From positions 992,001 to 1,056,000 of the forward strand of contig NZ_SHKO01000002.1 of assembly GCF_004217095.1 (NCBI RefSeq): a stretch of 64,000 nucleotides of DNA. The letters run 5' to 3'. Shown piece after piece: positions 1 to 64,000 of this stretch. How positions within the stretch are numbered: the stretch's first letter is position 1; each line of letters begins with the position of its first letter. The notes under the pieces are model-generated. The model saw only the letters and a list, made by a program, of their open reading frames with translations, made no database searches and was not told where the DNA came from. The stretch comes from Advenella incenata. Its GTDB lineage: Bacteria > Pseudomonadota > Gammaproteobacteria > Burkholderiales > Burkholderiaceae_B. The position numbers and the translations under genes were made by a program.

Positions 1-90
1 GGCTTGTTTCTTTGGGCAACGGGATACTTCACCAAGAGCGGTAATGCGATTGAGGCGATGGCTGCCCGGCATCCTCTGAACAACCCTTAA
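1..90 (+). CDS. 3' end of an unidentified protein
   Basis: The window opens inside a reading frame that gives 29 residues, ending in ...AARHPLNNP, and stops at TAA (88-90). A strong terminator hairpin follows within 25 bases, which supports a real gene end. The fragment starts with a hydrophobic stretch (GLFLWATGYF), so a membrane protein is possible, but it is too short to assign to a family. Confidence 0.55.
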   Translation, partial: GLFLWATGYFTKSGNAIEAMAARHPLNNP

Positions 91-112
91 ATAAACCCTT
101 TACAACAAAAAA

Positions 113-162
113 GACACCCTGCAAACCCGGATAAATCATCCGCGCTGGCAGGGTGCTTTTTT
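113..162 (+). terminator. Rho-independent terminator
   Basis: Perfect 8-bp inverted repeat caccctgc (115-122) / gcagggtg (148-155), followed by a run of T (cttttttc). It lies just after the gene ending at 90 and before the convergent gene ending at 201. Confidence 0.8.
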
Positions 163-200
163 CGTATACGTGCTGACCATGAGCACGATCGGGTGGTGCG

Positions 201-1913
201 TCAGTCGTAGCGGATCTTTGCGGGGATATGTGTCAGCGCTTCATCGGCCTGGTGTTTCAGCGTTTCAAGCGTGGCGGTAAGCCAGCCCACGGCGAACCAG
301 GCACCGGGATGGGTCTGTGTATGAGCGCTAAAGAATGTGAGAGCAGTAGACATATCGTTCAGATGACCGAATACTTCCTGCGCTGCTGCCAGCTTTTTCA
401 CATACCCGCTCAGATTGCAATTGGGGCGCAAGCCTTCGTACACATTCAGGGCGTAACGCATGCGCTTGATGCGCTTGCGCAGGTCGTGATAGGCCTCGAT
501 ATCCGATTTATCTTCAGTTTTCCAGTGACGAACGATTTGCCTGTTCCATTTGTTCAGACGCTGCTCCAGCAATCTGCGCAGAATAGGGCGACCGTGGGGC
601 AGTGGCGTCAGAGGGATAATGATCGGTTCAATCTGGGTTGCTGCGCCGGCTGTTGTGGACCCTGCTGCGGCCTGTGTGCTCTGTTCAGCCGCTGCCGGTT
701 CATCTGGCGCTTGCTCGGCCGATTGTGCGTCTTCAACCCCGTCCACTTGAAGCGGTTCGGTGTCATCGGCGATGGCAGCCACCGGATCAGTTGTCGGCGT
801 CAGTACCGACCACTCCAGCAACCGCAGCAGCCATTGTTGAAATAGCGGGTCTATGGCGATGTCGTGCGGTGTGGCGCCGTCTTCATGCGAGCTGAACTGC
901 ATGGCTGGCATGCCTGCTTCATTCAGGACCGGCACCACGGTCGCGAGCATCACGTCCAGATCACGCGTGGCGCCAAATCGACCCAGGTGCACGCGAAGTT
1001 CATCGCGCACTTGCTGTTCCGGCAGCCAGGCCAGGCCGGTGAACAACTTCCAGTTGCTGGTCAGGCGCCGCATGCCGATACGCAATTGATGCACGTGTTC
1101 GGGGCGGCCTACCTGAACAACGCCCAGCGTATCTATTTCTGCCAGGGCGCCGGCGTTGGCGCAGATTTGTTCCAGGCACTCAGTGGTGACCGAGACCAGC
1201 GCCTGCGTGGCACTGTCTTGTTTGTCGATTTCGTAGGCACGCGCCTTGCGAGGCGCCCAGAAACGCAGCACTTCACTGTCGCGTGTCGCATTCTTTACGC
1301 TAGCATTGTCTGCAAGCCGGATATTGGCTGCAGATTGCGCCAGGGCGTCGCCGCGCTGTGACTTGCTGCGCAGGTCCAGAATCAGTTTGTACTGAGACAG
1401 CCATTTTTTTCCGATCTCAAAAATGGCTTCAGGCGAGCCCGAAACCAGTTCGAACTCCACTTCGGATACCGGCAATTCCAGCTCCGCTGCACGGATGACA
1501 CCGGTATCGAAGGCGATTTCTATGGTGCCCTTGCGCGTACGCTGGCGCCGATACAGCCGGGTGATATCGGTTTCGTAACGTAGTTCCAGCGGCTTGGCCA
1601 GTTTGAGCAGGGCGGCTTCGGCCGGCGTGCCTGCGTACAAGCTCAAATCCAGCACCGGGCTGGGGCGGCTGTGATTCAGTTCCAGCTTGGTCAGCGCATT
1701 GCTGCCGGGCATTTTCAGCGTTTGTACCCAATTGTCGCCTTCCAGGCGTAGCCTGATGGCGATTTTTGATTTGGCCAGTTCGCGATCTGCCGTATCAAAA
1801 TACATGGCGCGCAGCGAGATGGTTTCGCATTTTGCTTTTTTCAGCGCCTTTTCTACTTGCGCAGCCGCGGCGGCAGGCACATGTAGCTTCAGTTCCTGTT
1901 CAGACATAGTCAT
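201..1913 (-). CDS. CYTH and CHAD domain protein (inorganic triphosphatase-like)
   Basis: 570 residues. The N-terminal CYTH domain (about 1-200) carries the ExExK signature at E5-Q-E7-L-K9, which in this family binds metal and triphosphate; known relatives (E. coli YgiF type) hydrolyse inorganic triphosphate. The C-terminal CHAD domain (about 230-570) has the conserved histidines of this polyphosphate-binding helical fold at H273, H275 and H476. The CHAD half is interrupted at about 375-430 by a low-complexity stretch rich in Ala, Glu and Gln, probably a flexible linker between its two helical repeats. Two Met codons (residues 1 and 3) are possible starts. It stands alone, convergent with the upstream fragment. 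Triphosphatase activity is inferred from the domains. Confidence 0.88.
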   Translation of the reverse strand: MTMSEQELKLHVPAAAAAQVEKALKKAKCETISLRAMYFDTADRELAKSKIAIRLRLEGDNWVQTLKMPGSNALTKLELNHSRPSPVLDLSLYAGTPAEAALLKLAKPLELRYETDITRLYRRQRTRKGTIEIAFDTGVIRAAELELPVSEVEFELVSGSPEAIFEIGKKWLSQYKLILDLRSKSQRGDALAQSAANIRLADNASVKNATRDSEVLRFWAPRKARAYEIDKQDSATQALVSVTTECLEQICANAGALAEIDTLGVVQVGRPEHVHQLRIGMRRLTSNWKLFTGLAWLPEQQVRDELRVHLGRFGATRDLDVMLATVVPVLNEAGMPAMQFSSHEDGATPHDIAIDPLFQQWLLRLLEWSVLTPTTDPVAAIADDTEPLQVDGVEDAQSAEQAPDEPAAAEQSTQAAAGSTTAGAATQIEPIIIPLTPLPHGRPILRRLLEQRLNKWNRQIVRHWKTEDKSDIEAYHDLRKRIKRMRYALNVYEGLRPNCNLSGYVKKLAAAQEVFGHLNDMSTALTFFSAHTQTHPGAWFAVGWLTATLETLKHQADEALTHIPAKIRYD

Positions 1914-2177
1914 TATTGATGTAGTTACACTGCAAAGAGGGTGGGATTTGTAGTAAGGATCATACCACTGCGGCCATGCATATTTGATGACATGTCATAA
2001 ATAAGAAATACAATACCTGTCCCGTTACCAGGGTTTTTGTATACGCTTCAGGCGTGGCGTGCATGTTACGTTACGTAAACAGCATGGTGCCGGTCGCGTC
2101 CGACGACCGGGCGAGCGTGGCTCAATTGCGGGAGGTCAGGGTGGCCAGGTTGCCGTGATTAGCCTGGATTGATCAGC

Positions 2178-3767
2178 CTAGCGTGATGGAGTGGCTTCAA
2201 AAAACGCGTTGCGCGCCATTGTCGCCGCCAGGGTTCTGCCAATGAGCCAGTGTTCCAGGGTTTGTTGTTGTCCGACGCTGAACTTGAGGCCCAGCCGGGT
2301 GCGGCGCCACAGGATATCCTGCGTGCTTTGTGCCCACTCGCGGTTGATCAGCCAGCGCGCTTCGGCTTCGTACAGGCCGTGTCCGAAATGCATGCCCAGA
2401 CCGGCGACGGAATCGGCGTCGCCGATAATTTCAGTTGTCATAGAGCCATAGGCGGCTACCAGACGGGCAAGCAGTGCAGCATCCAGCCACGGGTAGCGCG
2501 CCTGCAATTGCTGGGTATAGTGCTGCGGGTCCAGGTTGGGCAATTGGCCGCCCGGCAGTGGCGCCGTGGCGGTCCAGGCTGGTCCCTGTTCAAGAAAAGG
2601 CTGCAGTTTTTCCAGCGCATGTTCGGCCAGTTTGCGATAGGTGGTGATTTTGCCGCCAAAGATCGATAGCATGGCGGGTTCGCCGTCTTGGCCGCCGCTC
2701 ACATCAAAGACATAATCGCGGGTGACGGCAGCCGCTTTGCCTTGGGCATCATCATACAATGGCCGCACGCCGGCCCAGCTTGAGACGATATCTTCACGCT
2801 GCACCGGTTGTCGCAGATACCGATTGACCACCGACAGCAGGTAATCGGTTTCTTCTTCGGAAATGTGCGCAGTGCGCGCATCGCCATTGAAATCGACATC
2901 GGTGGTGCCGATCATGGAATAGGCATCGCGATGCGGAGTGATAAAAACGATCCGCTTGTCATCATTCTGCAGGATATAGGCATGATCGCCTTCATATAAT
3001 TTGCGCGTCACCAGATGGCTGCCTTTGATCAGGCGCAGGTGATTGCGCGGCTGCGCATCGGGATCGCGTACCGTTTTGAGTACGTTGTCCACCCAAGGGC
3101 CGGCGGCGTTAACCAGCACTTTGGCGCTCACTTGCGAGTGGCGGCCCGCGGCGTCCTGCAGCGTCACCAGCCAGCGACCGTTTTCAATACGTGCACCGGT
3201 GCAGGTCGTTCCTGTGAGAATCTGCGCGCCACGCGCCTGCGCATCCATGGCGTTGAGTACGACCAGCCTGGAATCGTCCACCTGGCAATCGGAGTATATA
3301 AAACCCTGTTTGATACGTTCACTCATTGGCCGCGCAAATGGCGAGTCATCGTCCAGGCGGATATGACGGGATCCCGGCAGGCGCGCCGAGCGCTTGGCCA
3401 GATGATCATAAAGAAAGAGCCCGGCACGGATCATCCATACGGGACGCAGGGTGTGATCGTGAGGTAGCACAAAGCGCAAGGGGCGCACGATATGAGGGGC
3501 GATATTCAACAAAACTTCGCGCTCGGCCAGCGCTTCGCGCACCAGGCGAAATTCGTATTGTTCCAGATAGCGCAGGCCGCCATGGATCAGTTTGCTGCTT
3601 GCCGACGAGGTGGCGCTGGCCAGATCTTCCTGTTCACAGAGCAATACGGACAGGCCGCGTCCTGCAGCATCTCGCGCAATGCCCGTCCCGTTAATCCCGC
3701 CACCGATCACCAACAGATCTGTCTGGTGGACTGATTGATCGTTCTGCTGAATCGTTGCGGCATTCAT
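2178..3767 (-). CDS. glpD: aerobic glycerol-3-phosphate dehydrogenase
   Basis: 529 residues, the usual length for GlpD. It oxidises sn-glycerol-3-phosphate to dihydroxyacetone phosphate and passes electrons to quinone at the inner membrane. The N-terminal FAD-binding motif GGGINGTG is at 22-29, and the family stretches SSASSKLIHGGLRYLE and NAAGPWVD are present, with the DAO-type fold throughout. The first about 16 residues (Gln/Asn-rich) are a non-conserved extension. No glpF, glpK or glpR is adjacent, so it is a single-gene unit here. A 264-bp gap separates it from the CYTH/CHAD gene downstream. Confidence 0.95.
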   Translation of the reverse strand: MNAATIQQNDQSVHQTDLLVIGGGINGTGIARDAAGRGLSVLLCEQEDLASATSSASSKLIHGGLRYLEQYEFRLVREALAEREVLLNIAPHIVRPLRFVLPHDHTLRPVWMIRAGLFLYDHLAKRSARLPGSRHIRLDDDSPFARPMSERIKQGFIYSDCQVDDSRLVVLNAMDAQARGAQILTGTTCTGARIENGRWLVTLQDAAGRHSQVSAKVLVNAAGPWVDNVLKTVRDPDAQPRNHLRLIKGSHLVTRKLYEGDHAYILQNDDKRIVFITPHRDAYSMIGTTDVDFNGDARTAHISEEETDYLLSVVNRYLRQPVQREDIVSSWAGVRPLYDDAQGKAAAVTRDYVFDVSGGQDGEPAMLSIFGGKITTYRKLAEHALEKLQPFLEQGPAWTATAPLPGGQLPNLDPQHYTQQLQARYPWLDAALLARLVAAYGSMTTEIIGDADSVAGLGMHFGHGLYEAEARWLINREWAQSTQDILWRRTRLGLKFSVGQQQTLEHWLIGRTLAATMARNAFFEATPSR

Positions 3768-4077
3768 CCGGACTGCTCCAAAAAAGATATCGCCAATTGA
3801 TGCCCGGGCGGTATCGTCAAAAAGACTATTTTACCCGATTGCCGCTGTCGGCAGCGGTGGCCAAAATGCCGATAGCCGCAAAGTTGCAACCTCAGCTCAT
3901 CTCTGAGCGCGGGCACCACTGCGGCGGTCTTCAGGCCGGGCGTTCTCGTGCTTGCATCGGCACGAAATGGTTGACATCCAGCGGGGTGCGCTCAGGGCAA
4001 AACATATCATGTCACCGGGGGGCAGGCCAGGTCATGTCCGAAGCCACACCGGGAGCGGCGTTGGGGCCACCGTTGTG
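3768..4077. other. 310-bp gap without a recognisable gene
   Basis: It lies upstream of glpD and downstream of the MarR gene (both on the minus strand), so it should hold the glpD promoter. I see no convincing ORF, terminator or named operator. Confidence 0.5.
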
Positions 4078-4551
4078 TCACTGTTGCGATGCAAGCGCTG
4101 CCTGTTTCAGATCAGCCAGCAGCGTATACAGATCCTTCTGATTACTCTTGGGCATATCGCTGAACATGTCCTGCAGCCAGGCTTCGTGAGCCGAGGCCAT
4201 TTGGTCAAATTGCCGGCGTCCCTTTGCGCTGAGTCGCAAAAAGGTGCTGCGGCGGTCTTCACTGCTGACCTTGCGCAGGATCAGCCCTTCTTTTTCCAGC
4301 TGATTGGCAATGGTGGTCACGTTGCCGTTGCTGACCATCAGTCTTGCGGACAGTTCCCCCATCCGCATGCCTTGCGGCTCCTTGGCCAGTTGCGCCATCA
4401 GGTCAAAGCGCGGCAGGGTGCAATCGAATTGCACGCGCAGATAATTGCGGATGCGATTTTCGATCAGGCTGGTGCAGGTAAGCAGGCGTAGCCACAGACG
4501 CAATTCGGAGTGATCAATGGTTGCGGCGCGGGTTTCCAGATCGTGTTGCAT
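4078..4551 (-). CDS. MarR-family transcriptional regulator
   Basis: 157 residues from the chosen ATG (4549-4551). That start has AGGAG six bases upstream; longer in-frame extensions lack family similarity. The winged helix-turn-helix (about 50-120) includes GELSARLMVSNGNVTTIANQLEKEG, the recognition helix, and the wing ...SSEDRRSTFLRLS, both typical of MarR. The gene is divergent from the 2-aminobenzoyl-CoA operon, the usual arrangement for MarR regulators that repress an aromatic-CoA pathway and respond to the acid or its CoA thioester. That effector is inferred from context. Confidence 0.9.
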   Translation of the reverse strand: MQHDLETRAATIDHSELRLWLRLLTCTSLIENRIRNYLRVQFDCTLPRFDLMAQLAKEPQGMRMGELSARLMVSNGNVTTIANQLEKEGLILRKVSSEDRRSTFLRLSAKGRRQFDQMASAHEAWLQDMFSDMPKSNQKDLYTLLADLKQAALASQQ

Positions 4552-4685
4552 AACTGCTCCTGCTGAAATAAACGTAAATAAAACGACATAGCCGTTCAGG
4601 TGTGGCCGGGCAAATTGTAAACGCAGTCCGGTTCGTTCGGGTGCCCACGCCTGGCATGAGGCAGCCATTGTCGCCTGTTTAAAAA

Positions 4686-4738
4686 AAGTTTGTAGTGCAT
4701 TATAAATTAGTTTAAACTTAAAATAAATCACAATTGTG
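4686..4738. promoter_or_regulatory. candidate MarR operator region
   Basis: The AT-rich divergent intergenic stretch holds two perfect 10-bp palindromes, agtttaaact (4709-4718) and cacaattgtg (4729-4738). A spaced inverted repeat aagttt...aaactt (4686-4719) overlaps the first. MarR dimers bind such palindromes near the promoters they repress. Function is inferred from position only. Confidence 0.4.
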
Positions 4739-4842
4739 AAAGAGGCAAAACCACAGTACTGCACTCTTGTGTCTGTCCGGCGGCGCCGGCAAGACAGCGG
4801 CTGGACAGGCAACGGCCACAGACCGCATTCAAAGGATCTGTC

Positions 4843-7197
4843 ATGAATATTGTATGTATCGGTGGCGGCCCGGCTGGTTTATATGCCGGGTTGCTGTTGA
4901 AAAAACGCAATCCCCAGGACCGGGTGGTGGTCATTGAACGCAACCGCCCGTTTGATACCTTCGGCTGGGGGGTGGTGTTTTCTGACGCCACGCTGGAAAA
5001 CTTGAAAAAGGCCGACCTGCCGACGGCGGAACAAATCATCCGCCAATTCAACCACTGGGACGATATCGATATTCATATCGGCCAGACCACGATCCGCAGC
5101 GGCGGACACGGGTTTATCGGCATCGGCCGCAAGAAGATGCTCAATATCCTGCAACAGCGCTGTCTGGATCTTGGCGTGGAACTGGTGTTTGAGACCGTGG
5201 CCGAAGACGATCAGGCCATCGCAATGGATTACGATGCGGACCTGGTCATTGCGTCCGACGGCATCAATAGCCGCATCCGCACGCGCTACGCTGATACATT
5301 CAAACCGGATATCGACACCCGGCGCTGCCGCTTTGTCTGGCTGGGCACGCAAAAGACGTTTGATGCGTTTACCTTTGCCTTTGTCAATACAGAGCATGGC
5401 TGGTTTCAGGCGCACGCCTATCAATATGAAGAGGGCATGTCCACGTTCATTGTGGAAACCCTGGATGAAACCTGGCGCGCTGCCGGGATCGACAATATGT
5501 CGCAGGAGGAGGGTATTGCCTATTGCGAGGCCCTCTTTGCGCCGTGGCTGGACGGTCACAAGCTGCTCTCCAATGCCAAGCATTTGCGCGGATCGGCCAT
5601 CTGGATTCAGTTTCCCCGCGTTATTTGCGAGCAGTGGGTACATCAGCAGCGCCTGTCTAACGGTAAAACCGTACCCGTGGTGCTGATGGGCGATGCCGCG
5701 CATACCGCGCATTTTTCTATCGGTTCGGGAACCAAGCTGGCGCTGGAAGATGCCATAGAGCTGGCCAGCAGTTTTCGCACCCACACTGATACCGGCGCCG
5801 CACTGACGCACTACGAAGCGCAGCGCAGCATCGAAGTGCTGAAAATTCAGAATGCGGCGCGCAATTCCACCGAATGGTTCGAGAATGTCAAACGCTACAG
5901 CCGGCTGGCGCCGGAGCAGTTTGCTTATTCGCTGCTGACACGCTCGCAGCGTATTTCACATGAAAACCTGCGGCTGCGCGATCCGCAGTGGATGCATCAT
6001 TTTGAAAGCTGGTTCAGCCGTCAGGCCAGCCAGGCCAGATCCCCTGAGAGGGCGGCGGGCGCGGACAACGGCGCCGCTGCGATCCCACCCATGTGGACGC
6101 CGTTCAGCCTGCGCTCTGTGGTATTGAAAAACCGGATCGTGGTCTCTCCCATGGCCATGTACTCGTGCGTTGACGGGGTGCCCGGCGACTTTCATTTCCA
6201 GCATTTGCTGGCGCGCGCGCTGGGCGGCGCTGGCCTGGTCATGGTTGAAATGACCTGCGTGTCGCCTCAGGCACGAATCACGCCGCATTGCCCGGGCCTG
6301 TGGAACAACACTCAGTTGCAGGCCTGGCAACACATCGTGCAGGCGGTTCACACGCAGTCGGATGCAAAAATCGGCATTCAACTGGGCCATGCAGGTCGTA
6401 AGGGGTCAACCAAAGCGGCCTGGGATGGCATCGATATGCCACTGGAATCGGGCAACTGGCCGCTGGTTTCAGCGTCCCCCTTGCCGTATTTGCCAGATAT
6501 CTCGCAAGTGCCCAAGGCGCTGGATGCGGCGGACATGCAGCACATTACCGAGCAGTTTGTACAGTCTACCCGGCTTGCCGCCCAGGCCGGGTTTGACGTG
6601 CTTGAACTGCATTGCGCACATGGCTATTTATTGTCGTGCTTTATTTCGCCATTGACCAATCAGCGCTCGGATGCCTACGGGGGCGCGTTGGAAAACCGCC
6701 TGCGTTTTCCCCTTGAAGTATTTAAAGCGATGCGTGCCCACTGGCCTGAAGATCGACCGCTTAATGTGCGTATCTCGGCCAGCGACTGGGTCGAGGGCGG
6801 TATTACCGCAGACGATGCGGTGCTTATTGCTCGCGCCTTCAAGGCGGCGGGCGCCGATCTGATTGACTGCTCGTCAGGGCAAGTCAGCCCCGAACAGAAG
6901 CCGGTGTATGGGCGCATGTACCAGACGCCTTTTGCAGACGAAATCCGCAATCAGGAAGGGATTGCCACCATGGCGGTCGGCGCCATCACAGAGGCAGACC
7001 AGGTCAACAGTATTATTGCCTCGGGTCGTGCAGATTTGTGTGCCATTGGCCGCCCCCATCTGGCCAACCCGGCCTGGACGCTGAGCGAAACGGCCAAGAT
7101 CGGTTATACGCAAGTGCACTGGCCCCTGCAGTACAGCGCCGGCAAACGTCAAATCGAAACCCTGTTTGAACGGGCCCAATCAATGCAGAACGGATAA
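4843..7197 (+). CDS. abmA: 2-aminobenzoyl-CoA monooxygenase/reductase (fused)
   Basis: 784 residues. Residues 1 to about 400 form an aromatic-ring flavoprotein monooxygenase: GGGPAG at 7-12, the GD motif region [16 protein letters not shown], and close likeness to salicylyl-CoA 5-hydroxylase. From M417 (codon at 6091) an old-yellow-enzyme-type FMN reductase follows, with [23 protein letters not shown] and [18 protein letters not shown]. This fusion is the hallmark of the Azoarcus evansii-type enzyme, which hydroxylates and then reduces 2-aminobenzoyl-CoA to a non-aromatic enamine-ketone. It is the first gene of the operon, and the CoA ligase that makes its substrate is the fifth. A salicylyl-CoA role cannot be excluded but fits the ligase and RidA less well. 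Confidence 0.92.
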
Positions 7198-7203
7198 ACC
7201 ATC

Positions 7204-8001
7204 ATGACGCAGACCGCTACACCCGCTTTGGACAATCGCCACGTGCTGATTACCGGCGCCAGTCAGGGAATCGGGCTTGAAGTGGCGCGCCTGGTGCTGG
7301 ATGCCGGCGCCCGCGTGACGCTGCTGGCCCGTAACGGCGAGCGCCTGGTCGCGGCTGCGGCAAGCCTTTGCGCAGACGCGCAGCGGGTACACACGGTGCA
7401 GGCCGATATCACAGATGAAAAGGCGATCGAGATCGCCTTTGACGCGGCGCGGGCGCGCTTTGGCCCGATCAGTATTCTGGTCAACAATGCCGGGCAAGCG
7501 CAAAGCGAGCGCTTTGACCGCATGAACACCGAATTCTGGAACCGGATGCTGCAGGTCAATCTGACCGGGACCTATCAATGCATTGCCGCCGCGCTGCCCG
7601 ATATGCTGGCGCAGGGCTGGGGGCGGATTGTGAACGTGGCCAGCGTTGCCGGGCTAAAGGGCTATGGCTATGTGGCCGCTTATTGTGCAGCCAAGCACGG
7701 GGTGGTGGGCCTGACCCGTGCCCTTGCTGTGGAGCTGGCCGCAAAAAATATTACGGTCAATGCCGTGTGCCCCGGTTATACCGAAACGCCGCTGCTCGAT
7801 GGCGCCGTGGCCAATATGGTTGCCAAAACCGGCATGACTGCGGACAAGGCAAAGGCTGCATTGGCCAGCAACAATCCGCAGGGCAGGCTGGTGCAGCCCC
7901 AGGAGGTGGCACATGCCGTGCTGTGGCTGTGCCTGCCGCAGTCGGCCAGTATCAACGGGCAGGCTGTCCCGGTCGATGGCGGCGAGAAAATGGCCGGGTG
8001 A
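7204..8001 (+). CDS. short-chain dehydrogenase (3-hydroxyacyl-CoA dehydrogenase-like)
   Basis: 265 residues, classical SDR. It has the NAD(P) motif TGASQGIG at 17-24, NNAG after beta-4, and the catalytic Y160xxxK164. It begins six bases after the abmA stop, so the two are co-transcribed. In the operon it most likely oxidises the hydroxyl group of an alicyclic hydroxyacyl-CoA formed after ring reduction and hydration. The exact substrate is inferred from the pathway. Confidence 0.88.
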   Translation: MTQTATPALDNRHVLITGASQGIGLEVARLVLDAGARVTLLARNGERLVAAAASLCADAQRVHTVQADITDEKAIEIAFDAARARFGPISILVNNAGQAQSERFDRMNTEFWNRMLQVNLTGTYQCIAAALPDMLAQGWGRIVNVASVAGLKGYGYVAAYCAAKHGVVGLTRALAVELAAKNITVNAVCPGYTETPLLDGAVANMVAKTGMTADKAKAALASNNPQGRLVQPQEVAHAVLWLCLPQSASINGQAVPVDGGEKMAG

Positions 8002-8132
8002 AGGCGCGGCCCGGCCAGTTGCCTGAGGGCAGTTGGCAAGACCAGGTATAGGCGGGCCAGGGAATGCAGCGATGACAGATGTGAATGCCGAAGAATCCAA
8101 GCATTCACCAGAAGGAAAACAGGAGATATACG

Positions 8133-8990
8133 ATGACTATTTCGGATGACATCAACCCCATGCAGGATCAGCACAAGCCGCTGGCAGGCTATCGGGCCAC
8201 GCATTTTGACTGGCAGGTCAGCGCTGACCACAAGGTGGCAACCATTACGCTGAACCGCCCGGAAAGAAAAAACCCGCTGACCTTCGATTCCTATGCCGAA
8301 CTGCGTGACCTGTTTCGCTCCTTGTCTTACGCCAGTGACATCAAGGTGGTGGTGATCGCCGGCGCCGGTGGCAATTTCTGTTCCGGTGGCGATGTGCACG
8401 AAATTATCGGACCGCTCACCCGGATGTCGATGCCCCAGTTGCTTGCCTTTACCCAGATGACCGGCGACCTGGTCAAGGCCATGCGCGGGTGCCCGCAGCC
8501 GGTGATCGCGGCGGTGGCCGGTGTGTGTGCGGGTGCTGGCGCGATTCTGGCCATGGCGTCCGATATTCGGCTGGGCACGGCCGACAGCAAAACAGCCTTT
8601 CTATTTACCCGCGTTGGCCTGGCCGGTGCGGACATGGGCGCATGCGCAATTTTGCCGCGCATTATCGGCCAGGGCCGCGCCAGCGAACTGCTCTACACCG
8701 GGCGTTCCATGTCTGGCCAGGAAGGCCATCACTGGGGCTTCTACAACCAATTGCATGAGCCGGACCAGGTACTGGCTGCGGCGCAAACGATGGCAGCGCA
8801 GATTGCTGCGGGCCCGACCTTTGCCAATGGCATAACCAAGCATTGCCTGCATCACGAATGGAATATGGGTGTGGACGACGCCATTGATGCCGAAGCCCAC
8901 GCGCAGGCCATCTGTATGCAGACCCGAGATTTTCATCGGGCCTATCATGCCTTCGTGGCGAAAAACAAACCCGTGTTCGAGGGAGACTGA
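8133..8990 (+). CDS. enoyl-CoA hydratase/isomerase family protein
   Basis: 285 residues from ATG 8133, which has AGGAG seven bases upstream; an in-frame upstream ATG (8085) lacks this. Crotonase fold: the oxyanion-hole segments NFCSGGDV and [14 protein letters not shown] are clear. The two glutamates of classical hydratases are not at their usual places (AILAMAS and [13 protein letters not shown]), so it may act as a ring hydrolase, isomerase or lyase rather than a simple hydratase. It is the third gene of the anthranilate-CoA operon, two bases before the acyl-CoA dehydrogenase gene. Confidence 0.88.
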
Positions 8991-8992
8991 GC

Positions 8993-10162
8993 ATGCCTGA
9001 TCACGAGTTTCTGGACTGGCCTTTTTTCCAGGAGCAGCATCGCCATGTTGCTGTCGAACTGGATCGCTGGGCACAGGAAAATCTGCGCAATGTGCCGCAT
9101 GGCAATACCGATGATACCTGTCGTGAACTGGTACGCAGGATGGGAGAAGGCGGCTGGCTGCGCTATGCGGTTCCGGCAGGGCCCAATGGAAGCTGGGGCG
9201 GTGCGCTGGAGCACATTGATTCGCGCATGATCTGCCTGATCCGCGAGACCTTCGCGCGTTATCACGGCCTGGCCGACTTTGCCTTTGCCATGCAGGGCCT
9301 GGGTAGCGGCGCCATTGTGCTGGGCGGCTCCGAAGCACAGAAAAAATCCTATCTGCCACGTGTGGCGCGGGGCGAGCTGATTGCCGCCTTCGCCCTGTCC
9401 GAGCCCGATGCCGGGTCCGATGTGGCCGCCATGGCCTGCAAGGCCACGCAACAGGGATCCGAATATGTTCTGGATGGCGTCAAAACCTGGATCTCCAATG
9501 GTGGCATTGCCGATTTTTACTGTGTCTTTGCACGCACCGATTTTCTGCCAGGCGCGCGCGGGATCAGCGCCTTTATCGTGGACAGCAATGTGAAGGGGCT
9601 GGACACGTCCGAGCGCATTCACGTGATGGCGCCGCATCCGATGGCGGTGCTCAAACTGAAGCAATGCCGCCTCTCTTCCGAGGCCTTGTTGGGCACTAAG
9701 GGCGAGGGCTTCAAGCTGGCGATGCAGGTGCTGGATATTTTCCGCGCCTCGGTCGCGGCGGCGGCCAACGGGTTCGCCGCCAGGGCGCTGGACGAGGCCC
9801 TGGCGCGCAGCAAGACGCGCCAGATGTTTGGCGGTGTACTGGCCGACCTGCAACTGACCCAGGCAGCGCTGGGCGATATGGCAACGGCGCTGGATGCCAG
9901 CCGCCTGCTGACCTATCGCGCCGCCTGGCGGCGTGACGTGTACCAGGCCAGAACCACCAAGGAGGCCGCCATGGCCAAGATGTTTGCGACCGAATCGGCG
10001 CAGCAGGTCATTGACAAGGCCGTTCAGCTGTTTGGCGGACAGGGCGTGGTGGCCGGCGAGTGTGTAGAAGGGTTGTACCGGGATATTCGCGCCCTGCGCA
10101 TTTACGAAGGCGCCACCGAAGTGCAGAAACTGATTATTGCACGTGAATTACTGCGGGACTGA
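8993..10162 (+). CDS. acyl-CoA dehydrogenase
   Basis: 389 residues, full length for the FAD-dependent family. It has the flavin-contact segment [23 protein letters not shown], the C-terminal QLFGGQGVV, and the YEGATEVQK segment that carries the catalytic base in this family. The start ATG has GGGAG upstream and lies two bases after the previous stop. It probably introduces a double bond into an alicyclic acyl-CoA intermediate of anthranilate breakdown and hands electrons to ETF. Substrate is inferred. Confidence 0.92.
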
Positions 10163-10233
10163 ATCGAAACGGGAGCAAAGACTTCCTGACTCATCCGCGC
10201 CGCCGGTTGAGCCGACAACACAGGAGACAAGCC

Positions 10234-11886
10234 ATGACAGCACAGACAGGATTGCAAGACCGCTTTGTCATTGAACATCTGCCCGATAGCGGGCAGCAGC
10301 CGCAGTACCACTTCGACTTGCCACAACTGCAATACCCCGAGAAGCTCAACAGCGCGGTGGAATTGATTGACCACCACGTGCAGCAGGGGCGTGGCCAGAA
10401 TATTGCGTTGCGCTGGCTGCAGGACGGTATGCAGAAGCAGATGACCTATCAGGCGCTGGCGCAATGGACCAACCAGCTGGCGCGGGTGCTGACCGAAGAT
10501 CTGGGGCTGGTATCGGGCAACCGGCTGTTGCTGCGCGGCCCCAACAACGTGGGTATGGCTGGCGCGCTGCTGGCGTGCCTGAAGGCGGGCATTGTCGCCG
10601 TGCCCACCATGCCGCTGTTGCGCGCCCGGGAGCTGAGCGCCATTGTGCAAATTTCACAGGCGCAGGCCGCGCTGTGCGACGAACGGTTGCTGCAGGAGCT
10701 GGATCACTGCCGCAACCCCGATAATCCGAACTATTGCCCGACGCTGCAGCAGATCATGGCGTTCGGCACGCTGACGGCAGACAGCATGCAGGCGCGGGCC
10801 GACACCAAAAGCGCTGCGCCTTATGATGCGCAGACGCTGCGCGACGATCCCTGCATGATCGCCTTTACCAGCGGCACGACCGGCAAACCCAAGGGCTGCA
10901 TCCATTTTCATCGCGATGTGCTGGCCATGTGCGATACCTTTTCCAGCCAGGTTCTGCAAACCCGGGAGACCGATATAGCTTGCGGCACGCCGCCGCTGGC
11001 CTTCACTTTCGGGCTGGGCGGGCTGCTGTGCTTTCCATTGCGCGCCGGCGGTTCGACCCTGCTGGTAGAAAAGCTGACCCCCGATGCTTTTTTGCAGATT
11101 ATTCAGGACCACAAGGTGACCATGACCTTTACGGCGCCCACCTTCTATCGCAAGATGGCCGCCCTGGCCGAGGACTATGCGCTCGATTCCCTGCGGGTTT
11201 GCGTCTCGGCCGGCGAGGCGCTGCCCGATGACACGCGCCAGGTATGGAAGACGGCCAGCGGTATCAATATGACAGATGGCATTGGCGGGACGGAAATGAT
11301 GCATGTGTATATTTCCAGTACCGGTAACGATATCCGTGATGGCGCTATCGGGCGGGTGGTGCCTGGCTACCAGGCCCGGGTGGTCGATGCCGATATGAAC
11401 GAGGTACCGCCCGGCACGCTTGGTCGACTGGCTGTACGCGGCCCCACCGGCTGTCGTTATCTGGACGATGAGCGCCAATCGCGTTACGTGCAGCAGCAGT
11501 GGAACTTGCCCGGCGACGCTTTTGTGATGGACGCCGACGGTTACTTTTATTATCGCGCACGCGACGATGACATGATTGTCTCGGCCGGCTACAACATTGC
11601 CGGTCCGGAAGTCGAAAGCGTGCTCATGACCCACGCCGCGGTGAACGATTGCGGGGTCGTGGGCCGCAGCGACGCCGAGCGTGGTGCGATCGTCAAGGCC
11701 TATATTGTTCTGAACGACGGCTTTACACCCGGCGCTGAACTGGTCGCCGAGCTGCAAGATTATGTGAAGCAGGAAGCGGCGCCCTACAAGTATCCACGCG
11801 AAATTGAATTTGTTGAGCAGTTGCCGCGCACCGAAACCGGTAAGCTGCAGCGCTTTGTCCTGAGAAAAATGACCGAGACCCGGTAA
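10234..11886 (+). CDS. abmG: 2-aminobenzoate-CoA ligase
   Basis: 550 residues from ATG 10234, with AGGAG seven bases upstream; a TTG start 27 bases earlier is less likely. Adenylate-forming enzyme: P-loop-like FTSGTTGKPKG, IGGTEMMHVYISS and the C-terminal RTETGKLQR with the late catalytic lysine. It belongs to the benzoate/2-aminobenzoate-CoA ligase branch rather than the general long-chain fatty acid branch. It makes 2-aminobenzoyl-CoA from anthranilate, ATP and CoA, the entry step for the product of the first gene. Confidence 0.9.
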   Translation: MTAQTGLQDRFVIEHLPDSGQQPQYHFDLPQLQYPEKLNSAVELIDHHVQQGRGQNIALRWLQDGMQKQMTYQALAQWTNQLARVLTEDLGLVSGNRLLLRGPNNVGMAGALLACLKAGIVAVPTMPLLRARELSAIVQISQAQAALCDERLLQELDHCRNPDNPNYCPTLQQIMAFGTLTADSMQARADTKSAAPYDAQTLRDDPCMIAFTSGTTGKPKGCIHFHRDVLAMCDTFSSQVLQTRETDIACGTPPLAFTFGLGGLLCFPLRAGGSTLLVEKLTPDAFLQIIQDHKVTMTFTAPTFYRKMAALAEDYALDSLRVCVSAGEALPDDTRQVWKTASGINMTDGIGGTEMMHVYISSTGNDIRDGAIGRVVPGYQARVVDADMNEVPPGTLGRLAVRGPTGCRYLDDERQSRYVQQQWNLPGDAFVMDADGYFYYRARDDDMIVSAGYNIAGPEVESVLMTHAAVNDCGVVGRSDAERGAIVKAYIVLNDGFTPGAELVAELQDYVKQEAAPYKYPREIEFVEQLPRTETGKLQRFVLRKMTETR

Positions 11887-11920
11887 TCGGGATCGGTACA
11901 AGGAATGGGAAACTGAAAAC

Positions 11921-12343
11921 ATGGAAATATTGCAACCGTCAGATTGGACCAAACCCCGCGGCTATGCCAATGGCACGATGATCACCGTCGAGGCGGGCAG
12001 CCGGCTGCTGTTTGTCGGCGGGCAGATCGGCTGGAACGGGCAGCAGCAGTTTGAGTCCGATGATCTGGGCGAACAGGTGCGCCAGACCCTGGAAAATATC
12101 GTGGCCATCCTCAGGGAGGGCGGAGCAGCGCCATCCGATATTGTCCGCATGAACTGGTACGTGACCGACAAGCGCGAATATGTGGCCGCCTATCCGGCGA
12201 TCGGCGAGCACTACCGCAATGTCATTGGCCGGCATTTTCCCGCCATGACGGCGGTACAGGTGGCCGGTCTGGTGGAAGACCGGGCCAAAGTGGAAATCGA
12301 GGTGACGGCAGTGGTGCGCGGCCCCCAACAATCCTCGGACTGA
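11921..12343 (+). CDS. RidA-family enamine/imine deaminase
   Basis: 140 residues, YjgF/YER057c/UK114 fold: [11 protein letters not shown] near the N-terminus, the central [15 protein letters not shown], and the C-terminal VEIEVTAVV. RidA proteins hydrolyse reactive enamines and imines to ketones plus ammonia. The monooxygenase/reductase of this operon yields an enamine product, so this enzyme would plausibly release the nitrogen as ammonium. The gene lies 34 bases after the ligase and is the last of the operon. Confidence 0.88.
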
Positions 12344-12448
12344 ATAGGGGCATTGCCGCCTTTTACAGGGGTGAAAGGGGTAAAATACCGCTTTTGCCCA
12401 CTGTTGGTGCGTCGCGCCAGCCCAGTCTTTCCGGATTCAAGCACGATC

Positions 12449-13597
12449 ATGACTTCTGCCGCCCCTGTTTCTCTGGTGCCCGACTGCACCATCTCCCCCG
12501 TCTCTGAAATTGTCGAAGAGCTCAAGGCGGGGCGTATTGTTATCCTGGTCGACGAAGAGGATCGCGAAAATGAAGGCGATCTGGTCATGGCGGCAGACTT
12601 TGTCACGCCTGAAGCCATTAACTTCATGGTGACCCACGCCCGTGGCCTGGTATGCCTGACGCTGACTGAAGCGCGTTGCCGGCAGTTGGAGCTGCCGCTC
12701 ATGGCCTCGCGCAACGGCACTTCCTTTGGCACCAACTTTACCGTGTCCATCGAGGCGGCCGAAGGCGTCACTACCGGCATCTCCGCCGCTGACCGGGCCC
12801 GCACCATCCAGGCGGCCGTTGCCAAAAACGCCAAGCCCCAGGATCTGGTCAATCCGGGACATATTTTTCCGGTCCAAGCCGTTTCCGGCGGCGTGCTGAT
12901 TCGCGCCGGACACACTGAAGCGGGGTGCGATCTGACCGCCATGGCGGGCCTGACACCGGCCGCTGTTATCTGTGAAATTCTCAAACCCGATGGCAGCATG
13001 GCGCGCCTGCCCGACCTGGTTACCTTTGCCCGTGAACACAATCTGAAAATCGGCACGATCGCCGATCTGATCCAGTACCGCAGCGAAAACGAATCCATGA
13101 TTCGCCGCCTGGGCAGCAAGACCCTGAAAACGCCTTTCGGTCAGTTCGAAGCGGTATCCTATCAGGACAGCATGTCGGGCGCCGGGCATATTGCGCTGGT
13201 GCATGGCGCCATCCATCCCGACCAGGAAACGCTGGTACGCGTCCATGAGCCGGTATCGGTACTGGATCTGCTGGACCTGGAACGCAATGCACACAGCTGG
13301 GGCGTGGCGCAGGCGCTGGAAGCCATTTCCGCCAGCCCGGCCGGCGTTCTGGTGCTGCTCAACTGCCAGGGATCGCAAAAGGGCCTGATCGAGGCGCTGG
13401 AAAAATGGGGAGAAACCGAGAGCACCGCGCGCAAGGATGATCGCTACGATCTGCGCACGTACGGTATCGGCGCGCAAATATTACGTGAACTGAACGTCGG
13501 AAAGATGCGCCTGCTCGCACTTCCACGTAAAATGCCAAGCATGACTGGTTATGCACTTACCGTGACAGGTTACGAAACTTCTTCTGACCCCCGCTGA
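12449..13597 (+). CDS. ribBA: RibBA-type 3,4-dihydroxy-2-butanone-4-phosphate synthase with degenerate GTP cyclohydrolase II half
   Basis: 382 residues from ATG 12449; a longer TTG frame from 12353 adds only non-conserved sequence. Residues 1 to about 205 are a complete DHBP synthase (DRENEGD at 38-44, GHTEAGCDL), making the four-carbon unit of riboflavin from ribulose-5-phosphate. Residues about 215-382 have the GTP cyclohydrolase II fold, but the three zinc cysteines are gone: the segment after VRVHEP contains no Cys where active enzymes have a Cx10CxC pattern. This is the RibBX type known in Proteobacteria, so a separate RibA is expected elsewhere. ribH follows 16 bases later. Confidence 0.92.
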
Positions 13598-13613
13598 CTT
13601 TAAAGGAATGGCT

Positions 13614-14177
13614 ATGAAACCCTATACACTCGCCCCTGATCTGAATGGCGAAGGCCTGCATATCGGCATCGTGTGCGCACGATTTAACGAGGAAATTGGT
13701 TTTGCCGAACTCGAAGCCTGCCTGGCCGAACTTGGCGAGCTGGGTGTCGACGAGCGCGACATTATGGTCGTGACCGTGCCCGGCGCGCTCGAAGTGGGCC
13801 TGACGCTGGCGCAAATGGCCGAAACCTATGAATTTGATGCGCTGATTGCCCTGGGGGCCGTCATTCGTGGTGAAACCTATCACTTCGAGATCGTTAGCAA
13901 TGAAAGTGCTGCGGCCATTACCCGGGTGTCCATGGACACCAATGTGCCGGTGGCCAATGGCATTCTGACCACAGAAGACGAAGAGCAGGCCAAGGCTCGT
14001 GCCGAACAGAAAGGCAAGGATTGCGCCCAGGTTGCCGTGGAAATGGCCAATCTGTCGGCCGCCCTGGTGCCCGAGTCGGAAGACGAAGATGATGACTTCG
14101 AAGATCTGGATGATGACGACGACCAGGACGACGAAGATGATGAAACCGAAGAAGTAGCAGATACCCCAAGGCGATAG
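13614..14177 (+). CDS. ribH: 6,7-dimethyl-8-ribityllumazine synthase with acidic tail
   Basis: 187 residues from ATG 13614, placed six bases after AAGGA; the ATG at 13608 is too close to that site. The core (1-152) has the conserved VPGALE at 55-60 and [12 protein letters not shown] with the catalytic His at 90. It condenses the RibBA product with the ribityl pyrimidine. The core is followed by a tail (153-187) in which 22 of 27 residues (154-180) are Asp or Glu, ending VADTPRR. Such a tail is not part of the family fold. nusB starts nine bases after the stop. Confidence 0.94.
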
Positions 14178-14185
14178 GACAACGA

Positions 14186-14650
14186 GTGGCTCAGGATAAT
14201 AAAACAATGCATCGCAGTGCGCGCCGCCGGGCGCGCGAATTTGCCCTTCAGGGTATTTATGCCTGGCTGGTCAGTGGCGACACTGACCTGCGCGAGGCAG
14301 GCGCCATCGACGCTCACATCCAGGACAGCCCGGAATTCGAAAACGCGGATCCGGTCTGGTTCAAGACGCTGTTGCACGGCGTTTTTGCCGAGGCGCCGGC
14401 GCTGCGTGAAGCATTCGTGCCCTATATCGACCGCCCGCTGGACGAACTCTCGCCCATCGAGCACGGCATTCTGCTTATTGGCAGTTACGAACTCATTCAT
14501 CATGTGGATGTTCCGTACAAAGTGGCCATTAACGAAGCGGTGGAGCTGGCCAAGGAATTTGGCGGCACCGACGGCTTCAAATTTGTCAATGGCGTACTGG
14601 ACAAACTGGCAGCCCGTGTGCGTTCGCTTGAAGTCAATGCTGGACGCTGA
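14186..14650 (+). CDS. nusB: transcription antitermination factor NusB
   Basis: 154 residues from a GTG start at 14186 with AGGA upstream. All-helical NusB fold: [36 protein letters not shown] and the C-terminal [17 protein letters not shown]...FVNGVLD are diagnostic. It binds boxA RNA with S10 (NusE) during rRNA antitermination. The ribH-nusB pairing is common in Proteobacteria. Confidence 0.95.
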
Positions 14651-14738
14651 CCCGGGGTTGGTGGTCAGATGCGCTGCGGGTAGTGCCGGGCGTTAGCCGG
14701 GTGCTTTTGATGCTCGCGCAACTTGAAGAGCGGTTCCT

Positions 14739-15734
14739 ATGTCCGGCGAATTTGATCTGATCCGTCAATTTTTTACCCGTCCCGCAGCCTCTGTTGATAT
14801 GGCGGTGGGGGACGATTGCGCCATCCTGACGCCCACCGCCGGCACCTCCCTGGCGGTCAGCAAGGATCTGTTGCTCGAAGAGCGCCATTTCTTTTCCGAC
14901 GTGGATCCCGAATCGCTGGGCCACAAATCACTGGCAGTGAACCTGTCCGATCTGGCCGCGATGGGGGCGACGCCGCGCGGCTGCCTGCTGGGCATAGCGC
15001 TGCCGCGTTACGATGCCGACTGGCTGACTGCGTTTTCCCGGGGCTTTAACCGCCTGGCCGACAAATACCAATGCCCGCTTATCGGTGGCGATACCACCCG
15101 CAGCGAACACGATATTGTCATCAGCGTTACTGTGCTGGGCGAAGTGACCCAGCCGTTTCTGCTGCGCAGTCGGGCCCAGCCCGGTGATGATATCTGGGTC
15201 TCTGGCAGCCTGGGCGCTGCCGACTGGGCCCTGAACCTGCTGCTGCGCCAGAAGGCGGGCGAAACCCTGAACGAACGCGAAACACAGACCCTGCAGGTCA
15301 CCCGGCATGCCCTGGAGTGGCCCGAGCCACGTGTGGCCCTGGGGCTTGCCCTGCGGCCACTGGCGCATGCCGTCATAGATCTGTCCGACGGCCTGGTGCA
15401 GGACTTGAAACATATTTTGCATGCCAGCGGTGTCGCTGCCGTATTGTATGAATCTTTAATGCCTGTTAATCTTAGCCTGCCAGACGATGACCCGCAGCAA
15501 GTGCGCCAGTCCGTGTTGGGCGGGGGTGACGTCTACGAGTTGTGTTTTACGGCGCCGCAGACCGCCAGAGCGGCACTGCAAGCCATTGCTGCCAGCCTGC
15601 CTGTGACGCTTACGCGTATTGGAGAGGTTCACGTCGGGCAGGGTTTGCGGGTACTTGATGCTGCGCAACAGGATATCTCCGCACTTCCAGCGGGGTTCGA
15701 CCATTTCCGGCCAGCTCGTCGGCGCAAGCCGTAA
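14739..15734 (+). CDS. thiL: thiamine-monophosphate kinase
   Basis: 331 residues. ThiL/PurM-like fold: VGDDCAILTP, the metal-binding KSLAVNLSDLAAMGA, IGGDTTRS, DLSDGLVQDLKHIL and GGGDVYELCFT. It phosphorylates thiamine monophosphate to the active cofactor. The segment after the first nucleotide-binding strand reads KDLLLEERHF where many ThiL have a TDMLVEGVHF-type sequence, a modest deviation. It follows nusB by 88 bases. Confidence 0.93.
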   Translation: MSGEFDLIRQFFTRPAASVDMAVGDDCAILTPTAGTSLAVSKDLLLEERHFFSDVDPESLGHKSLAVNLSDLAAMGATPRGCLLGIALPRYDADWLTAFSRGFNRLADKYQCPLIGGDTTRSEHDIVISVTVLGEVTQPFLLRSRAQPGDDIWVSGSLGAADWALNLLLRQKAGETLNERETQTLQVTRHALEWPEPRVALGLALRPLAHAVIDLSDGLVQDLKHILHASGVAAVLYESLMPVNLSLPDDDPQQVRQSVLGGGDVYELCFTAPQTARAALQAIAASLPVTLTRIGEVHVGQGLRVLDAAQQDISALPAGFDHFRPARRRKP

Positions 15735-15750
15735 ACACAGAAATAATTGC

Positions 15751-16302
15751 ATGATAGAAGACATTCATACGCAAACGATACCTAATGCCTCTGGCACCAA
15801 AACGACCGTGAACGCGCAATGGCCTACTTTCGGGTGGATCCGGGCTAATGTCCACCGCTTCTTTGCCTTCGGGCTTGGTGCCGGACTGATCAGACCGGGA
15901 CCCGGGACCTGGGGCACCCTGCTGGCCTGGGTACTCTGGTGGCCGCTCAGTTTTGTGCTGGGCACCGATTTTTACATGGCGCTGTTTATTCTGGTCGGCT
16001 TCGCTTACGGCGTCTATTGCTGCCATCGCGTCGCCCAGGAAATGCACGTAGATGACCACGGCGGCATCGTCTGGGACGAGATGGTCGCCTTCTGGGCAGT
16101 CCTGTTGCTGGTTGCCCCCATGAACCTGGGCTGGCAACTGGTCGCCTTTATTCTTTTTCGCTTTTTCGATATCGTCAAACCGCCACCCATCGGTTACTTT
16201 GATCGTACGCTCAAAAACGGGTTCGGCGTCATGTGGGACGACGTGGTGGCAGCGGCCTATACGCTATTCATCATGGCGATTGCCACCAGAATGTTGGGGT
16301 GA
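15751..16302 (+). CDS. pgpA: phosphatidylglycerophosphatase A
   Basis: 183 residues from ATG 15751, 16 bases after thiL. PgpA family: FGLGAGLIRPGPGTWG, DDHGGIVWDEMVAFW and FRFFDIVKPPPI, with four predicted transmembrane helices. It dephosphorylates phosphatidylglycerol phosphate in the inner membrane. An upstream in-frame extension overlaps thiL and has no family similarity, so it was dropped. Confidence 0.93.
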   Translation: MIEDIHTQTIPNASGTKTTVNAQWPTFGWIRANVHRFFAFGLGAGLIRPGPGTWGTLLAWVLWWPLSFVLGTDFYMALFILVGFAYGVYCCHRVAQEMHVDDHGGIVWDEMVAFWAVLLLVAPMNLGWQLVAFILFRFFDIVKPPPIGYFDRTLKNGFGVMWDDVVAAAYTLFIMAIATRMLG

Positions 16303-16304
16303 GT

Positions 16305-16817
16305 ATGTCAGAGTTGTTGAGTGAACAGTGGCAGGTAGCTGCCCAGTTGGGAGAAGCGCTAAAGAAAAAGAGCTGGCTGCTGGGCACCGCAGAATCCTGC
16401 ACCGGGGGTCTGCTGGCCGGCGCCATTACCGCCATTGCGGGATCCAGCCAATGGTTTGATCGCGGTTTCGTTACTTACACCAACGAAGCCAAGATGGATA
16501 TGCTGGATGTCAACCAGGCTGCACTGGATAAATTTGGGGCCGTCAGTGAAGAAGTGGCCATCGAAATGGCCGAAGGCGTGCTGAGCAATGCGCCCCTATC
16601 CACTTGCGCGGTCAGCACGACCGGCATCGCGGGGCCCGACGGCGGCACCGCACACAAACCAGTAGGCCTGGTGTGCTTTGCGGTTTCCTACCGTAAGGCT
16701 GACGGCATTGTCACATTGCCATTCTCGCAGAATTTCGTTGGGGATCGCCATCAGGTGCGTGTCCAGGCGGTGATCTACGCCATGGAAATTACCCGGCGCA
16801 TCGTCGAGGAAAACTAA
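16305..16817 (+). CDS. pncC: nicotinamide-nucleotide amidohydrolase (CinA C-terminal domain protein)
   Basis: 170 residues from ATG 16305, two bases after the pgpA stop. Single CinA C-terminal domain: TAESCTGGLLAGAIT near residue 30 and STTGIAGPDGGTAHKPVG. PncC proteins deamidate nicotinamide mononucleotide to recycle NAD. It lacks the N-terminal molybdopterin-binding-like domain of full CinA. Last gene of the plus-strand housekeeping run. Confidence 0.92.
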   Translation: MSELLSEQWQVAAQLGEALKKKSWLLGTAESCTGGLLAGAITAIAGSSQWFDRGFVTYTNEAKMDMLDVNQAALDKFGAVSEEVAIEMAEGVLSNAPLSTCAVSTTGIAGPDGGTAHKPVGLVCFAVSYRKADGIVTLPFSQNFVGDRHQVRVQAVIYAMEITRRIVEEN

Positions 16818-16893
16818 CTGCGGCAGGGTGGCCTAGTGCCGCCGGCAGGGGGACGGTGATCCTGCCGAACCCCCGTTTACCCAAATAATGTTG

Positions 16894-17718
16894 CTACAGG
16901 TTGCGTGCCCGATTGATCTGGTCACGCGTCTCCTGTGCGACACGAGCCGCTTCCTCTTTCCAGTTTTCATCGGAACTGGCATACAAAATGGCGCGTGACG
17001 AATTGATCATCATGCCGGTACCGGCGATATTGCGGCCGGCCGTCACGGTTTGCTCGATATCTCCGCCCTGGGCGCCAATACCTGGCACCAGCAGCGGCAT
17101 GGCGTCGCCCACCCGGGCGCGAACCTTGCTTAACTCTTCGGGGAAGGTAGCGCCTACCACCAGACCGCACTGGCCGTGCGTGTTCCATTTTTCCGCGACC
17201 ATGCTGGCCACATGCAGGTATAGCGGTTCGCCGCTGGCAGACTCAACAAATTGCAGATCGGAGCCGCCCGGATTGGAGGTGCGGCACAGAATAATAATGC
17301 CGCGGTCTTTCCATGCCAAGTATGGCTCGATGGAATCGAATCCCATATATGGGCTGACGGTAACAGCATCGGCCTTGTAGCGTTCGTACGCTTCGCGGGC
17401 GTAATGTTCAGCCGTCGTGCCGATGTCGCCGCGCTTGGCGTCCAGCACAATGGGCAAATGCGGATAGGTCTCGTGAATATAGGCGCACAGCTGTGACAAC
17501 TGTTCTTCTGCGCCCTGTGACGCAAAATAGGCAATTTGTGGTTTGAAACCGCAGGCGTAGGGTGCTGATGCATCTACGATGCCCTTGCAGAACTCGAATG
17601 TGGATTCGCGGTTCTGTTTCATGCTAACAGGGAGTCTTTCGGGATCAGGGTCTAGGCCGACCATGAGCAGGGAGTTCTGGCTTTGCCAGGCGGATTCCAG
17701 TTTTTCGATAAATGTCAT
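16894..17718 (-). CDS. pyrF: orotidine-5'-phosphate decarboxylase
   Basis: 274 residues, the longer group-2 PyrF type. It has [11 protein letters not shown], the catalytic [15 protein letters not shown] segment (Asp-x-Lys-x-x-Asp core) and the C-terminal [11 protein letters not shown] phosphate-binding loop. It converts OMP to UMP in pyrimidine synthesis. The gene is convergent with pncC and lies seven bases downstream of dgkA on the same strand. Confidence 0.95.
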
Positions 17719-17724
17719 GAATAA

Positions 17725-18120
17725 TTAATGTGAAAACAGACGAACAAAGAGCAAACCGAACCAGACCAGGCCGGCGAAAGTAATCACCATCATGACCGCA
17801 GCGCTGGCAATATCCTTGGTCTGGCCAATCAGGGGGTGCGTTTCTGCGCTGACCGTATCGGCCAGCACTTCGATGGCTGAATTGATCAGCTCTACCGTCA
17901 GGACGCTGACCAATACTCCCAGGAGCACAATGATCTCTGCAAAGTTGCGTCCCAGCAGGAAGGCAAAGGGCGTGAGCGTGATGCAGACAATCAGTTCCTG
18001 GCGAAAGGCTTCCTCGCTGGAAAAGGCTGCACGAAAGCCCTGTGCCGAGTACACAGTCGACTGGATAAAACGCAGTGCGCCGCGATTTTTGCGGACGTGC
18101 GGGTGGCTGGGTCGATTCAT
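17725..18120 (-). CDS. dgkA: diacylglycerol kinase
   Basis: 131 residues, small membrane-bound DgkA with three transmembrane helices. Signature ELINSAIEVLADTVSAETHPLIGQTKDIASAAV contains the conserved active-site Glu, Asn and Asp residues. It phosphorylates diacylglycerol to phosphatidate. It is the first gene of a dgkA-pyrF unit; the N-terminal basic segment (KNRGALRFIQS) is normal for the family. Confidence 0.93.
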   Translation of the reverse strand: MNRPSHPHVRKNRGALRFIQSTVYSAQGFRAAFSSEEAFRQELIVCITLTPFAFLLGRNFAEIIVLLGVLVSVLTVELINSAIEVLADTVSAETHPLIGQTKDIASAAVMMVITFAGLVWFGLLFVRLFSH

Positions 18121-18404
18121 GAACGATATTGTAGTTCACAAAACGCTACGGCTTGATTAAACGGTGCTGTGCTGGCGCATTCAGACGTGTTGGCCCGGAA
18201 TTTTCCCAGACGTGGGATGCGTGTCGGTGTTGTATCTGCCATCGTGCCGCACTTTGCAAGCAGGGGGAAAGACCGCGCGCGAGGCTGTTGGTCCCCATTG
18301 TTGAAATGAGGCGCGAAATCGCGATGCCAGCCACCTGAATCGTGAGCAAGAAGGCAGCCGGCCAAAAGATAGCCACGCAAAGAAAAGTATCCAGAAATGA
18401 GCGC
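18121..18404. other. intergenic region, nothing recognised
   Basis: 284 bp between the dgkA start and the groEL terminator, both on the minus strand. It must hold the dgkA promoter. No ORF, repeat or RNA gene could be supported. Confidence 0.4.
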
Positions 18405-18446
18405 CCAAAGAAAAACCCCGAAACGGCGAACCGTTCGGGGTTTGTT
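18405..18446 (-). terminator. groEL Rho-independent terminator
   Basis: Inverted repeat accccgaa (18415-18422) / ttcggggt (18434-18441) with a short loop. On the minus strand it is followed by TTTTTC, about 50 bases after the groEL stop. Confidence 0.85.
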
Positions 18447-18491
18447 TGCTGTGGACCTGCACAAGGCAGGCCCGGGGTGTATCTGGCTGGA

Positions 18492-20201
<1,710 letters not shown>

Positions 20202-20219
20202 TTAGTTTTTGCGGGCGGA

Positions 20220-20507
20220 TCAGCCGACTACAGCGAGGATCTCTTCTTCGCGGATAACCAGCAGCTCTTGGCCGTCAACTTTGACGGATTGACCGGCATA
20301 CTTACCAAAAAGGACTTTGTCGCCTACTTTCAGGTCAACGGCGATAACTTTGCCATCGTCTGTCTTTTTGCCTGGACCAACAGCAACAACTTCACCCTGA
20401 TCTGGCTTTTCTGCTGCACTGTCAGGGATAACGATACCGGACGAAGTTTTAGTTTCGTTATCGAGGCGCTTGATGATCACGCGGTCTTGCAAAGGACGCA
20501 ATGCCAT
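20220..20507 (-). CDS. groS: co-chaperonin GroES (10 kDa)
   Basis: 95 residues: [15 protein letters not shown] start, mobile loop [19 protein letters not shown], and the [13 protein letters not shown] end. It caps the GroEL ring. CAGGAG lies eight bases before the ATG. First gene of the groES-groEL operon, under CIRCE control. Confidence 0.98.
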
Positions 20508-20564
20508 GGAAAAACTCCTGAAAATATAAAATAGGTTGGTAAATTGAGTTAGTTAGATCGGCTG

Positions 20565-20591
20565 TTAGCACTCGACCCTACTGAGTGCTAA
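20565..20591 (-). promoter_or_regulatory. CIRCE operator (HrcA box)
   Basis: Perfect TTAGCACTC-N9-GAGTGCTAA inverted repeat. CIRCE is bound by the heat-shock repressor HrcA. It sits 57 bases before the groES start and directly abuts the -10 element. Confidence 0.97.
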
Positions 20592-20619
20592 TTATAGGGA
20601 TGAATGGCTCAGTTTCAAG
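20591..20619 (-). promoter_or_regulatory. groESL promoter
   Basis: On the minus strand, TTGAAA (20613-20618) and TATAAT (20591-20596) are separated by 16 bases, a good housekeeping promoter. The same bases read CTTGAAA and CCCTATAAT, close to a sigma-32 heat-shock promoter, so dual control with HrcA is plausible. Confidence 0.75.
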
Positions 20620-20658
20620 AGGGAAAGTTGGCTTGTTACATTTTTGACACGGATAGGT

Positions 20659-22054
20659 GTCGAAGTTTTCTTAGAATCAGATTTTGGTAACTTTAAAATC
20701 AGAGCGATTATTATTCGAATTTTTTCTTTCTTATTTAAATCAATAGATTACGTGAAAATGGCTAAATCCTACTAAAAAGTCGATTTTTTCTTCTCTCGCC
20801 TCGAAAGTAAAACTTAAGTTGTAACTGGCTTCTTTCTGAAAAATCTCTAGCTATGAAAGTAGTAATTCGAAAAATATCAAGATAAGAGGGATATTATCGT
20901 TAGAATGCCGATAAATCTGAATTTAGAAGAACCAGATTTGCAAACTATTGTCAATTGTCATTCAGTTTTGAATTTTCGTCACTCAGTTTTGAATCGCCAG
21001 ATTCGTACTAAATTCTAGAGTGTTTTCAAACTGACGAATGTGCTCATTCCGTTACGGACTACTGTTTTTCATGCGCAGCGCGTTTAGATACATGTGCATG
21101 AATTCTGCAGGCGCCTCGATCCGTTGCTTCAGTCGCAGATCGATCATGGTCAAATACTCATTGCAGCGACACAAAGCATGCGTGAGAGACAATATTATTT
21201 GATATATAACTTCGCGTTTGCATCGGCTCACGCATAGAGCAATTATCGTGGATAACTGCTCCGGAGCGGATAGCAATATAGGGAACTGTTTGTCTCGCTG
21301 CACATGCAAATTCAGATGGTTATATGCTTCTATTTACACCGGTAATATTCGTAATTGTCGAAGTTTTCTTAGAATCAGATTTTGGTAACTTTAAAATCAG
21401 AGCGATTATTATTCGAATTTTTTCTTTCTTATTTAAATCAATAGATTACGTGAAAATGGCTAAATCCTACTAAAAAGTCGATTTTTTCTTCTCTCGCCTC
21501 GAAAGTAAAACTTAAGTTGTAACTGGCTTCTTTCTGAAAAATCTCTAGCTATGAAAGTAGTAATTCGAAAAATATCAAGATAAGAGGGATATTATCGTTA
21601 GAATGCCGATAAATCTGAATTTAGAAGAACCAGATTTGCAAACTATTGTCAATTGTCATTCAGTTTTGAATTTTCGTCACTCAGTTTTGAATCGCCAGAT
21701 TCGTACTAAATTCTAGAGTGTTTTCAAACTGACGAATGTGCTCATTCCGTTACGGACTACTGTTTTTCATGCGCAGCGCGTTTAGATACATGTGCATGAA
21801 TTCTGCAGGCGCCTCGATCCGTTGCTTCAGTCGCAGATCGATCATGGTCAAATACTCATTGCAGCGACACAAAGCATGCGTGAGAGACAATATTATTTGA
21901 TATATAACTTCGCGTTTGCATCGGCTCACGCATAGAGCAATTATCGTGGATAACTGCTCCGGAGCGGATAGCAATATAGGGAACTGTTTGTCTCGCTGCA
22001 CATGCAAATTCAGATGGTTATATGCTTCTATTTACACCGGTAATATTCGTAATT
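20659..22054. repeat. 698-bp perfect tandem duplication
   Basis: Copy 1 is 20659-21356 and copy 2 is 21357-22054. Comparing the two copies base by base I found no difference. Both start tgtcgaagttttc and end taatattcgtaatt. Each copy holds an 85-codon minus-strand frame (21052-21309 and 21750-22007), but there is no ribosome-binding site and no family match, so it may not be a gene. Both copies contain the spaced motif tcagttttgaat twice. The sequence is AT-rich relative to groESL. Either a very recent duplication or an assembly artefact. Confidence 0.93.
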
Positions 22055-22224
22055 AAAAGAGCAATAGCTACTCCTAGACGGCGAGAGCGCCCCAATCGTT
22101 AGCTGATCATATAGCCCCAAGGTGAACTCAATAAACATACAATAGCCCATGTCAGGGGGGCGTTGGCATTGCCCCAACGTTCTCCAAATGTACAGGCTAG
22201 AATACTGAATGGCCAAGGCGCAAC

Positions 22225-23310
22225 GCCGGAAGCCCCTGTCAGAAACGAATGAGTCATTCCAGTTCCTAGTAAAGTTGACTTCAGCTTAATGTTTTCTGTC
22301 TTGTCAAAATTTAATTTTCCTGATCCATACAAGACTACAGCACAGAAATTTGTACGTTTAGATAAGTTATGTACATAACACAGGCTGAAAGTGCTCAATT
22401 TTCCTTTCACGCCGTTAAAAGCGTCTTCTTTGTTTTTGGTAGCGCTGCCCTGATATGAGAAAAGCACCTTCCCCTGTTCGCCAATACGGGCGGACAGGCC
22501 AGCCATTCAGGATTGCTGACGATACCCATTGGTTTCTGCATAATTCAAACCATCGGGTTGGTCGTTGTCGTGAAATCATTAAGTGTGCCATTCAGCACGG
22601 TACTCCCAGCACTGTTATTCGACAATAAACGAATTAGATATGGAGCCATGAACTTGACCGTACCCGATGTAAATTTTAACTACGTTAAAATCTTAAGCTC
22701 CAAATAAATTCTACATATGTGTTGTGGTTTTGATTTCACTGTCTGAGTCACGGAAGTTAGTACGAAAGTGGTCATAAGATGCTGATACAATGGCAGGGTC
22801 ATTGTCGTAGGTGGCTTCGGCGGTTATCCAATTAGAAGTGTTACTAGTTTCGAAATTATCCAGTCCGTTACTACCTGTCGTTTTAGAGTTTTTTTCCAGC
22901 GTATCCGACACCAAATTTAAAGCCGGTTAAATTAGGTGTTACATATTTCATTGCATTATCCGTACGTGCATAGACGGAACTACCGAGCGCACCGTGAGAA
23001 CTCCTGCTTGCTGATATGTCACACTGAATGGATATGATGGGACCAACCATATCTGCAGCTCGATTTGTTAGACGGCCCAAGGTTAGCGTACCTCAGTTGG
23101 CGCCAGTCAAACCGGTATGCTTGGAGACCAAACAAGCGGCTGCTCAATGTGGATCTGCCGTTGCCCAAATCAAAGCCACTTTCCAATTGGAATATTGTGC
23201 TTGTACCATTGCCTAGATCTTCCGTGCCTCTTAATCCCCCGCGGTTACCACTTCTAACACCATTGATTAGACCGATTTCTCGTGATCTACCTTCGCTGCT
23301 GTACGCATTC
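22225..23310 (-). pseudogene. Gram-negative porin, decayed
   Basis: Pieces of a Bordetella-type trimeric porin can be read in successive minus-strand frames. The N-terminal part is NGVRSGNRGGLRGTEDLGNG followed by FQLESGFDLGNGRSTLSSRLFG (about 23150-23290). The middle is TPNLTGFKFGVGYAG and AEATYDNDPAIVSASYDHF. The C-terminal strand GTGMTHSF (near 22250) no longer ends in the usual Phe-stop. At least three frame changes are needed. At its 5' side it is joined in frame to a Bug receptor fragment. Confidence 0.85.
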
Positions 23311-23660
23311 TTCCAGAGAAGCAGTCCCATTTTTTGTACTGCAAGTAGCACGGGAAGGCGTGCAATCAAGGAAATAGGAACCAGATTTTTGAAGTGATCA
23401 ACGGTAAGAGTATGGGCCAAAAGAGGCTGTAGTACCAGTCCGGAAACATGTGCAAGAGTTTATAGCCATGTACCGGTGCGTGCGGTAGCACTTGCTCCGA
23501 CCATGCCGCCAGCACCAGTCCCGTTCTCCGCAACTACTGCTTGGTGCCATGAGTTTTGATGCCTCTTTCCTATGAGTCGAGCGGTTGGATCAGCAAGGCC
23601 TCCGGCGGGGTAGGGAACGATCAGCGTAATCGGCTTGTTCGAAAAACTACAATGATGATG
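23290..23660 (-). pseudogene. Bug-type tricarboxylate receptor, 5' fragment
   Basis: The minus strand reads FPNKPITLIVPYPAGGLADP, then VVAENGTGAGGMVGASATAR, an in-frame stop, then LLAHTLTVDHFKNLVPISLI. These are N-terminal landmarks of Bug (TctC) periplasmic binding proteins. The frame then runs straight into porin sequence, so a deletion fused two unrelated genes. The signal-peptide region upstream (to about 23790) is unreadable. Confidence 0.8.
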
Positions 23661-24025
23661 TCGCAGCCCTGCGTCAGGGCGCCGGCGATGAGCCTTATCC
23701 GTACCCTGGTGCGTAGGAGCATATACGTATCCTTGCAGGTGGCTCTAGTGCTGCTTTTATCAACAGTAAATCTACAAGAGTAATTCCTTCGAGTATTTCT
23801 CGCTGGCAGTACACTGCTTATTGTTCAAATCAATTATCCTACCACTGTGTTTTTTAGCTACATTGCTGTGTGCAACATGGACATGTGGGCTTGCATGCCC
23901 TTCGATAGTAGTGAAGGGCGCTAAGATGAGTGCGAATGCAGAGCTCAATATGAGTAGGTGTTGTGGTGCATATGTTTTTGTGCTTCAGTATTGTGCGATA
24001 AATAAGCAACAGACATGGCACGAAA

Positions 24026-24660
24026 TTGATCGCTCCATTTGATCTCCACTGGAACCGTCGGCTGGTAGAGTGGACTGAGCGCCACCGTATCGTTTCTTCT
24101 GTTCAGCCGCAGAGGATCGGTAGGGCAGTCTGCAAAGCTCTTGTGGAATCCGGGGCGACGGTGATTGCCGCTACATCGGCATCTCCTCTGACCAACCAGC
24201 TGGGAGAGCGCATTGGTGCAGTCTCGACGTGACGAGTGAATCGAATTGGGAAAAGTTCGTAGGCGAGGTGAGGCGACAGTACGGCCGTTTAGAAGTCTTC
24301 GTGAACAACGCAGGTATCGAGATAATCGGAAGCTTGAGGAGCCGAGCCTGCAGAGCTGGCACAAAACACAGGCCGTGAGGGTCGATGGAGTTTTCCTCGG
24401 AATGTCAAAGATGGTTCCGTTGCTCCGCTCTGCTGTAGATCGCCGCGTCTGCTGAGCATCGATCATAAACTTTTCGTCGATCATGGGGATGGTAGATGCC
24501 CCGTTCAGTGCTGCTTGCTGCTTATCGCGCAAGCAAAGACGTGGTCAGGCTGCTCACAAAGGCCGCAGCATTGGAATTCAACGACCTCGGACAAAAAATC
24601 CACGTTAACAGTATACCTCGAAGCTCTGTTCAGATCGAAATGGTGAGGCAGATTTTTCGC
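24026..24660 (+). pseudogene. short-chain dehydrogenase, decayed
   Basis: SDR blocks occur in order across shifting frames: RIGRAVCKALVESGATVIAA, then GRLEVFVNNAGIEIIGSL, QAVRVDGVFLGMSKMVPLL, ASIINFSSIMGMVDAPFSAA, and TKAAALEFNDLGQKIHVNSI. Several frameshifts and a broken cofactor motif make it non-functional. Confidence 0.85.
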
Positions 24661-25097
24661 CGATAGGTTGAGCCATGGCGTCATGGGAGCGAGAGAGAAA
24701 TGCTCAAAAAATTGGAGAGAAGCACACCCACCTATGGCCCGCAGATCGTCGTAATCCGATACTCACTTCAGTAGCATGTTTGCATTCAGGTAATAATTTC
24801 AAACTTGCTACTTACGCGGCTGGTTGCTCATCGGTGGCGACCATATCAGAGCTGACGGTTACAAGCGATCTGAGCAACGGTTTGACTATTATTGATAGAT
24901 TTTACAATTTAATCTGTCGCTATAGTCCCAAAATCGCCCTTTCCCGGTCAACTAAAAACAGCAATATTTTTCTGATACTGCTCACTTTTTTTGATAATGT
25001 GGTTGATTCGATTTATATGTCCTTATACAAAACATAATGGACGTCTTTTGAACACTTTAATACCTTCACTCCACGTGGCATTAAGGGGTACATGCTG
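24661..25097. other. AT-rich upstream region of the CoA-transferase operon
   Basis: 437 bp between the SDR remnant and a sigma-54 promoter. No recognisable gene. If a sigma-54 activator controls the operon, its upstream binding sites should lie here, about 80-200 bases before 25098; no inverted repeat stood out clearly. Confidence 0.4.
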
Positions 25098-25114
25098 TTG
25101 GCACGATATTTGCT
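25098..25114 (+). promoter_or_regulatory. sigma-54 (-24/-12) promoter, CoA-transferase operon
   Basis: TTGGCACG-atat-TTGCT, an essentially perfect match to the RpoN consensus with GG and GC ten bases apart. It lies 38 bases before the first ATG of the operon. Confidence 0.85.
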
Positions 25115-25151
25115 TCTGTTGTTATAAAAACTACGAAGGTTCTTCATAGAC

Positions 25152-26402
25152 ATGCATAAAAATCGCACGGACATGCCGTATGCCGTTCTCCCCAAACTTG
25201 AAGGGACGAATGGTCAGACTTTACTCAACGGTGTGAGAATAGTAGATCTTACAACTTCGATTGCTGGCCCTTATGCGACGCAATTGCTTGCAGACCTTGG
25301 AGCCACTGTTTATAAAATTGAGAAGCATATTGTGGGTGATGACGCCCGTCACTGGGGGCCTCCTTTTATTCATGGGGAGTCGCCCTGGTTCTTAAGTGTC
25401 AATCGAAATAAACATAGTGTGGCGCTGAATCTGGGTTGCCCAGAAGGTCTGGACGTGTTGTATAAATTGATCGAGCAGTGTGATGTTCTTGTTGTGAACT
25501 TGGTCGAATCAGCCCAAAGAAGACTTGGCGTCGATTATGCTTGTTTGAGTTCCAAATTTCCGAAATTGATACACGCTTCTCTGACGGGGTTCGGGCTCAA
25601 AGGTGCGCGCAGCCATCTGCCAAGTTATGACTTGATCGCAGAGGGTTATTCAGGCGTGATGGATTTGACCGGTGAGGCAGAAAATGCTCCTCAGAAGGTG
25701 GGAACCCCTGCGGCGGATTTACTGGCAGGGCAGGATGTAGCTTTGGCAGTGTTGGCTGCCTACATCGACCGTGAACGAACGGGAAAAGGTTCCCAACTGG
25801 ATGTATCGATGCAGACAAGTATGACACGATTCATGGCCCCCCGACTGGCATCGTATCTGAGCTCCAATGAATTGCCACATCGATCTGGAGGGAAAGATTC
25901 TGTGATCGCTATTTATCAGGTATTTGACACTGCCGATAAGCAAATTTCGCTCGGGTTGGGGAATGACAACATTTGGCGGCGATTTTGGGTCGCCCTTGGG
26001 CAACCAGCCATGGGCAAAAATTTACGTTATGCTTCTAATGCAGAGCGTCGAAAGCACAGGGATGAGATTGTTGCAAAGATAGCTCAGGTGCTGCGTACAA
26101 GACTGCAGCGGGAATGGCTCGAGACGTTCGAGCAACACCGAGTTCCCGCCGGTCCGATCAATACGCTTCAGGAAGTGGCTAGAGACGAAGAACTTTTAAA
26201 GCTTCATTTTCTCTATCAGGTAGACACCTGCGTAGGTACTGTACCGCAGGTTGGTTTAGGTATTACCATTAACGGTAACGCGTCCGTTCATCGAAAAGCA
26301 CCACCCACACTGGGGGAGGATACGGAAGTGATTCTTAATAAACTATTAAATCTATCGCAGGAAGACATCATAAAATTGAGACAATCAGGCGCAATTGGAT
26401 GA
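25152..26402 (+). CDS. CaiB/BaiF (family III) CoA-transferase
   Basis: 416 residues. N-terminal LLNGVRIVDLTTSIAGPYATQLLADLGA and the catalytic-Asp region SYDLIAEGYSGVMDLTG are typical; the nucleophile equivalent is D160. These enzymes move CoA between carboxylic acids through an enzyme-aspartyl-CoA intermediate. It is the first gene of an operon with a CoA ligase and beta-oxidation-type enzymes, so it probably activates a pathway acid or recycles CoA from a product. ATG 25152 was chosen because of the promoter; a second Met follows seven codons later. Substrate unknown. Confidence 0.9.
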   Translation: MHKNRTDMPYAVLPKLEGTNGQTLLNGVRIVDLTTSIAGPYATQLLADLGATVYKIEKHIVGDDARHWGPPFIHGESPWFLSVNRNKHSVALNLGCPEGLDVLYKLIEQCDVLVVNLVESAQRRLGVDYACLSSKFPKLIHASLTGFGLKGARSHLPSYDLIAEGYSGVMDLTGEAENAPQKVGTPAADLLAGQDVALAVLAAYIDRERTGKGSQLDVSMQTSMTRFMAPRLASYLSSNELPHRSGGKDSVIAIYQVFDTADKQISLGLGNDNIWRRFWVALGQPAMGKNLRYASNAERRKHRDEIVAKIAQVLRTRLQREWLETFEQHRVPAGPINTLQEVARDEELLKLHFLYQVDTCVGTVPQVGLGITINGNASVHRKAPPTLGEDTEVILNKLLNLSQEDIIKLRQSGAIG

Positions 26403-26438
26403 ATACGAATACCCGTTGATTTGTATAAGGGAAGCTTA

Positions 26439-28145
26439 ATGAATAAAATTTTGACTTTGCACGAGCCTCAAGCCGTGCAAAAAAATTATCTTAATGGTGC
26501 GTGGCGCACTGAAACGCTATATTCTCTGCTAAGTGGACATGCGCATACTCGCCCCAACGAGTACGCCTTACGCGATCCATATTGCCGGCTCACTTGGCGC
26601 GAGGTTCTCGCCAATGCAGATAGTATTGCCGCAATTCTTTATCAACGTGGTCTGCGGCAGGGTGACCGGGTAGCCATATGGTTACCTAACCGGATTGAAA
26701 GCATCTTGATATTTTTGGCCTGTTCGCGCAACGGATATATATGTTGTCCTTCACTGCATCAGAATTATACGATCGCCGAAGTGACCAAATTACTTTCCCG
26801 AATCCGGTGCAAAGCCTTGTTTTGTCAGCCGGGCTACGGGGCAGACTCTGACCGTCTTTCAATTTTTGAACAGGCAGCAGCCATCCCGACGCTCAAGCAG
26901 CTTTATGCATTAATGCCTCAAGACGGGGATAAAGAACGCCCATCATTGCCCGATGGGGTGCTACCGTTCCCGGACTATAAACAGAGAGTCGGAATCACAA
27001 GTGATCCCGTGCTTGATCCAGACAAAGTAGTCTATCTGGCTTTTACATCGGGTACAACAGGCGAACCAAAAGGGGTCATGCATAGCGATAATACACTGCT
27101 GGCCAATGGCAGAACACTGGTCAGCGACTGGAAACATGACTCAAAGACCATACTACTGTCCTTAAGTCCAATAAGCCATCACATCGCCACGGTTGCCATG
27201 GAGCAATCTCTAATCGCTGGTATGGAGCTTGTGATACACAATCCTCTCGTCTATTCGTCCTCGCTGGACTGGATTCTCGAGGCCGGCGCCACATATGTGA
27301 TGGGTGTTCCCACCCATGCGATGGATATTCTGAGCATGTTGCGCGAGCGTGGCCTGGATCGGTTGGGTAACGTGAATGTCTTTTATATGGCAGGCTCCCA
27401 GATACCTACTGAAGTTGCGCAGAAATTTTTGAATTTGGGCATCAAGCCACAAAACGTATATGGCATGACTGAAAACGGATCACATCAATATACGCTGCCG
27501 ACTGACGATAGTCATACGATTGTAACCACATGTGGTCGAACATGCAAAGGCTATGATATCCGCATATTCCAGCAGGAGAACCCGGACGAGGAAGTAGCCC
27601 CGGGCGAGATTGGAGAGATCGGTGGAAAGGGCGCGGTATTGACACTTGGCTACTACGACAATCAGGATGCAACTGAACATTCCTTCAATTCAAACGGCTG
27701 GTTTTTGAGCGGTGATCTGGGCAGACTTGACGAACAGGGGTGCCTGCATGTCGTGGGTCGCAAAAAGGACTTGATCATTCGCGGTGGCCACAATATTTAC
27801 CCGTCGCAAATTGAAGAGTTGGCTCATAAGCATCCGTCTGTTTTGAAATCGGCGGCGTTTCCAATTCCAGATGCCCGACTGGGAGAAAAGGTCTGTCTTG
27901 CGATCATTGCTGAAACCGGCACGGTGCTGGAGGCGAACGAGGTGCTGCAGCACCTATGCAATGCAGGGCTTTCCAAGTACGACATGCCTGAATATTACCT
28001 GCAGATGGATGCCTTTCCACTGACTTCCAGCGGAAAAATACTGAAACGCGAACTGGTTCAATGGCACCGGGAAGGGCGTATCAAGGTGCACCCAGTTCGC
28101 TGGAAAGCCAGTTCGGCAGCGAAAAACGAAGGAGTATCCGCATGA
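26439..28145 (+). CDS. acyl-CoA synthetase (AMP-forming)
   Basis: 568 residues from ATG 26439, eight bases after AAGGGA; an upstream TTG (26421) is unlikely. Adenylate-forming motifs: FTSGTTGEPKG at 202-212, YGMTENGSHQ, SGDLGRLDEQG, KDLIIRGGHNIYP and the C-terminal TSSGKILKR with the catalytic Lys. It resembles ligases for cyclohexanecarboxylate or medium-chain acids more than benzoate ligases. It would convert the acid made by the island's oxygenases and dehydrogenases to a CoA ester. Its stop overlaps the next ATG (ATGA). Confidence 0.9.
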   Translation: MNKILTLHEPQAVQKNYLNGAWRTETLYSLLSGHAHTRPNEYALRDPYCRLTWREVLANADSIAAILYQRGLRQGDRVAIWLPNRIESILIFLACSRNGYICCPSLHQNYTIAEVTKLLSRIRCKALFCQPGYGADSDRLSIFEQAAAIPTLKQLYALMPQDGDKERPSLPDGVLPFPDYKQRVGITSDPVLDPDKVVYLAFTSGTTGEPKGVMHSDNTLLANGRTLVSDWKHDSKTILLSLSPISHHIATVAMEQSLIAGMELVIHNPLVYSSSLDWILEAGATYVMGVPTHAMDILSMLRERGLDRLGNVNVFYMAGSQIPTEVAQKFLNLGIKPQNVYGMTENGSHQYTLPTDDSHTIVTTCGRTCKGYDIRIFQQENPDEEVAPGEIGEIGGKGAVLTLGYYDNQDATEHSFNSNGWFLSGDLGRLDEQGCLHVVGRKKDLIIRGGHNIYPSQIEELAHKHPSVLKSAAFPIPDARLGEKVCLAIIAETGTVLEANEVLQHLCNAGLSKYDMPEYYLQMDAFPLTSSGKILKRELVQWHREGRIKVHPVRWKASSAAKNEGVSA

Positions 28146-28912
28146 CCGTACTGCTTGAGTTTGTTGACCAATTCGCGCACATCAGTTTGTCGCGGCCCAA
28201 CGCCTTGAATGCACTGAGTTTTCAGATACTAGGGGAGCTGAAGGACGCCGTTGTCCAAGTGAGAGCGTCAAATGCGCGCGCCCTTATCATTACCGGCAAT
28301 GGCGACAAGGCGTTTTGTGCTGGTGCGGATATCCCGGAACTGATTGACCGAGCGCTGATGTACGAACTGGAAGGCGTTGAACTTGGACAGAGCGTGTTCG
28401 ATAGTCTTGCCCATTTGAAAATTCCTTCTGTTGCCGTCATTCAGGGATATGCGTTCGGCGGTGGCCTGGAGCTGGCACTTGCCTGCAATTTTCGTGTCGC
28501 CACGGAAAAGGCACGGATGGGATTGCCTGAGGTGAAACTGGGACTGATACCCGGCTATGGGGGTACGCAACGCCTGCCGCGATTGATAGGAGAAGGGCGC
28601 GCGCTGGAGCTCATCATGTCGGGAAGAACGGTTTATGCCGAAGAGGGAGAGCGTATTGGGCTTGTGAACCGGATAGACAACGACGGTACGCCACTGGAGA
28701 TAGGTCAGCGGTTTTTGGAACCTATGCTCAAGCATGGCCTTTGCGCCCTGTACTTTGCGCGTGAAGCCGTTCAGCGTGGTATGCAGGCCGATTTAACAGA
28801 TGGTTTGAAGATAGAACGTGACTTGTCGACACTTGCCTATCGCAGCGATGATGCATCAGAAGGCCTGCGTGCCTTTATCGATAAACGAACCCCAGCTTTC
28901 AAGGATTGTTGA
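28142..28912 (+). CDS. enoyl-CoA hydratase
   Basis: 256 residues, starting within the ligase stop (ATGA overlap). Full crotonase signature with both catalytic glutamates in place: GGGLELALACNFRVA and GLPEVKLGLIPGYGGTQRLP, plus CAGADIPEL for the oxyanion hole. It therefore should be a true hydratase adding water to a 2-enoyl-CoA. It sits between the CoA ligase and an SDR in the beta-oxidation-like operon. Confidence 0.92.
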   Translation: MTVLLEFVDQFAHISLSRPNALNALSFQILGELKDAVVQVRASNARALIITGNGDKAFCAGADIPELIDRALMYELEGVELGQSVFDSLAHLKIPSVAVIQGYAFGGGLELALACNFRVATEKARMGLPEVKLGLIPGYGGTQRLPRLIGEGRALELIMSGRTVYAEEGERIGLVNRIDNDGTPLEIGQRFLEPMLKHGLCALYFAREAVQRGMQADLTDGLKIERDLSTLAYRSDDASEGLRAFIDKRTPAFKDC

Positions 28913-28915
28913 AAT

Positions 28916-29662
28916 ATGGAAAACAAGTTGATTTTTGTCACAGGCGCCAGCCGCGGTATTGGCGCTATGATTGCTTTGGTATTGGCCGAACGAGGATTTG
29001 AGGTGGGTTGCCTTTCCCGGTCGGGCGATCTACCCCAGGTAGGTGACGTATCCGATGCCATCTCTGCCCGCTGGCATCCCGTTGCTTGTGACGTCATGGA
29101 TGAAACGGCATTGGCCGCTGCCATGACCTGGTTGCGCGAAAATTTGCAGATGTCGATCAGGGGCCTGGTCAATAATGCCGGATTGCATACCGAGGAGCCC
29201 ACCATTGATTTACCTATGGATGAATTTCGACGGTTAATGGATATCAACGCTGTCGCTGTCCTGCGCGCCAGTCAACTCGTGTACCCGCTGCTCAAAGAAA
29301 ATGGTGGTGGTCTGATCGTGAATATTGGTTCGTTTTATGACAAGCTGGGCGTTAAACGCAATGTTTCCTATTGTGCGTCCAAGGCTGCGGTCGGCGCTAT
29401 CACGCGCTGTCTGGCGGTTGAGTGGGCCAGGGACGGAATTCAGGTGATTAATGTTGCGCCTGGCTATATTGCAACGGACCTAAACCGCGAGGCGATGGAA
29501 AGTGGACCTCTGCGTGCGTATCTGGAAAAGCGTATTCCTCGCAAAAGTCCCGGAGATGCTAGAGATGTGGCCGTGCTTGTGTCATCATTATTTCACGACG
29601 GATTGCAGTTCTTGAGCGGAGAAACCATCTATCTCGACGGCGCCCAGAGTGTGTCGGTATGA
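28916..29662 (+). CDS. short-chain dehydrogenase/reductase (FabG-like)
   Basis: 248 residues. TGASRGIG at 9-16, NNAG, and catalytic Y152xxxK156 (YCASKAAVG), with the C-terminal GETIYLDGAQS usual in FabG-type SDRs. It starts three bases after the hydratase stop. It may oxidise a hydroxyl made by hydration, or reduce a ring ketone. Direction and substrate are not evident. Confidence 0.88.
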   Translation: MENKLIFVTGASRGIGAMIALVLAERGFEVGCLSRSGDLPQVGDVSDAISARWHPVACDVMDETALAAAMTWLRENLQMSIRGLVNNAGLHTEEPTIDLPMDEFRRLMDINAVAVLRASQLVYPLLKENGGGLIVNIGSFYDKLGVKRNVSYCASKAAVGAITRCLAVEWARDGIQVINVAPGYIATDLNREAMESGPLRAYLEKRIPRKSPGDARDVAVLVSSLFHDGLQFLSGETIYLDGAQSVSV

Positions 29663-29699
29663 GTAGCCGGCAAAAAACAGAAAAACACAAGGAGTGAAG

Positions 29700-30875
29700 G
29701 TGAATATTCTTGAACGTATTGACGCAGGGCTATCCTGGTCGAACGAAGAAAAAATGTTGTTGGATTCGGTGCAGTCACTGTGTGAAACCGCATTGAAGCC
29801 ACGCGCTGCAGCCTGTGACAAAAACAGCGAATTTCCGTGGGACAACATTCAGGATATTAATGAACTGGGGCTGAACGCCATGTTCATTCCCGAAGAATAT
29901 GATGGCATGCCGTTGTCTTATCGTTGCTACCTGGCGTGTGTCCGTGAAATTTCCAAGGCTTGTGCCTCAACTGGCATTATCTGGGCAACCAATTTTCACG
30001 CTATCAAACCCGTTATTCAGTTCGGGTCGGGTGAGCTCAAGTTCAAAGTGTTACCACGTATGGCCCGCGGCGCTCTGGCAGCGTTGGTTATTACCGAGCC
30101 GTCCGCAGGCTCAGACGCCACCGGGATGAAGACACAATTCAAAGAAGAGGGCGACCAGATCGTGGTCGACGGCCAGAAGATTTTTATCAGTAATGGTGAT
30201 ATCGCCGATTTCTACGTGGTGTTCGGCAAATGGGTCGGTGTTGACAGTGCCAGAGATGCGATCAGCGCCGTGGTGATCGAGAAGAGTACACCAGGGCTGA
30301 CCGTGACCGGCGTGGAACACAAAATGGGCACGCGGGGCTCCGGTACCGCGTCACTTTCATTTGAGGGCGTGCGGATACCCAAAGAGAATCTGCTAGCGCC
30401 GGCCGGCAAGGGCTTATCGGTGCTTCTGACCTCGCTGAATAAATCCCGTCCTAGCGTTGCTGCCCACGCGCTGGGTATCGCGCGCGCGGCATTCGAGGAT
30501 GCCGTTGCCTACATTAACGAGCGTCGCCAGTCCAATCGCCGTGTTCTTGAATTTCAGGGAGTACAGTTCATGGTAGCTGACTTGGCCGCAGAGCTGGCAG
30601 TCTGCGAACGCTGGCTCTGGCATGTCGGCGAACTTGTCGACGAGAATGTCAATGATATGGGAATCGAGGCATCGATACTCAAACTAAAGGCGACCGATCT
30701 GGCAATGCGAATGACAACGGATGCCGTACAGCTGCATGGGGGTTACGGCTATTGTCAGGATTTCCGTGTTGAAAGATTGATGCGGGATGCCAAGATCACC
30801 CAGATTTGGGAAGGAACAAACCAGATACATCGGCAATTGATTGGCCGCAGCTTTCTGAAAAAGGAAATGAAATGA
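29700..30875 (+). CDS. acyl-CoA dehydrogenase
   Basis: 391 residues. GTG 29700 is preferred: AAGGAG (29689-29694) is five bases upstream and overlaps the alternative GTG at 29694. FAD-dependent fold with ALVITEPSAGSDATGM, FISNGDIADFYVV, QLHGGYGYCQDFRVERLMRD and WEGTNQIHRQ, which holds the catalytic Glu in this family. It makes an alpha,beta double bond in the CoA-activated acid and passes electrons to ETF. Its stop overlaps the next start (ATGA). Confidence 0.92.
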   Translation: MNILERIDAGLSWSNEEKMLLDSVQSLCETALKPRAAACDKNSEFPWDNIQDINELGLNAMFIPEEYDGMPLSYRCYLACVREISKACASTGIIWATNFHAIKPVIQFGSGELKFKVLPRMARGALAALVITEPSAGSDATGMKTQFKEEGDQIVVDGQKIFISNGDIADFYVVFGKWVGVDSARDAISAVVIEKSTPGLTVTGVEHKMGTRGSGTASLSFEGVRIPKENLLAPAGKGLSVLLTSLNKSRPSVAAHALGIARAAFEDAVAYINERRQSNRRVLEFQGVQFMVADLAAELAVCERWLWHVGELVDENVNDMGIEASILKLKATDLAMRMTTDAVQLHGGYGYCQDFRVERLMRDAKITQIWEGTNQIHRQLIGRSFLKKEMK

Positions 30876-31747
30876 GTGAAATCAGGACAGTAGGCGTAGT
30901 CGGTAGCGGCACGATGGGTACGGGGATTGCCATTGTGATTGCTCGCGCTGGATTTAAAACGATTGTGCTTGACACCAGGGACGATGCTCTTGAGCAGGCA
31001 CGCCAGCAGGCCATTGCGTTTCTGGAAAAATCAGTTGCCCGTGGAAAATTGAAAGAAGGGCAGGATGTCCAAATCATGCAGCAATGGAAAGGGACGACCA
31101 AACTTGAAGACCTGGCCGAGTGTGACCTGGTCATCGAGGCAATCTATGAGGATCTGACAGTCAAGCATGATCTGTTTTCCAAACTCGACAAGGTCTGCCT
31201 GCAACATACTATATTTGCCTCGAACACCTCGACCATTTCCATTACCGAAATTGCAGGTGGCAGTGGGCGACCTGACAAAGTCGTGGGCATGCACTTTTGC
31301 TTGCCTGCGCAATTGATGAAACTGGTGGAAATGTCCCCAGGGCTGACAACATCCGAGGAAACGTTTGATCGACTGTGGAAGTTCTCAGAGGCACTGGGGC
31401 AAAAGCCGGTCAAAACACGTGACACGCCGGGATTTATTCTCAATTACTTTCTGATCCCATGGCATAACGATGTGATCAATATGGTCGATCAGGGTGTCGC
31501 CGAACCGGCCGATATTGATCTGGCTGTCAAAACTGCCCTGGGTTATCCACTGGGACCGCTGGAGCTGCTAGATATGGTGGGCATGGATACGCAAAAGCTG
31601 TTATCGGAAGCCATGTATGGGCTGACCAACGAACCGCGTGCAGCCTGCCCCTCTCTGGTTAAGCGAATGGTTGGTGCGGGCAGGCTTGGACGCAAAACAG
31701 GGAGGGGCTTTCACACTTATCAGAACGACAAAATTTTCGGAGCGTGA
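30872..31747 (+). CDS. 3-hydroxyacyl-CoA dehydrogenase
   Basis: 291 residues from ATG 30872 with AAGGA six bases upstream. Rossmann motif GSGTMG at 11-16, the S-N-T-S segment FASNTSTISITEIA, the catalytic His in GMHFCLPAQLMKLVE, and a complete C-terminal domain (DTPGFILNYFLIP...GYPLGPLELLDMVG). Size and architecture match PaaH/Hbd-type enzymes. It oxidises a 3-hydroxyacyl-CoA with NAD. Confidence 0.92.
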   Translation: MSEIRTVGVVGSGTMGTGIAIVIARAGFKTIVLDTRDDALEQARQQAIAFLEKSVARGKLKEGQDVQIMQQWKGTTKLEDLAECDLVIEAIYEDLTVKHDLFSKLDKVCLQHTIFASNTSTISITEIAGGSGRPDKVVGMHFCLPAQLMKLVEMSPGLTTSEETFDRLWKFSEALGQKPVKTRDTPGFILNYFLIPWHNDVINMVDQGVAEPADIDLAVKTALGYPLGPLELLDMVGMDTQKLLSEAMYGLTNEPRAACPSLVKRMVGAGRLGRKTGRGFHTYQNDKIFGA

Positions 31748-31751
31748 CGCA

Positions 31752-32417
31752 ATGAGTTATCAAATCATCAAAAGTGGCGAAAGCCAATCTTTTCCACAAA
31801 CCCATACATTTTTACAGGCGGCGCAGCCGCTGGGCAAGGGACTTGTCCTGATTGGCAGTGAGGCAGGCACGGCATGGCAGGACAAGGCAACTTGCGTCAA
31901 GGGATTGCCGTTTGTTGCGATCGAGCTGGGGATGGAGTGTTTGGGCGAACACATCGGCGACGACGATGGGGCGCCCAATGTGGTCGGGTTTGCTCGTTTC
32001 CGTTTGGGCGACGCAGATCCGACGCAACTTATTGAGTTAGTGAAAAAAAACTATACGGATCCAGCCTCTCTGGATGCCGCGCGTCAGGCGTTTGAAGCGT
32101 CAGGACTGACGGTTGTCGTTTGCAATGATTTTCCCGGCCGTATTCTGAACCGGCTGGTACGACCCTACTACAACGCAGCGTTGCGTCGGCTTGACGAAGG
32201 GTTAGCCAGCGCCGCTGACATGGACAAGACGCTATGCCTGGGTCTAGGCTATCCAGAAGGTCCCATTTCTCTCTTGAATCGCACTGGCTTGCATCATCAT
32301 TTTGTCGCGAGTCAGGCGCTGTACGAGGCACTGGGACAGGAGCCTTATGCCCCTGCACGCCGCGCACGGGTGAGCTGGGCCCAACAGAATCGGAGTAAAA
32401 ATGACTCAACCACGTGA
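31752..32417 (+). CDS. protein with a stand-alone 3-hydroxyacyl-CoA dehydrogenase C-terminal domain
   Basis: 221 residues from ATG 31752, four bases after the previous gene. Residues about 100-210 match the helical C-terminal domain of 3-hydroxyacyl-CoA dehydrogenases (DFPGRILNRLVRPYYNAALR, GLGYPEGPISLLNRTGL). The first about 100 residues lack the GxGxxG Rossmann motif and the catalytic His, and read GKGLVLIGSEAGTAWQD and ELGMECLGEHIGDDDG. It may pair with, or modulate, the complete dehydrogenase encoded just upstream. Catalytic activity alone is doubtful. Confidence 0.75.
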   Translation: MSYQIIKSGESQSFPQTHTFLQAAQPLGKGLVLIGSEAGTAWQDKATCVKGLPFVAIELGMECLGEHIGDDDGAPNVVGFARFRLGDADPTQLIELVKKNYTDPASLDAARQAFEASGLTVVVCNDFPGRILNRLVRPYYNAALRRLDEGLASAADMDKTLCLGLGYPEGPISLLNRTGLHHHFVASQALYEALGQEPYAPARRARVSWAQQNRSKNDSTT

Positions 32418-32538
32418 GCAAATCGTGCTGGTTCCTGTCTGTAGGCCGTTTTGTATTTACGATGTGGAAGTGCCGTTCTCGGACGTGGGTGATCAGATGA
32501 GAGAAGTTATACAATTCCTTTCTCAAGGTAGATCATAA
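32401..32538 (+). CDS. small 45-residue protein, unknown function
   Basis: An ATG with GGAGT upstream opens inside the end of the preceding gene. It runs 45 codons and stops at TAA 32536-32538, whose last A is the first base of the next ATG (TAATG). Both junctions are coupled, and the frame fills an otherwise empty 120-bp gap in a tight operon. The peptide begins MTQPREQIVLVPVCRPFCIY and ends FLSQGRS. No family recognised. Two Cys residues five apart are the only notable feature. Confidence 0.6.
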   Translation: MTQPREQIVLVPVCRPFCIYDVEVPFSDVGDQMREVIQFLSQGRS

Positions 32539-33524
32539 TGAAAGCTGTCGTTATCCATCAATTTTCCGAACCGGAACAGTTAAATATCGAAGAGGTACCC
32601 GAGCCCGTTGGCGGTGACAACGATGTGCTGATCGGCGTAACTTGCGCTGGTATTAATTATCCCGATGTGCTTGTGATAAGCGGCAAATACCAAAGTCTTC
32701 CTGAGCGCCCCTTTGTGCCAGGTAAGGATGCTGCCGGTACCGTTCTGGCAGTCGGCGCGAATGTAAAGGGTCTACAAGTGGGCGAGCGAGTGCTGGCACA
32801 AGTCGAATTCGGTGCTTTCGCAGAGCGTGTTGTCACGTCCACCGACAATTGTCATGTGTTGCCAGATAGTATTTCCTTCGCGGAAGCCGCGGCAATGGGA
32901 CTAGTGTATCAGACGGCTTATTTTGCACTTGTCGTACGAGGACAATTCCGTTCGGGCGAGACCGTACTAGTCAATGGCGCTGCTGGCGGTGTTGGTGGCG
33001 CGGCAATTCAGTTGGTCAAAGCGCTGGGAGGTATCGCACTGGCTGGCGTGATGAGCCAGGAGCAGGCTCAGTCAGCACTCAAGTCAGGTGCGGACCATAT
33101 TATTGATCTTTCTGCACCTAATTTGCGTGAATCGCTCAGAGAGCAAGTATACCAATGCACCGCTAACCACGGAGCGGATATTGTTCTTGACCCGCTGGGT
33201 GATGATATCTTTGACGCATCAATCCGCGCGGCGGCTTGGAGCGGGAGGCTGGTTGTTATTGGCTTTGCCGCCGGACGGATTCCGACAGTAAAGGTCAATT
33301 ATCTGCTGGTCAAAAATATTTCGGTATCGGGGCTGCAGTGGAGCGACTATCGGAAAAAACAACCTGGCCTTGTTAGAGAAGTACAACAGAGGCTCTATGC
33401 TTTGCATGCACAGGGTATGTTGCAACCGCCAATCACAGACGTGGTTCCACTTGACAAGGTTGCAAAGCCATTGAGGGTACTTTCCGATGGAAAAGCCCTA
33501 GGCAAATACATACTGCAGGTGTAA
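32538..33524 (+). CDS. zinc-independent NADPH:quinone oxidoreductase / enoyl reductase (MDR family)
   Basis: 328 residues. Quinone-reductase branch of the medium-chain dehydrogenases: CAGINYPDVLVISGKYQ, PFVPGKDAAGTVLAVG, and the NADPH motif VNGAAGGVGGAAIQLVKALGG. No structural or catalytic zinc ligands. Its ATG overlaps the stop of the small protein. In a CoA pathway such enzymes often reduce a 2-enoyl-CoA or an enone. Last gene of the sigma-54 operon begun at 25152. Confidence 0.9.
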   Translation: MKAVVIHQFSEPEQLNIEEVPEPVGGDNDVLIGVTCAGINYPDVLVISGKYQSLPERPFVPGKDAAGTVLAVGANVKGLQVGERVLAQVEFGAFAERVVTSTDNCHVLPDSISFAEAAAMGLVYQTAYFALVVRGQFRSGETVLVNGAAGGVGGAAIQLVKALGGIALAGVMSQEQAQSALKSGADHIIDLSAPNLRESLREQVYQCTANHGADIVLDPLGDDIFDASIRAAAWSGRLVVIGFAAGRIPTVKVNYLLVKNISVSGLQWSDYRKKQPGLVREVQQRLYALHAQGMLQPPITDVVPLDKVAKPLRVLSDGKALGKYILQV

Positions 33525-33721
33525 CAACCGATCTTTTAAAAAATGCGCGCCGTATAAAGTGTACAGCCACGCTTTAATGCATCTGATTAGTCGCGCTATT
33601 GAATCATTTTATGTAATTAGAAAGCCGTAGTGTGTTTTTCTAAGACAGTTGTAAGTACGTATTTACTCATTTGATGTAGCCTTTATCGAGTAAATTCAAT
33701 CGTTTAGCATGTGTTACGTTG

Positions 33722-33738
33722 CAGGCACAAAATTTGCT
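33722..33738 (+). promoter_or_regulatory. probable sigma-54 promoter, crotonase gene
   Basis: cAGGCACA-aaat-TTGCT: GG and GC are ten bases apart as required, with two deviations from TGGCACG at the outer positions. It lies 76 bases before the crotonase ATG. Confidence 0.65.
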
Positions 33739-33813
33739 TACCCGTTATTATATTATTATATGCAACCGGTGGAAACTACGAGCCAAGAATCCATACTTAT
33801 AAGGAAAAATGCT

Positions 33814-34623
33814 ATGAATGACTGCTATTCTAAATACACAAGACTAACTTTTGACCGACCAAGCCCAAAGGTATTGCGGGTAACCCTGAACTCTCCACTG
33901 AAAATGGGGGCAATGGACGCAACCATGCATCGGGAGGTGTCAGAAATCTGGCGGGATGTCGATGCGGACGATTCCGTAAATGTTATTATTTTTACAGGGA
34001 ACGAAAAGACGTTCTCTGCTGGAGGAGACCTTAAGCACGAGCGCCTAGTATGCGATGACTACATACTTAGAATGCGAGCAATGAAAGAGTCGCGTGACCT
34101 CGTTACGAACATGCTTGACTGTCGCAAACCGATAGTCACAGCAGCGCGAGGATGGGCTGTTGGAGCGGGGCTCGCCACGTTACTGCTTGCGGATGTTTCC
34201 ATTGTTGCGAATGATGCAAAATTTTCTGATGGCCACCTGAAGATTGGTGTTGCCGCCGGTGATCACGCGGCGATCATCTGGCCGATTCTTTGCGGAATGG
34301 CAAAGGCAAAATACTACCTCCTGACGGCTGATAACTTTACCGGTGAACAGGCCGAGCGCATGAATCTGGTATCGTTGGCCGTTCCTGACGAAGAGGTGGA
34401 ATCCCGCTCCATCGAAATCGCCAACCGGTTGGCGCAGGGTGCACCAACCGCGCAACGATGGACAAAAATGATGCTTAATCATTGGATTAAACAGGCCCAA
34501 CCCATCTTCGATGCTTCGCTTGCTTTCGAATTCACCGGATTTGCAAGCCCTGAGGGCAAAGAAGGTATTGATGCATTCTTGGAAAAACGATATCCCGAAT
34601 TTAATCAAGATTGCCCTTTCTAA
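33814..34623 (+). CDS. enoyl-CoA hydratase/isomerase family protein
   Basis: 269 residues from ATG 33814 with AAGGA eight bases upstream; an in-frame upstream ATG (33709) lies before the sigma-54 promoter and is rejected. Crotonase fold: TFSAGGDLKHE and RGWAVGAGLATLLLADVSIV. The usual catalytic glutamates are replaced (ATLLLAD, DGHLKIGVAAGDH), so hydration is not assured; lyase, isomerase or thioesterase activity is possible. A decayed paralogue of its middle part is present at 60.5 kb. Confidence 0.88.
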   Translation: MNDCYSKYTRLTFDRPSPKVLRVTLNSPLKMGAMDATMHREVSEIWRDVDADDSVNVIIFTGNEKTFSAGGDLKHERLVCDDYILRMRAMKESRDLVTNMLDCRKPIVTAARGWAVGAGLATLLLADVSIVANDAKFSDGHLKIGVAAGDHAAIIWPILCGMAKAKYYLLTADNFTGEQAERMNLVSLAVPDEEVESRSIEIANRLAQGAPTAQRWTKMMLNHWIKQAQPIFDASLAFEFTGFASPEGKEGIDAFLEKRYPEFNQDCPF

Positions 34624-34663
34624 GGGTTCTTTAATCCTTGAAGTTACAATATAGGAGACTAAA

Positions 34664-35403
34664 ATGTTTCAGGAGAATGTACTAGCGATAGCCACTATTA
34701 CTGTGTTTTTTATCACACGCCACGGTGATACAGGCTCAGGAGCAACAACCGTTTCGCATTGGCGAGATAGTAGATATGGGCAGCGTAAAGGCCATACAAA
34801 TGGCAATTGATGACTTTGGCGGTCAGGTGTTGGGCAGGAAGATAGAAGTGTTATCTGCGGGCTACCAAAATCGGCTCGACGTTACTTCCGCCAAGGCAAG
34901 GGAGTGGTACGACCAGGCTGGCATGAGTATGATTATAGAATCAACAGACTCCGCCTCTGCACTCGCTCTGCAAAGGCTTGGAGTCGAAAAGAAGAAATTC
35001 ACAATAATTGTTTCTGAGTGACGTGAAGGGAAGCATGAGTCTGGAAGCGGCACTGAGGCTTCTGTTTACCAGTGGGTTCTATTGGGACAGAAGCGGTGAG
35101 GCTCGCGCATTTTCGGAACATTTTTACGAGAGGCAAAAGGCCATGCCGTCTATGGTGCAGACCGGAATGTATTCCGCCACAATGCACTATTTGAACGTAG
35201 TTAAGAGCGTAGGTAGCGATGATGCTCTGGAAATCGAAGAACAAATGAAAACGATGCCGATCAACAATTTCTATACCCATAATGGAAAAATACGAGCCGA
35301 CGGTAGAATGATCTACGACTTGTATCTGACCGAAGTAAAAGGCCGTCCGAGTAAAAAGGCGAATGGGATTTATTGAAGATCAGATCTACGTTACTGGCAG
35401 CGT
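34664..35403 (+). pseudogene. branched-chain-type ABC substrate-binding protein, broken
   Basis: It starts with a ribosome-binding site and a signal-peptide-like MFQENVLAIATITVFF, then shifts frame. The N-terminal lobe reads GEIVDMGSVKAIQMAIDDFG and VLGRKIEVLSAGYQNRLDVT. After about 34990 the middle is deleted. The C-terminal lobe reads GFYWDRSGEARAFSEHFYER and MVQTGMYSATMHYLNVVKSV, and a last shift leads to WDLLKIRSTLLAA and a stop. These are landmarks of the amide/urea/hydrophobic amino acid receptors. Confidence 0.85.
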
Positions 35404-35569
35404 AAGCATGGCGCCCGTTATCTGAAAGTATTCGCCCTATGTTGAAAAAAAGAAATCTTCAGCATATTTAAAATTGGAGACTGGTACGAATGGCGCCGTA
35501 ACCCTAATGGATAAAATTCATTGGCGGGACATTGACTGTGTGCATTAGTGAAATTTTTTTGGAGTAGCC

Positions 35570-36553
35570 ATGTTAAGTAAATCAAATCGAAGAAATCTTC
35601 TGAAGGTGGCTGTTGCCTTTCCTTTTTTTAATGTGATGAATCGGCCTGTGATAGCTCAAATTCTAGCAAGCGGCCAGCCAATTCGACTCATTGTACCGGC
35701 GCCAGTGGGTTCTTCTCCTGATTTTTTTGCAAGATTGATTGCGCAACAAGCCACAAAATCGCTCGGGAAACCTATCATCGTAGAGAATCGGCCAGGTGCC
35801 GCTGGCATAATCGGAGCAGAATACGTTGCGAAGTCCGTCGCAGATGGTACGACACTGCTCTATGCGCACAGCGGGGTCATGGTAATGAATCCACACATCT
35901 ACTCCAAACTTCGATACGACCCACTCAATGATTTTGTTGCTATCTCTCATACGTTGACGGCCCCTTGTGTCCTTGCAACGGCTTACGAATCGCCCTACAG
36001 CACGCTTCCGGACTTACTTATTAAAGCAATGGAGATGCCTGGTGAGATCAATTATGCAAGTTACGGAGCCGGTACGTTAGCGCATGTTGCAATGGAAGCG
36101 CTGTGCGCAGAAGCCAATGTTAAGTTCACACATATTCCATACAGCGGTCAACCAACGACGGATCTAATTAGTAATGTTGTTCAGCTCTGCTTCGAGCCGG
36201 TGAATACTGCGTTACCCTTGATTCGAGAAAAAAAACTGAAGGCACTCGCCATCACAAGTTCAAAGAGAATTGCTGTTCTGCCAACAGTCTCGACAATTTC
36301 CGAGACGATTCCCAATTTCTATGCTGATACATGGCAGGGAATTTACGCCCCAAGTGGAACTGCAGAAGAAATCATCATGACATTGGCTGAGCATTTCTCA
36401 AATGCCGTTAACGTCCCGACTACTAGAAGGCTTGCGTTTGATCAAGGTCTTATCCCTGTGGGATCAGGCGCATCGGATCTGGCTGCGTTTACTAATGCCG
36501 AGTTCCAGCGATGGGGGGAAGTTGTAAAGAGGAACAACATCCGTATCAACTAG
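35570..36553 (+). CDS. Bug/TctC-type periplasmic solute-binding protein
   Basis: 327 residues with an N-terminal secretion signal (basic SKSNRRNLLK, hydrophobic VAVAFPFFNV). Bug-family core: PIRLIVPAPVGSSPDFFARL, ENRPGAAGIIGAEYVAKS, YASYGAGTLAHVAMEALC and HIPYSGQPTTDL. Bug proteins bind carboxylic acids in the periplasm for tripartite tricarboxylate transporters, but many are orphans; no tctA or tctB is nearby here. It may act as a receptor for the island's substrate or an acidic intermediate. Confidence 0.92.
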   Translation: MLSKSNRRNLLKVAVAFPFFNVMNRPVIAQILASGQPIRLIVPAPVGSSPDFFARLIAQQATKSLGKPIIVENRPGAAGIIGAEYVAKSVADGTTLLYAHSGVMVMNPHIYSKLRYDPLNDFVAISHTLTAPCVLATAYESPYSTLPDLLIKAMEMPGEINYASYGAGTLAHVAMEALCAEANVKFTHIPYSGQPTTDLISNVVQLCFEPVNTALPLIREKKLKALAITSSKRIAVLPTVSTISETIPNFYADTWQGIYAPSGTAEEIIMTLAEHFSNAVNVPTTRRLAFDQGLIPVGSGASDLAAFTNAEFQRWGEVVKRNNIRIN

Positions 36554-37764
36554 CCCACTTGAAATGTACATTTTCATTGCTCAGGAATTTGGTATTCTCA
36601 ATCAAAGTCATGCCCTTTAGAATGACAACATTAGGCATCAGAGTTTACGTCGCCTTGCGGGTAGACGATATCGAGGACGGTGTAAGCTGAGCTGACCGAA
36701 GGGAGAGCAATGCTGAATAGATCTCTCACTTGCTCTAGATGAGCACAGCGACGGCAATCAACCTCGGTTGTGCGTTATTTCGTTTCTATTGGTACTGCGG
36801 ATTTTGCTGGACTCGTACGTTTAGTATAAGCCACTATCTAGGCACCGCTGTCGTCCACAGTCATGCAATATGATATCTAAACGTGTAACTGGATTTACCG
36901 ATCACGTAGGCCCGGGTCAGTGCAGGTTGCCTTGATGTAATCGGCGCATGTCCACCGGCTCCACCGCCAGTCAGATCTGCTCGATGTGGATCATTTTAAT
37001 AATTCTCGAACAAGAACCGCACATGCTGATTGCTTGATCAGCGGAGCATTGTATGTTCAGCTTAAAGTGCTTACTGGTGAGAGCAAGGTGCACGACAGAT
37101 ACGTGATCTCTATTCACCTCTGCATGTTGTCGTTAATGTTGTTGGCGCGGGCGATGGCAGCAACCGAAGCAGTGGGGTCTCTACACTAGGCCACCAGACG
37201 AGCTTCAAAATCGAAGCGGTGCAACGTGCGATGTGCAACGGGAGCCGATTCGAGGCGGATGTTTTCTGGAGAGTCCATACGTGTCCATGCGCTTGTGGAC
37301 ATGTTGAGGTTCCCCCAATTATTCGGCCACAGCTGCTCTGTCTAAAGCTTGCTCCTCGAAGTCATATGAGCTCAGATATCCGTTTGCTGAGCATATCTCG
37401 AATTTTTTCTGCGCGGTGGAGTAACGCTCTTGGACGTAGGGTTTTCTAGAGAGTGACTGCAATATTGTTATAAACACTAGCGCAATTCCAAAATTATTTT
37501 CAAAAATGGGGCTAAGTATTTCGGTAAAAATCCTACCTGCCTCGTTGATCAGCTTCAGGTGTGCGTATCCAGGGGAGTGTCTATCAACAATTTTTTCGGA
37601 AAATTATATTCTAGAACAGCATTCTTCATTCACCTTCCAGATCTATCCAGAATGAACGCCCTGTGCGTATCGATGTATTTTGGCAGCCACAACCTCATTT
37701 AAACCAAGTGTGCTAATGGCATATTGTTTCAGAATTCTTATATGACGAACTCAATGTGAGTGTA
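36554..37764. other. 1.2-kb non-coding stretch with IS debris
   Basis: No intact gene. Besides the IS66-like remnant listed separately, short frames occur on both strands (for example 36986-37189 and 37219-37449) without family matches. Composition and stops suggest decayed transposon or gene sequence. The last 200 bases should include regulatory sites for the sigma-54 promoter at 37765. Confidence 0.5.
36915..36992 (-). mobile_element. IS66-type TnpB (Orf2) N-terminal remnant
   Basis: The minus strand from about 36990 reads MIHIEQI-stop-LAVEPVDMRRLHQ. This matches the start of IS66-family TnpB (M-I-x-I-x-x-I-W-L-A-x-E-P-x-D-M-R), with the Trp codon turned to TGA. No other part of the element could be read with confidence. 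Confidence 0.5.
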
Positions 37765-37780
37765 TGGCACGTATTTTGCT
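37765..37780 (+). promoter_or_regulatory. sigma-54 promoter, SphA-like gene
   Basis: TGGCACG-tatt-TTGCT, a full RpoN consensus match, 107 bases before the next start codon. Confidence 0.8.
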
Positions 37781-37886
37781 TCGAATGTATTTAAGTTATG
37801 TGATCCGTATCGCATGACACGAATTGAGATCACCTTAAGTACCAAGAATGAGACAAACCCGAATTGCCCTGAGGAGGAGTATTAGA

Positions 37887-38762
37887 ATGCATTTGAAAGT
37901 CACTTTAATAGGACCAGCCTTTTTATTTCTTAGTCTGGCAGCACCTACGGCCGACGCGATCGATGTACTTCCATATGATAGCCTTGCTGCACCAGCAGGA
38001 ACCTTTGCCTGGACACAGTATTTCGCGTACAGCAAGTCTCACGACGCTTTTCTTCATGGAAAGTCAGTCGGAGGCTCGTTGAAAGCTATGTCCGTCTCAC
38101 AGCGTTTGACCTATTTTTTTGATATTTTCGGACAGCCTGCGCTTGTTACTGGAGTAGTTCCTTTTGTTGATTTAAGAGATGGCAATATTGCGGGAGCTCC
38201 ACTCAATGAGTCGAAGGGCATCGGCGATACCTCTGTTGCCTTTACGTACTGGCTTCACAGTGATAATGAAAGAAAACGCGTTTTTAACCTGTCCGCTTAC
38301 TTGTTTATCCCAACGGGTAAATACCACCCTTCTGACACGATGAATCCCGGTACAAACCGCACCTCCTATGCCTTTCAAATAGCAGGTGCTTATGGATTTG
38401 GAAAAAAATGGCTCCTGGAAGGCATAGCCGATGCTACATTTCACGGAGATAACACGAACGCCGATGGCTTTGGGAGCGCCTTGAAGCAGGACCCGACATA
38501 TTCGGCCCAGGCGTGGGTCAGTTACGCCGTTACTCCAAAGATATCATTCTCGGCAGGGTGGGCTGGCGGTTGGGGCGGGAAGCAAAAGGTAAACGGACTC
38601 ATCAATGGTTTCAGCTCGAAAAGGCAGCAGGCTCGTGGGGTCGTGTCGTGGAATGTAACTCCTTCGTTGCAGATTTTGGGGCAAATAAGCCGTGATTTTA
38701 AGGTGAAGGGCGGATTTCAAGCTGACACATCGTATGTACTGCGAATTTCCAAAACCTTCTGA
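37887..38762 (+). CDS. SphA/phenol-degradation meta-pathway-type outer-membrane protein
   Basis: 291 residues from ATG 37887, preceded by GAGGAGGAG. A signal peptide (LKVTLIGPAFLFLSLAAPTADA) leads into a beta-rich mature protein ending in Phe: LPYDSLAAPAGTFAWTQYFA, SKGIGDTSVAFTYWLHSDNE, LSAYLFIPTGKY, GADTSYVL-type final strands. This fits the MetA-pathway/SphA group found in operons for phenol, alkylbenzenes and terpenes, thought to assist uptake of hydrophobic compounds across the outer membrane. Single gene behind its own sigma-54 promoter. Confidence 0.82.
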   Translation: MHLKVTLIGPAFLFLSLAAPTADAIDVLPYDSLAAPAGTFAWTQYFAYSKSHDAFLHGKSVGGSLKAMSVSQRLTYFFDIFGQPALVTGVVPFVDLRDGNIAGAPLNESKGIGDTSVAFTYWLHSDNERKRVFNLSAYLFIPTGKYHPSDTMNPGTNRTSYAFQIAGAYGFGKKWLLEGIADATFHGDNTNADGFGSALKQDPTYSAQAWVSYAVTPKISFSAGWAGGWGGKQKVNGLINGFSSKRQQARGVVSWNVTPSLQILGQISRDFKVKGGFQADTSYVLRISKTF

Positions 38763-38963
38763 TGTAGTCTGTTGCTCATTCCGCAGTTGCAGCCGACAGA
38801 CTTTCGACTAATCATTGTATTTAGTTTGAGAGATCTTTTATGTTTGATTGTGTTTTTAAAACGAACATGCATCAGACAATGATGTGTTTTATAACGACAT
38901 CCGAGAGCGCATAGAGCGGTGAGAAGAACCCGAGTTTTCTATTACGCCACCGTTGTGATTAAA

Positions 38964-38979
38964 TGGCATGCATCTTGCT
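38964..38979 (+). promoter_or_regulatory. sigma-54 promoter, Rieske oxygenase operon
   Basis: TGGCATG-catc-TTGCT, correct GG-N10-GC spacing. It is followed after 73 bases by the broken ligase frame and after about 440 bases by the Rieske oxygenase gene, with no other promoter evident. Confidence 0.8.
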
Positions 38980-39052
38980 TAGAGAGACTTGAAATGGTTA
39001 TTTTATTTGGGCACCAAAAGTTGATGTCTGAACATGGATGAGAGAATCAGAA

Positions 39053-39333
39053 ATGACGCAAAAACTTCTTCAGAAATGGTGCGAAATGAGGCCTGAGGCT
39101 TTATTCGCGGTTTTTGAAACAGGTTCTTCCTGGACGTACGCTCATGCGCTTGAAAAATCTTGGGAAATCGGACGGGGTCTCATAAGTCTAGGAGTGAGGT
39201 GCGGTGATGCTTTTTTGTCATTTCTTCCAAATGGTAAGAAGCAACTGCGTTGTTCATTGGCGCAAACGCGGCCGGAGCGGCATTACCAGAAAGGCCAAGG
39301 ATAATGTCTCGGACACTCGAGTAGAAAGCCGTC
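39053..39333 (+). pseudogene. AMP-forming acyl-CoA ligase, N-terminal fragment
   Basis: It begins MTQKLLQKWCEMRPEALFAV and SSWTYAHALEKSWEIGRGLI, the N-terminus of carnitine-CoA-ligase-like enzymes. After FLPNGKK the frame shifts to TALFIGANAAGAALPERPR and stops. Nothing of the catalytic core remains; the Rieske oxygenase gene follows directly. Confidence 0.8.
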
Positions 39334-39414
39334 AGCATTCGGCAGCTGACAACATTAAGATGCACAGTCATGATTATGAAGACCAAATTTAATAACGACG
39401 AATAGGAGACGTAT

Positions 39415-40857
39415 ATGAGCAAAGTGCTGATAAGACCAGGGAGAGATTGGGAAAGGAGGCCCGACCAACATAAGCGTGCGGGACTCCTCTATCATGAAAA
39501 CCTCATTGGCGATAAATTACTGCCGCCTGAGGACATGCGTCAACCTGCGGACTCTGGAAAGCAGCCTTACACTATCACACGCAATCGATATATCTCTCAG
39601 GATTTTCATGACCGCGAGGTGAGGGGGCTCTGGTCTCACGTTTGGCAAATGGCTTGCCGTGAGGAGGAAATTCCGGAGATAGGCGATATATCTGTTTATG
39701 AAATTGCCGGACTGTCCTTCATCATCGTTCGTGGAGAAGATTCCACAATTCGAGCGTTTCGGAATACATGTAAACATCGCGGAATGAAGCTGTGCGCCTA
39801 TGATACAAGCGTGAATGAAATCCGCTGCCCGTTTCATGGATTCACATGGGACTTGAGCGGAAAATTGGTCGACGTACCAATGCGGTGGGATTTTCCTGAT
39901 TTGAATGAAGAATCCACACGACTTTCGGAAGTGCAAGTTGGTGTTTGGGGAGGCTTTATTTTTATTAATCCGGATACGAAGGCTCCATCACTTCTCAGCT
40001 TTCTCGAGGTTCTTCCTGAACACTTCAAAGGCCACCTGGAGCACTCCCAAAAATATATCACGGCGCATTGGCGTAAAGTACTTCCTTGTAATTGGAAATT
40101 GGGCATTGAAGCTTTCATTGAGAGCTATCACACACTGCAAGTACATCCACAATTTACTGGCTTCTTGTCGGATGAAAACGGGCAATATGATGTCTTTGGA
40201 CGCCATATCAGCCGTTTTCTTCTAACGATAGGGAAAAACACCACTGCAATCTCTAACCCCTTGCCAGAACAGACTGTCGTGGACGAGTTTTTCGCCGCGA
40301 ATAGTCTTGGTGCTGCACCATCTATTCCGGAGGGGACCACCGCGCGTGCTTTTCTTGCGGAAATAATGCGAGAAAGATATACGTCATTGTCAGGCCAAGA
40401 CTACTCATCATGCTCGGAAGCCGAGCTAATAGACTCAAATCAATATTCTATTTTCCCTAATATGATTCTGTGGCGCACTCTCATTTTTCCTGCAGTATAT
40501 CGCTTCAGACCTAACGGAAATGATCCTCACTCCAGTATTTTTGATCTTTATTTGCTTGGTGATATCCCTGCTTCTGGAGTTCGACCACCTGCAGCCGAAG
40601 TGCAGGACCTTGGGGAAATCTCCTTCATGGACGCGTTGAAGGATTATTCGGTGCTGCTTGGCGAAACATATCATCAAGATTATCAGAATCTTGCGCTGTT
40701 ACAGGAAGGAATCGCAGGGTCCCCAGATGAATCGCTACAAACGGCGCAAACACAGGAAATTCGAATCAGACACTTGGAAAAAGTACTCGACGAGTACTTG
40801 GAACAATATGATCCTGAGTCGCCCTCTTCGATAATCAAAGTGAAACAGGTGAAATAG
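39415..40857 (+). CDS. Rieske non-haem iron aromatic-ring-type oxygenase, alpha subunit
   Basis: 480 residues. Rieske [2Fe-2S] ligands C119-x-H121 and C138-x2-H141. The mononuclear iron site includes H239 and H244 in EAFIESYHTLQVHPQ, with E236 where many family members have Asp. It carries out oxygenation with electrons from a ferredoxin. No small beta subunit gene is present, so it is probably an alpha-only oxygenase. Directly followed by a VOC protein, two ferredoxins and a reductase gene. Substrate unknown. Confidence 0.92.
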   Translation: MSKVLIRPGRDWERRPDQHKRAGLLYHENLIGDKLLPPEDMRQPADSGKQPYTITRNRYISQDFHDREVRGLWSHVWQMACREEEIPEIGDISVYEIAGLSFIIVRGEDSTIRAFRNTCKHRGMKLCAYDTSVNEIRCPFHGFTWDLSGKLVDVPMRWDFPDLNEESTRLSEVQVGVWGGFIFINPDTKAPSLLSFLEVLPEHFKGHLEHSQKYITAHWRKVLPCNWKLGIEAFIESYHTLQVHPQFTGFLSDENGQYDVFGRHISRFLLTIGKNTTAISNPLPEQTVVDEFFAANSLGAAPSIPEGTTARAFLAEIMRERYTSLSGQDYSSCSEAELIDSNQYSIFPNMILWRTLIFPAVYRFRPNGNDPHSSIFDLYLLGDIPASGVRPPAAEVQDLGEISFMDALKDYSVLLGETYHQDYQNLALLQEGIAGSPDESLQTAQTQEIRIRHLEKVLDEYLEQYDPESPSSIIKVKQVK

Positions 40858-40858
40858 C

Positions 40859-41350
40859 ATGATCCGTGGCGTGCATCATATCTCAATTCATACTAAGAAC
40901 CTGGAAAGGATTTTGGACTTTTACCAGGAAGCGTTCGGATTCATGCCGGTTACAGAGCAGATTCATTGGCACGAGAACTCATTTTTCGATAACGTGATCG
41001 GCCTCTCTGGGACTGCTGGCCGCTTGATTATGCTCAAAAGCCACAACTTGTATCTCGAGGTTTGGGAGTATACAGCCCCACTAGGTCTTCAGAACGAGCC
41101 TCTGCGCCCGAACGATTGGGGATATACGCACTTTTGCGTAGATACAGATAATATTGAAGAAGACTATAGCCGACTATTAAGAGCGGGGATGAAGTTTAAC
41201 CGACCTCTGCCGACTGAAACTGACGGTATCCGAGCCATTTATGGAAAGGATCCGGACGGTAATCTCATAGAATTGCAGCAGGTTCGAATGGAACACGATT
41301 TTGCTTTCGAGCGTTTGGAATACTTGGCATTACGGGCAGATAATGAATGA
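40859..41350 (+). CDS. VOC-superfamily metalloenzyme (glyoxalase/extradiol dioxygenase fold)
   Basis: 163 residues, starting one base after the oxygenase stop. Paired beta-alpha-beta-beta-beta modules: GVHHISIHTKNLERILDFYQ, WGYTHFCVDTDNIEEDY and DPDGNLIELQQV. Likely metal ligands are the His of VHHIS, the His of YTHFCV and the Glu of NLIELQ. It is half the length of classical extradiol dioxygenases, so an isomerase, epimerase or small ring-cleavage enzyme acting on the Rieske product is possible. Its end overlaps the next gene by 8 bases. Confidence 0.82.
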   Translation: MIRGVHHISIHTKNLERILDFYQEAFGFMPVTEQIHWHENSFFDNVIGLSGTAGRLIMLKSHNLYLEVWEYTAPLGLQNEPLRPNDWGYTHFCVDTDNIEEDYSRLLRAGMKFNRPLPTETDGIRAIYGKDPDGNLIELQQVRMEHDFAFERLEYLALRADNE

Positions 41351-41663
41351 TTTTTTAAGAGTTTTAGACGAAGTGGATTTACCTGTTGGTACAAATAGAG
41401 CCATAGAGGTATTCGGTCGATCAGTGCTATTATGCCGGACGGCCGAGGGGGTCTTCGCAGTTGCGAATGAATGCACCCACCAGAAAATGCCGTTAGAAGG
41501 CGGTCGAATGCGTGGATGCTATCTTTTTTGTCCTACGCATGGCGTTCGGTTTGATTTGCGCTCAGGAACTCCCACGGGCAATTTGACCACGACGCCATTA
41601 CGGTGTTTTGATGTGCGAGTGAGTAATGGCGGAATCGAGATTGCACACAAATCATTGGACTAA
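41343..41663 (+). CDS. Rieske-type ferredoxin
   Basis: 106 residues from ATG 41343. [2Fe-2S] ligands C44-T-H46 and C63-x2-H66 (ECTHQKMPL, CPTHGVRFD). Small soluble Rieske proteins of this kind donate electrons to Rieske oxygenases. It overlaps the VOC gene, so they are coupled. Most likely partner: the oxygenase at 39415. Confidence 0.9.
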   Translation: MNDFLRVLDEVDLPVGTNRAIEVFGRSVLLCRTAEGVFAVANECTHQKMPLEGGRMRGCYLFCPTHGVRFDLRSGTPTGNLTTTPLRCFDVRVSNGGIEIAHKSLD

Positions 41664-41804
41664 AATTTGCCATACAAAGTTATGCGGCTTGATCTTTTGT
41701 TAGGTGGTACTGCATTAAGCCTGATTAAACAAAGCGACATATTCACTATGAGTATAGTCCCTTACTTATCTATACATCATTTTTCAGATAGAGGTCAATA
41801 TACC

Positions 41805-42122
41805 ATGCCGCTCATTTGCATCACTACACGTGATGGCCACAAACATAATATCCAGGCGACAACAGGAAATAGCATCATGGAAACTATTCGTGATGCAGGG
41901 ATTGATGAAATGCTAGCGCTTTGTGGTGGCTGTTGTTCTTGTGCTACTTGTCATATCCATGTTGATTCAGCCCGTCTCGGTTCGTTACCTGCCATTGGAG
42001 ATGATGAAGATGCGCTATTAGACAGTTCCGATCATCGACTCCCGGAGTCGCGTCTTGCGTGTCAGATCTCAGTGGTAGAGGGACTAGAAGGGTTTGCAGC
42101 CCGCATCGCACCAGAAGATTAA
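41805..42122 (+). CDS. adrenodoxin/putidaredoxin-type [2Fe-2S] ferredoxin
   Basis: 105 residues from ATG 41805 with GAGG upstream. Cluster ligands C40, C46, C49 and C86 in the order Cx5Cx2C...C ([12 protein letters not shown] and ESRLACQ). C43 and C44 are extra cysteines next to the cluster. This type usually serves P450s but also some Rieske systems. The ferredoxin reductase gene follows. It shares the cysteine spacing of the P450-linked ferredoxin at 51790. Confidence 0.9.
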
Positions 42123-42215
42123 GCAAAGTCTAAACAAACGAAGGTTAGACATTATTTGCAACCAAAATAGGTGCTAGTCTGGTTGCCGATTGCACCATTT
42201 TATGGAGAAGGGATT

Positions 42216-43457
42216 GTGGTAAAAGACATGAAGTCATATTCGGATGTATTGATTGTGGGAAGTGGGCATGGCGGTGCTCAGGCTGCTATCGTGCTTCGTC
42301 AGCGTGGGTTTTCTGGCACAATCCGCATTGTTACTGAGGAGCAAGAGTTCCCTTATGAACGGCCACCGCTCTCCAAAGAATACCTCTCTCAGGAGCGATC
42401 TTTTGATCGTATGTTAATTCGATCAGAAAATTTTTGGGCCGAGAAAGAAGTGAATTTTAATTTTGGTCACAGCATTGAGCGGATAGATCCTGAAAACAGA
42501 ATCGCCTATGATGCGAGTGGTCACATGTGGCTATATGGTCAGATGATCTGGGCGGCAGGCGGACATGCTAGACGACTCTCGTGCGATGGCAGTAACGTCG
42601 CGGGATTACACACGATTCGAACTCGAAAAGATATCGACAAGTTGGAGAGCGAACTTGCAGATGCTAGTCGCGTCGTAATTATTGGTGGTGGATTTATTGG
42701 TCTAGAGACTGCAGCTATCCTGTCCAAATTTGGTAAGAAGGTTACCGTAATAGAAGCTCAAGATCGTGTGTTGGCTCGTGTCGCGGCCAAACCTATTTCG
42801 AATTTTTTTGAGGAGAAGCATCGCGCACACGGTGTGAATTTCCGTTTGCAAGCCGCGGTGGCAGAAATTGAAGGACGAGCGGGACGGGTTATTGGTGTGA
42901 GGCTAGAAGACGATTCAACAATTCCGGCAGACATTGTAATCGTGGGAATCGGACTAGAACCTTCGGTGACTCCGCTGCTTCAAGCAGGGGCGCTCGGAGG
43001 TAACGGAGTTGAGGTGGATGAATTTTGCCGGACAAGCTTGCCAAACATCTATGCTATTGGGGATTGTGCTGCTCACATAAATAACTTTGGAGATGGTAGG
43101 AAATTGCGACTGGAGTCGGTACAGAACGCTGCAGATCAGGCGATCACCGCAGCGCTTCACATTTTGGGTCAACCTCAACCTTATGTCTCGGTGCCTTGGT
43201 TTTGGTCAAATCAATTTGAACATAGATTACAAACGGTAGGCTTGAATATCGGGTACGACAGTGAAGTATTGCGAGGTGACCCCTTCACTGGCTCTTTCTC
43301 AATTGTTTATTTACGCGGAGGAAAGGTCGCTGCTCTCGATTGTGTTAACGCAATTTCGGACTACGCTCAAGGAAAATTGCTTGTCCAGCGAAATGTAGAG
43401 ATATCCCCAAAGTTGCTCGCCGATCCGAAACATAAGCTCAAATCATTCCTGTTGTAG
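42216..43457 (+). CDS. NAD(P)H-dependent ferredoxin reductase (FAD)
   Basis: 413 residues from GTG 42216 (GGAG upstream); a frame from 42171 adds 15 non-conserved residues. Two dinucleotide-binding motifs: VGSGHGGAQAA (FAD) and IIGGGFIGLETA (NAD), plus YAIGDCAAH. The PPLSKEYL segment and length match putidaredoxin/rubredoxin reductase-type enzymes. As the only ferredoxin reductase in the island it may supply the Rieske oxygenase and also the P450 at 50452, whose operon lacks one. Confidence 0.92.
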   Translation: MVKDMKSYSDVLIVGSGHGGAQAAIVLRQRGFSGTIRIVTEEQEFPYERPPLSKEYLSQERSFDRMLIRSENFWAEKEVNFNFGHSIERIDPENRIAYDASGHMWLYGQMIWAAGGHARRLSCDGSNVAGLHTIRTRKDIDKLESELADASRVVIIGGGFIGLETAAILSKFGKKVTVIEAQDRVLARVAAKPISNFFEEKHRAHGVNFRLQAAVAEIEGRAGRVIGVRLEDDSTIPADIVIVGIGLEPSVTPLLQAGALGGNGVEVDEFCRTSLPNIYAIGDCAAHINNFGDGRKLRLESVQNAADQAITAALHILGQPQPYVSVPWFWSNQFEHRLQTVGLNIGYDSEVLRGDPFTGSFSIVYLRGGKVAALDCVNAISDYAQGKLLVQRNVEISPKLLADPKHKLKSFLL

Positions 43458-43718
43458 CGGTAGCTTGAATGCTTTCGGATTGTAGTCTCTATCTAAGAGC
43501 GGTGTTGACCAATATGTGGATTTATCGTCTAACCTGACGTTCTTTGCTTTGTCGCTAGCCAATAAAAAAATTATTGCGAAATTCTAAAAATAGTTTCGAC
43601 GATAGATTACGCGCTGTACGGTGTAAATTAGCATTGTCGTGGCTGTCGCTCTGTCTGAAACAGAATTGACCATAGCTCGTCTGCCGAAGGGCGCTGCGTC
43701 CTGCAGCTGTACGATTTT

Positions 43719-45311
43719 TTATGAACGTGAGGCAGAAACGCCTGGGATTTCGCTTTCCAGCGAGCGAGCAATATCTAATTGGTCGCTTAATAGAAAATCA
43801 ATGTCGTCAAAGGTCGTCAGAGGATTGAGCAATACGGCTCGCAGCAATGTGAGGCCCTGATTGTTATATTGATTGATTGTACGGAATGTTCTGGAGACAA
43901 AACTGTCTCCTTTCTGCCTCTGCCATTTTTGCAGGGAAATATTGAAGCGATTGATTTGGATATTATCCAGATCGTCGATTTTTATATTGCGGTATTTTTC
44001 AGGTATATATCTGTACGTTAGAATATTCATAGCTGGCGCGGCAATCAATTCAAATTCGGGGCGCGTCTCGATTGCCTGAGCCATGTAGCGTGCCCGCTGC
44101 AGGCTCTTGGAGAAAAGGTCGTCGTAGCCGGATTTCCCGATAATATGTAATGCAGCGTGCAAATACAGAGCAGTAGCGGGTCGCGTGCCTTCCAGCGTAA
44201 ACCGCCCCTGGTCAAACGATGTCGCACGAACGGCATAAGGCGCGTGATGCATGGTAAGTTGAGAGAGGGCGGCATCACGAAAAAAGAGCATGCCGCAACC
44301 CAACGGCAGCATCAATTGCTTATGGCCATCAATAGTCACGGTATCGGCATGGGCGATCCCGTCCAGCAGATGCCGATTGCTTTGGCTCAGTATCAAGCCA
44401 CCGCCCCAGGCGGCATCGACATGAACATGCGCACCAATTTGTCTGCCCATTTCACATATTTTTGCGATTGCGTCGATACTGCCGTAATCAGTTGTTCCTG
44501 CGATGGCAACGAGGCAGGCAATTTTTCTGCCTGCCTGTCGGTATTTTTCAACGGTGTCGCGCAACGCATCCAGGTCAATTTGAAATAGACTGTTGACGGG
44601 TACTTTATGCAGCTCTGCGCCCAGCAACTGCGCGCCTTTGTCAAATGAATAGTGCATCAGTTCTGAGCCGATGATGACCGGTAGATCAACCGTGTGCGAT
44701 GCCTTTGTGGATTCGGGCGCCTGCGTGGTATCTGCCAGACGCAATGCGGTCCAGAGCGCGCAAATATTTGCGAGTGTTCCGCCACTGGTAAAGATGCCAA
44801 GTGCCGAGGATGCAATTTGCAAATGTGCTTCGTAGAATTGTCGGTCTGCCTGGAATATCTCCCGGTGAAGCATGCCAATGACTTGGCGCTCCAGAAACGC
44901 CATTCCGCGACTCGTTTCCATTTTGACTACGTTTTGATTCAGGGTTTGGACTAGTCGTCCAATTTCAGGCAGAAACTGGGGAATCGGCGAGGTCATATGT
45001 CCCAGATATCTTGGCGATGCCAGGTGCGAGCAATGAGGTAATACTTCGCTGTCAAGCATATCAAGATAAGCTTCGGCCGACTGTCCCTGCGCTGGTGCAT
45101 CAAATTGCATGAACTTGCTTCGAACGTCTTCGATTTGCATGTCAGTGACGGCATCGGTTGAGCTGAAGAATTTTCTGCAACTCTGGTCGACTCTATCGCG
45201 TATGGCAGTTGTATTGGAGCCGAAGAGGGTATTAATCAGCGCCTGTGAGTTATTCGCCTGGTCAACTCCGTTCATTGCGCCATCGGTGTCGCTATTCAGA
45301 ACTACATTCAT
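43719..45311 (-). CDS. group II pyridoxal-phosphate-dependent amino acid decarboxylase
   Basis: 530 residues, PF00282-type fold: HVDAAWGGGLILS and the PLP lysine K331 in IDGHKQLMLPLGCG. Similar in length and style to bacterial glutamate/aspartate decarboxylases, including PanP-like aspartate 1-decarboxylases that make beta-alanine. It is the only intact minus-strand gene inside the island, shows no sigma-54 promoter, and has a housekeeping-like base composition. The amino acid substrate cannot be decided from motifs alone. Confidence 0.88.
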   Translation of the reverse strand: MNVVLNSDTDGAMNGVDQANNSQALINTLFGSNTTAIRDRVDQSCRKFFSSTDAVTDMQIEDVRSKFMQFDAPAQGQSAEAYLDMLDSEVLPHCSHLASPRYLGHMTSPIPQFLPEIGRLVQTLNQNVVKMETSRGMAFLERQVIGMLHREIFQADRQFYEAHLQIASSALGIFTSGGTLANICALWTALRLADTTQAPESTKASHTVDLPVIIGSELMHYSFDKGAQLLGAELHKVPVNSLFQIDLDALRDTVEKYRQAGRKIACLVAIAGTTDYGSIDAIAKICEMGRQIGAHVHVDAAWGGGLILSQSNRHLLDGIAHADTVTIDGHKQLMLPLGCGMLFFRDAALSQLTMHHAPYAVRATSFDQGRFTLEGTRPATALYLHAALHIIGKSGYDDLFSKSLQRARYMAQAIETRPEFELIAAPAMNILTYRYIPEKYRNIKIDDLDNIQINRFNISLQKWQRQKGDSFVSRTFRTINQYNNQGLTLLRAVLLNPLTTFDDIDFLLSDQLDIARSLESEIPGVSASRS

Positions 45312-45429
45312 CTTGATTATCTCTACATTAATTGTATTTAGTGTCGATTTTAATATACCGATTGAGTCACGGAAATGATTTGATTGGTTGTTGTGTTTAT
45401 TTCGCGTGGTTCCTATGCGAATAATCTAC

Positions 45430-45762
45430 TTAACGAGTTCTTCTTGTTCTTCAGATACCGTCTCCGCCTGCCTCCAGTCGATATCCATAGCTGGTCGGTG
45501 CTTCAGCTATGCGGTCTTCTACATGATCATTAGCAACCGGGAGACAAAGATCAACGATAGTGATGTGCAGTCCCGCGTCAACGCAGGTTTAGTGCTGGAC
45601 GGCAGTGTTGGCTTTCGTTTTCATCTCGCGTTAGATGTGATTTTTACCGACATTGATCCGGTTGGAGCTGAAGCTAGTGTGCAGAAAGCGCACCGGATCG
45701 GTCCATACTCCAATGCAATCCAAGGTAACATTGATGTCGCCTTGTCGATTGTGACACGTTGA
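45430..45762 (+). pseudogene. organic hydroperoxide resistance (Ohr/OsmC) protein, decayed
   Basis: The frame ends SVQKAHRIGPYSNAIQGNID followed by VALSIVTR, the C-terminus of Ohr proteins. The conserved Cys before PYSN is replaced by Gly, and the N-terminal half is unreadable. Ohr needs two cysteines to reduce organic hydroperoxides, so this copy is inactive. Confidence 0.7.
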
Positions 45763-46109
45763 GATGCGTATGGCTTTACGAAGATGTATCACCCACGTCA
45801 TTTGGCCATACAAAACTCATGTTGTACAGGTCGTCGTGCTGTCCATCGATTTACTGTTGTTGTTACGTTCGACTCAGCGAATATCGTGCGCGGGTACGTT
45901 TTAGCGACATTATGCCAATCAGTCAGTCAGTGTAATGCTGTTGGTTAGGCCTGCACAAGTGCCAATTGGGATCGTTGGCCGCAGTCATTACTCTATCGGT
46001 CACTAACGGCTCATGCCCCACTTGCGCGTGAGATATATGTTCAAAGAACAGCGCACCCGTTCAGCTTGGTATATGGAAGGCGTAATGGTCGACACAACTA
46101 TATCCGAAC

Positions 46110-46670
46110 GAGCCTCCGTCAGGTCAGCGGGCAAGCACGAGTCAATGTCACTTGGGATGCAACTGCGGAAGTCGTTATAGAGGGGTGTGTGGTTGGCTTG
46201 ACGATGCACTTGCCGGCTCGATGGGCGCAAACATTCATTGGCTCCCTGTAATTTTTTTTCTAGACCGTCATAGCGTGCTTGACTCGCTATGCGAACGACA
46301 CAAAGCAGGCATGCAGGAGATCAGCCGACGGTTTTCCGAAATACCCGCTGCTGACTGGGAACGGCTGTCCGACAAAGCCGTTATTGATCAGTTGGTCTAA
46401 CCTTATGTCGATTATCTTCGCCTGCATGCCGATTATTTTCTCTGATGCTTAACCGGGCGCAGACAGATGACGAGATCAACTTCATCGAAATGTTGCGGTA
46501 CGTACCTAAAATTCGCCTGCCGCACGTTAAACCTGTGAAACGAGAAACCTATGCTGCCATCCGGAACGCCATCGAAGCCGGACTATGTAGGTTGGGTTTC
46601 AGACGTATCCACAATCTGCCAACATTTATCTGCACGAGATACCACGGGTACTGGCCCTTTATCTAACGGA
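46110..46670 (+). pseudogene. TetR-family regulator, decayed
   Basis: Fragments in order: QARVNVTWDATAEVVIEG, a damaged recognition helix and then DRHSVLDSLCERHKAGMQEI with SRRFSEIPAADWERLSDKAV, a stop, then LNRAQTDDEINFIEMLRYVP. This is the layout of a TetR N-terminal HTH and ligand domain with several frameshifts. It may once have regulated the adjacent Ohr gene. Confidence 0.65.
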
Positions 46671-47378
46671 TATCGAAGGCTGAGTCCGCGATAAGCCATT
46701 GGGGTAGAGGTTGACCAGTTGGACGATGTACTTATTGTGGCCCTAAGGATGAGTTACATATCCTACACTTGCTACGAGTCATCGTCGGGCCAAGGGCGTT
46801 TCTCGGCTTGTAAATTACGAGAATTGATTTACCTTTTGCCATGTTTGGTAGGTAGGGCTTGATAAGCATATTGAATTCCAGTGTCTTAAGAAACAGTGTG
46901 TGATGGAAAAAAGTCAAATGCCACTTTGAAGAAATTCTTGTGGGCCTGCATAGGCGGTGGTTTGAGTAAGTGCACCCTGTCGTGGACTATAGTATTCGAG
47001 GCTAAGGATGGAGTAACCAAAAGGGAGGAGTCTGAAGATTTATTATTTGTCTTTTCGTTGCGATAGGGTATATGTTGATGAGAAATAATAATTGGCGGAA
47101 TCGGTAGCTCGTCTTAACGTTAACGCAGACAATCAATTCCATCGTATAGCCCTTTTAAAGCGTTGGAAGATTAAAAAAGTAGTCTGACGCTGGTTTCGGT
47201 ATACCCGTGGCAAACCAGATTTAGGTTCACTGCTTTTTATGTTCTATTCGTTATATCAAACTCCTTTTTATCTTGGAGCTGTAGCTTGTGAAAGCAGAAT
47301 TTTCAATAGATGTCTTTGGTAAAGACATCTACGCAGGTTAGTGGCTCTCCCAGAGTCGAAAACTTCTTAGCCAAAGCA
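46671..47378. other. 708-bp gap upstream of the FAD monooxygenase
   Basis: AT-rich, no recognisable gene; a 61-codon minus-strand frame (46732-46917) has no family features. Regulatory sites for the sigma-54 promoter at 47379 are expected in its last 200 bases. Confidence 0.4.
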
Positions 47379-47394
47379 TGGCATGATTTTTGCT
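47379..47394 (+). promoter_or_regulatory. sigma-54 promoter, monooxygenase-epoxide hydrolase operon
   Basis: TGGCATG-attt-TTGCT with correct spacing, 48 bases before the ATG at 47442. Confidence 0.8.
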
Positions 47395-47441
47395 TGAGAG
47401 GGTGTGCCATAAGGCATATCTTCAAGAGGAGCAAAGCTAAT

Positions 47442-48866
47442 ATGAATTCTGTCCAAGAAAATCGTTCATCTCTTGGTACGGCGGTAGTAATCGGAGGCAG
47501 CATCGCGGGCTGCTCCGCAGCTGCGGCCTTGCACGAACAGTTTGATCGGGTGTTGGTTATCGATCGCGACGAGTTGCCCGCTACTCGTAAATCACGCAAA
47601 GGCGCCCCGCACGCATATCAGTTTCATGCGCTTGCTGTAGGTGGTAGGAAAGCGATGGAGGGTTTGTTCCCGGGGTTAACGCAACAGGCCATCGACAGCG
47701 GAGTGCCACTCATCGACACTGCCAATACACTTTGGTACTGTTCAAAGTTCGGATTTTTTCGAAATCAACCCTCCAACTTGCGAAGCCTTCTGCTTACGCG
47801 GCAGTTCCTAGAGTGGACGCTGCGTAACCGAATTCGTGAGATTGTCAATGTTGAGGTGTTGGATCGGACTGCGGTCAGTGGGCTCGTGGCGCACGGTGGC
47901 ATAGTGACCGGAGTCGAGGTGATCGATTCAGCCAAGATTAAGCGAACCATCGATGCCGATCTTATCGTTGATACGAGTGGTCGTCCGTCCGTTGCTCCCG
48001 ATTGGCTGGCCTCACTCGGCTATCCTCGGCCGGTTGAGACGACCATCAATGCTAAGTGGGGTTACACTACCGCCTATGTCCGGCCAGGTCCAGAGTGGTC
48101 GCCTCCCTATGATGCGCTCTACATTAATCCAACGGTTACCGGCAACGACGTAAGAGCGACGCGGGGCGCTGGCATGTGGGCGCAGGAGGACAATGTTTGG
48201 GTGTTGACTGCACAGGGGTGCGCGGGAGACTATCCCCCCTATGACGAGGAGGGTTTCCGAGACTTTCTCGGTAGCTTCGGCAGGACTGAGTTTTTGGAGC
48301 TACTTGACAAAGGAGAGATGGTAAAGCCTCCGGTAGCGTGGCGCAATACGACCAACCGGTTACGTGACTTCGCCGGCCTGCAGTCACGACCTGAGCGGTT
48401 TATCGTGCTTGGCGACGCGACTGCGGCGTTCAATCCCGTTTACGGTCAGGGAATGAGTTCGGCGGCAATGGGTGCTGGGTTGCTCCGGGAAGAATTGCGA
48501 ACATGGTTCAGCAGTGGAGCAGAGGATCTGACTGGCTTTGCAGAGCATTTCCAAAAGCAGCTCAATACATCCGTGATTCAGGCCTGCTGGGCCTTCTCGA
48601 CTGGCTCCGACTTGCAAATTCCAGGCGTCGAAGTTGACGGACTGCGACAGGAATCGGAGAAGTCGCAAGAACAGGAGTACGTCAATCGCGTGGTGGCCTT
48701 GGCCACTGAGGATCTCGATGTGCAGCTCAAGCTGACGGAGACAATTAGTATGGTTCGTGGGCCGGAATGGATGTCCGAGGAGGAAGTTCGTGTCAAGGTG
48801 CAGGAGAATTGGGATCGCTTGGGCAACCTGACCCGCGAAGATAACGGACCGTTGGTTGCACCATGA
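47442..48866 (+). CDS. FAD-dependent monooxygenase/oxidoreductase
   Basis: 474 residues from ATG 47442 with AGAGGAG ten bases upstream. FAD motifs: VVIGGSIAGCSAAAAL near the N-terminus and FIVLGDATAAFNPVYGQGMS (GD motif), as in geranylgeranyl-reductase-like and squalene-epoxidase-like flavoproteins. The gene and its partner are richer in G+C than the neighbouring operons and read like actinobacterial sequence. Coupled to an epoxide hydrolase (4-bp overlap), it may epoxidise a double bond or hydroxylate a ring. The reaction is inferred. Confidence 0.85.
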   Translation: MNSVQENRSSLGTAVVIGGSIAGCSAAAALHEQFDRVLVIDRDELPATRKSRKGAPHAYQFHALAVGGRKAMEGLFPGLTQQAIDSGVPLIDTANTLWYCSKFGFFRNQPSNLRSLLLTRQFLEWTLRNRIREIVNVEVLDRTAVSGLVAHGGIVTGVEVIDSAKIKRTIDADLIVDTSGRPSVAPDWLASLGYPRPVETTINAKWGYTTAYVRPGPEWSPPYDALYINPTVTGNDVRATRGAGMWAQEDNVWVLTAQGCAGDYPPYDEEGFRDFLGSFGRTEFLELLDKGEMVKPPVAWRNTTNRLRDFAGLQSRPERFIVLGDATAAFNPVYGQGMSSAAMGAGLLREELRTWFSSGAEDLTGFAEHFQKQLNTSVIQACWAFSTGSDLQIPGVEVDGLRQESEKSQEQEYVNRVVALATEDLDVQLKLTETISMVRGPEWMSEEEVRVKVQENWDRLGNLTREDNGPLVAP

Positions 48867-50002
48867 AAGTTGAATCATTCGTAGTTAACGTCGATCAGCG
48901 CGAGCTCGATGATCTTAGGCGACGGCTATCGCTAACTCGGTGGCCACAGCCCATCGACGGAGAGGGGTGGTCGAGCGGAACTGATATCAGCTATTTGCGT
49001 GACCTATGCACTTACTGGGAAACTGAGTATGACTGGCGCCGCACGGAGGCGAATCTCAACCGATGGCCCCAGTTCACAACGACCGTTGATGGACAGCGAA
49101 TCCATTTTCTGCACGCCCGTTCGCCGGTGTCCGATGCTCGGCCGCTGATGCTGTTGCATGGATGGCCGAGTTCAGTATTGGAATTTGGGAAGGTCGTAGC
49201 GAGGCTTACTGATCCTGCTGCCTACGGGGGCGATCCTGCGGACGCATTCCATGTGGTGGTTCCGTCGTTGCCAGGATACGCATGGAGCGGACCCATCACG
49301 CAGCCAGGCTGGGATGTCAGTCGCATAGCGAATGCGATGACTGTGGTGATGGAGCACCTTGGTTACGGCACCTACGGCCTTATGGGTGGAGATTGGGGGT
49401 CACTAGTGGCTTCGCGAATGGCATTGGCTACACCGGAGCGGATATCCGGCCTATACCTGACGCTGGTGACGGTACCGCCGACGGGTGCAGACGATGACTC
49501 GACTCCTGAGGAGACGCTGCTCGCCGAAGAGTTCAGACAATACGTCGCGACGGAGACCGGCTATATTGCCATCCAGGCAACGAAACCGCAAAGCCTGGCA
49601 TTCGGGCTCACCGACTCCCCAGCCGGGCTCGCTGGCTGGATCGTCGAGAAGTTCCATGCATGGACCGATTGTGGTGGCCAATTGGAATCTGCGTTAACCC
49701 GTGAGGAAATCCTCGGCAACATCACTGCTTACTGGCTGACTGGAACAGCCGGATCGTCGATGCGGTTGTACCGGGAATCTGTGCTCGCGGGATCTGCGAG
49801 CCCAGTAAGCAAGTATGTCGACGTGCCAACCGGAGTCGCTGTGTTCCCGAAGGAGCCTTACCGAGTCTCGCGACGACAGGCCGAGCGTTTGTACCGTGTT
49901 GTCCGGTGGACGGAGTTCGCACGCGGAGGTCATTTTCCAGCTCTCGAGCAGCCAGAATGTTTTGTCACGGATATCCGGGCGTTTTTCCGAGAACTCGCTT
50001 AA
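48863..50002 (+). CDS. epoxide hydrolase (EHN domain, alpha/beta hydrolase)
   Basis: 379 residues, ATGA overlap with the monooxygenase. N-terminal EHN segment (RRLSLTRWPQP, DWRRTEANLNRWPQF), oxyanion motif HGWPSS, nucleophile D177 in GGDWGS, lid tyrosine Y303 and base H357 in GGHFPAL. These features define microsomal/juvenile-hormone-type epoxide hydrolases. It would open an epoxide to a diol, plausibly the product of the preceding monooxygenase. G+C-rich like its partner. Confidence 0.92.
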   Translation: MKVESFVVNVDQRELDDLRRRLSLTRWPQPIDGEGWSSGTDISYLRDLCTYWETEYDWRRTEANLNRWPQFTTTVDGQRIHFLHARSPVSDARPLMLLHGWPSSVLEFGKVVARLTDPAAYGGDPADAFHVVVPSLPGYAWSGPITQPGWDVSRIANAMTVVMEHLGYGTYGLMGGDWGSLVASRMALATPERISGLYLTLVTVPPTGADDDSTPEETLLAEEFRQYVATETGYIAIQATKPQSLAFGLTDSPAGLAGWIVEKFHAWTDCGGQLESALTREEILGNITAYWLTGTAGSSMRLYRESVLAGSASPVSKYVDVPTGVAVFPKEPYRVSRRQAERLYRVVRWTEFARGGHFPALEQPECFVTDIRAFFRELA

Positions 50003-50272
50003 GACTATACGAGGGTAAGTGAGCACCGTGGCAGGCAGAATCGTCACGTTCTGTACATACATCGTTGAAATCGCTCGCCATGTGGGGTGTCGGCGTAGCA
50101 CTCGAGGATCAGCCTTCTGAACCTTTGGGGTTCCAGAATAAATTGAATGCTGTAGTTAAAAAAGACATTGTCTTAGGCTGCTGTGCGTACGCAGTACACA
50201 CTAGGTGCGGCGTTTGAGAAGATCACACTTTGTAAGCGCTTATTAACAGGACCAAGTCGGCATGACTATAAA

Positions 50273-50288
50273 TGGCACGATGTTTGCT
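50273..50288 (+). promoter_or_regulatory. sigma-54 promoter, P450 operon
   Basis: TGGCACG-atgt-TTGCT, full consensus. It lies 163 bases before the P450 ATG, leaving a long leader. A perfect palindrome tgcgtacgca is found about 90 bases upstream, within the region where activator sites are expected. Confidence 0.8.
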
Positions 50289-50451
50289 TTTAGTCTGTCT
50301 ATTAGGATAGGAATGCAGCGAATCAATCAGAGATCCTGCTCTGGGTGGTTTGAAAAGATTGATCCAATATTTATAGATTGACCGATTGTATATAACACAG
50401 AAGGCGATCAACAATGTTGGCAGGATATTTGTTGAAATTAGGAGAAGACCG

Positions 50452-51702
50452 ATGTCATTCGATAAAAGCTATATTGATAACAATCTCGTAAACCCTGAAT
50501 GGTGGCCGTCTGGGGAGTTTCATGAGGTATTCAAACAGCTACGCGACGAAGAGCCGTTATATTGGGCAGAGCCTGAGAACTACGGGCGTAATTTCTGGGT
50601 GGTCACACGTTATGATGACGTAAAAGCGATAATGGCTGATTCGATGACTTTCAGCAATTCTGTAGACAGTCGAATTCCTAGATCGGGAAAACGACTGACG
50701 ACTCTACAGAGAAGAGCTCTTATGTGGGATGTGAATATTGCTATGCTGGATCCCCCTTTCCATACGGTTTTGCGCCAACCTATGAATAAGCATTTCAGTG
50801 TGCCGGCTATCAATAAGCTGAAGAATGATGTCGAAAAAATTGTTGACGAGTTAATCGAAGAGCTAAAGACAAAGAAATCGATCGATATAGTCAATACGTT
50901 TGCAGCTAAACTCCCGATGGATATCGTATTTGCAATGCTTGGGATTCCGGAAGAGGATTGGCCGATGCTTGAAAAATATGCATACCAAGCTTTTTCTCCG
51001 GCCGATCCCAAAGGTACTATCCCAGGAAAAACCCATGCTGAAGCGTCGTATATCGGCCTTGAAAGTATAGGTAAGTATGGTTATCAAATGGCTAGGGACA
51101 GGCTTGCCAATCCTCGCGACGACATGGCGACTGTTATTAGCAAAATGGTGGTAGATGGTACGTCGCTCGATGAGCACGAAATTGCTACGTGGTTTCTTGT
51201 GCTAATTTTGGGGGGGCTTGAAACTACAAGAAATGCTATCGGTGCAGGCATGTGGACTTTTCTTGCAAATCCTGATCAGAAACAATTGCTCATTGAGCAG
51301 CCTGATCTAGCTGGTGGAGCCGTCGAAGAGGTGCTTAGATGGGTTACGCCAGCCCGGGGTCGGCTAAGAGTAGCAAAAGCACCCTATAGACTTCATGGTA
51401 AGGTCATTAAGCCATTGGATTGGGTTTTCATTTATCCGGCTTCCGGCAACAAGGATGAAAGAAAATTTGATAATCCACATAAGTTCGATATCACCCGCAC
51501 CTCGAATGAACACCTGGCTTTGGGTGAAGGAATCCACGCTTGCCTGGGACGTGCTCTTGTCAGACTTGAACTCAAGACATTATTCTCAAAAATATTTGAG
51601 GCCTTCCCTAACATGGATTTCGCAAATGATAAAAGGCCTCATTGGGTCATAGATCATCAGGTCTCCGGTGTCACTAAATTAGAAGTAAACCTGAATCAGT
51701 GA
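50452..51702 (+). CDS. cytochrome P450 (bacterial class I)
   Basis: 416 residues from ATG 50452, which has AGGAGAAG upstream. The I-helix carries GGLETT (254-259), the ExxR pair is E293/R296, and the haem ligand is C364 in LGEGIHACLG, where the usual leading Phe is Leu (HLALGEG). Soluble, without a membrane anchor, so it needs a ferredoxin, which is encoded next. Size and sequence style are like terpene- and alicyclic-hydroxylating P450s (P450cam, P450lin). Substrate unknown. Confidence 0.94.
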   Translation: MSFDKSYIDNNLVNPEWWPSGEFHEVFKQLRDEEPLYWAEPENYGRNFWVVTRYDDVKAIMADSMTFSNSVDSRIPRSGKRLTTLQRRALMWDVNIAMLDPPFHTVLRQPMNKHFSVPAINKLKNDVEKIVDELIEELKTKKSIDIVNTFAAKLPMDIVFAMLGIPEEDWPMLEKYAYQAFSPADPKGTIPGKTHAEASYIGLESIGKYGYQMARDRLANPRDDMATVISKMVVDGTSLDEHEIATWFLVLILGGLETTRNAIGAGMWTFLANPDQKQLLIEQPDLAGGAVEEVLRWVTPARGRLRVAKAPYRLHGKVIKPLDWVFIYPASGNKDERKFDNPHKFDITRTSNEHLALGEGIHACLGRALVRLELKTLFSKIFEAFPNMDFANDKRPHWVIDHQVSGVTKLEVNLNQ

Positions 51703-51789
51703 AGTTTCTGATTCCGATAATAACTGTGAAGAAAATAATATTTATGCGAATGGTAACGGTTCACTCTTTAAATGTTTGGAGAATTAGAA

Positions 51790-52107
51790 ATGGTGAAAGC
51801 AATATTTCATCTTGAAAATGGTGAAATCCAAGAAATCGAGGCTGAAGAAGATAACTCGTTGATGTTCAGTGCAGTGCGTAACGACGTGGGCGGGATTCTG
51901 GGCGAATGTGGCGGCGCGATGTCCTGCGGTACATGTCACGTATACGTTGACCCGAAATGGGTCGATCTGGTGCCCGCTGCGTCTGCTGCCGAAATCGAGA
52001 TGCTCGAAGCTCTTGAAAGTTACCGGCCTGAAAGTCGCCTGGCTTGTCAAATAGAGTTGAGTAAAGAAACGAATGGCATCGAGGTGATGATAGCACCCGC
52101 AGAATAG
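51790..52107 (+). CDS. [2Fe-2S] ferredoxin for the P450
   Basis: 105 residues from ATG 51790 with GGAG eight bases upstream. Ligands C40, C46, C49 and C86 (ECGGAMSCGTCHVY, SRLACQ), the putidaredoxin pattern. It follows the P450 and should be its direct electron donor. No reductase gene is adjacent; the one at 42216 is the nearest candidate. Confidence 0.92.
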   Translation: MVKAIFHLENGEIQEIEAEEDNSLMFSAVRNDVGGILGECGGAMSCGTCHVYVDPKWVDLVPAASAAEIEMLEALESYRPESRLACQIELSKETNGIEVMIAPAE

Positions 52108-52146
52108 GCGTAACCCAAAGACACACAGTTTGGAGATAACTACTTG

Positions 52147-53256
52147 ATGACTGAAAAAACAGCTAAATACATTGAATTTGTTGCACCTTACACCTTCGAA
52201 GCAAGAGAGATTCATCGTCCCGCAATAGGAGAGGATGACCTCCTTTTAAAGATATCGCTTTGCGGAGTGGATGGGTCGGAGCTTCATATGTTCCGTGGGG
52301 AGCTACAGTGGGTCAATGACATGGCACCTCTTATTTTTGGAGATGAGATCGTCGGAACGGTTGAAGAGATAGGGGACAGGGCTCGACGACAGCGAAAACT
52401 TGAGGTTGGCGACAGGGTAGCGCTTGAAGCAAAGTGGCCATGCAATCAGTGCTCGAGCTGTCTTCGGAGGCAATATTATCTATGTGATGTCCATGGAATT
52501 ATTTCCGGGTATGGCGCGACGACAAGCAAATCTCCTCCATTCTTATGGGGTGGCTATTCAACACACGCGTTTGTGCCAAAACAAGCTTTGGTCTACAAAA
52601 TTCCCGATACTCTGCATGATTCCACAGCGCTGATCGGCTGTTCTGTGCTCGCAAATGGGATCCGTTGGGTTGAAGAGTCGGGCGTGGGTGATGGAGATCA
52701 CGTATTAATTGTGGGCCCTGGCCCTCAAGGTCTCGCCTGTGCTTTGGTTGCGCTCTCTTTGGGGGCCAAAGTCAGCATGGTCGGACTACGCGATGACGCT
52801 TCGCGGCTCGAACTAGCAATGAAATTTGGTGTGCATAACACGTTCTATGTCTTGCCAGATGGCCCTGAAGGCTTGGCAGCTCGCGTGCTACAGGAGGCCG
52901 GCCAAGCTGATGTAGTCATTGACCTGGCGGGAGTCCAAGACGCGAAACTCTTGGGATTTGCCGTGGTCAGAAAGATGGGCACGTTTGTTAATGTGGCGCT
53001 ACCGTTTCCGTCTGCACAGTCGATGAATTGGTTGGATCTTCTTGCTAGAGAAATTCGTATCCTTAGCTACGCATCGCATCCCTACACAGTCGAGGCAGGG
53101 CTCGCTATGGCAGAAAAGCTGTTGGAGAAAGGAATAGATATTGGTAGTTGGATTACGCATATTTATCCTTTGGGACAAGCTCAGATCGCGTTGGAGGCCG
53201 CAGCATACCAAACAGAAGAGCGACCTATCAAAGTGGCGCTAAATCCACAGCATTGA
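52147..53256 (+). CDS. zinc-dependent alcohol dehydrogenase (MDR family)
   Basis: 369 residues from ATG 52147; a TTG three bases earlier is possible. Catalytic zinc ligand C39 in LCGVDGSELH, structural zinc cysteines C99, C102, C105 and C113, and nucleotide motif IVGPGPQGLACALVAL. It is placed directly after the P450 and its ferredoxin, and would oxidise the alcohol made by the P450 with NAD(P). Confidence 0.9.
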   Translation: MTEKTAKYIEFVAPYTFEAREIHRPAIGEDDLLLKISLCGVDGSELHMFRGELQWVNDMAPLIFGDEIVGTVEEIGDRARRQRKLEVGDRVALEAKWPCNQCSSCLRRQYYLCDVHGIISGYGATTSKSPPFLWGGYSTHAFVPKQALVYKIPDTLHDSTALIGCSVLANGIRWVEESGVGDGDHVLIVGPGPQGLACALVALSLGAKVSMVGLRDDASRLELAMKFGVHNTFYVLPDGPEGLAARVLQEAGQADVVIDLAGVQDAKLLGFAVVRKMGTFVNVALPFPSAQSMNWLDLLAREIRILSYASHPYTVEAGLAMAEKLLEKGIDIGSWITHIYPLGQAQIALEAAAYQTEERPIKVALNPQH

Positions 53257-53315
53257 ATGTCATTTTCAAACATGCGTATTCTAAACTTTCGTGAGAACGA
53301 GTGAGGTAAAATTCT

Positions 53316-54071
53316 ATGAACCGAGTGAATGCTAAATCAAAATTTTTTGAGATGTTCGAACGAAATGAAAGGCCTTTGGGTGTTTTTGTTTCGTGTATGG
53401 ATCCCGCGTCGACAGAAGCCCTAGCGGACGCCGGCTTCGATTATGTAGTACTTGACGGTGAGCACGGAAAAATGGGGAGAGTCGACGTTGAGACTCACTC
53501 TCGTGCAGCGGCTGCAAGAGGTATCATTCCGCTCGTGCGAATACTTGAAAATTCTCAAACTCTCATTCAGGCCATGCTTGACTCCGGAGCCCAAGGAGTA
53601 ATCATTCCACACCTTGAAACTGCACACGATGCGCAACGAGCTCTAGCGGCGAGCCTGTATTCACCCGTTGGTAAGAGGGGTATGTGCAACGCATGTTACG
53701 CCGGCGGCTACCAATTGGATAGCTGGCCTGATCATGTTAAAGCATCGAATCAAAATGTTCTAGTGATCCCATTGATTGAGTCTGCTCGAGCCGTAGAAAA
53801 TATTAAAGAAATAGTCGCTGTGAATGGTATCGATGTGGTGTTTTTTGGCCCAGGCGATCTCGCGGCTGAAATGGGCCTGAATTTTACAAAGGACGGTGAT
53901 CGACTTATGGATTCTTGGCAACGAGTGAAAGATGCAGCGAAAGAGGCAGGTAAGTACACTTTAGCACCACGAGGTTGGGGATTCGATGATGCGGATATCC
54001 TTATCGCCGAAATGGACATACAAATGTTATTGAACGCCGGAAAGGCAATTGTTCAGCAGTACAAGCAATAA
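53316..54071 (+). CDS. HpcH/HpaI family aldolase
   Basis: 251 residues. Class II pyruvate-aldolase fold: GFDYVVLDGEHGKMG, a metal-binding Glu in VIPLIESARAVENI and Asp in FFGPGDLAAEMG. Family members cleave 4-hydroxy-2-oxo acids to pyruvate or a semialdehyde. Last gene of the P450 operon; it could release a small 2-oxo acid from a ring-opened intermediate. Confidence 0.9.
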   Translation: MNRVNAKSKFFEMFERNERPLGVFVSCMDPASTEALADAGFDYVVLDGEHGKMGRVDVETHSRAAAARGIIPLVRILENSQTLIQAMLDSGAQGVIIPHLETAHDAQRALAASLYSPVGKRGMCNACYAGGYQLDSWPDHVKASNQNVLVIPLIESARAVENIKEIVAVNGIDVVFFGPGDLAAEMGLNFTKDGDRLMDSWQRVKDAAKEAGKYTLAPRGWGFDDADILIAEMDIQMLLNAGKAIVQQYKQ

Positions 54072-54594
54072 TATTAATCTGAGACTAATTTCGGTCGCCA
54101 ATGATATATACGCGATCTTCCCTGGCGAGGGTTTCACTTTGAAATAGCCGGCAGACTTCTTTTGTTGTCTTTGCCAGTAGCTAGGCTCCTTTTTTTAACG
54201 ATGGTTTTGATTGTTGCCAAGACATCATAATGTAAAAATTCCTTGTGCATCGGATGTAAGGTGAGAAACCGTATATTCAAATGCTTGAGTTTTGGGTGAA
54301 CGCCATGATTTCCTGCGGTTTTTCTGCCATTTAGGCAGACAGGGACTTTGGTAAATTAGTGTGATTCGATGTCTAGTAGTCGATCGTCAAACTGAGACTT
54401 TTGCGCGGAGCGCGCGTCAGGCTTTTCATATGGCTATTAATCAAATGTTTTTGCAGCCTACAAAAATTCAACATGTGTCTTATCCCAGTTGATAGCTGAG
54501 ACCGCACAGAGCAAGAGTATATTATCGGCGTTTACTTTCATCGGTAAACGCGATATTTCAGGTGGCGTAACTGAAAGTAAAGGAGCAGATACTG
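54072..54594. other. 523-bp gap before the MFS gene
   Basis: No gene and no -24/-12 promoter found. A long A/T-rich stretch with no clear terminator. The permease gene may be read from an unrecognised housekeeping promoter here. Confidence 0.4.
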
Positions 54595-55869
54595 ATGGAA
54601 TATCCTAAGTCCGAATGGCGCATGGGTTGGAAAGTCGTGTTAAGTGGAGCTCTGGGTATGGGCACGGGATATGGTTTGTTAATGATGACAGCCGGCCTCT
54701 TTGTCAAGCCTATGCAGGAAGAATTTGGATGGTCCAGAACTGCACTAAGCATTCTCCCGATAATGGGGGTAGTGAGTGCTTTAGTTTTGCCGCTAACTGG
54801 CTATTTGGTTGACCGATGGGGCCCCAGGGTCGTCGGAACCTTTGGCCTAGTCTCCTTAATGCTCGGGTGTGTAGGCTTTTGTTTCGTCCCGCCGGACAAA
54901 TTCCTGTTTTATTGCTTAGTGATAGTTTTGGGAGCATTGGCGTCCGCTAGCGGGGCTATGACATGGGTTAGAGGAGTGGCCACATGGTTCGATCAAAGCA
55001 AGGGCTTAGCGTTTGGCCTAACATTTAGTGGTATTTCTATTATCTCTGCCATTGTTTTGCCTGTTCTTAGCGGTGTTATCGACGATTGGGGTTGGCGGGC
55101 AGGTTTCTTTGTGCTTTCACTAATGATTCTGTTTTTAGGATTACCCACAGTTTTATTGTGGTTCAGAGAGCGGACGCAGGAAATAAATATTGACGAAATT
55201 TCCCCAAAAAAAATAGGGAGTACGCCTGGTTTTAGTCTCGCTCTTCGTAGCCCACGTTTCTGGTTGATTTTCGTTTGCTTTTCTCTGGTAAGTTTTCCGG
55301 TTGGTGGTTTTATGTATCATCTCGTGCCAATTCTCACCGATAAGGGGATAAATATACAAATGGCAACAGCTGCTGCTTCCGCCTTTGCGCTGTCGATAGC
55401 TTTGGGCAGAGTTGCTGCTGGTTTTCTACTCGACAAACTATGGCCTCCAGGGGTGGTGTGTTTTTTCTTTCTAATCCCTATATTGGGGGTAACTTTAGTT
55501 CATTTTCTGCAGCCCCATTGGGATTGGGTGGGGCCAATAGCAGCTCTCTCTGGGGTGCTGATTGGTTTTGCGCAAGGCGCCGAGGCTGACTTTGCTGCTT
55601 ACTTAGTTGCTCGGTATTATCCCATTGAGGTTTTTGCACGTGTATACAGTCTTCTGGGGGCTGCGATTTATGGTGCAATAGCATTGGGTGGTGTCGCTTT
55701 CGCGACTATCCATGATGTATTCAGTGATCACGCGATTACTATGATGTTGGCGGGAGCTTGCTATTTAGCGGGCGGATTAATGATTCTTCTAATAGAGAAA
55801 ATTGAGCCTAGCCTTAGCGCCGAAGTTTTTTCCAAAAGTGAAATTAACCTGAAGAGAGCCGAGCAATGA
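54595..55869 (+). CDS. MFS transporter (monocarboxylate/oxalate-formate type)
   Basis: 424 residues with twelve hydrophobic segments. The motif after helix 2, GYLVDRWGPRVVG, and the central MYHLVPILTDKGI are typical of bacterial monocarboxylate-porter-like MFS proteins. A short hydrophilic loop (about 190-210) separates the two halves. Probably takes up the substrate acid or exports an intermediate. Transcribed alone. Confidence 0.9.
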   Translation: MEYPKSEWRMGWKVVLSGALGMGTGYGLLMMTAGLFVKPMQEEFGWSRTALSILPIMGVVSALVLPLTGYLVDRWGPRVVGTFGLVSLMLGCVGFCFVPPDKFLFYCLVIVLGALASASGAMTWVRGVATWFDQSKGLAFGLTFSGISIISAIVLPVLSGVIDDWGWRAGFFVLSLMILFLGLPTVLLWFRERTQEINIDEISPKKIGSTPGFSLALRSPRFWLIFVCFSLVSFPVGGFMYHLVPILTDKGINIQMATAAASAFALSIALGRVAAGFLLDKLWPPGVVCFFFLIPILGVTLVHFLQPHWDWVGPIAALSGVLIGFAQGAEADFAAYLVARYYPIEVFARVYSLLGAAIYGAIALGGVAFATIHDVFSDHAITMMLAGACYLAGGLMILLIEKIEPSLSAEVFSKSEINLKRAEQ

Positions 55870-56245
55870 TTTCCCTCGTCACTGCTAATTCTTGAGCGCT
55901 TTCGAAATATCGTTGAGACATCAGACACCACACAGGTAGTTGGCCAAGGTCGCTATCGGAATCTGGCTCAATGGTGGAATCGAGGGGGCACATAGCCAAG
56001 CAGTGCGCTGCGTGATCAAACTTGTGAACACCGGATTTGATAATAAATCATAGGATGAATTCGAGAGTCATAGCCCGAAGATAGCTTTGCTGTCCTTTAT
56101 GCCTACATCGAATGAAAAAAATGTTCTCATCAGGGACATTTTTACAAATTGGGCCTAAAAAGCAATGTACAGGACGAAATGCATATCTTCGCTTCTGCGA
56201 ATGAGATTAATACATGCTTGTCCGGTTTAAACCTATATATCGATT
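55870..56245. other. 376-bp gap before the aldehyde dehydrogenase promoter
   Basis: No gene recognised. It ends at a sigma-54 promoter, so activator-binding sites are expected, but none could be named. Confidence 0.4.
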
Positions 56246-56261
56246 TGGCATATATTTTGCT
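56246..56261 (+). promoter_or_regulatory. sigma-54 promoter, aldehyde dehydrogenase gene
   Basis: TGGCATA-tatt-TTGCT, one change from consensus, correct spacing, 62 bases before the ATG. Its presence argues against the longer frame from 56149, which would start upstream of it. Confidence 0.75.
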
Positions 56262-56322
56262 TAAGCCTAGCATACGACAGCTGATTGTTGGTTTACTTAC
56301 TTTCATAGGAAGGTTTTCTTTT

Positions 56323-57807
56323 ATGTCTCTGATCTCACCTGAACAGCCCAATATCCGCCATCCCGACCGTTTTTTTATTGGAGGTAAATGGGTCAACTCC
56401 GTTGGTAACTCGTCGTTCGATGTGATAAATCCCTCTACCGAAGAACTGTTTATGAGATTTTCCAAGGCCCAGCCGGACGATATTGACCGTGCCGTGGGCG
56501 CAGCTCGGGAAGCGTTTGACTACGGCCCTTGGCCTCGTATGAGCCATGCTGAACGAGCGGATTATCTGCGAGCAATATCTTCGGAAATGTCCAAAAGGGC
56601 ACATGAGCTTGCTAACCTCTGGACGTTGGAGGTGGGCGTTACCAACCATGTCGCGCAAGCGATTACACCTCAAATCGCCGGAGTTTTCGATTATTATGCG
56701 AATCTTGCTCATACCTACTCCTTTGAAGAAAAGCACGCCCCACAAGCTGGAGGAGAATTTGGTCTTTTAGTGCGTGAGCCTGTTGGCGTGGTTGGCGCCA
56801 TTGTGGCTTGGAACGGAGCGCTCGGCCTGATTGCATGGAAAGTTGCACCAGCATTGCTTGCTGGATGTACAGTCGTCATCAAAACTTCATTCGAGTCTCC
56901 AGGCAGCGGCTGGATTTTGGCCGAAATAGCAGAAAAGGTGGGTCTGCCTAAGGGCGTTATTAATGTTGTCGCTGCGGATCGTGAGGTTTCGGAATTGCTC
57001 GTCCGTCACCCAGACGTTGATAAGATTACGTTCACCGGTTCAAGTGAGGCAGGAAAAAGAATAGGCTCAATCTGTGCTGAGCGCGTGGCTCGTTGCACGC
57101 TCGAACTTGGTGGAAAATCCCCTGCAATTATTCTCGATGATTACGACCTCGAAAAGGCGGCTCGCTCCATCTCAATGTCAGCGAGGCTATTGAGCGGTCA
57201 GGTTTGCTCCTCGCTTACGAGGTTAATCGTCTCGCGGCACCGTCATGACGAGTTTGTCGATGCCCTTTGCGCAGCATTCGGAGAAATCAAAGTTGGCGAT
57301 CCCTTCGATGCTACAACGGATATGGGTCCGCTAGCTACAGATCTGCAGCGCAATCGGGTAGAAAGTTATATAAGAAAAGGTATAGATGAAGGCGCAAAAT
57401 TGGTCCAGGGAGGCACACGCCCTACCTACCTGGATCGAGGCTATTTCATTGAACCGACAGTATTTGGTGATGTGGATAATAATATGATTGTTGCTCGCGA
57501 AGAGATATTTGGACCCGTTGTATGTGTGATTCCCGTAAAGGATGAGATGAATGCGATTGAGATAGCTAATGACACTGTGTTCGGGTTAAATGCCTCTGTA
57601 TTCACCGATGATGTGCATAAAGCTAAGGAATTCGCTCGCACGCTAAAATCGGGAACTGTGGGTCACAATTCATTTCGTACCGATTTCTCGATTGCGTTTG
57701 GCGGATTTAAGCAATCAGGCATAGGACGCGAAGGCGGAACGGAGGGGCTTAGTCCATTTCTCGAAACTAAGACTATTATACTCGATGAGAAACCAACGGA
57801 CGACTAA
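56323..57807 (+). CDS. NAD(P)-dependent aldehyde dehydrogenase
   Basis: 494 residues from ATG 56323 with AGGAAGG upstream. General base E261 in ELGGKS and nucleophile C295 in GQVCSS, plus the final FGGFKQSGIGREGG. The cofactor-binding segment reads VAWNGALGLIAWKVAPAL, where many relatives have PWN. It would turn the aldehyde from the alcohol dehydrogenases into the acid used by the CoA ligase. Confidence 0.93.
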   Translation: MSLISPEQPNIRHPDRFFIGGKWVNSVGNSSFDVINPSTEELFMRFSKAQPDDIDRAVGAAREAFDYGPWPRMSHAERADYLRAISSEMSKRAHELANLWTLEVGVTNHVAQAITPQIAGVFDYYANLAHTYSFEEKHAPQAGGEFGLLVREPVGVVGAIVAWNGALGLIAWKVAPALLAGCTVVIKTSFESPGSGWILAEIAEKVGLPKGVINVVAADREVSELLVRHPDVDKITFTGSSEAGKRIGSICAERVARCTLELGGKSPAIILDDYDLEKAARSISMSARLLSGQVCSSLTRLIVSRHRHDEFVDALCAAFGEIKVGDPFDATTDMGPLATDLQRNRVESYIRKGIDEGAKLVQGGTRPTYLDRGYFIEPTVFGDVDNNMIVAREEIFGPVVCVIPVKDEMNAIEIANDTVFGLNASVFTDDVHKAKEFARTLKSGTVGHNSFRTDFSIAFGGFKQSGIGREGGTEGLSPFLETKTIILDEKPTDD

Positions 57808-57832
57808 TCTTTTCTAGAAAGTATGGGCGCGC

Positions 57833-57860
57833 AAAGGGCGAATTCCATCGGCCCTTTCTT
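57833..57860 (+). terminator. weak terminator-like hairpin
   Basis: aaagggc (57833-57839) / gccctttctt (57851-57860), 25 bases after the aldehyde dehydrogenase stop. The T-run is interrupted, so some transcription could continue into the PQQ dehydrogenase gene. Confidence 0.5.
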
Positions 57861-57952
57861 CCAAATTAACGAATGAGATGTCACAGCATAGTTCGTGATA
57901 TCACAAGAATTATTAAACCGACAACATTGGGCGAAGAGCCAAAAATACTTAT

Positions 57953-60082
57953 ATGAAAACACAATCCAGGAAAACATCCATAATTTTTGCATCGAGTTTA
58001 CTTGTCCTCGCTGTTACTGTCTCTCAAAGTAATCTGGTAGCGGCAACGCCGAAAATTGAAAAAACTTTATCAATCGAGAGTGGCAGAAAATCAGGTATTC
58101 TTTTAGACCACAGTAATGGCGACGATTGGCCTGCGTATGGCAGAACCTATGGTGAGCAACATTTTAGTCCGCTTAGGCAAGTCAACGACAGGAATGTTCG
58201 TCGTCTCGGATTGAGTTGGTATATGGATCTCGGGGTTGGAAACCCGGCTACTATACCAATTGAAGTCGATGGTGTTCTCTATTTCTCAATGGGGTTGAGC
58301 ATTGTGCATGCGGTCGATGCTGCGACTGGTGCTCTCTTGTGGAAATACGACCCGAAAGTTGCCAAGTATGCGGGCAAAAAACTGCGAGCTGCGTGGGGAA
58401 TTCGTGGGATTGCCTACTGGAATGGAAAAATATATACAGGAACACAAGATGGACGCCTGATAGCGCTGGATACTAAAACTGGAGAGATGCTGTGGAGCAC
58501 CTTAACGGTTGAGCCTGGCGATGGACGATACATCACTGGAGCGCCACGTGTATTCGACGGTAAAATTATCATCGGTCATGGGGGGGCTGATACTTCAAAC
58601 GCTCGTGGGTATGTTACTACCTATGACGCTGAAACGGGTAATCAGCTGTGGCGGTTCTTTCTTGTCCCTGGCAACCCGGAAAAGGGATTTGAGGATAAAG
58701 CCCAGGAGATGGCGGCAAAGACCTGGACTGGGGAATGGTGGAAATATGGCGGCGGTGGGGCTGCCTGGAACTCCTTCACTTACGATCAGGATACAGACAC
58801 TATACTTGTAGGGACCGGTAACGGTAGCCCATGGAACCAGAAGATTCGCAGCCCTGGTGGGGGCGACAATCTGTTCCTTAGTTCGATTATCGCACTCGAT
58901 GCCTCATCTGGCGAGTATAAATGGCATTACCAAATCAATCCCGGGGAGACCTGGGATTACAATGCCACTATGGATATGGCGCTTGCGGAGTTGAAAATTG
59001 GCGGACGGTTACGGAAAGTTGTCATCACCGCACCCAAAAACGGATTTTTCTATGTAATCGACCGTATAACAGGAGAGTTGATTTCTGCGGAGAAATTTAC
59101 AAAAGTGACTTGGGCAAACAAGATCAATCTGGTTACTGGACGGCCGGAGGAAGTGGAAGGCGCACGGTTCCCTGATGGAAATAGTTTTGAACTCTGGCCG
59201 AGTTTTAAGGGAGGTCATAGCTGGATGCCAATGGCATTCAGTCCCGACACTGGACTCGCTTATATCCCAAAACTAATGCATGGAGCCATCTACAGCGATA
59301 AGGATATTGATATTGAAAATTGGGTTCGAACGCCTGGAAATATTACCGAGACTGGAGTAAGTATCACGGCGGATTTGGAGGATCCGCTGCACAACACGAG
59401 TTCGTTGATCGCATGGAATCCTATTACACAGAAGCCGTCCTGGGAGGTGAAGACTCCCGGCTCGTGGAATGGTGGTGTATTGGCAACTGGCGGGAATCTG
59501 GTTTTCCAGGGGCAAATCGGCGGCACTTTTAGTGCCTACGCAGCTGACAGTGGTCAGCAATTGTGGCAATTTCCAGCTCAGGCGGCCGTTATTGCTGCGC
59601 CTATCACTTATCTTGTCGGCTCAAAGCAATATATAACGGTCCTTGTCGGTATAGGCTCAACCGCCGGTGTCTTTAACGATGCTGATATCGACTACCACAC
59701 ACAACGTAGACGTGTGCTTACTTTTGCCCTTGATGGTGAGGTGAACCTTCCTGCTCTACCTTTGCGCGATTCTGGCCGCCGACCATTATCGCCAGATCCC
59801 ACTTATAAATCGGACGAAGCACTCAGTTCACAGGGGGGAACTGTATATCATACTTACTGTTTTACTTGCCATGGTCCTCAGGCCATTTCTGGTGGCACTG
59901 CACCCGACTTAAGATATTCAGGCATCGTCCAATCTAATAATGTATTCGAGAGAGTAGTGCGTGATGGATTACTTAGATCGAACGGTATGCCAAATTTTGA
60001 AGAACTTTCAGACGCGGACCTGAACGCCCTGCGGCAATATTTACGCAGCCGCTCTGCCGAGCTCCGTGCGAACAGAAATTGA
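57953..60082 (+). CDS. periplasmic PQQ-dependent quinohaemoprotein alcohol dehydrogenase
   Basis: 709 residues with a signal peptide (KTSIIFASSLLVLAVTVSQSNLVAA). An eight-bladed tryptophan-docking propeller (1 to about 600) holds the catalytic Asp region GETWDYNATMDM (D335) and KNGFFYVIDR. A C-terminal cytochrome c domain carries the haem motif C636FTCH640. The neighbouring disulphide of two adjacent cysteines that caps PQQ in typical methanol/ethanol dehydrogenases is missing: the equivalent place (near 147) reads RAAWGIRG. It would oxidise a hydroxylated intermediate in the periplasm and feed the respiratory chain. PQQ-synthesis genes are not in the window. Confidence 0.93.
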   Translation: MKTQSRKTSIIFASSLLVLAVTVSQSNLVAATPKIEKTLSIESGRKSGILLDHSNGDDWPAYGRTYGEQHFSPLRQVNDRNVRRLGLSWYMDLGVGNPATIPIEVDGVLYFSMGLSIVHAVDAATGALLWKYDPKVAKYAGKKLRAAWGIRGIAYWNGKIYTGTQDGRLIALDTKTGEMLWSTLTVEPGDGRYITGAPRVFDGKIIIGHGGADTSNARGYVTTYDAETGNQLWRFFLVPGNPEKGFEDKAQEMAAKTWTGEWWKYGGGGAAWNSFTYDQDTDTILVGTGNGSPWNQKIRSPGGGDNLFLSSIIALDASSGEYKWHYQINPGETWDYNATMDMALAELKIGGRLRKVVITAPKNGFFYVIDRITGELISAEKFTKVTWANKINLVTGRPEEVEGARFPDGNSFELWPSFKGGHSWMPMAFSPDTGLAYIPKLMHGAIYSDKDIDIENWVRTPGNITETGVSITADLEDPLHNTSSLIAWNPITQKPSWEVKTPGSWNGGVLATGGNLVFQGQIGGTFSAYAADSGQQLWQFPAQAAVIAAPITYLVGSKQYITVLVGIGSTAGVFNDADIDYHTQRRRVLTFALDGEVNLPALPLRDSGRRPLSPDPTYKSDEALSSQGGTVYHTYCFTCHGPQAISGGTAPDLRYSGIVQSNNVFERVVRDGLLRSNGMPNFEELSDADLNALRQYLRSRSAELRANRN

Positions 60083-60340
60083 GGCGATTTTTCTATGATA
60101 GGACGTTAGTTTGAGCTGGCCTCATACGAAAATCAAACCTGTACGGTAGGGTAAACAACTTTTGTGTGGTGGACCTACCTTGAGCCTCTCGAATTGGACA
60201 ATTTGACTCCATATCTTGCACCGCTGATCGAGCTTAGAGGAGGTTGGCTACCGCGCGCTTTGAATTGGTTGTATGGATATGACTGATCTTCAATTAATTT
60301 CAGTCATATCCCGTTTATGTTCTTCCTTTTTCTTCGACCT
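60083..60340. other. unresolved decayed sequence
   Basis: After the PQQ dehydrogenase stop. One frame gives LDNLTPYLAPLIELRGGWLP, protein-like but not assignable. No promoter or terminator was recognised. Confidence 0.35.
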
Positions 60341-60344
60341 ATGT

Positions 60345-60480
60345 CTCTCAGTCTTCCTCGGGCCAGGTTTCGCCGTACCAATAGTGCCACAAAACTGCTG
60401 TGGGCTTGGATCACGACGGCCGAATCCCCCAGTTTTGTTGTCATCACTGAGGGCAAAATGCATGATGTCCCCTCGGACGC
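60345..60480 (+). mobile_element. IS4-family transposase remnant
   Basis: The frame reads RARFRRTNSATKLLWAWITT, then SFVVITEGKMHDV, matching the central DDE region of IS4-type transposases (A-K-F-R-R-T-x-x-A-x-K-L ... I-x-x-G-K-x-H-D-V). No ends or remaining transposase could be identified. Confidence 0.6.
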
Positions 60481-60690
60481 ATCTTGGCGTCGCCCTTAAG
60501 CACGAGGGCCTAGAATGAGATGACTATATACTTAGAATTCCGAGCAATGGACGAGTCGCATGATCTGGTTACGGACATGCTTGACTGTCCCGTAAACCGA
60601 TATTCACCGCAGCCCGACGATGGGTTGTTGGGGCGGGCTTTGCTATTATACTGCTTGGTGATGAGTATATTGTTGTAGACATGCGAAACT
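60478..60690 (+). pseudogene. decayed partial copy of the 33.8-kb crotonase gene
   Basis: The sequence from ttaagcacgagggcctag to about 60680 aligns with 34031-34230 of the intact crotonase gene. Shared runs include atacttagaat, acatgcttgactgtc and gatgggctgtt-like segments, with substitutions and small indels. It directly follows the IS4 remnant. No start, stop or full domain is left. Confidence 0.8.
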
Positions 60691-60947
60691 ACCTGACGAC
60701 TAGAGTCTACTCCATCGTGTCCCCTGCTTCGCTGAAGAATTTACACCGTTGATATACTAGGTCTCGTTGGGCGCGAGAACAGGCACTATATTGGCGATAT
60801 TTTTTGTAACTCGCCACTTTCTCGTAACTTCATGACTGATCAATGGGATATGTTTGTTATAGGTGTGCATCGATGGCCAGTAGATCCGCAGGTCAGCCGC
60901 TTTGTCGACAGCAGCGACCCCACTTTGCTCATGATGGTGCGGTAAAG

Positions 60948-62084
60948 TCAGGGGGCAGCCATGAACTTACCGTCCTTAACCATGACAATGCTTTGTTCGT
61001 AAACCGGCACCCGTTCAGCATTCAACGACCAAGGCCCTGCGCCAAGTACAGTCGGTGCATCTTTCATGGCGACGATGGCGCCCCGCACTTTCTCTCTTGT
61101 AGGATTGGGGAGCGAAGCCTTGATAGCATAAGCAGCAAGCAGAGCTTCTGTGTAGCCCACCGCGGCCCAAGTATCAGGCGTGCTCGAGTATTTTTCTTCG
61201 TAGTTCTGAACAAAGGCAGCAATTCTTGGATCAGCACTCTGCGCATTGAAATCGCCCCAAAAATACGTTCCATCTACGGCCGATCCTCCAGCCTCCAGAT
61301 AGTCAGTTCCTAGGCCAGCAGTGGTGAATATTTTGAGGTCGGGACGCACGCCAGCCCGTTTTAATTGAACAACTAGGTTGGCAGCCTGGGCCCCGAAAGC
61401 CCCAACCCAGATAGAGTCTGGATTGGTGGAAGCAATTTTTGTGGCTATTGCGGAGAAATTTGAGTCAGATCCAAGGATGCTCTCGTCAGAAACGATGTTC
61501 ACTCCATGGCTCTTCGCATAATCTCGGAAAATTCCGGCGCCAACAACCGTATTTTCAGCATCCCGAGTAAATACAACGGCCAGATCCTTGATCTGTGACT
61601 TCTCAACAGCGTATTTTGCGATTGTGGTCACCGACTTTGGAGCCGACGTCGTGCTCTTAAAATACCAGTCGCTCAATTTCAGTGGCTCAGCCGTCTGTGC
61701 AGTGCCAAACATCGGGATCTTGAGATCGTTCAGCAACGGAGCAACCGCGACGGCGTGAGCACCCCAGATTGAGCCCAAATAAATTAGCGTATTGGGATCG
61801 GCGGCGGCCTTGTTCAGCAGAGTGATCGTTTGGCCGCGATCATTGGCATCGTCTTCCATTGTGACTGATAGCGTATGTTCGCCCAGAAATTTTTCCGCAT
61901 TGAGCTTATCAACCACCATTCGGATCGCATTAGCCTGGGGTACCCCGATAAATGCCAGATTGCCCGTAAGGCTCTTGCCGACAGCAATGTTGTAATTTTC
62001 TGCTGCCGCTTGAGAAGCACCACCAATCAGTATAGTCAGTACTCCTACCCGCAGAGCATGATTGTATTTCCTCGAAGCTTGCAT
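60948..62084 (-). CDS. ABC transporter substrate-binding protein (branched-chain amino acid type)
   Basis: 378 residues with an N-terminal signal (LRVGVLTILIGGASQAAA). Type I periplasmic-binding fold: NIAVGKSLTGNLAFIG, SVTMEDDANDRGQTITLLNK, LGSIWGAHAVAVAPLLND, DLAVVFTRDAENTVVGAGIF and TWAAVGYTEALLAAYAIKAS. Relatives bind branched-chain amino acids, amides or aromatic acids. It lies 53 bases after the LivF-like gene, last in the operon. Ligand unknown; aromatic or hydrophobic acids would fit the island. Confidence 0.9.
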   Translation of the reverse strand: MQASRKYNHALRVGVLTILIGGASQAAAENYNIAVGKSLTGNLAFIGVPQANAIRMVVDKLNAEKFLGEHTLSVTMEDDANDRGQTITLLNKAAADPNTLIYLGSIWGAHAVAVAPLLNDLKIPMFGTAQTAEPLKLSDWYFKSTTSAPKSVTTIAKYAVEKSQIKDLAVVFTRDAENTVVGAGIFRDYAKSHGVNIVSDESILGSDSNFSAIATKIASTNPDSIWVGAFGAQAANLVVQLKRAGVRPDLKIFTTAGLGTDYLEAGGSAVDGTYFWGDFNAQSADPRIAAFVQNYEEKYSSTPDTWAAVGYTEALLAAYAIKASLPNPTREKVRGAIVAMKDAPTVLGAGPWSLNAERVPVYEQSIVMVKDGKFMAAP

Positions 62085-62137
62085 GTCTTTCCCTCCATTA
62101 TAAGTGCGTGATTACACTTCCCGATGATAATTTCGCG

Positions 62138-62836
62138 TTACCCTAGGTAATGTTCGGCAACGCGCGGATCTGTTAGCAGATCGGAACTTAAGCCTTCCAG
62201 GACTACGCGGCCGCGCTCTAGAATGTATGCTCTTTGCGTGTAGGTGAGCGCCCGCAACGCATTCTGTTCGACTACAAAAATCGCGAGCCCAGCCTCATTG
62301 AGACGTTTGAGAGTATTGAATACTAGGTCGGTGATGAGCGGTGACAAACCCAAGCTAGGTTCATCGAGCAACAACAGACCTGGATTGGCGACGAGCGCTC
62401 TACCTATGGCGAGCATTTGTTGCTGGCCACCCGAGAGATCACCAGATCGTTGCAGGCGTCTTTCTCCCAGGATCGGAAAGAGATCGTAAACATCATCGAT
62501 AGTGTGTCGCGGCATCCTTTTTCCAAGCGCTAGTGTGCCGAGCTGCAGATTTTCTTCGACCGATAGGTCAACAAGTATTTGACGACCCTCAGGTACCTGT
62601 AGCAGTCCTAATTGCGATATCCGGTGAGCGGGCGTCTTCGATATTTCTGAGTTTTTGAACAGGATTGAGCCAGCTGACGGCCTGACTGTCCCCGATATGC
62701 AGTTGAGCAGGGTTGACTTGCCGGCGCCATTTGGCCCGATCAACGCGACCATTTCGCCGGGCAGGACTTTGAGAGAAACACCCTTAAGAGCTTTGATACC
62801 GTCGTAAGCGGCGGAGAGTTTATTTATTTTGAGCAT
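62138..62836 (-). CDS. LivF-type ABC transporter ATP-binding protein
   Basis: 232 residues. Walker A GPNGAGKST (34-42), signature LSGGQQQMLAIGRAL, Walker B LLLLDEPSLGLSP. This is the second ATPase of the branched-chain/hydrophobic acid uptake complex. Its start overlaps the stop of the LivG-like gene. Confidence 0.94.
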   Translation of the reverse strand: MLKINKLSAAYDGIKALKGVSLKVLPGEMVALIGPNGAGKSTLLNCISGTVRPSAGSILFKNSEISKTPAHRISQLGLLQVPEGRQILVDLSVEENLQLGTLALGKRMPRHTIDDVYDLFPILGERRLQRSGDLSGGQQQMLAIGRALVANPGLLLLDEPSLGLSPLITDLVFNTLKRLNEAGLAIFVVEQNALRALTYTQRAYILERGRVVLEGLSSDLLTDPRVAEHYLG

Positions 62837-63591
62837 TACATGGTCCCCAGATATGCTGTACGGACCGCCGGATCCGCCATAACGTCATGCGGCGCCCCAC
62901 TAGCAATCATTCTTCCGCTGTCAAGCACATAGACTGCATTGCATAGATTACTGACGAACCGAACATTGTGCTCTATGAGCAGTAGAGCCATGCCATCTTC
63001 CACGAGTTTCCGAAGGATGCGTCCCATCTCAAATGCCTCGACATCGTTCATTCCGGCGACCGGTTCGTCTAGGATTAATACGGCAGGTTCGCTTGCAACC
63101 GCACGCATTATTTCGAGCTTTCGCTGATGGCCGTATGCCAGGCCGCCTGCGGGCCGTTCGGCGAAGTTTTCCATCTCAAAGATGGTCATGAGGTTGCGGG
63201 CCCGTTCGCGCAAGTCGCGTGTTTCGCGACAACTAGTTGAGAATCCCATGATTTGAGCCACCAGAGTGGCGCGTTCGTGACGGTGGAAACCGATCATAAT
63301 GTTCTCCACCGCAGTCGCCTCTGGGAGGAGTTGGATGTTTTGAAATGTCCGGGATATGCCGCGGGCAGCAATACGATGGGGCGATTCCGATCCGATGTGA
63401 GTTTCGCCAATGGTGATCGTCCCTGAACTGAGAGCAAGGATGCCTGTTATCAAATTGACAACGGTGGTTTTACCTGCGCCATTCGGTCCAATCAGGCCCG
63501 TGATCATTCCTTGCTGAACCGTCATAGAAACGTCGGAAACGGCCGCAACGCCACCGAACCGCTTCGAAATATTTGTAAGTACGAGATTCAT
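62836..63591 (-). CDS. LivG-type ABC transporter ATP-binding protein
   Basis: 251 residues. Walker A GPNGAGKTT (35-43), RTFQNIQLLPEATAVENIMIG, Walker B AVLILDEPVAGMN and the LivG-like C-terminus. The usual LSGGQ signature is replaced by AGGLAYGHQRKLEI, as is normal in LivG. Start overlaps the permease stop by four bases. Confidence 0.94.
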   Translation of the reverse strand: MNLVLTNISKRFGGVAAVSDVSMTVQQGMITGLIGPNGAGKTTVVNLITGILALSSGTITIGETHIGSESPHRIAARGISRTFQNIQLLPEATAVENIMIGFHRHERATLVAQIMGFSTSCRETRDLRERARNLMTIFEMENFAERPAGGLAYGHQRKLEIMRAVASEPAVLILDEPVAGMNDVEAFEMGRILRKLVEDGMALLLIEHNVRFVSNLCNAVYVLDSGRMIASGAPHDVMADPAVRTAYLGTM

Positions 63592-64000
63592 AGCTCGGGA
63601 ACCTTGGTGTGGTTATTGTGGTCAGTCATTCGGCTTCTTCGAGCGACGGTCAGCAAAGTGTCGACCACTCCCATCGGCATATAGTTCATAACGATAATCA
63701 TCAGTGCGCCTTGCAGTAAGACCCTATACTCCGATAACGGGCGGGCGATCTCTGGAAGCGCTGACAATATAGCGCACCCTACGAGCGGGCCGAGGAAGGA
63801 ATTGCGCCCACCCAAAACGATATATGCAAGCACGGTGGTGAGAAACGCGAAGCCGAAATGCTCAGGCGTCACGCTGTATGACTGAAGAGCGAACAATCCG
63901 CCGAACAAACCGCCCATAAGGCCGCTGATGACAAAGGCGATTATCTGATATCGCAAAATGGACACGCCGAGCGTCGCGGCGACAACTTCATTTTGTCGGA
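63588..64000 (-). CDS. LivM-type ABC permease, C-terminal part (runs off the window)
   Basis: 137 residues are visible; the frame stays open to the window edge, so the real start lies beyond 64000. The readable sequence begins RQNEVVAATLGVSILRYQII, the conserved LivM cytoplasmic motif (E-N-E-x-x-A-x-x-x-G), followed by hydrophobic helices (FVISGLMGGLFGGLFALQSY, IVLGGRNSFLGPLVGCAIL). It forms the channel with a LivH partner expected upstream. Confidence 0.9.
   Translation of the reverse strand, partial: RQNEVVAATLGVSILRYQIIAFVISGLMGGLFGGLFALQSYSVTPEHFGFAFLTTVLAYIVLGGRNSFLGPLVGCAILSALPEIARPLSEYRVLLQGALMIIVMNYMPMGVVDTLLTVARRSRMTDHNNHTKVPEL

Follow-up and report, generated by a model that had tools for sequence, protein, structure and literature searches.

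In nif clusters, many sigma-54 promoters are controlled by one enhancer-binding protein (EBP), whose sites, those of NifA, have a spacer of 10 bases, and XylR, DmpR and HbpR control one to a few promoters through paired upstream sites spaced by roughly three turns of the helix, like the pairs described below. TGT/ACA half-sites are common among EBPs, as judged from the accessible portions of two studies (PMC6615313; PMC4641369). In the portion of a Clostridiales survey available to us, 15 EBP groups use TGT/ACA repeats separated by 10–12 bp, and 170 of 263 EBPs control one operon, the others two to six (PMC6615313).

In the locus considered here, the initial annotation had listed seven −24/−12 elements within the window (the whole stretch of 64,000 nucleotides that was analysed), and all seven 17-mers were confirmed, co-oriented on the plus strand and with GG and GC ten bases apart in every case. 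The sequence is TGGCAY-N5-TTGCTT, hereafter the strict pattern, at 25099, 37765, 38964, 47379, 50273 and 56246, and AGGCAC-N5-TTGCTT at 33723; the GG-N10-GC core in a TGGCA/TTGC context is that of sigma-54 (−24/−12) promoters. These elements are real and far above chance. Perfect 16-mer matches numbered 3, against a mean of 0.075 in 40 first-order Markov-shuffled versions of the window, and matches with at most one mismatch numbered 8 (the seven and one at 7907), against a mean of 1.5 and a maximum of 4 in the same shuffles. Across the 4.92-Mb genome there are 19 strict-pattern sites, six of them inside these 31 kb (binomial 2e-9), which is the enrichment that a genome-wide density check had been proposed to look for; read backwards, the pattern has no match genome-wide. 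Start codons (frames of at least 60 aa) lie 20–162 bases past the element end, varying with the start chosen, close to the 38–163 bases given earlier. The first 25 kb of the window, reported as free of such elements, contains no perfect match, its best candidate being the one-mismatch TGGCACATGCCGTGCT at 7907, within ORF 7204–8001. GC content is mostly 45–50% in the island and 55–61% in the first 18 kb.

Although the seven elements stand, the list was incomplete. Flanking DNA and a relaxed search yielded four further promoters outside the window, at 65504 (minus strand) and at 65696, 72543 and 76639 (plus strand; continued coordinates), giving eleven across 52 kb and reaching 12.6 kb past the window; a seventh strict island site lies 8.5 kb past it. 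A minus-strand candidate within the island's Rieske gene (C2:1031645; 9/13 for the promoter and −0.2 for the motif) was set aside as a chance match. The genome has one match to rpoN (C1:547505).

The promoters share a palindromic upstream motif (UAS), TGT-N11-ACA, which lies 68–155 bp upstream of 10 of the 11, a count that includes three later-added promoters found by requiring the motif. Upstream of the first eight promoters it was the top palindromic 3+3 dyad (7/8), and in 300 shuffled sets the best dyad of any kind reached 6, three times; no gapped 4+4 word was common to five or more of these eight. Seven of the 11 promoters, two of them a divergent pair using common sites, have a second, often imperfect copy at 31–32 bp, a partner spacing that outscores every other tested offset. 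Elsewhere in the genome, the motif was found near one of 12 other strict elements, at −202. IHF-like sites occur at 3/11 promoters, one of them exact, too few to use. Solitary UAS-like sites at 23843, 45633, 46031, 58093 and 80434 have no convincing −24/−12 element nearby. The literature searched contained nothing for TGT-N11-ACA, nor for a TGTCCT inverted repeat with sigma-54.

The first unit is a core CoA operon (25152–33524, plus strand) which by Pfam encodes CaiB, an AMP-ligase, a crotonase, an SDR, an acyl-CoA DH, a 3-HCDH, a 3-HCDH C-domain protein and a Zn-ADH, with homologous genes in relatives. Its element, TGGCACGATATTTGCTT (25099–25115, plus strand), aligns with the promoter of the same-genus genome G795, and its UAS, TGTCCTTATACAAAACA (25018–25034), lies 81 bp upstream. 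The next is a crotonase gene (33814–34623, plus strand; 85–91% identical in four relatives) with element AGGCACAAAATTTGCTT (33723–33739, plus strand; TGGCAC in the G795 counterpart) and UAS TGTGTTTTTCTAAGACA (33631–33647); at both of these promoters, the UAS and −24/−12 blocks are conserved in G795. The element at 37765–37781 (plus strand), upstream of which no recognisable UAS was found, precedes the gene of a MetA/SphA-like outer-membrane protein (Phenol_MetA_deg, PF13557; 37887–38762, plus strand). The element at 38964–38980 (plus strand) has a distal UAS, TGTTTTTAAAACGAACA (38851–38867), and a proximal one, TGTGTTTTATAACGACA (38883–38899), 32 bp apart. It does stand ahead of the Rieske operon, as annotated initially, but a truncated AMP-ligase fragment (39038–39304) comes first, directly after the element, followed by genes for a Rieske oxygenase alpha subunit, a glyoxalase-type protein, a ferredoxin and a ferredoxin reductase (39415–43457, plus strand).

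An operon for a Lsd18/MonCI-like FAD monooxygenase and an epoxide hydrolase (47442–50002, plus strand) follows the element at 47379–47395 (plus strand), whose UAS, the near-perfect palindrome TGTCTTTGGTAAAGACA (47311–47327), has a weaker partner with one mismatch 31 bp upstream (47280–47296). At 50273–50289 (plus strand) lies the element of an operon for a P450 (CYP125/P450terp-like), a ferredoxin, a Zn-ADH and a HpcH/HpaI aldolase (50386–54071, plus strand), with UASs TGTAGTTAAAAAAGACA (50151–50167) and, 31 bp downstream, TGTGCGTACGCAGTACA (50182–50198). The same spacing separates TGTCCTTTATGCCTACA (56091–56107) from the downstream TGTTCTCATCAGGGACA (56122–56138) ahead of the element at 56246–56262 (plus strand), which precedes genes for an aldehyde dehydrogenase and a PQQ alcohol dehydrogenase (56323–60082, plus strand). 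A branched-chain-type ABC transporter operon on the minus strand occupies 60948–64000 and continues past the edge to 65383, its element being the one at 65504 (minus strand), outside the window. The run of the regulon to 76.6 kb (continued coordinates) had been missed, including, by their promoters, the ABC transporter and a MaoC/thiolase/ligase operon.

An activator encoded outside the window had been predicted, and a search of the flanking DNA for an AAA+ activator gene found one 6.8 kb past the right edge (C2:1062759-1064381, or 70756-72381 in continued coordinates), divergent from one promoter of the set. The candidate, a PAS/AAA+/Fis protein of 541 aa, has the hallmarks of an EBP, namely a Sigma54_activat AAA+ domain with Walker A/B, GAFTGA and a Fis-type HTH, and its sequence carries GESGTGKE, LDEVGD and GAFTGA. 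The suggestion that the activator might be XylR/DmpR-like did not hold, as Pfam shows PAS, AAA+ and the Fis HTH, and neither XylR_N nor V4R. The protein also scored below the NCBIfam cut-offs for nifA (291.6 bits against 528.85) and for PrdR, the nearest NCBIfam model (389.2 bits against 795).

Among 32 homologues of this protein (40–71% identical), 29 have the same motif and a divergent −24/−12 element adjoining (11/13 and 18/19 in two batches), and the arrangement is absent from two 47% identical ones, L092 and L093; among more distant EBPs it occurs in 3/59. A uniform scan of the regions of 15 relatives, by a rule fixed after their sites had been seen and with partly circular scores, gave 31 promoter and motif matches, against 2 with the element reversed. 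Each of the relatives' regions contains between 0 and 6 such promoters, and the island's approximately eleven are the most among the 16 regions scanned.

Taken together, it is highly probable that the island forms one sigma-54 regulon under a single one-component EBP, and this protein is likely the one encoded at C2:1062759-1064381; the earlier proposal, in which one RpoN-dependent regulon joins units of unlike origin and has its activator outside the window, is supported by the one rpoN, the motif at 10/11 promoters and this EBP gene. In this model, the N-terminal/PAS part of the activator would sense a compound of the pathway, free or as its CoA ester, the protein would bind the palindromic, often paired TGT-N11-ACA sites, and its AAA+ domain, in which the GAFTGA loop is intact, would open the sigma-54 polymerase poised at the −24/−12 element. 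Ten units would thereby be co-induced: the core CoA operon, the crotonase, Rieske, FAD epoxidase, P450, aldehyde dehydrogenase, ABC transporter and MaoC/thiolase/ligase units, CaiB and a MaoC-like unit. The gene behind 37765 is probably the eleventh; since the motif is absent there, its membership is argued from the promoter element and position. The sequence itself shows the elements, the common motif, their conservation, the one rpoN and the lack of the family's native activator in the assembly; binding, inducer, transcription and the replacement of that activator, described below, are inferences.

Alternatively, the promoters might be real and shared by at least two of the four full EBPs in the genome, with no single regulon. 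The motif is not enough to identify the protein, because TGT/ACA half-sites are common and a promoter-like site beside a different EBP gene, C1:349490, has two of them in a similar pair (scores of 12.6 and 10.6, partly circular because 10 sites of the island trained the matrix). The presence of three other strong EBP genes and the lack of the motif at 37765 would also fit such a division. However, one motif is common to 10/11 promoters and adjoins 29/32 homologues of this activator, and the other three strong genes lie far from the island, on C1 and C3, and match the activator family in the AAA+/C-terminal part only, so we consider a division unlikely. The EBP at C1:347886 is presumably AcoR-like. 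Slightly less probable again, the elements might be leftovers in a decaying mosaic island, some of whose promoters no longer drive working genes. The ligase fragment behind 38964, a split binding-protein gene (34725–35376), crotonase fragments at 69568 and 69978 and a short MaoC ORF at 76604 are consistent with decay, whereas the remaining genes inspected behind the promoters have long, uninterrupted reading frames and match Pfam families, and most elements and UASs are near consensus. That the elements are chance matches in horizontally acquired, AT-rich DNA, as the low GC content of the island might suggest, is extremely improbable, given that dinucleotide-preserving shuffles of the AT-rich 24–60 kb (300 shuffles) gave 0.02 strict sites, at most 1, against 6 observed, all on the plus strand, and that the elements precede genes, on their coding strand, and have a common upstream motif and conserved footprints.

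Returning to the single regulon, the core CoA operon, 75–88% identical in a same-genus genome, belongs by its sequence to the native genes of the bacterial family. This assembly, however, lacks the activator typical of the family, and the one that it has clusters with proteins of Pseudomonas and Xanthobacter; therefore, it is likely that an outside activator replaced the native one. Both this activator and the CaiB adjoining it are of the Pseudomonas v388/Xanthobacter type and have probably replaced the family's own copies. There is perhaps an even chance that the incoming EBP also took over the existing UASs, since in this reading both activators recognise TGT-N11-ACA, and that the site then allowed unrelated modules of the upper pathway (Rieske, epoxidase, P450, dehydrogenases, transporter) to join a single regulon with about eleven promoters. 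The FAD epoxidase was found in one other genome among 350 of the class (E <= 1e-60; 35% identical), and the origin of the peripheral modules is therefore not traceable; the part of the window searched against a plasmid collection, 25000–49900, had no match.

This kind of system is already known; the size of the regulon and the probable regulator swap are unusual. Because relatives differ in their number of such promoters (0 to 6 per region), regulon growth and a regulator swap without site rewriting become testable, and the activator family and its site offer a way to recognise and annotate comparable operons in related genomes. The island resembles the nif cluster in bringing many sigma-54 promoters together under one predicted EBP and in its palindromic TGT...ACA upstream sites, and the UAS is similar to the NifA-type sites named in the available part of the survey (PMC6615313). 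It differs in its spacer of 11 bases, in its PAS one-component activator (292 bits against the nifA cut-off of 529) and in holding degradation genes, whereas nif holds nitrogenase genes. With XylR, DmpR and HbpR it shares sigma-54 control of degradation operons, but its activator lacks XylR_N/V4R and the site sequence is different. Finally, whereas most Clostridiales EBPs in the accessible part of that survey run one operon (PMC6615313), a single activator, below the cut-off of 795 for PrdR, appears to run about ten operons across this mosaic island.

All seven sigma-54 (-24/-12) elements that the initial annotation had placed in this catabolic island, at 25099, 33723, 37765, 38964, 47379, 50273 and 56246, were found where it put them, and its observation is correct and understated. 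The pattern TGGCAY-N5-TTGCTT is exact in six of the seven, and the element at 33723 has its first T replaced by A. This strict pattern occurs 19 times in the 4,916,170 bases of the genome, six times between 25099 and 56262, always on the forward strand, and a seventh island site lies 8.5 kb past the window. The elements are enriched over chance: the probability of finding at least six of 19 strict sites inside 31 kb is 1.6e-9, shuffling the AT-rich part between 24 and 60 kb gave a mean of 0.02 strict matches, and the backwards pattern gave none in the whole genome. The first 25 kb, described earlier as free of such elements, hold no perfect match. GC content is 55-61% over the first 18 kb, whereas most of the island has 45-50%, with individual 2-kb steps of 41-58%. 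The low-GC island has at its left edge, adjacent to a cpn60 chaperonin gene, a direct repeat of about 698 bases (20658-22054), exact and arranged head to tail, which may be a tandem duplication, an insertion trace or an assembly artefact.

The RpoN DNA-binding domain has one match in the genome and the sigma-54 activator domain seven, of which four are strong, at 206-239 bits, and three weak, at 22-27 bits. One strong match lies on the window's contig, 6.8 kb past the right edge (70756-72381 in continued coordinates), and is the likely activator of the island; an activator outside the window had indeed been anticipated. This AAA+ enhancer-binding protein (EBP) of 541 amino acids comprises a PAS domain, an AAA+ domain in which GESGTGKE, GAFTGA and LDEVGD are present, and a Fis HTH; XylR_N and V4R domains were not found in it, which argues against the XylR/DmpR-like identity originally suggested as one option. 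The seventh strict element (72543), in front of a CaiB-type CoA-transferase gene, points away from the EBP gene, the two being divergent.

When every palindromic 3+3 dyad was searched for between -200 and -20 at the eight promoters then known, TGT-N11-ACA ranked first, at seven of the eight; no dyad of any kind exceeded six promoters in 300 shuffled sets, and six were reached in three sets. Relaxed genome searches for promoter plus motif (29 rows, some promoters counted twice; four matches in total for the reversed-pattern control) added three island promoters, 65504 (-), 65696 (+) and 76639 (+), and because these bear the motif it now stands at 10 of 11 island promoters, at -68 to -155. The promoters at 65504 and 65696 are a divergent pair between an ABC-transporter operon and a MaoC/thiolase/OB-fold/ligase operon. 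A further match inside the Rieske gene was discarded as chance. At seven of the 11 promoters, the best partner site is 31 or 32 bp away and outscores all 68-92 other offsets tested; because the two divergent promoters have one pair in common, this amounts to six separate pairs of sites, and several of these partners are imperfect, and that of 72543 scores below zero. The spacing was not seen at 25099, 33723, 37765 or 76639, the last having two sites 23 bp apart. Of the genome's 12 strict elements outside the island, a single one carries the motif, at -202. A PLP-dependent decarboxylase gene within the island (43719-45311, minus strand), for which no sigma-54 element was found, has a lone UAS-like site nearby at 45633.

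Outside the island, all promoter-plus-motif matches score at most 7.2 on the matrix, except C1:349490 on another contig, where a -24/-12 element and two TGT-N11-ACA sites (L040, C1:349347-349504) scoring 12.6 and 10.6 adjoin another EBP gene. Half-sites of this kind are therefore not private to the island activator, in agreement with passages of PMC6615313, which describe TGT/ACA repeats 10-12 bp apart in 15 EBP groups, and of PMC4641369, which give spacers of 9, 11 or 12 in similar half-sites.

Homologues of the activator were taken from the top matches across 399 genomes of the order, from a scan of named genomes (Pseudomonas sp. v388, 71%; an uncultured Xanthobacter, 62%) and from 268 genomes of the family, where 22 other genomes have one at 41-51%. 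Between 450 bases ahead of the gene and 60 bases into it, the exact motif and a divergent element of at least 10/13 occur together in 11 of the 13 homologues with more than 350 bits (exceptions L092 and L093), in three of 59 weaker ones (L073, L087, L109) and in 18 of 19 family loci (exception L170, a broken gene), which are not all independent because L155, L156, L157 and L160 have nearly identical upstream DNA. The HTH core L(G)[IV][SA]R[ST][YH]LYK is present in 27 of 32 homologues and absent from L092, L093, L065, L166 and the broken L170. A uniform rule, fixed once the relatives' sites were known, was applied to 16 regions of 20-120 kb each and gave 10 promoter-plus-motif matches in the 99.6 kb of the window and its flanking DNA (37765 not counted), six in the same-genus genome G795, five in G962, four each in v388 and G836, three in G843 and none or one in ten others; the reversed-element control gave two over all 16. 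A looser matrix rule gave five in v388 and two to three in G400. Several relatives (G836, G783, G789, G962) carry two copies of the activator family about 2-17 kb apart.

The core operon (25152-33524) is native to the family. Its genes are 75-88% identical to those of G795 (crotonase 91%), and corresponding genes in G793, G836 and G843 are 58-86% identical. In these four relatives the operon's divergent neighbour is the family's own activator, 45-47% identical to that of the island, and the 25099 promoter and UAS align with the activator-side promoter of G795, the match including a block of 15 identical bases across the UAS end and a conserved -24/-12 block. This native activator was not found in the 99.6 kb of the window and its flanking DNA, and the similarity of the other three strong EBPs in the genome to the native proteins is confined to the AAA+/C-terminal part (33-45%). 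At E <= 1e-60 the genome gave no match besides the v388-type gene (3 of 10 candidates scored), and likewise at 1e-100 (5 of 10); the native gene may nevertheless be absent merely from the 10-contig assembly and not from the genome. The four relatives have 1.15-1.18 kb with a second CaiB gene between the 3-HCDH C-domain and Zn-ADH genes, against about 0.15 kb in the window, and the CaiB adjoining the v388-type activator shares 71% identity with the second CaiB of v388 and 54-61% with the family copies, which also fits a regulator swap. In the tree, the island activator, v388 and two alphaproteobacterial activators form one supported group (99/99), 11 family proteins, among them the two from the same genus, form a separate group (100/99), and five other family proteins are spread over further groups. 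An older duplication followed by loss may instead explain this arrangement. Based on the missing native activator, the short gap, the CaiB identities and the tree, activator and CaiB were apparently replaced by outside copies.

Among the pathway genes, the P450 is nearest to CYP125-type chains and has P450terp as another of its best matches, and an Lsd18/MonCI-like epoxidase is accompanied by an epoxide hydrolase. Past the window are a flavoprotein resembling 3-ketosteroid-1-dehydrogenase, which scores 482 bits against 7p18 and stays under the NCBIfam cut-offs, and a second flavoprotein, nearest in the PDB to 3-ketosteroid-delta4-5alpha-dehydrogenase and in NCBIfam an FAD-binding protein only; thiolase/lipid-transfer-type proteins and a ChsH2-type OB-fold protein are also present. 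The models matched by the core ligase and acyl-CoA dehydrogenase are of fatty-acid, acryloyl-CoA and cyclohexanecarboxylate type, and none of these matches reaches its cut-off. Judged from homology, this gene set would suit a cyclic isoprenoid substrate, terpenoid or steroid-like. The island is partly decaying, since locus L027 has a crotonase in two fragments (7568-8352) and a short MaoC-like ORF (14604-14981). A periplasmic-binding-protein gene (34725-35376) is in two pieces, one matching the beginning of the Pfam profile and the other its end; the pieces are 70-72% identical to their G795 counterparts, and homologous stretches are present in several relatives. An 88-aa AMP-ligase fragment (39038-39304) lies directly 3' of the 38964 promoter, before the Rieske operon.

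A sigma-54 regulon with one EBP is an already known kind of system, and in layout we take the nif cluster to be the closest analogue of the island. What would set the island apart is the number of units under one predicted activator, together with the apparent change of master. The predicted unit count exceeds that of the Clostridiales EBPs, which control one to six operons according to the relevant passages of PMC6615313.
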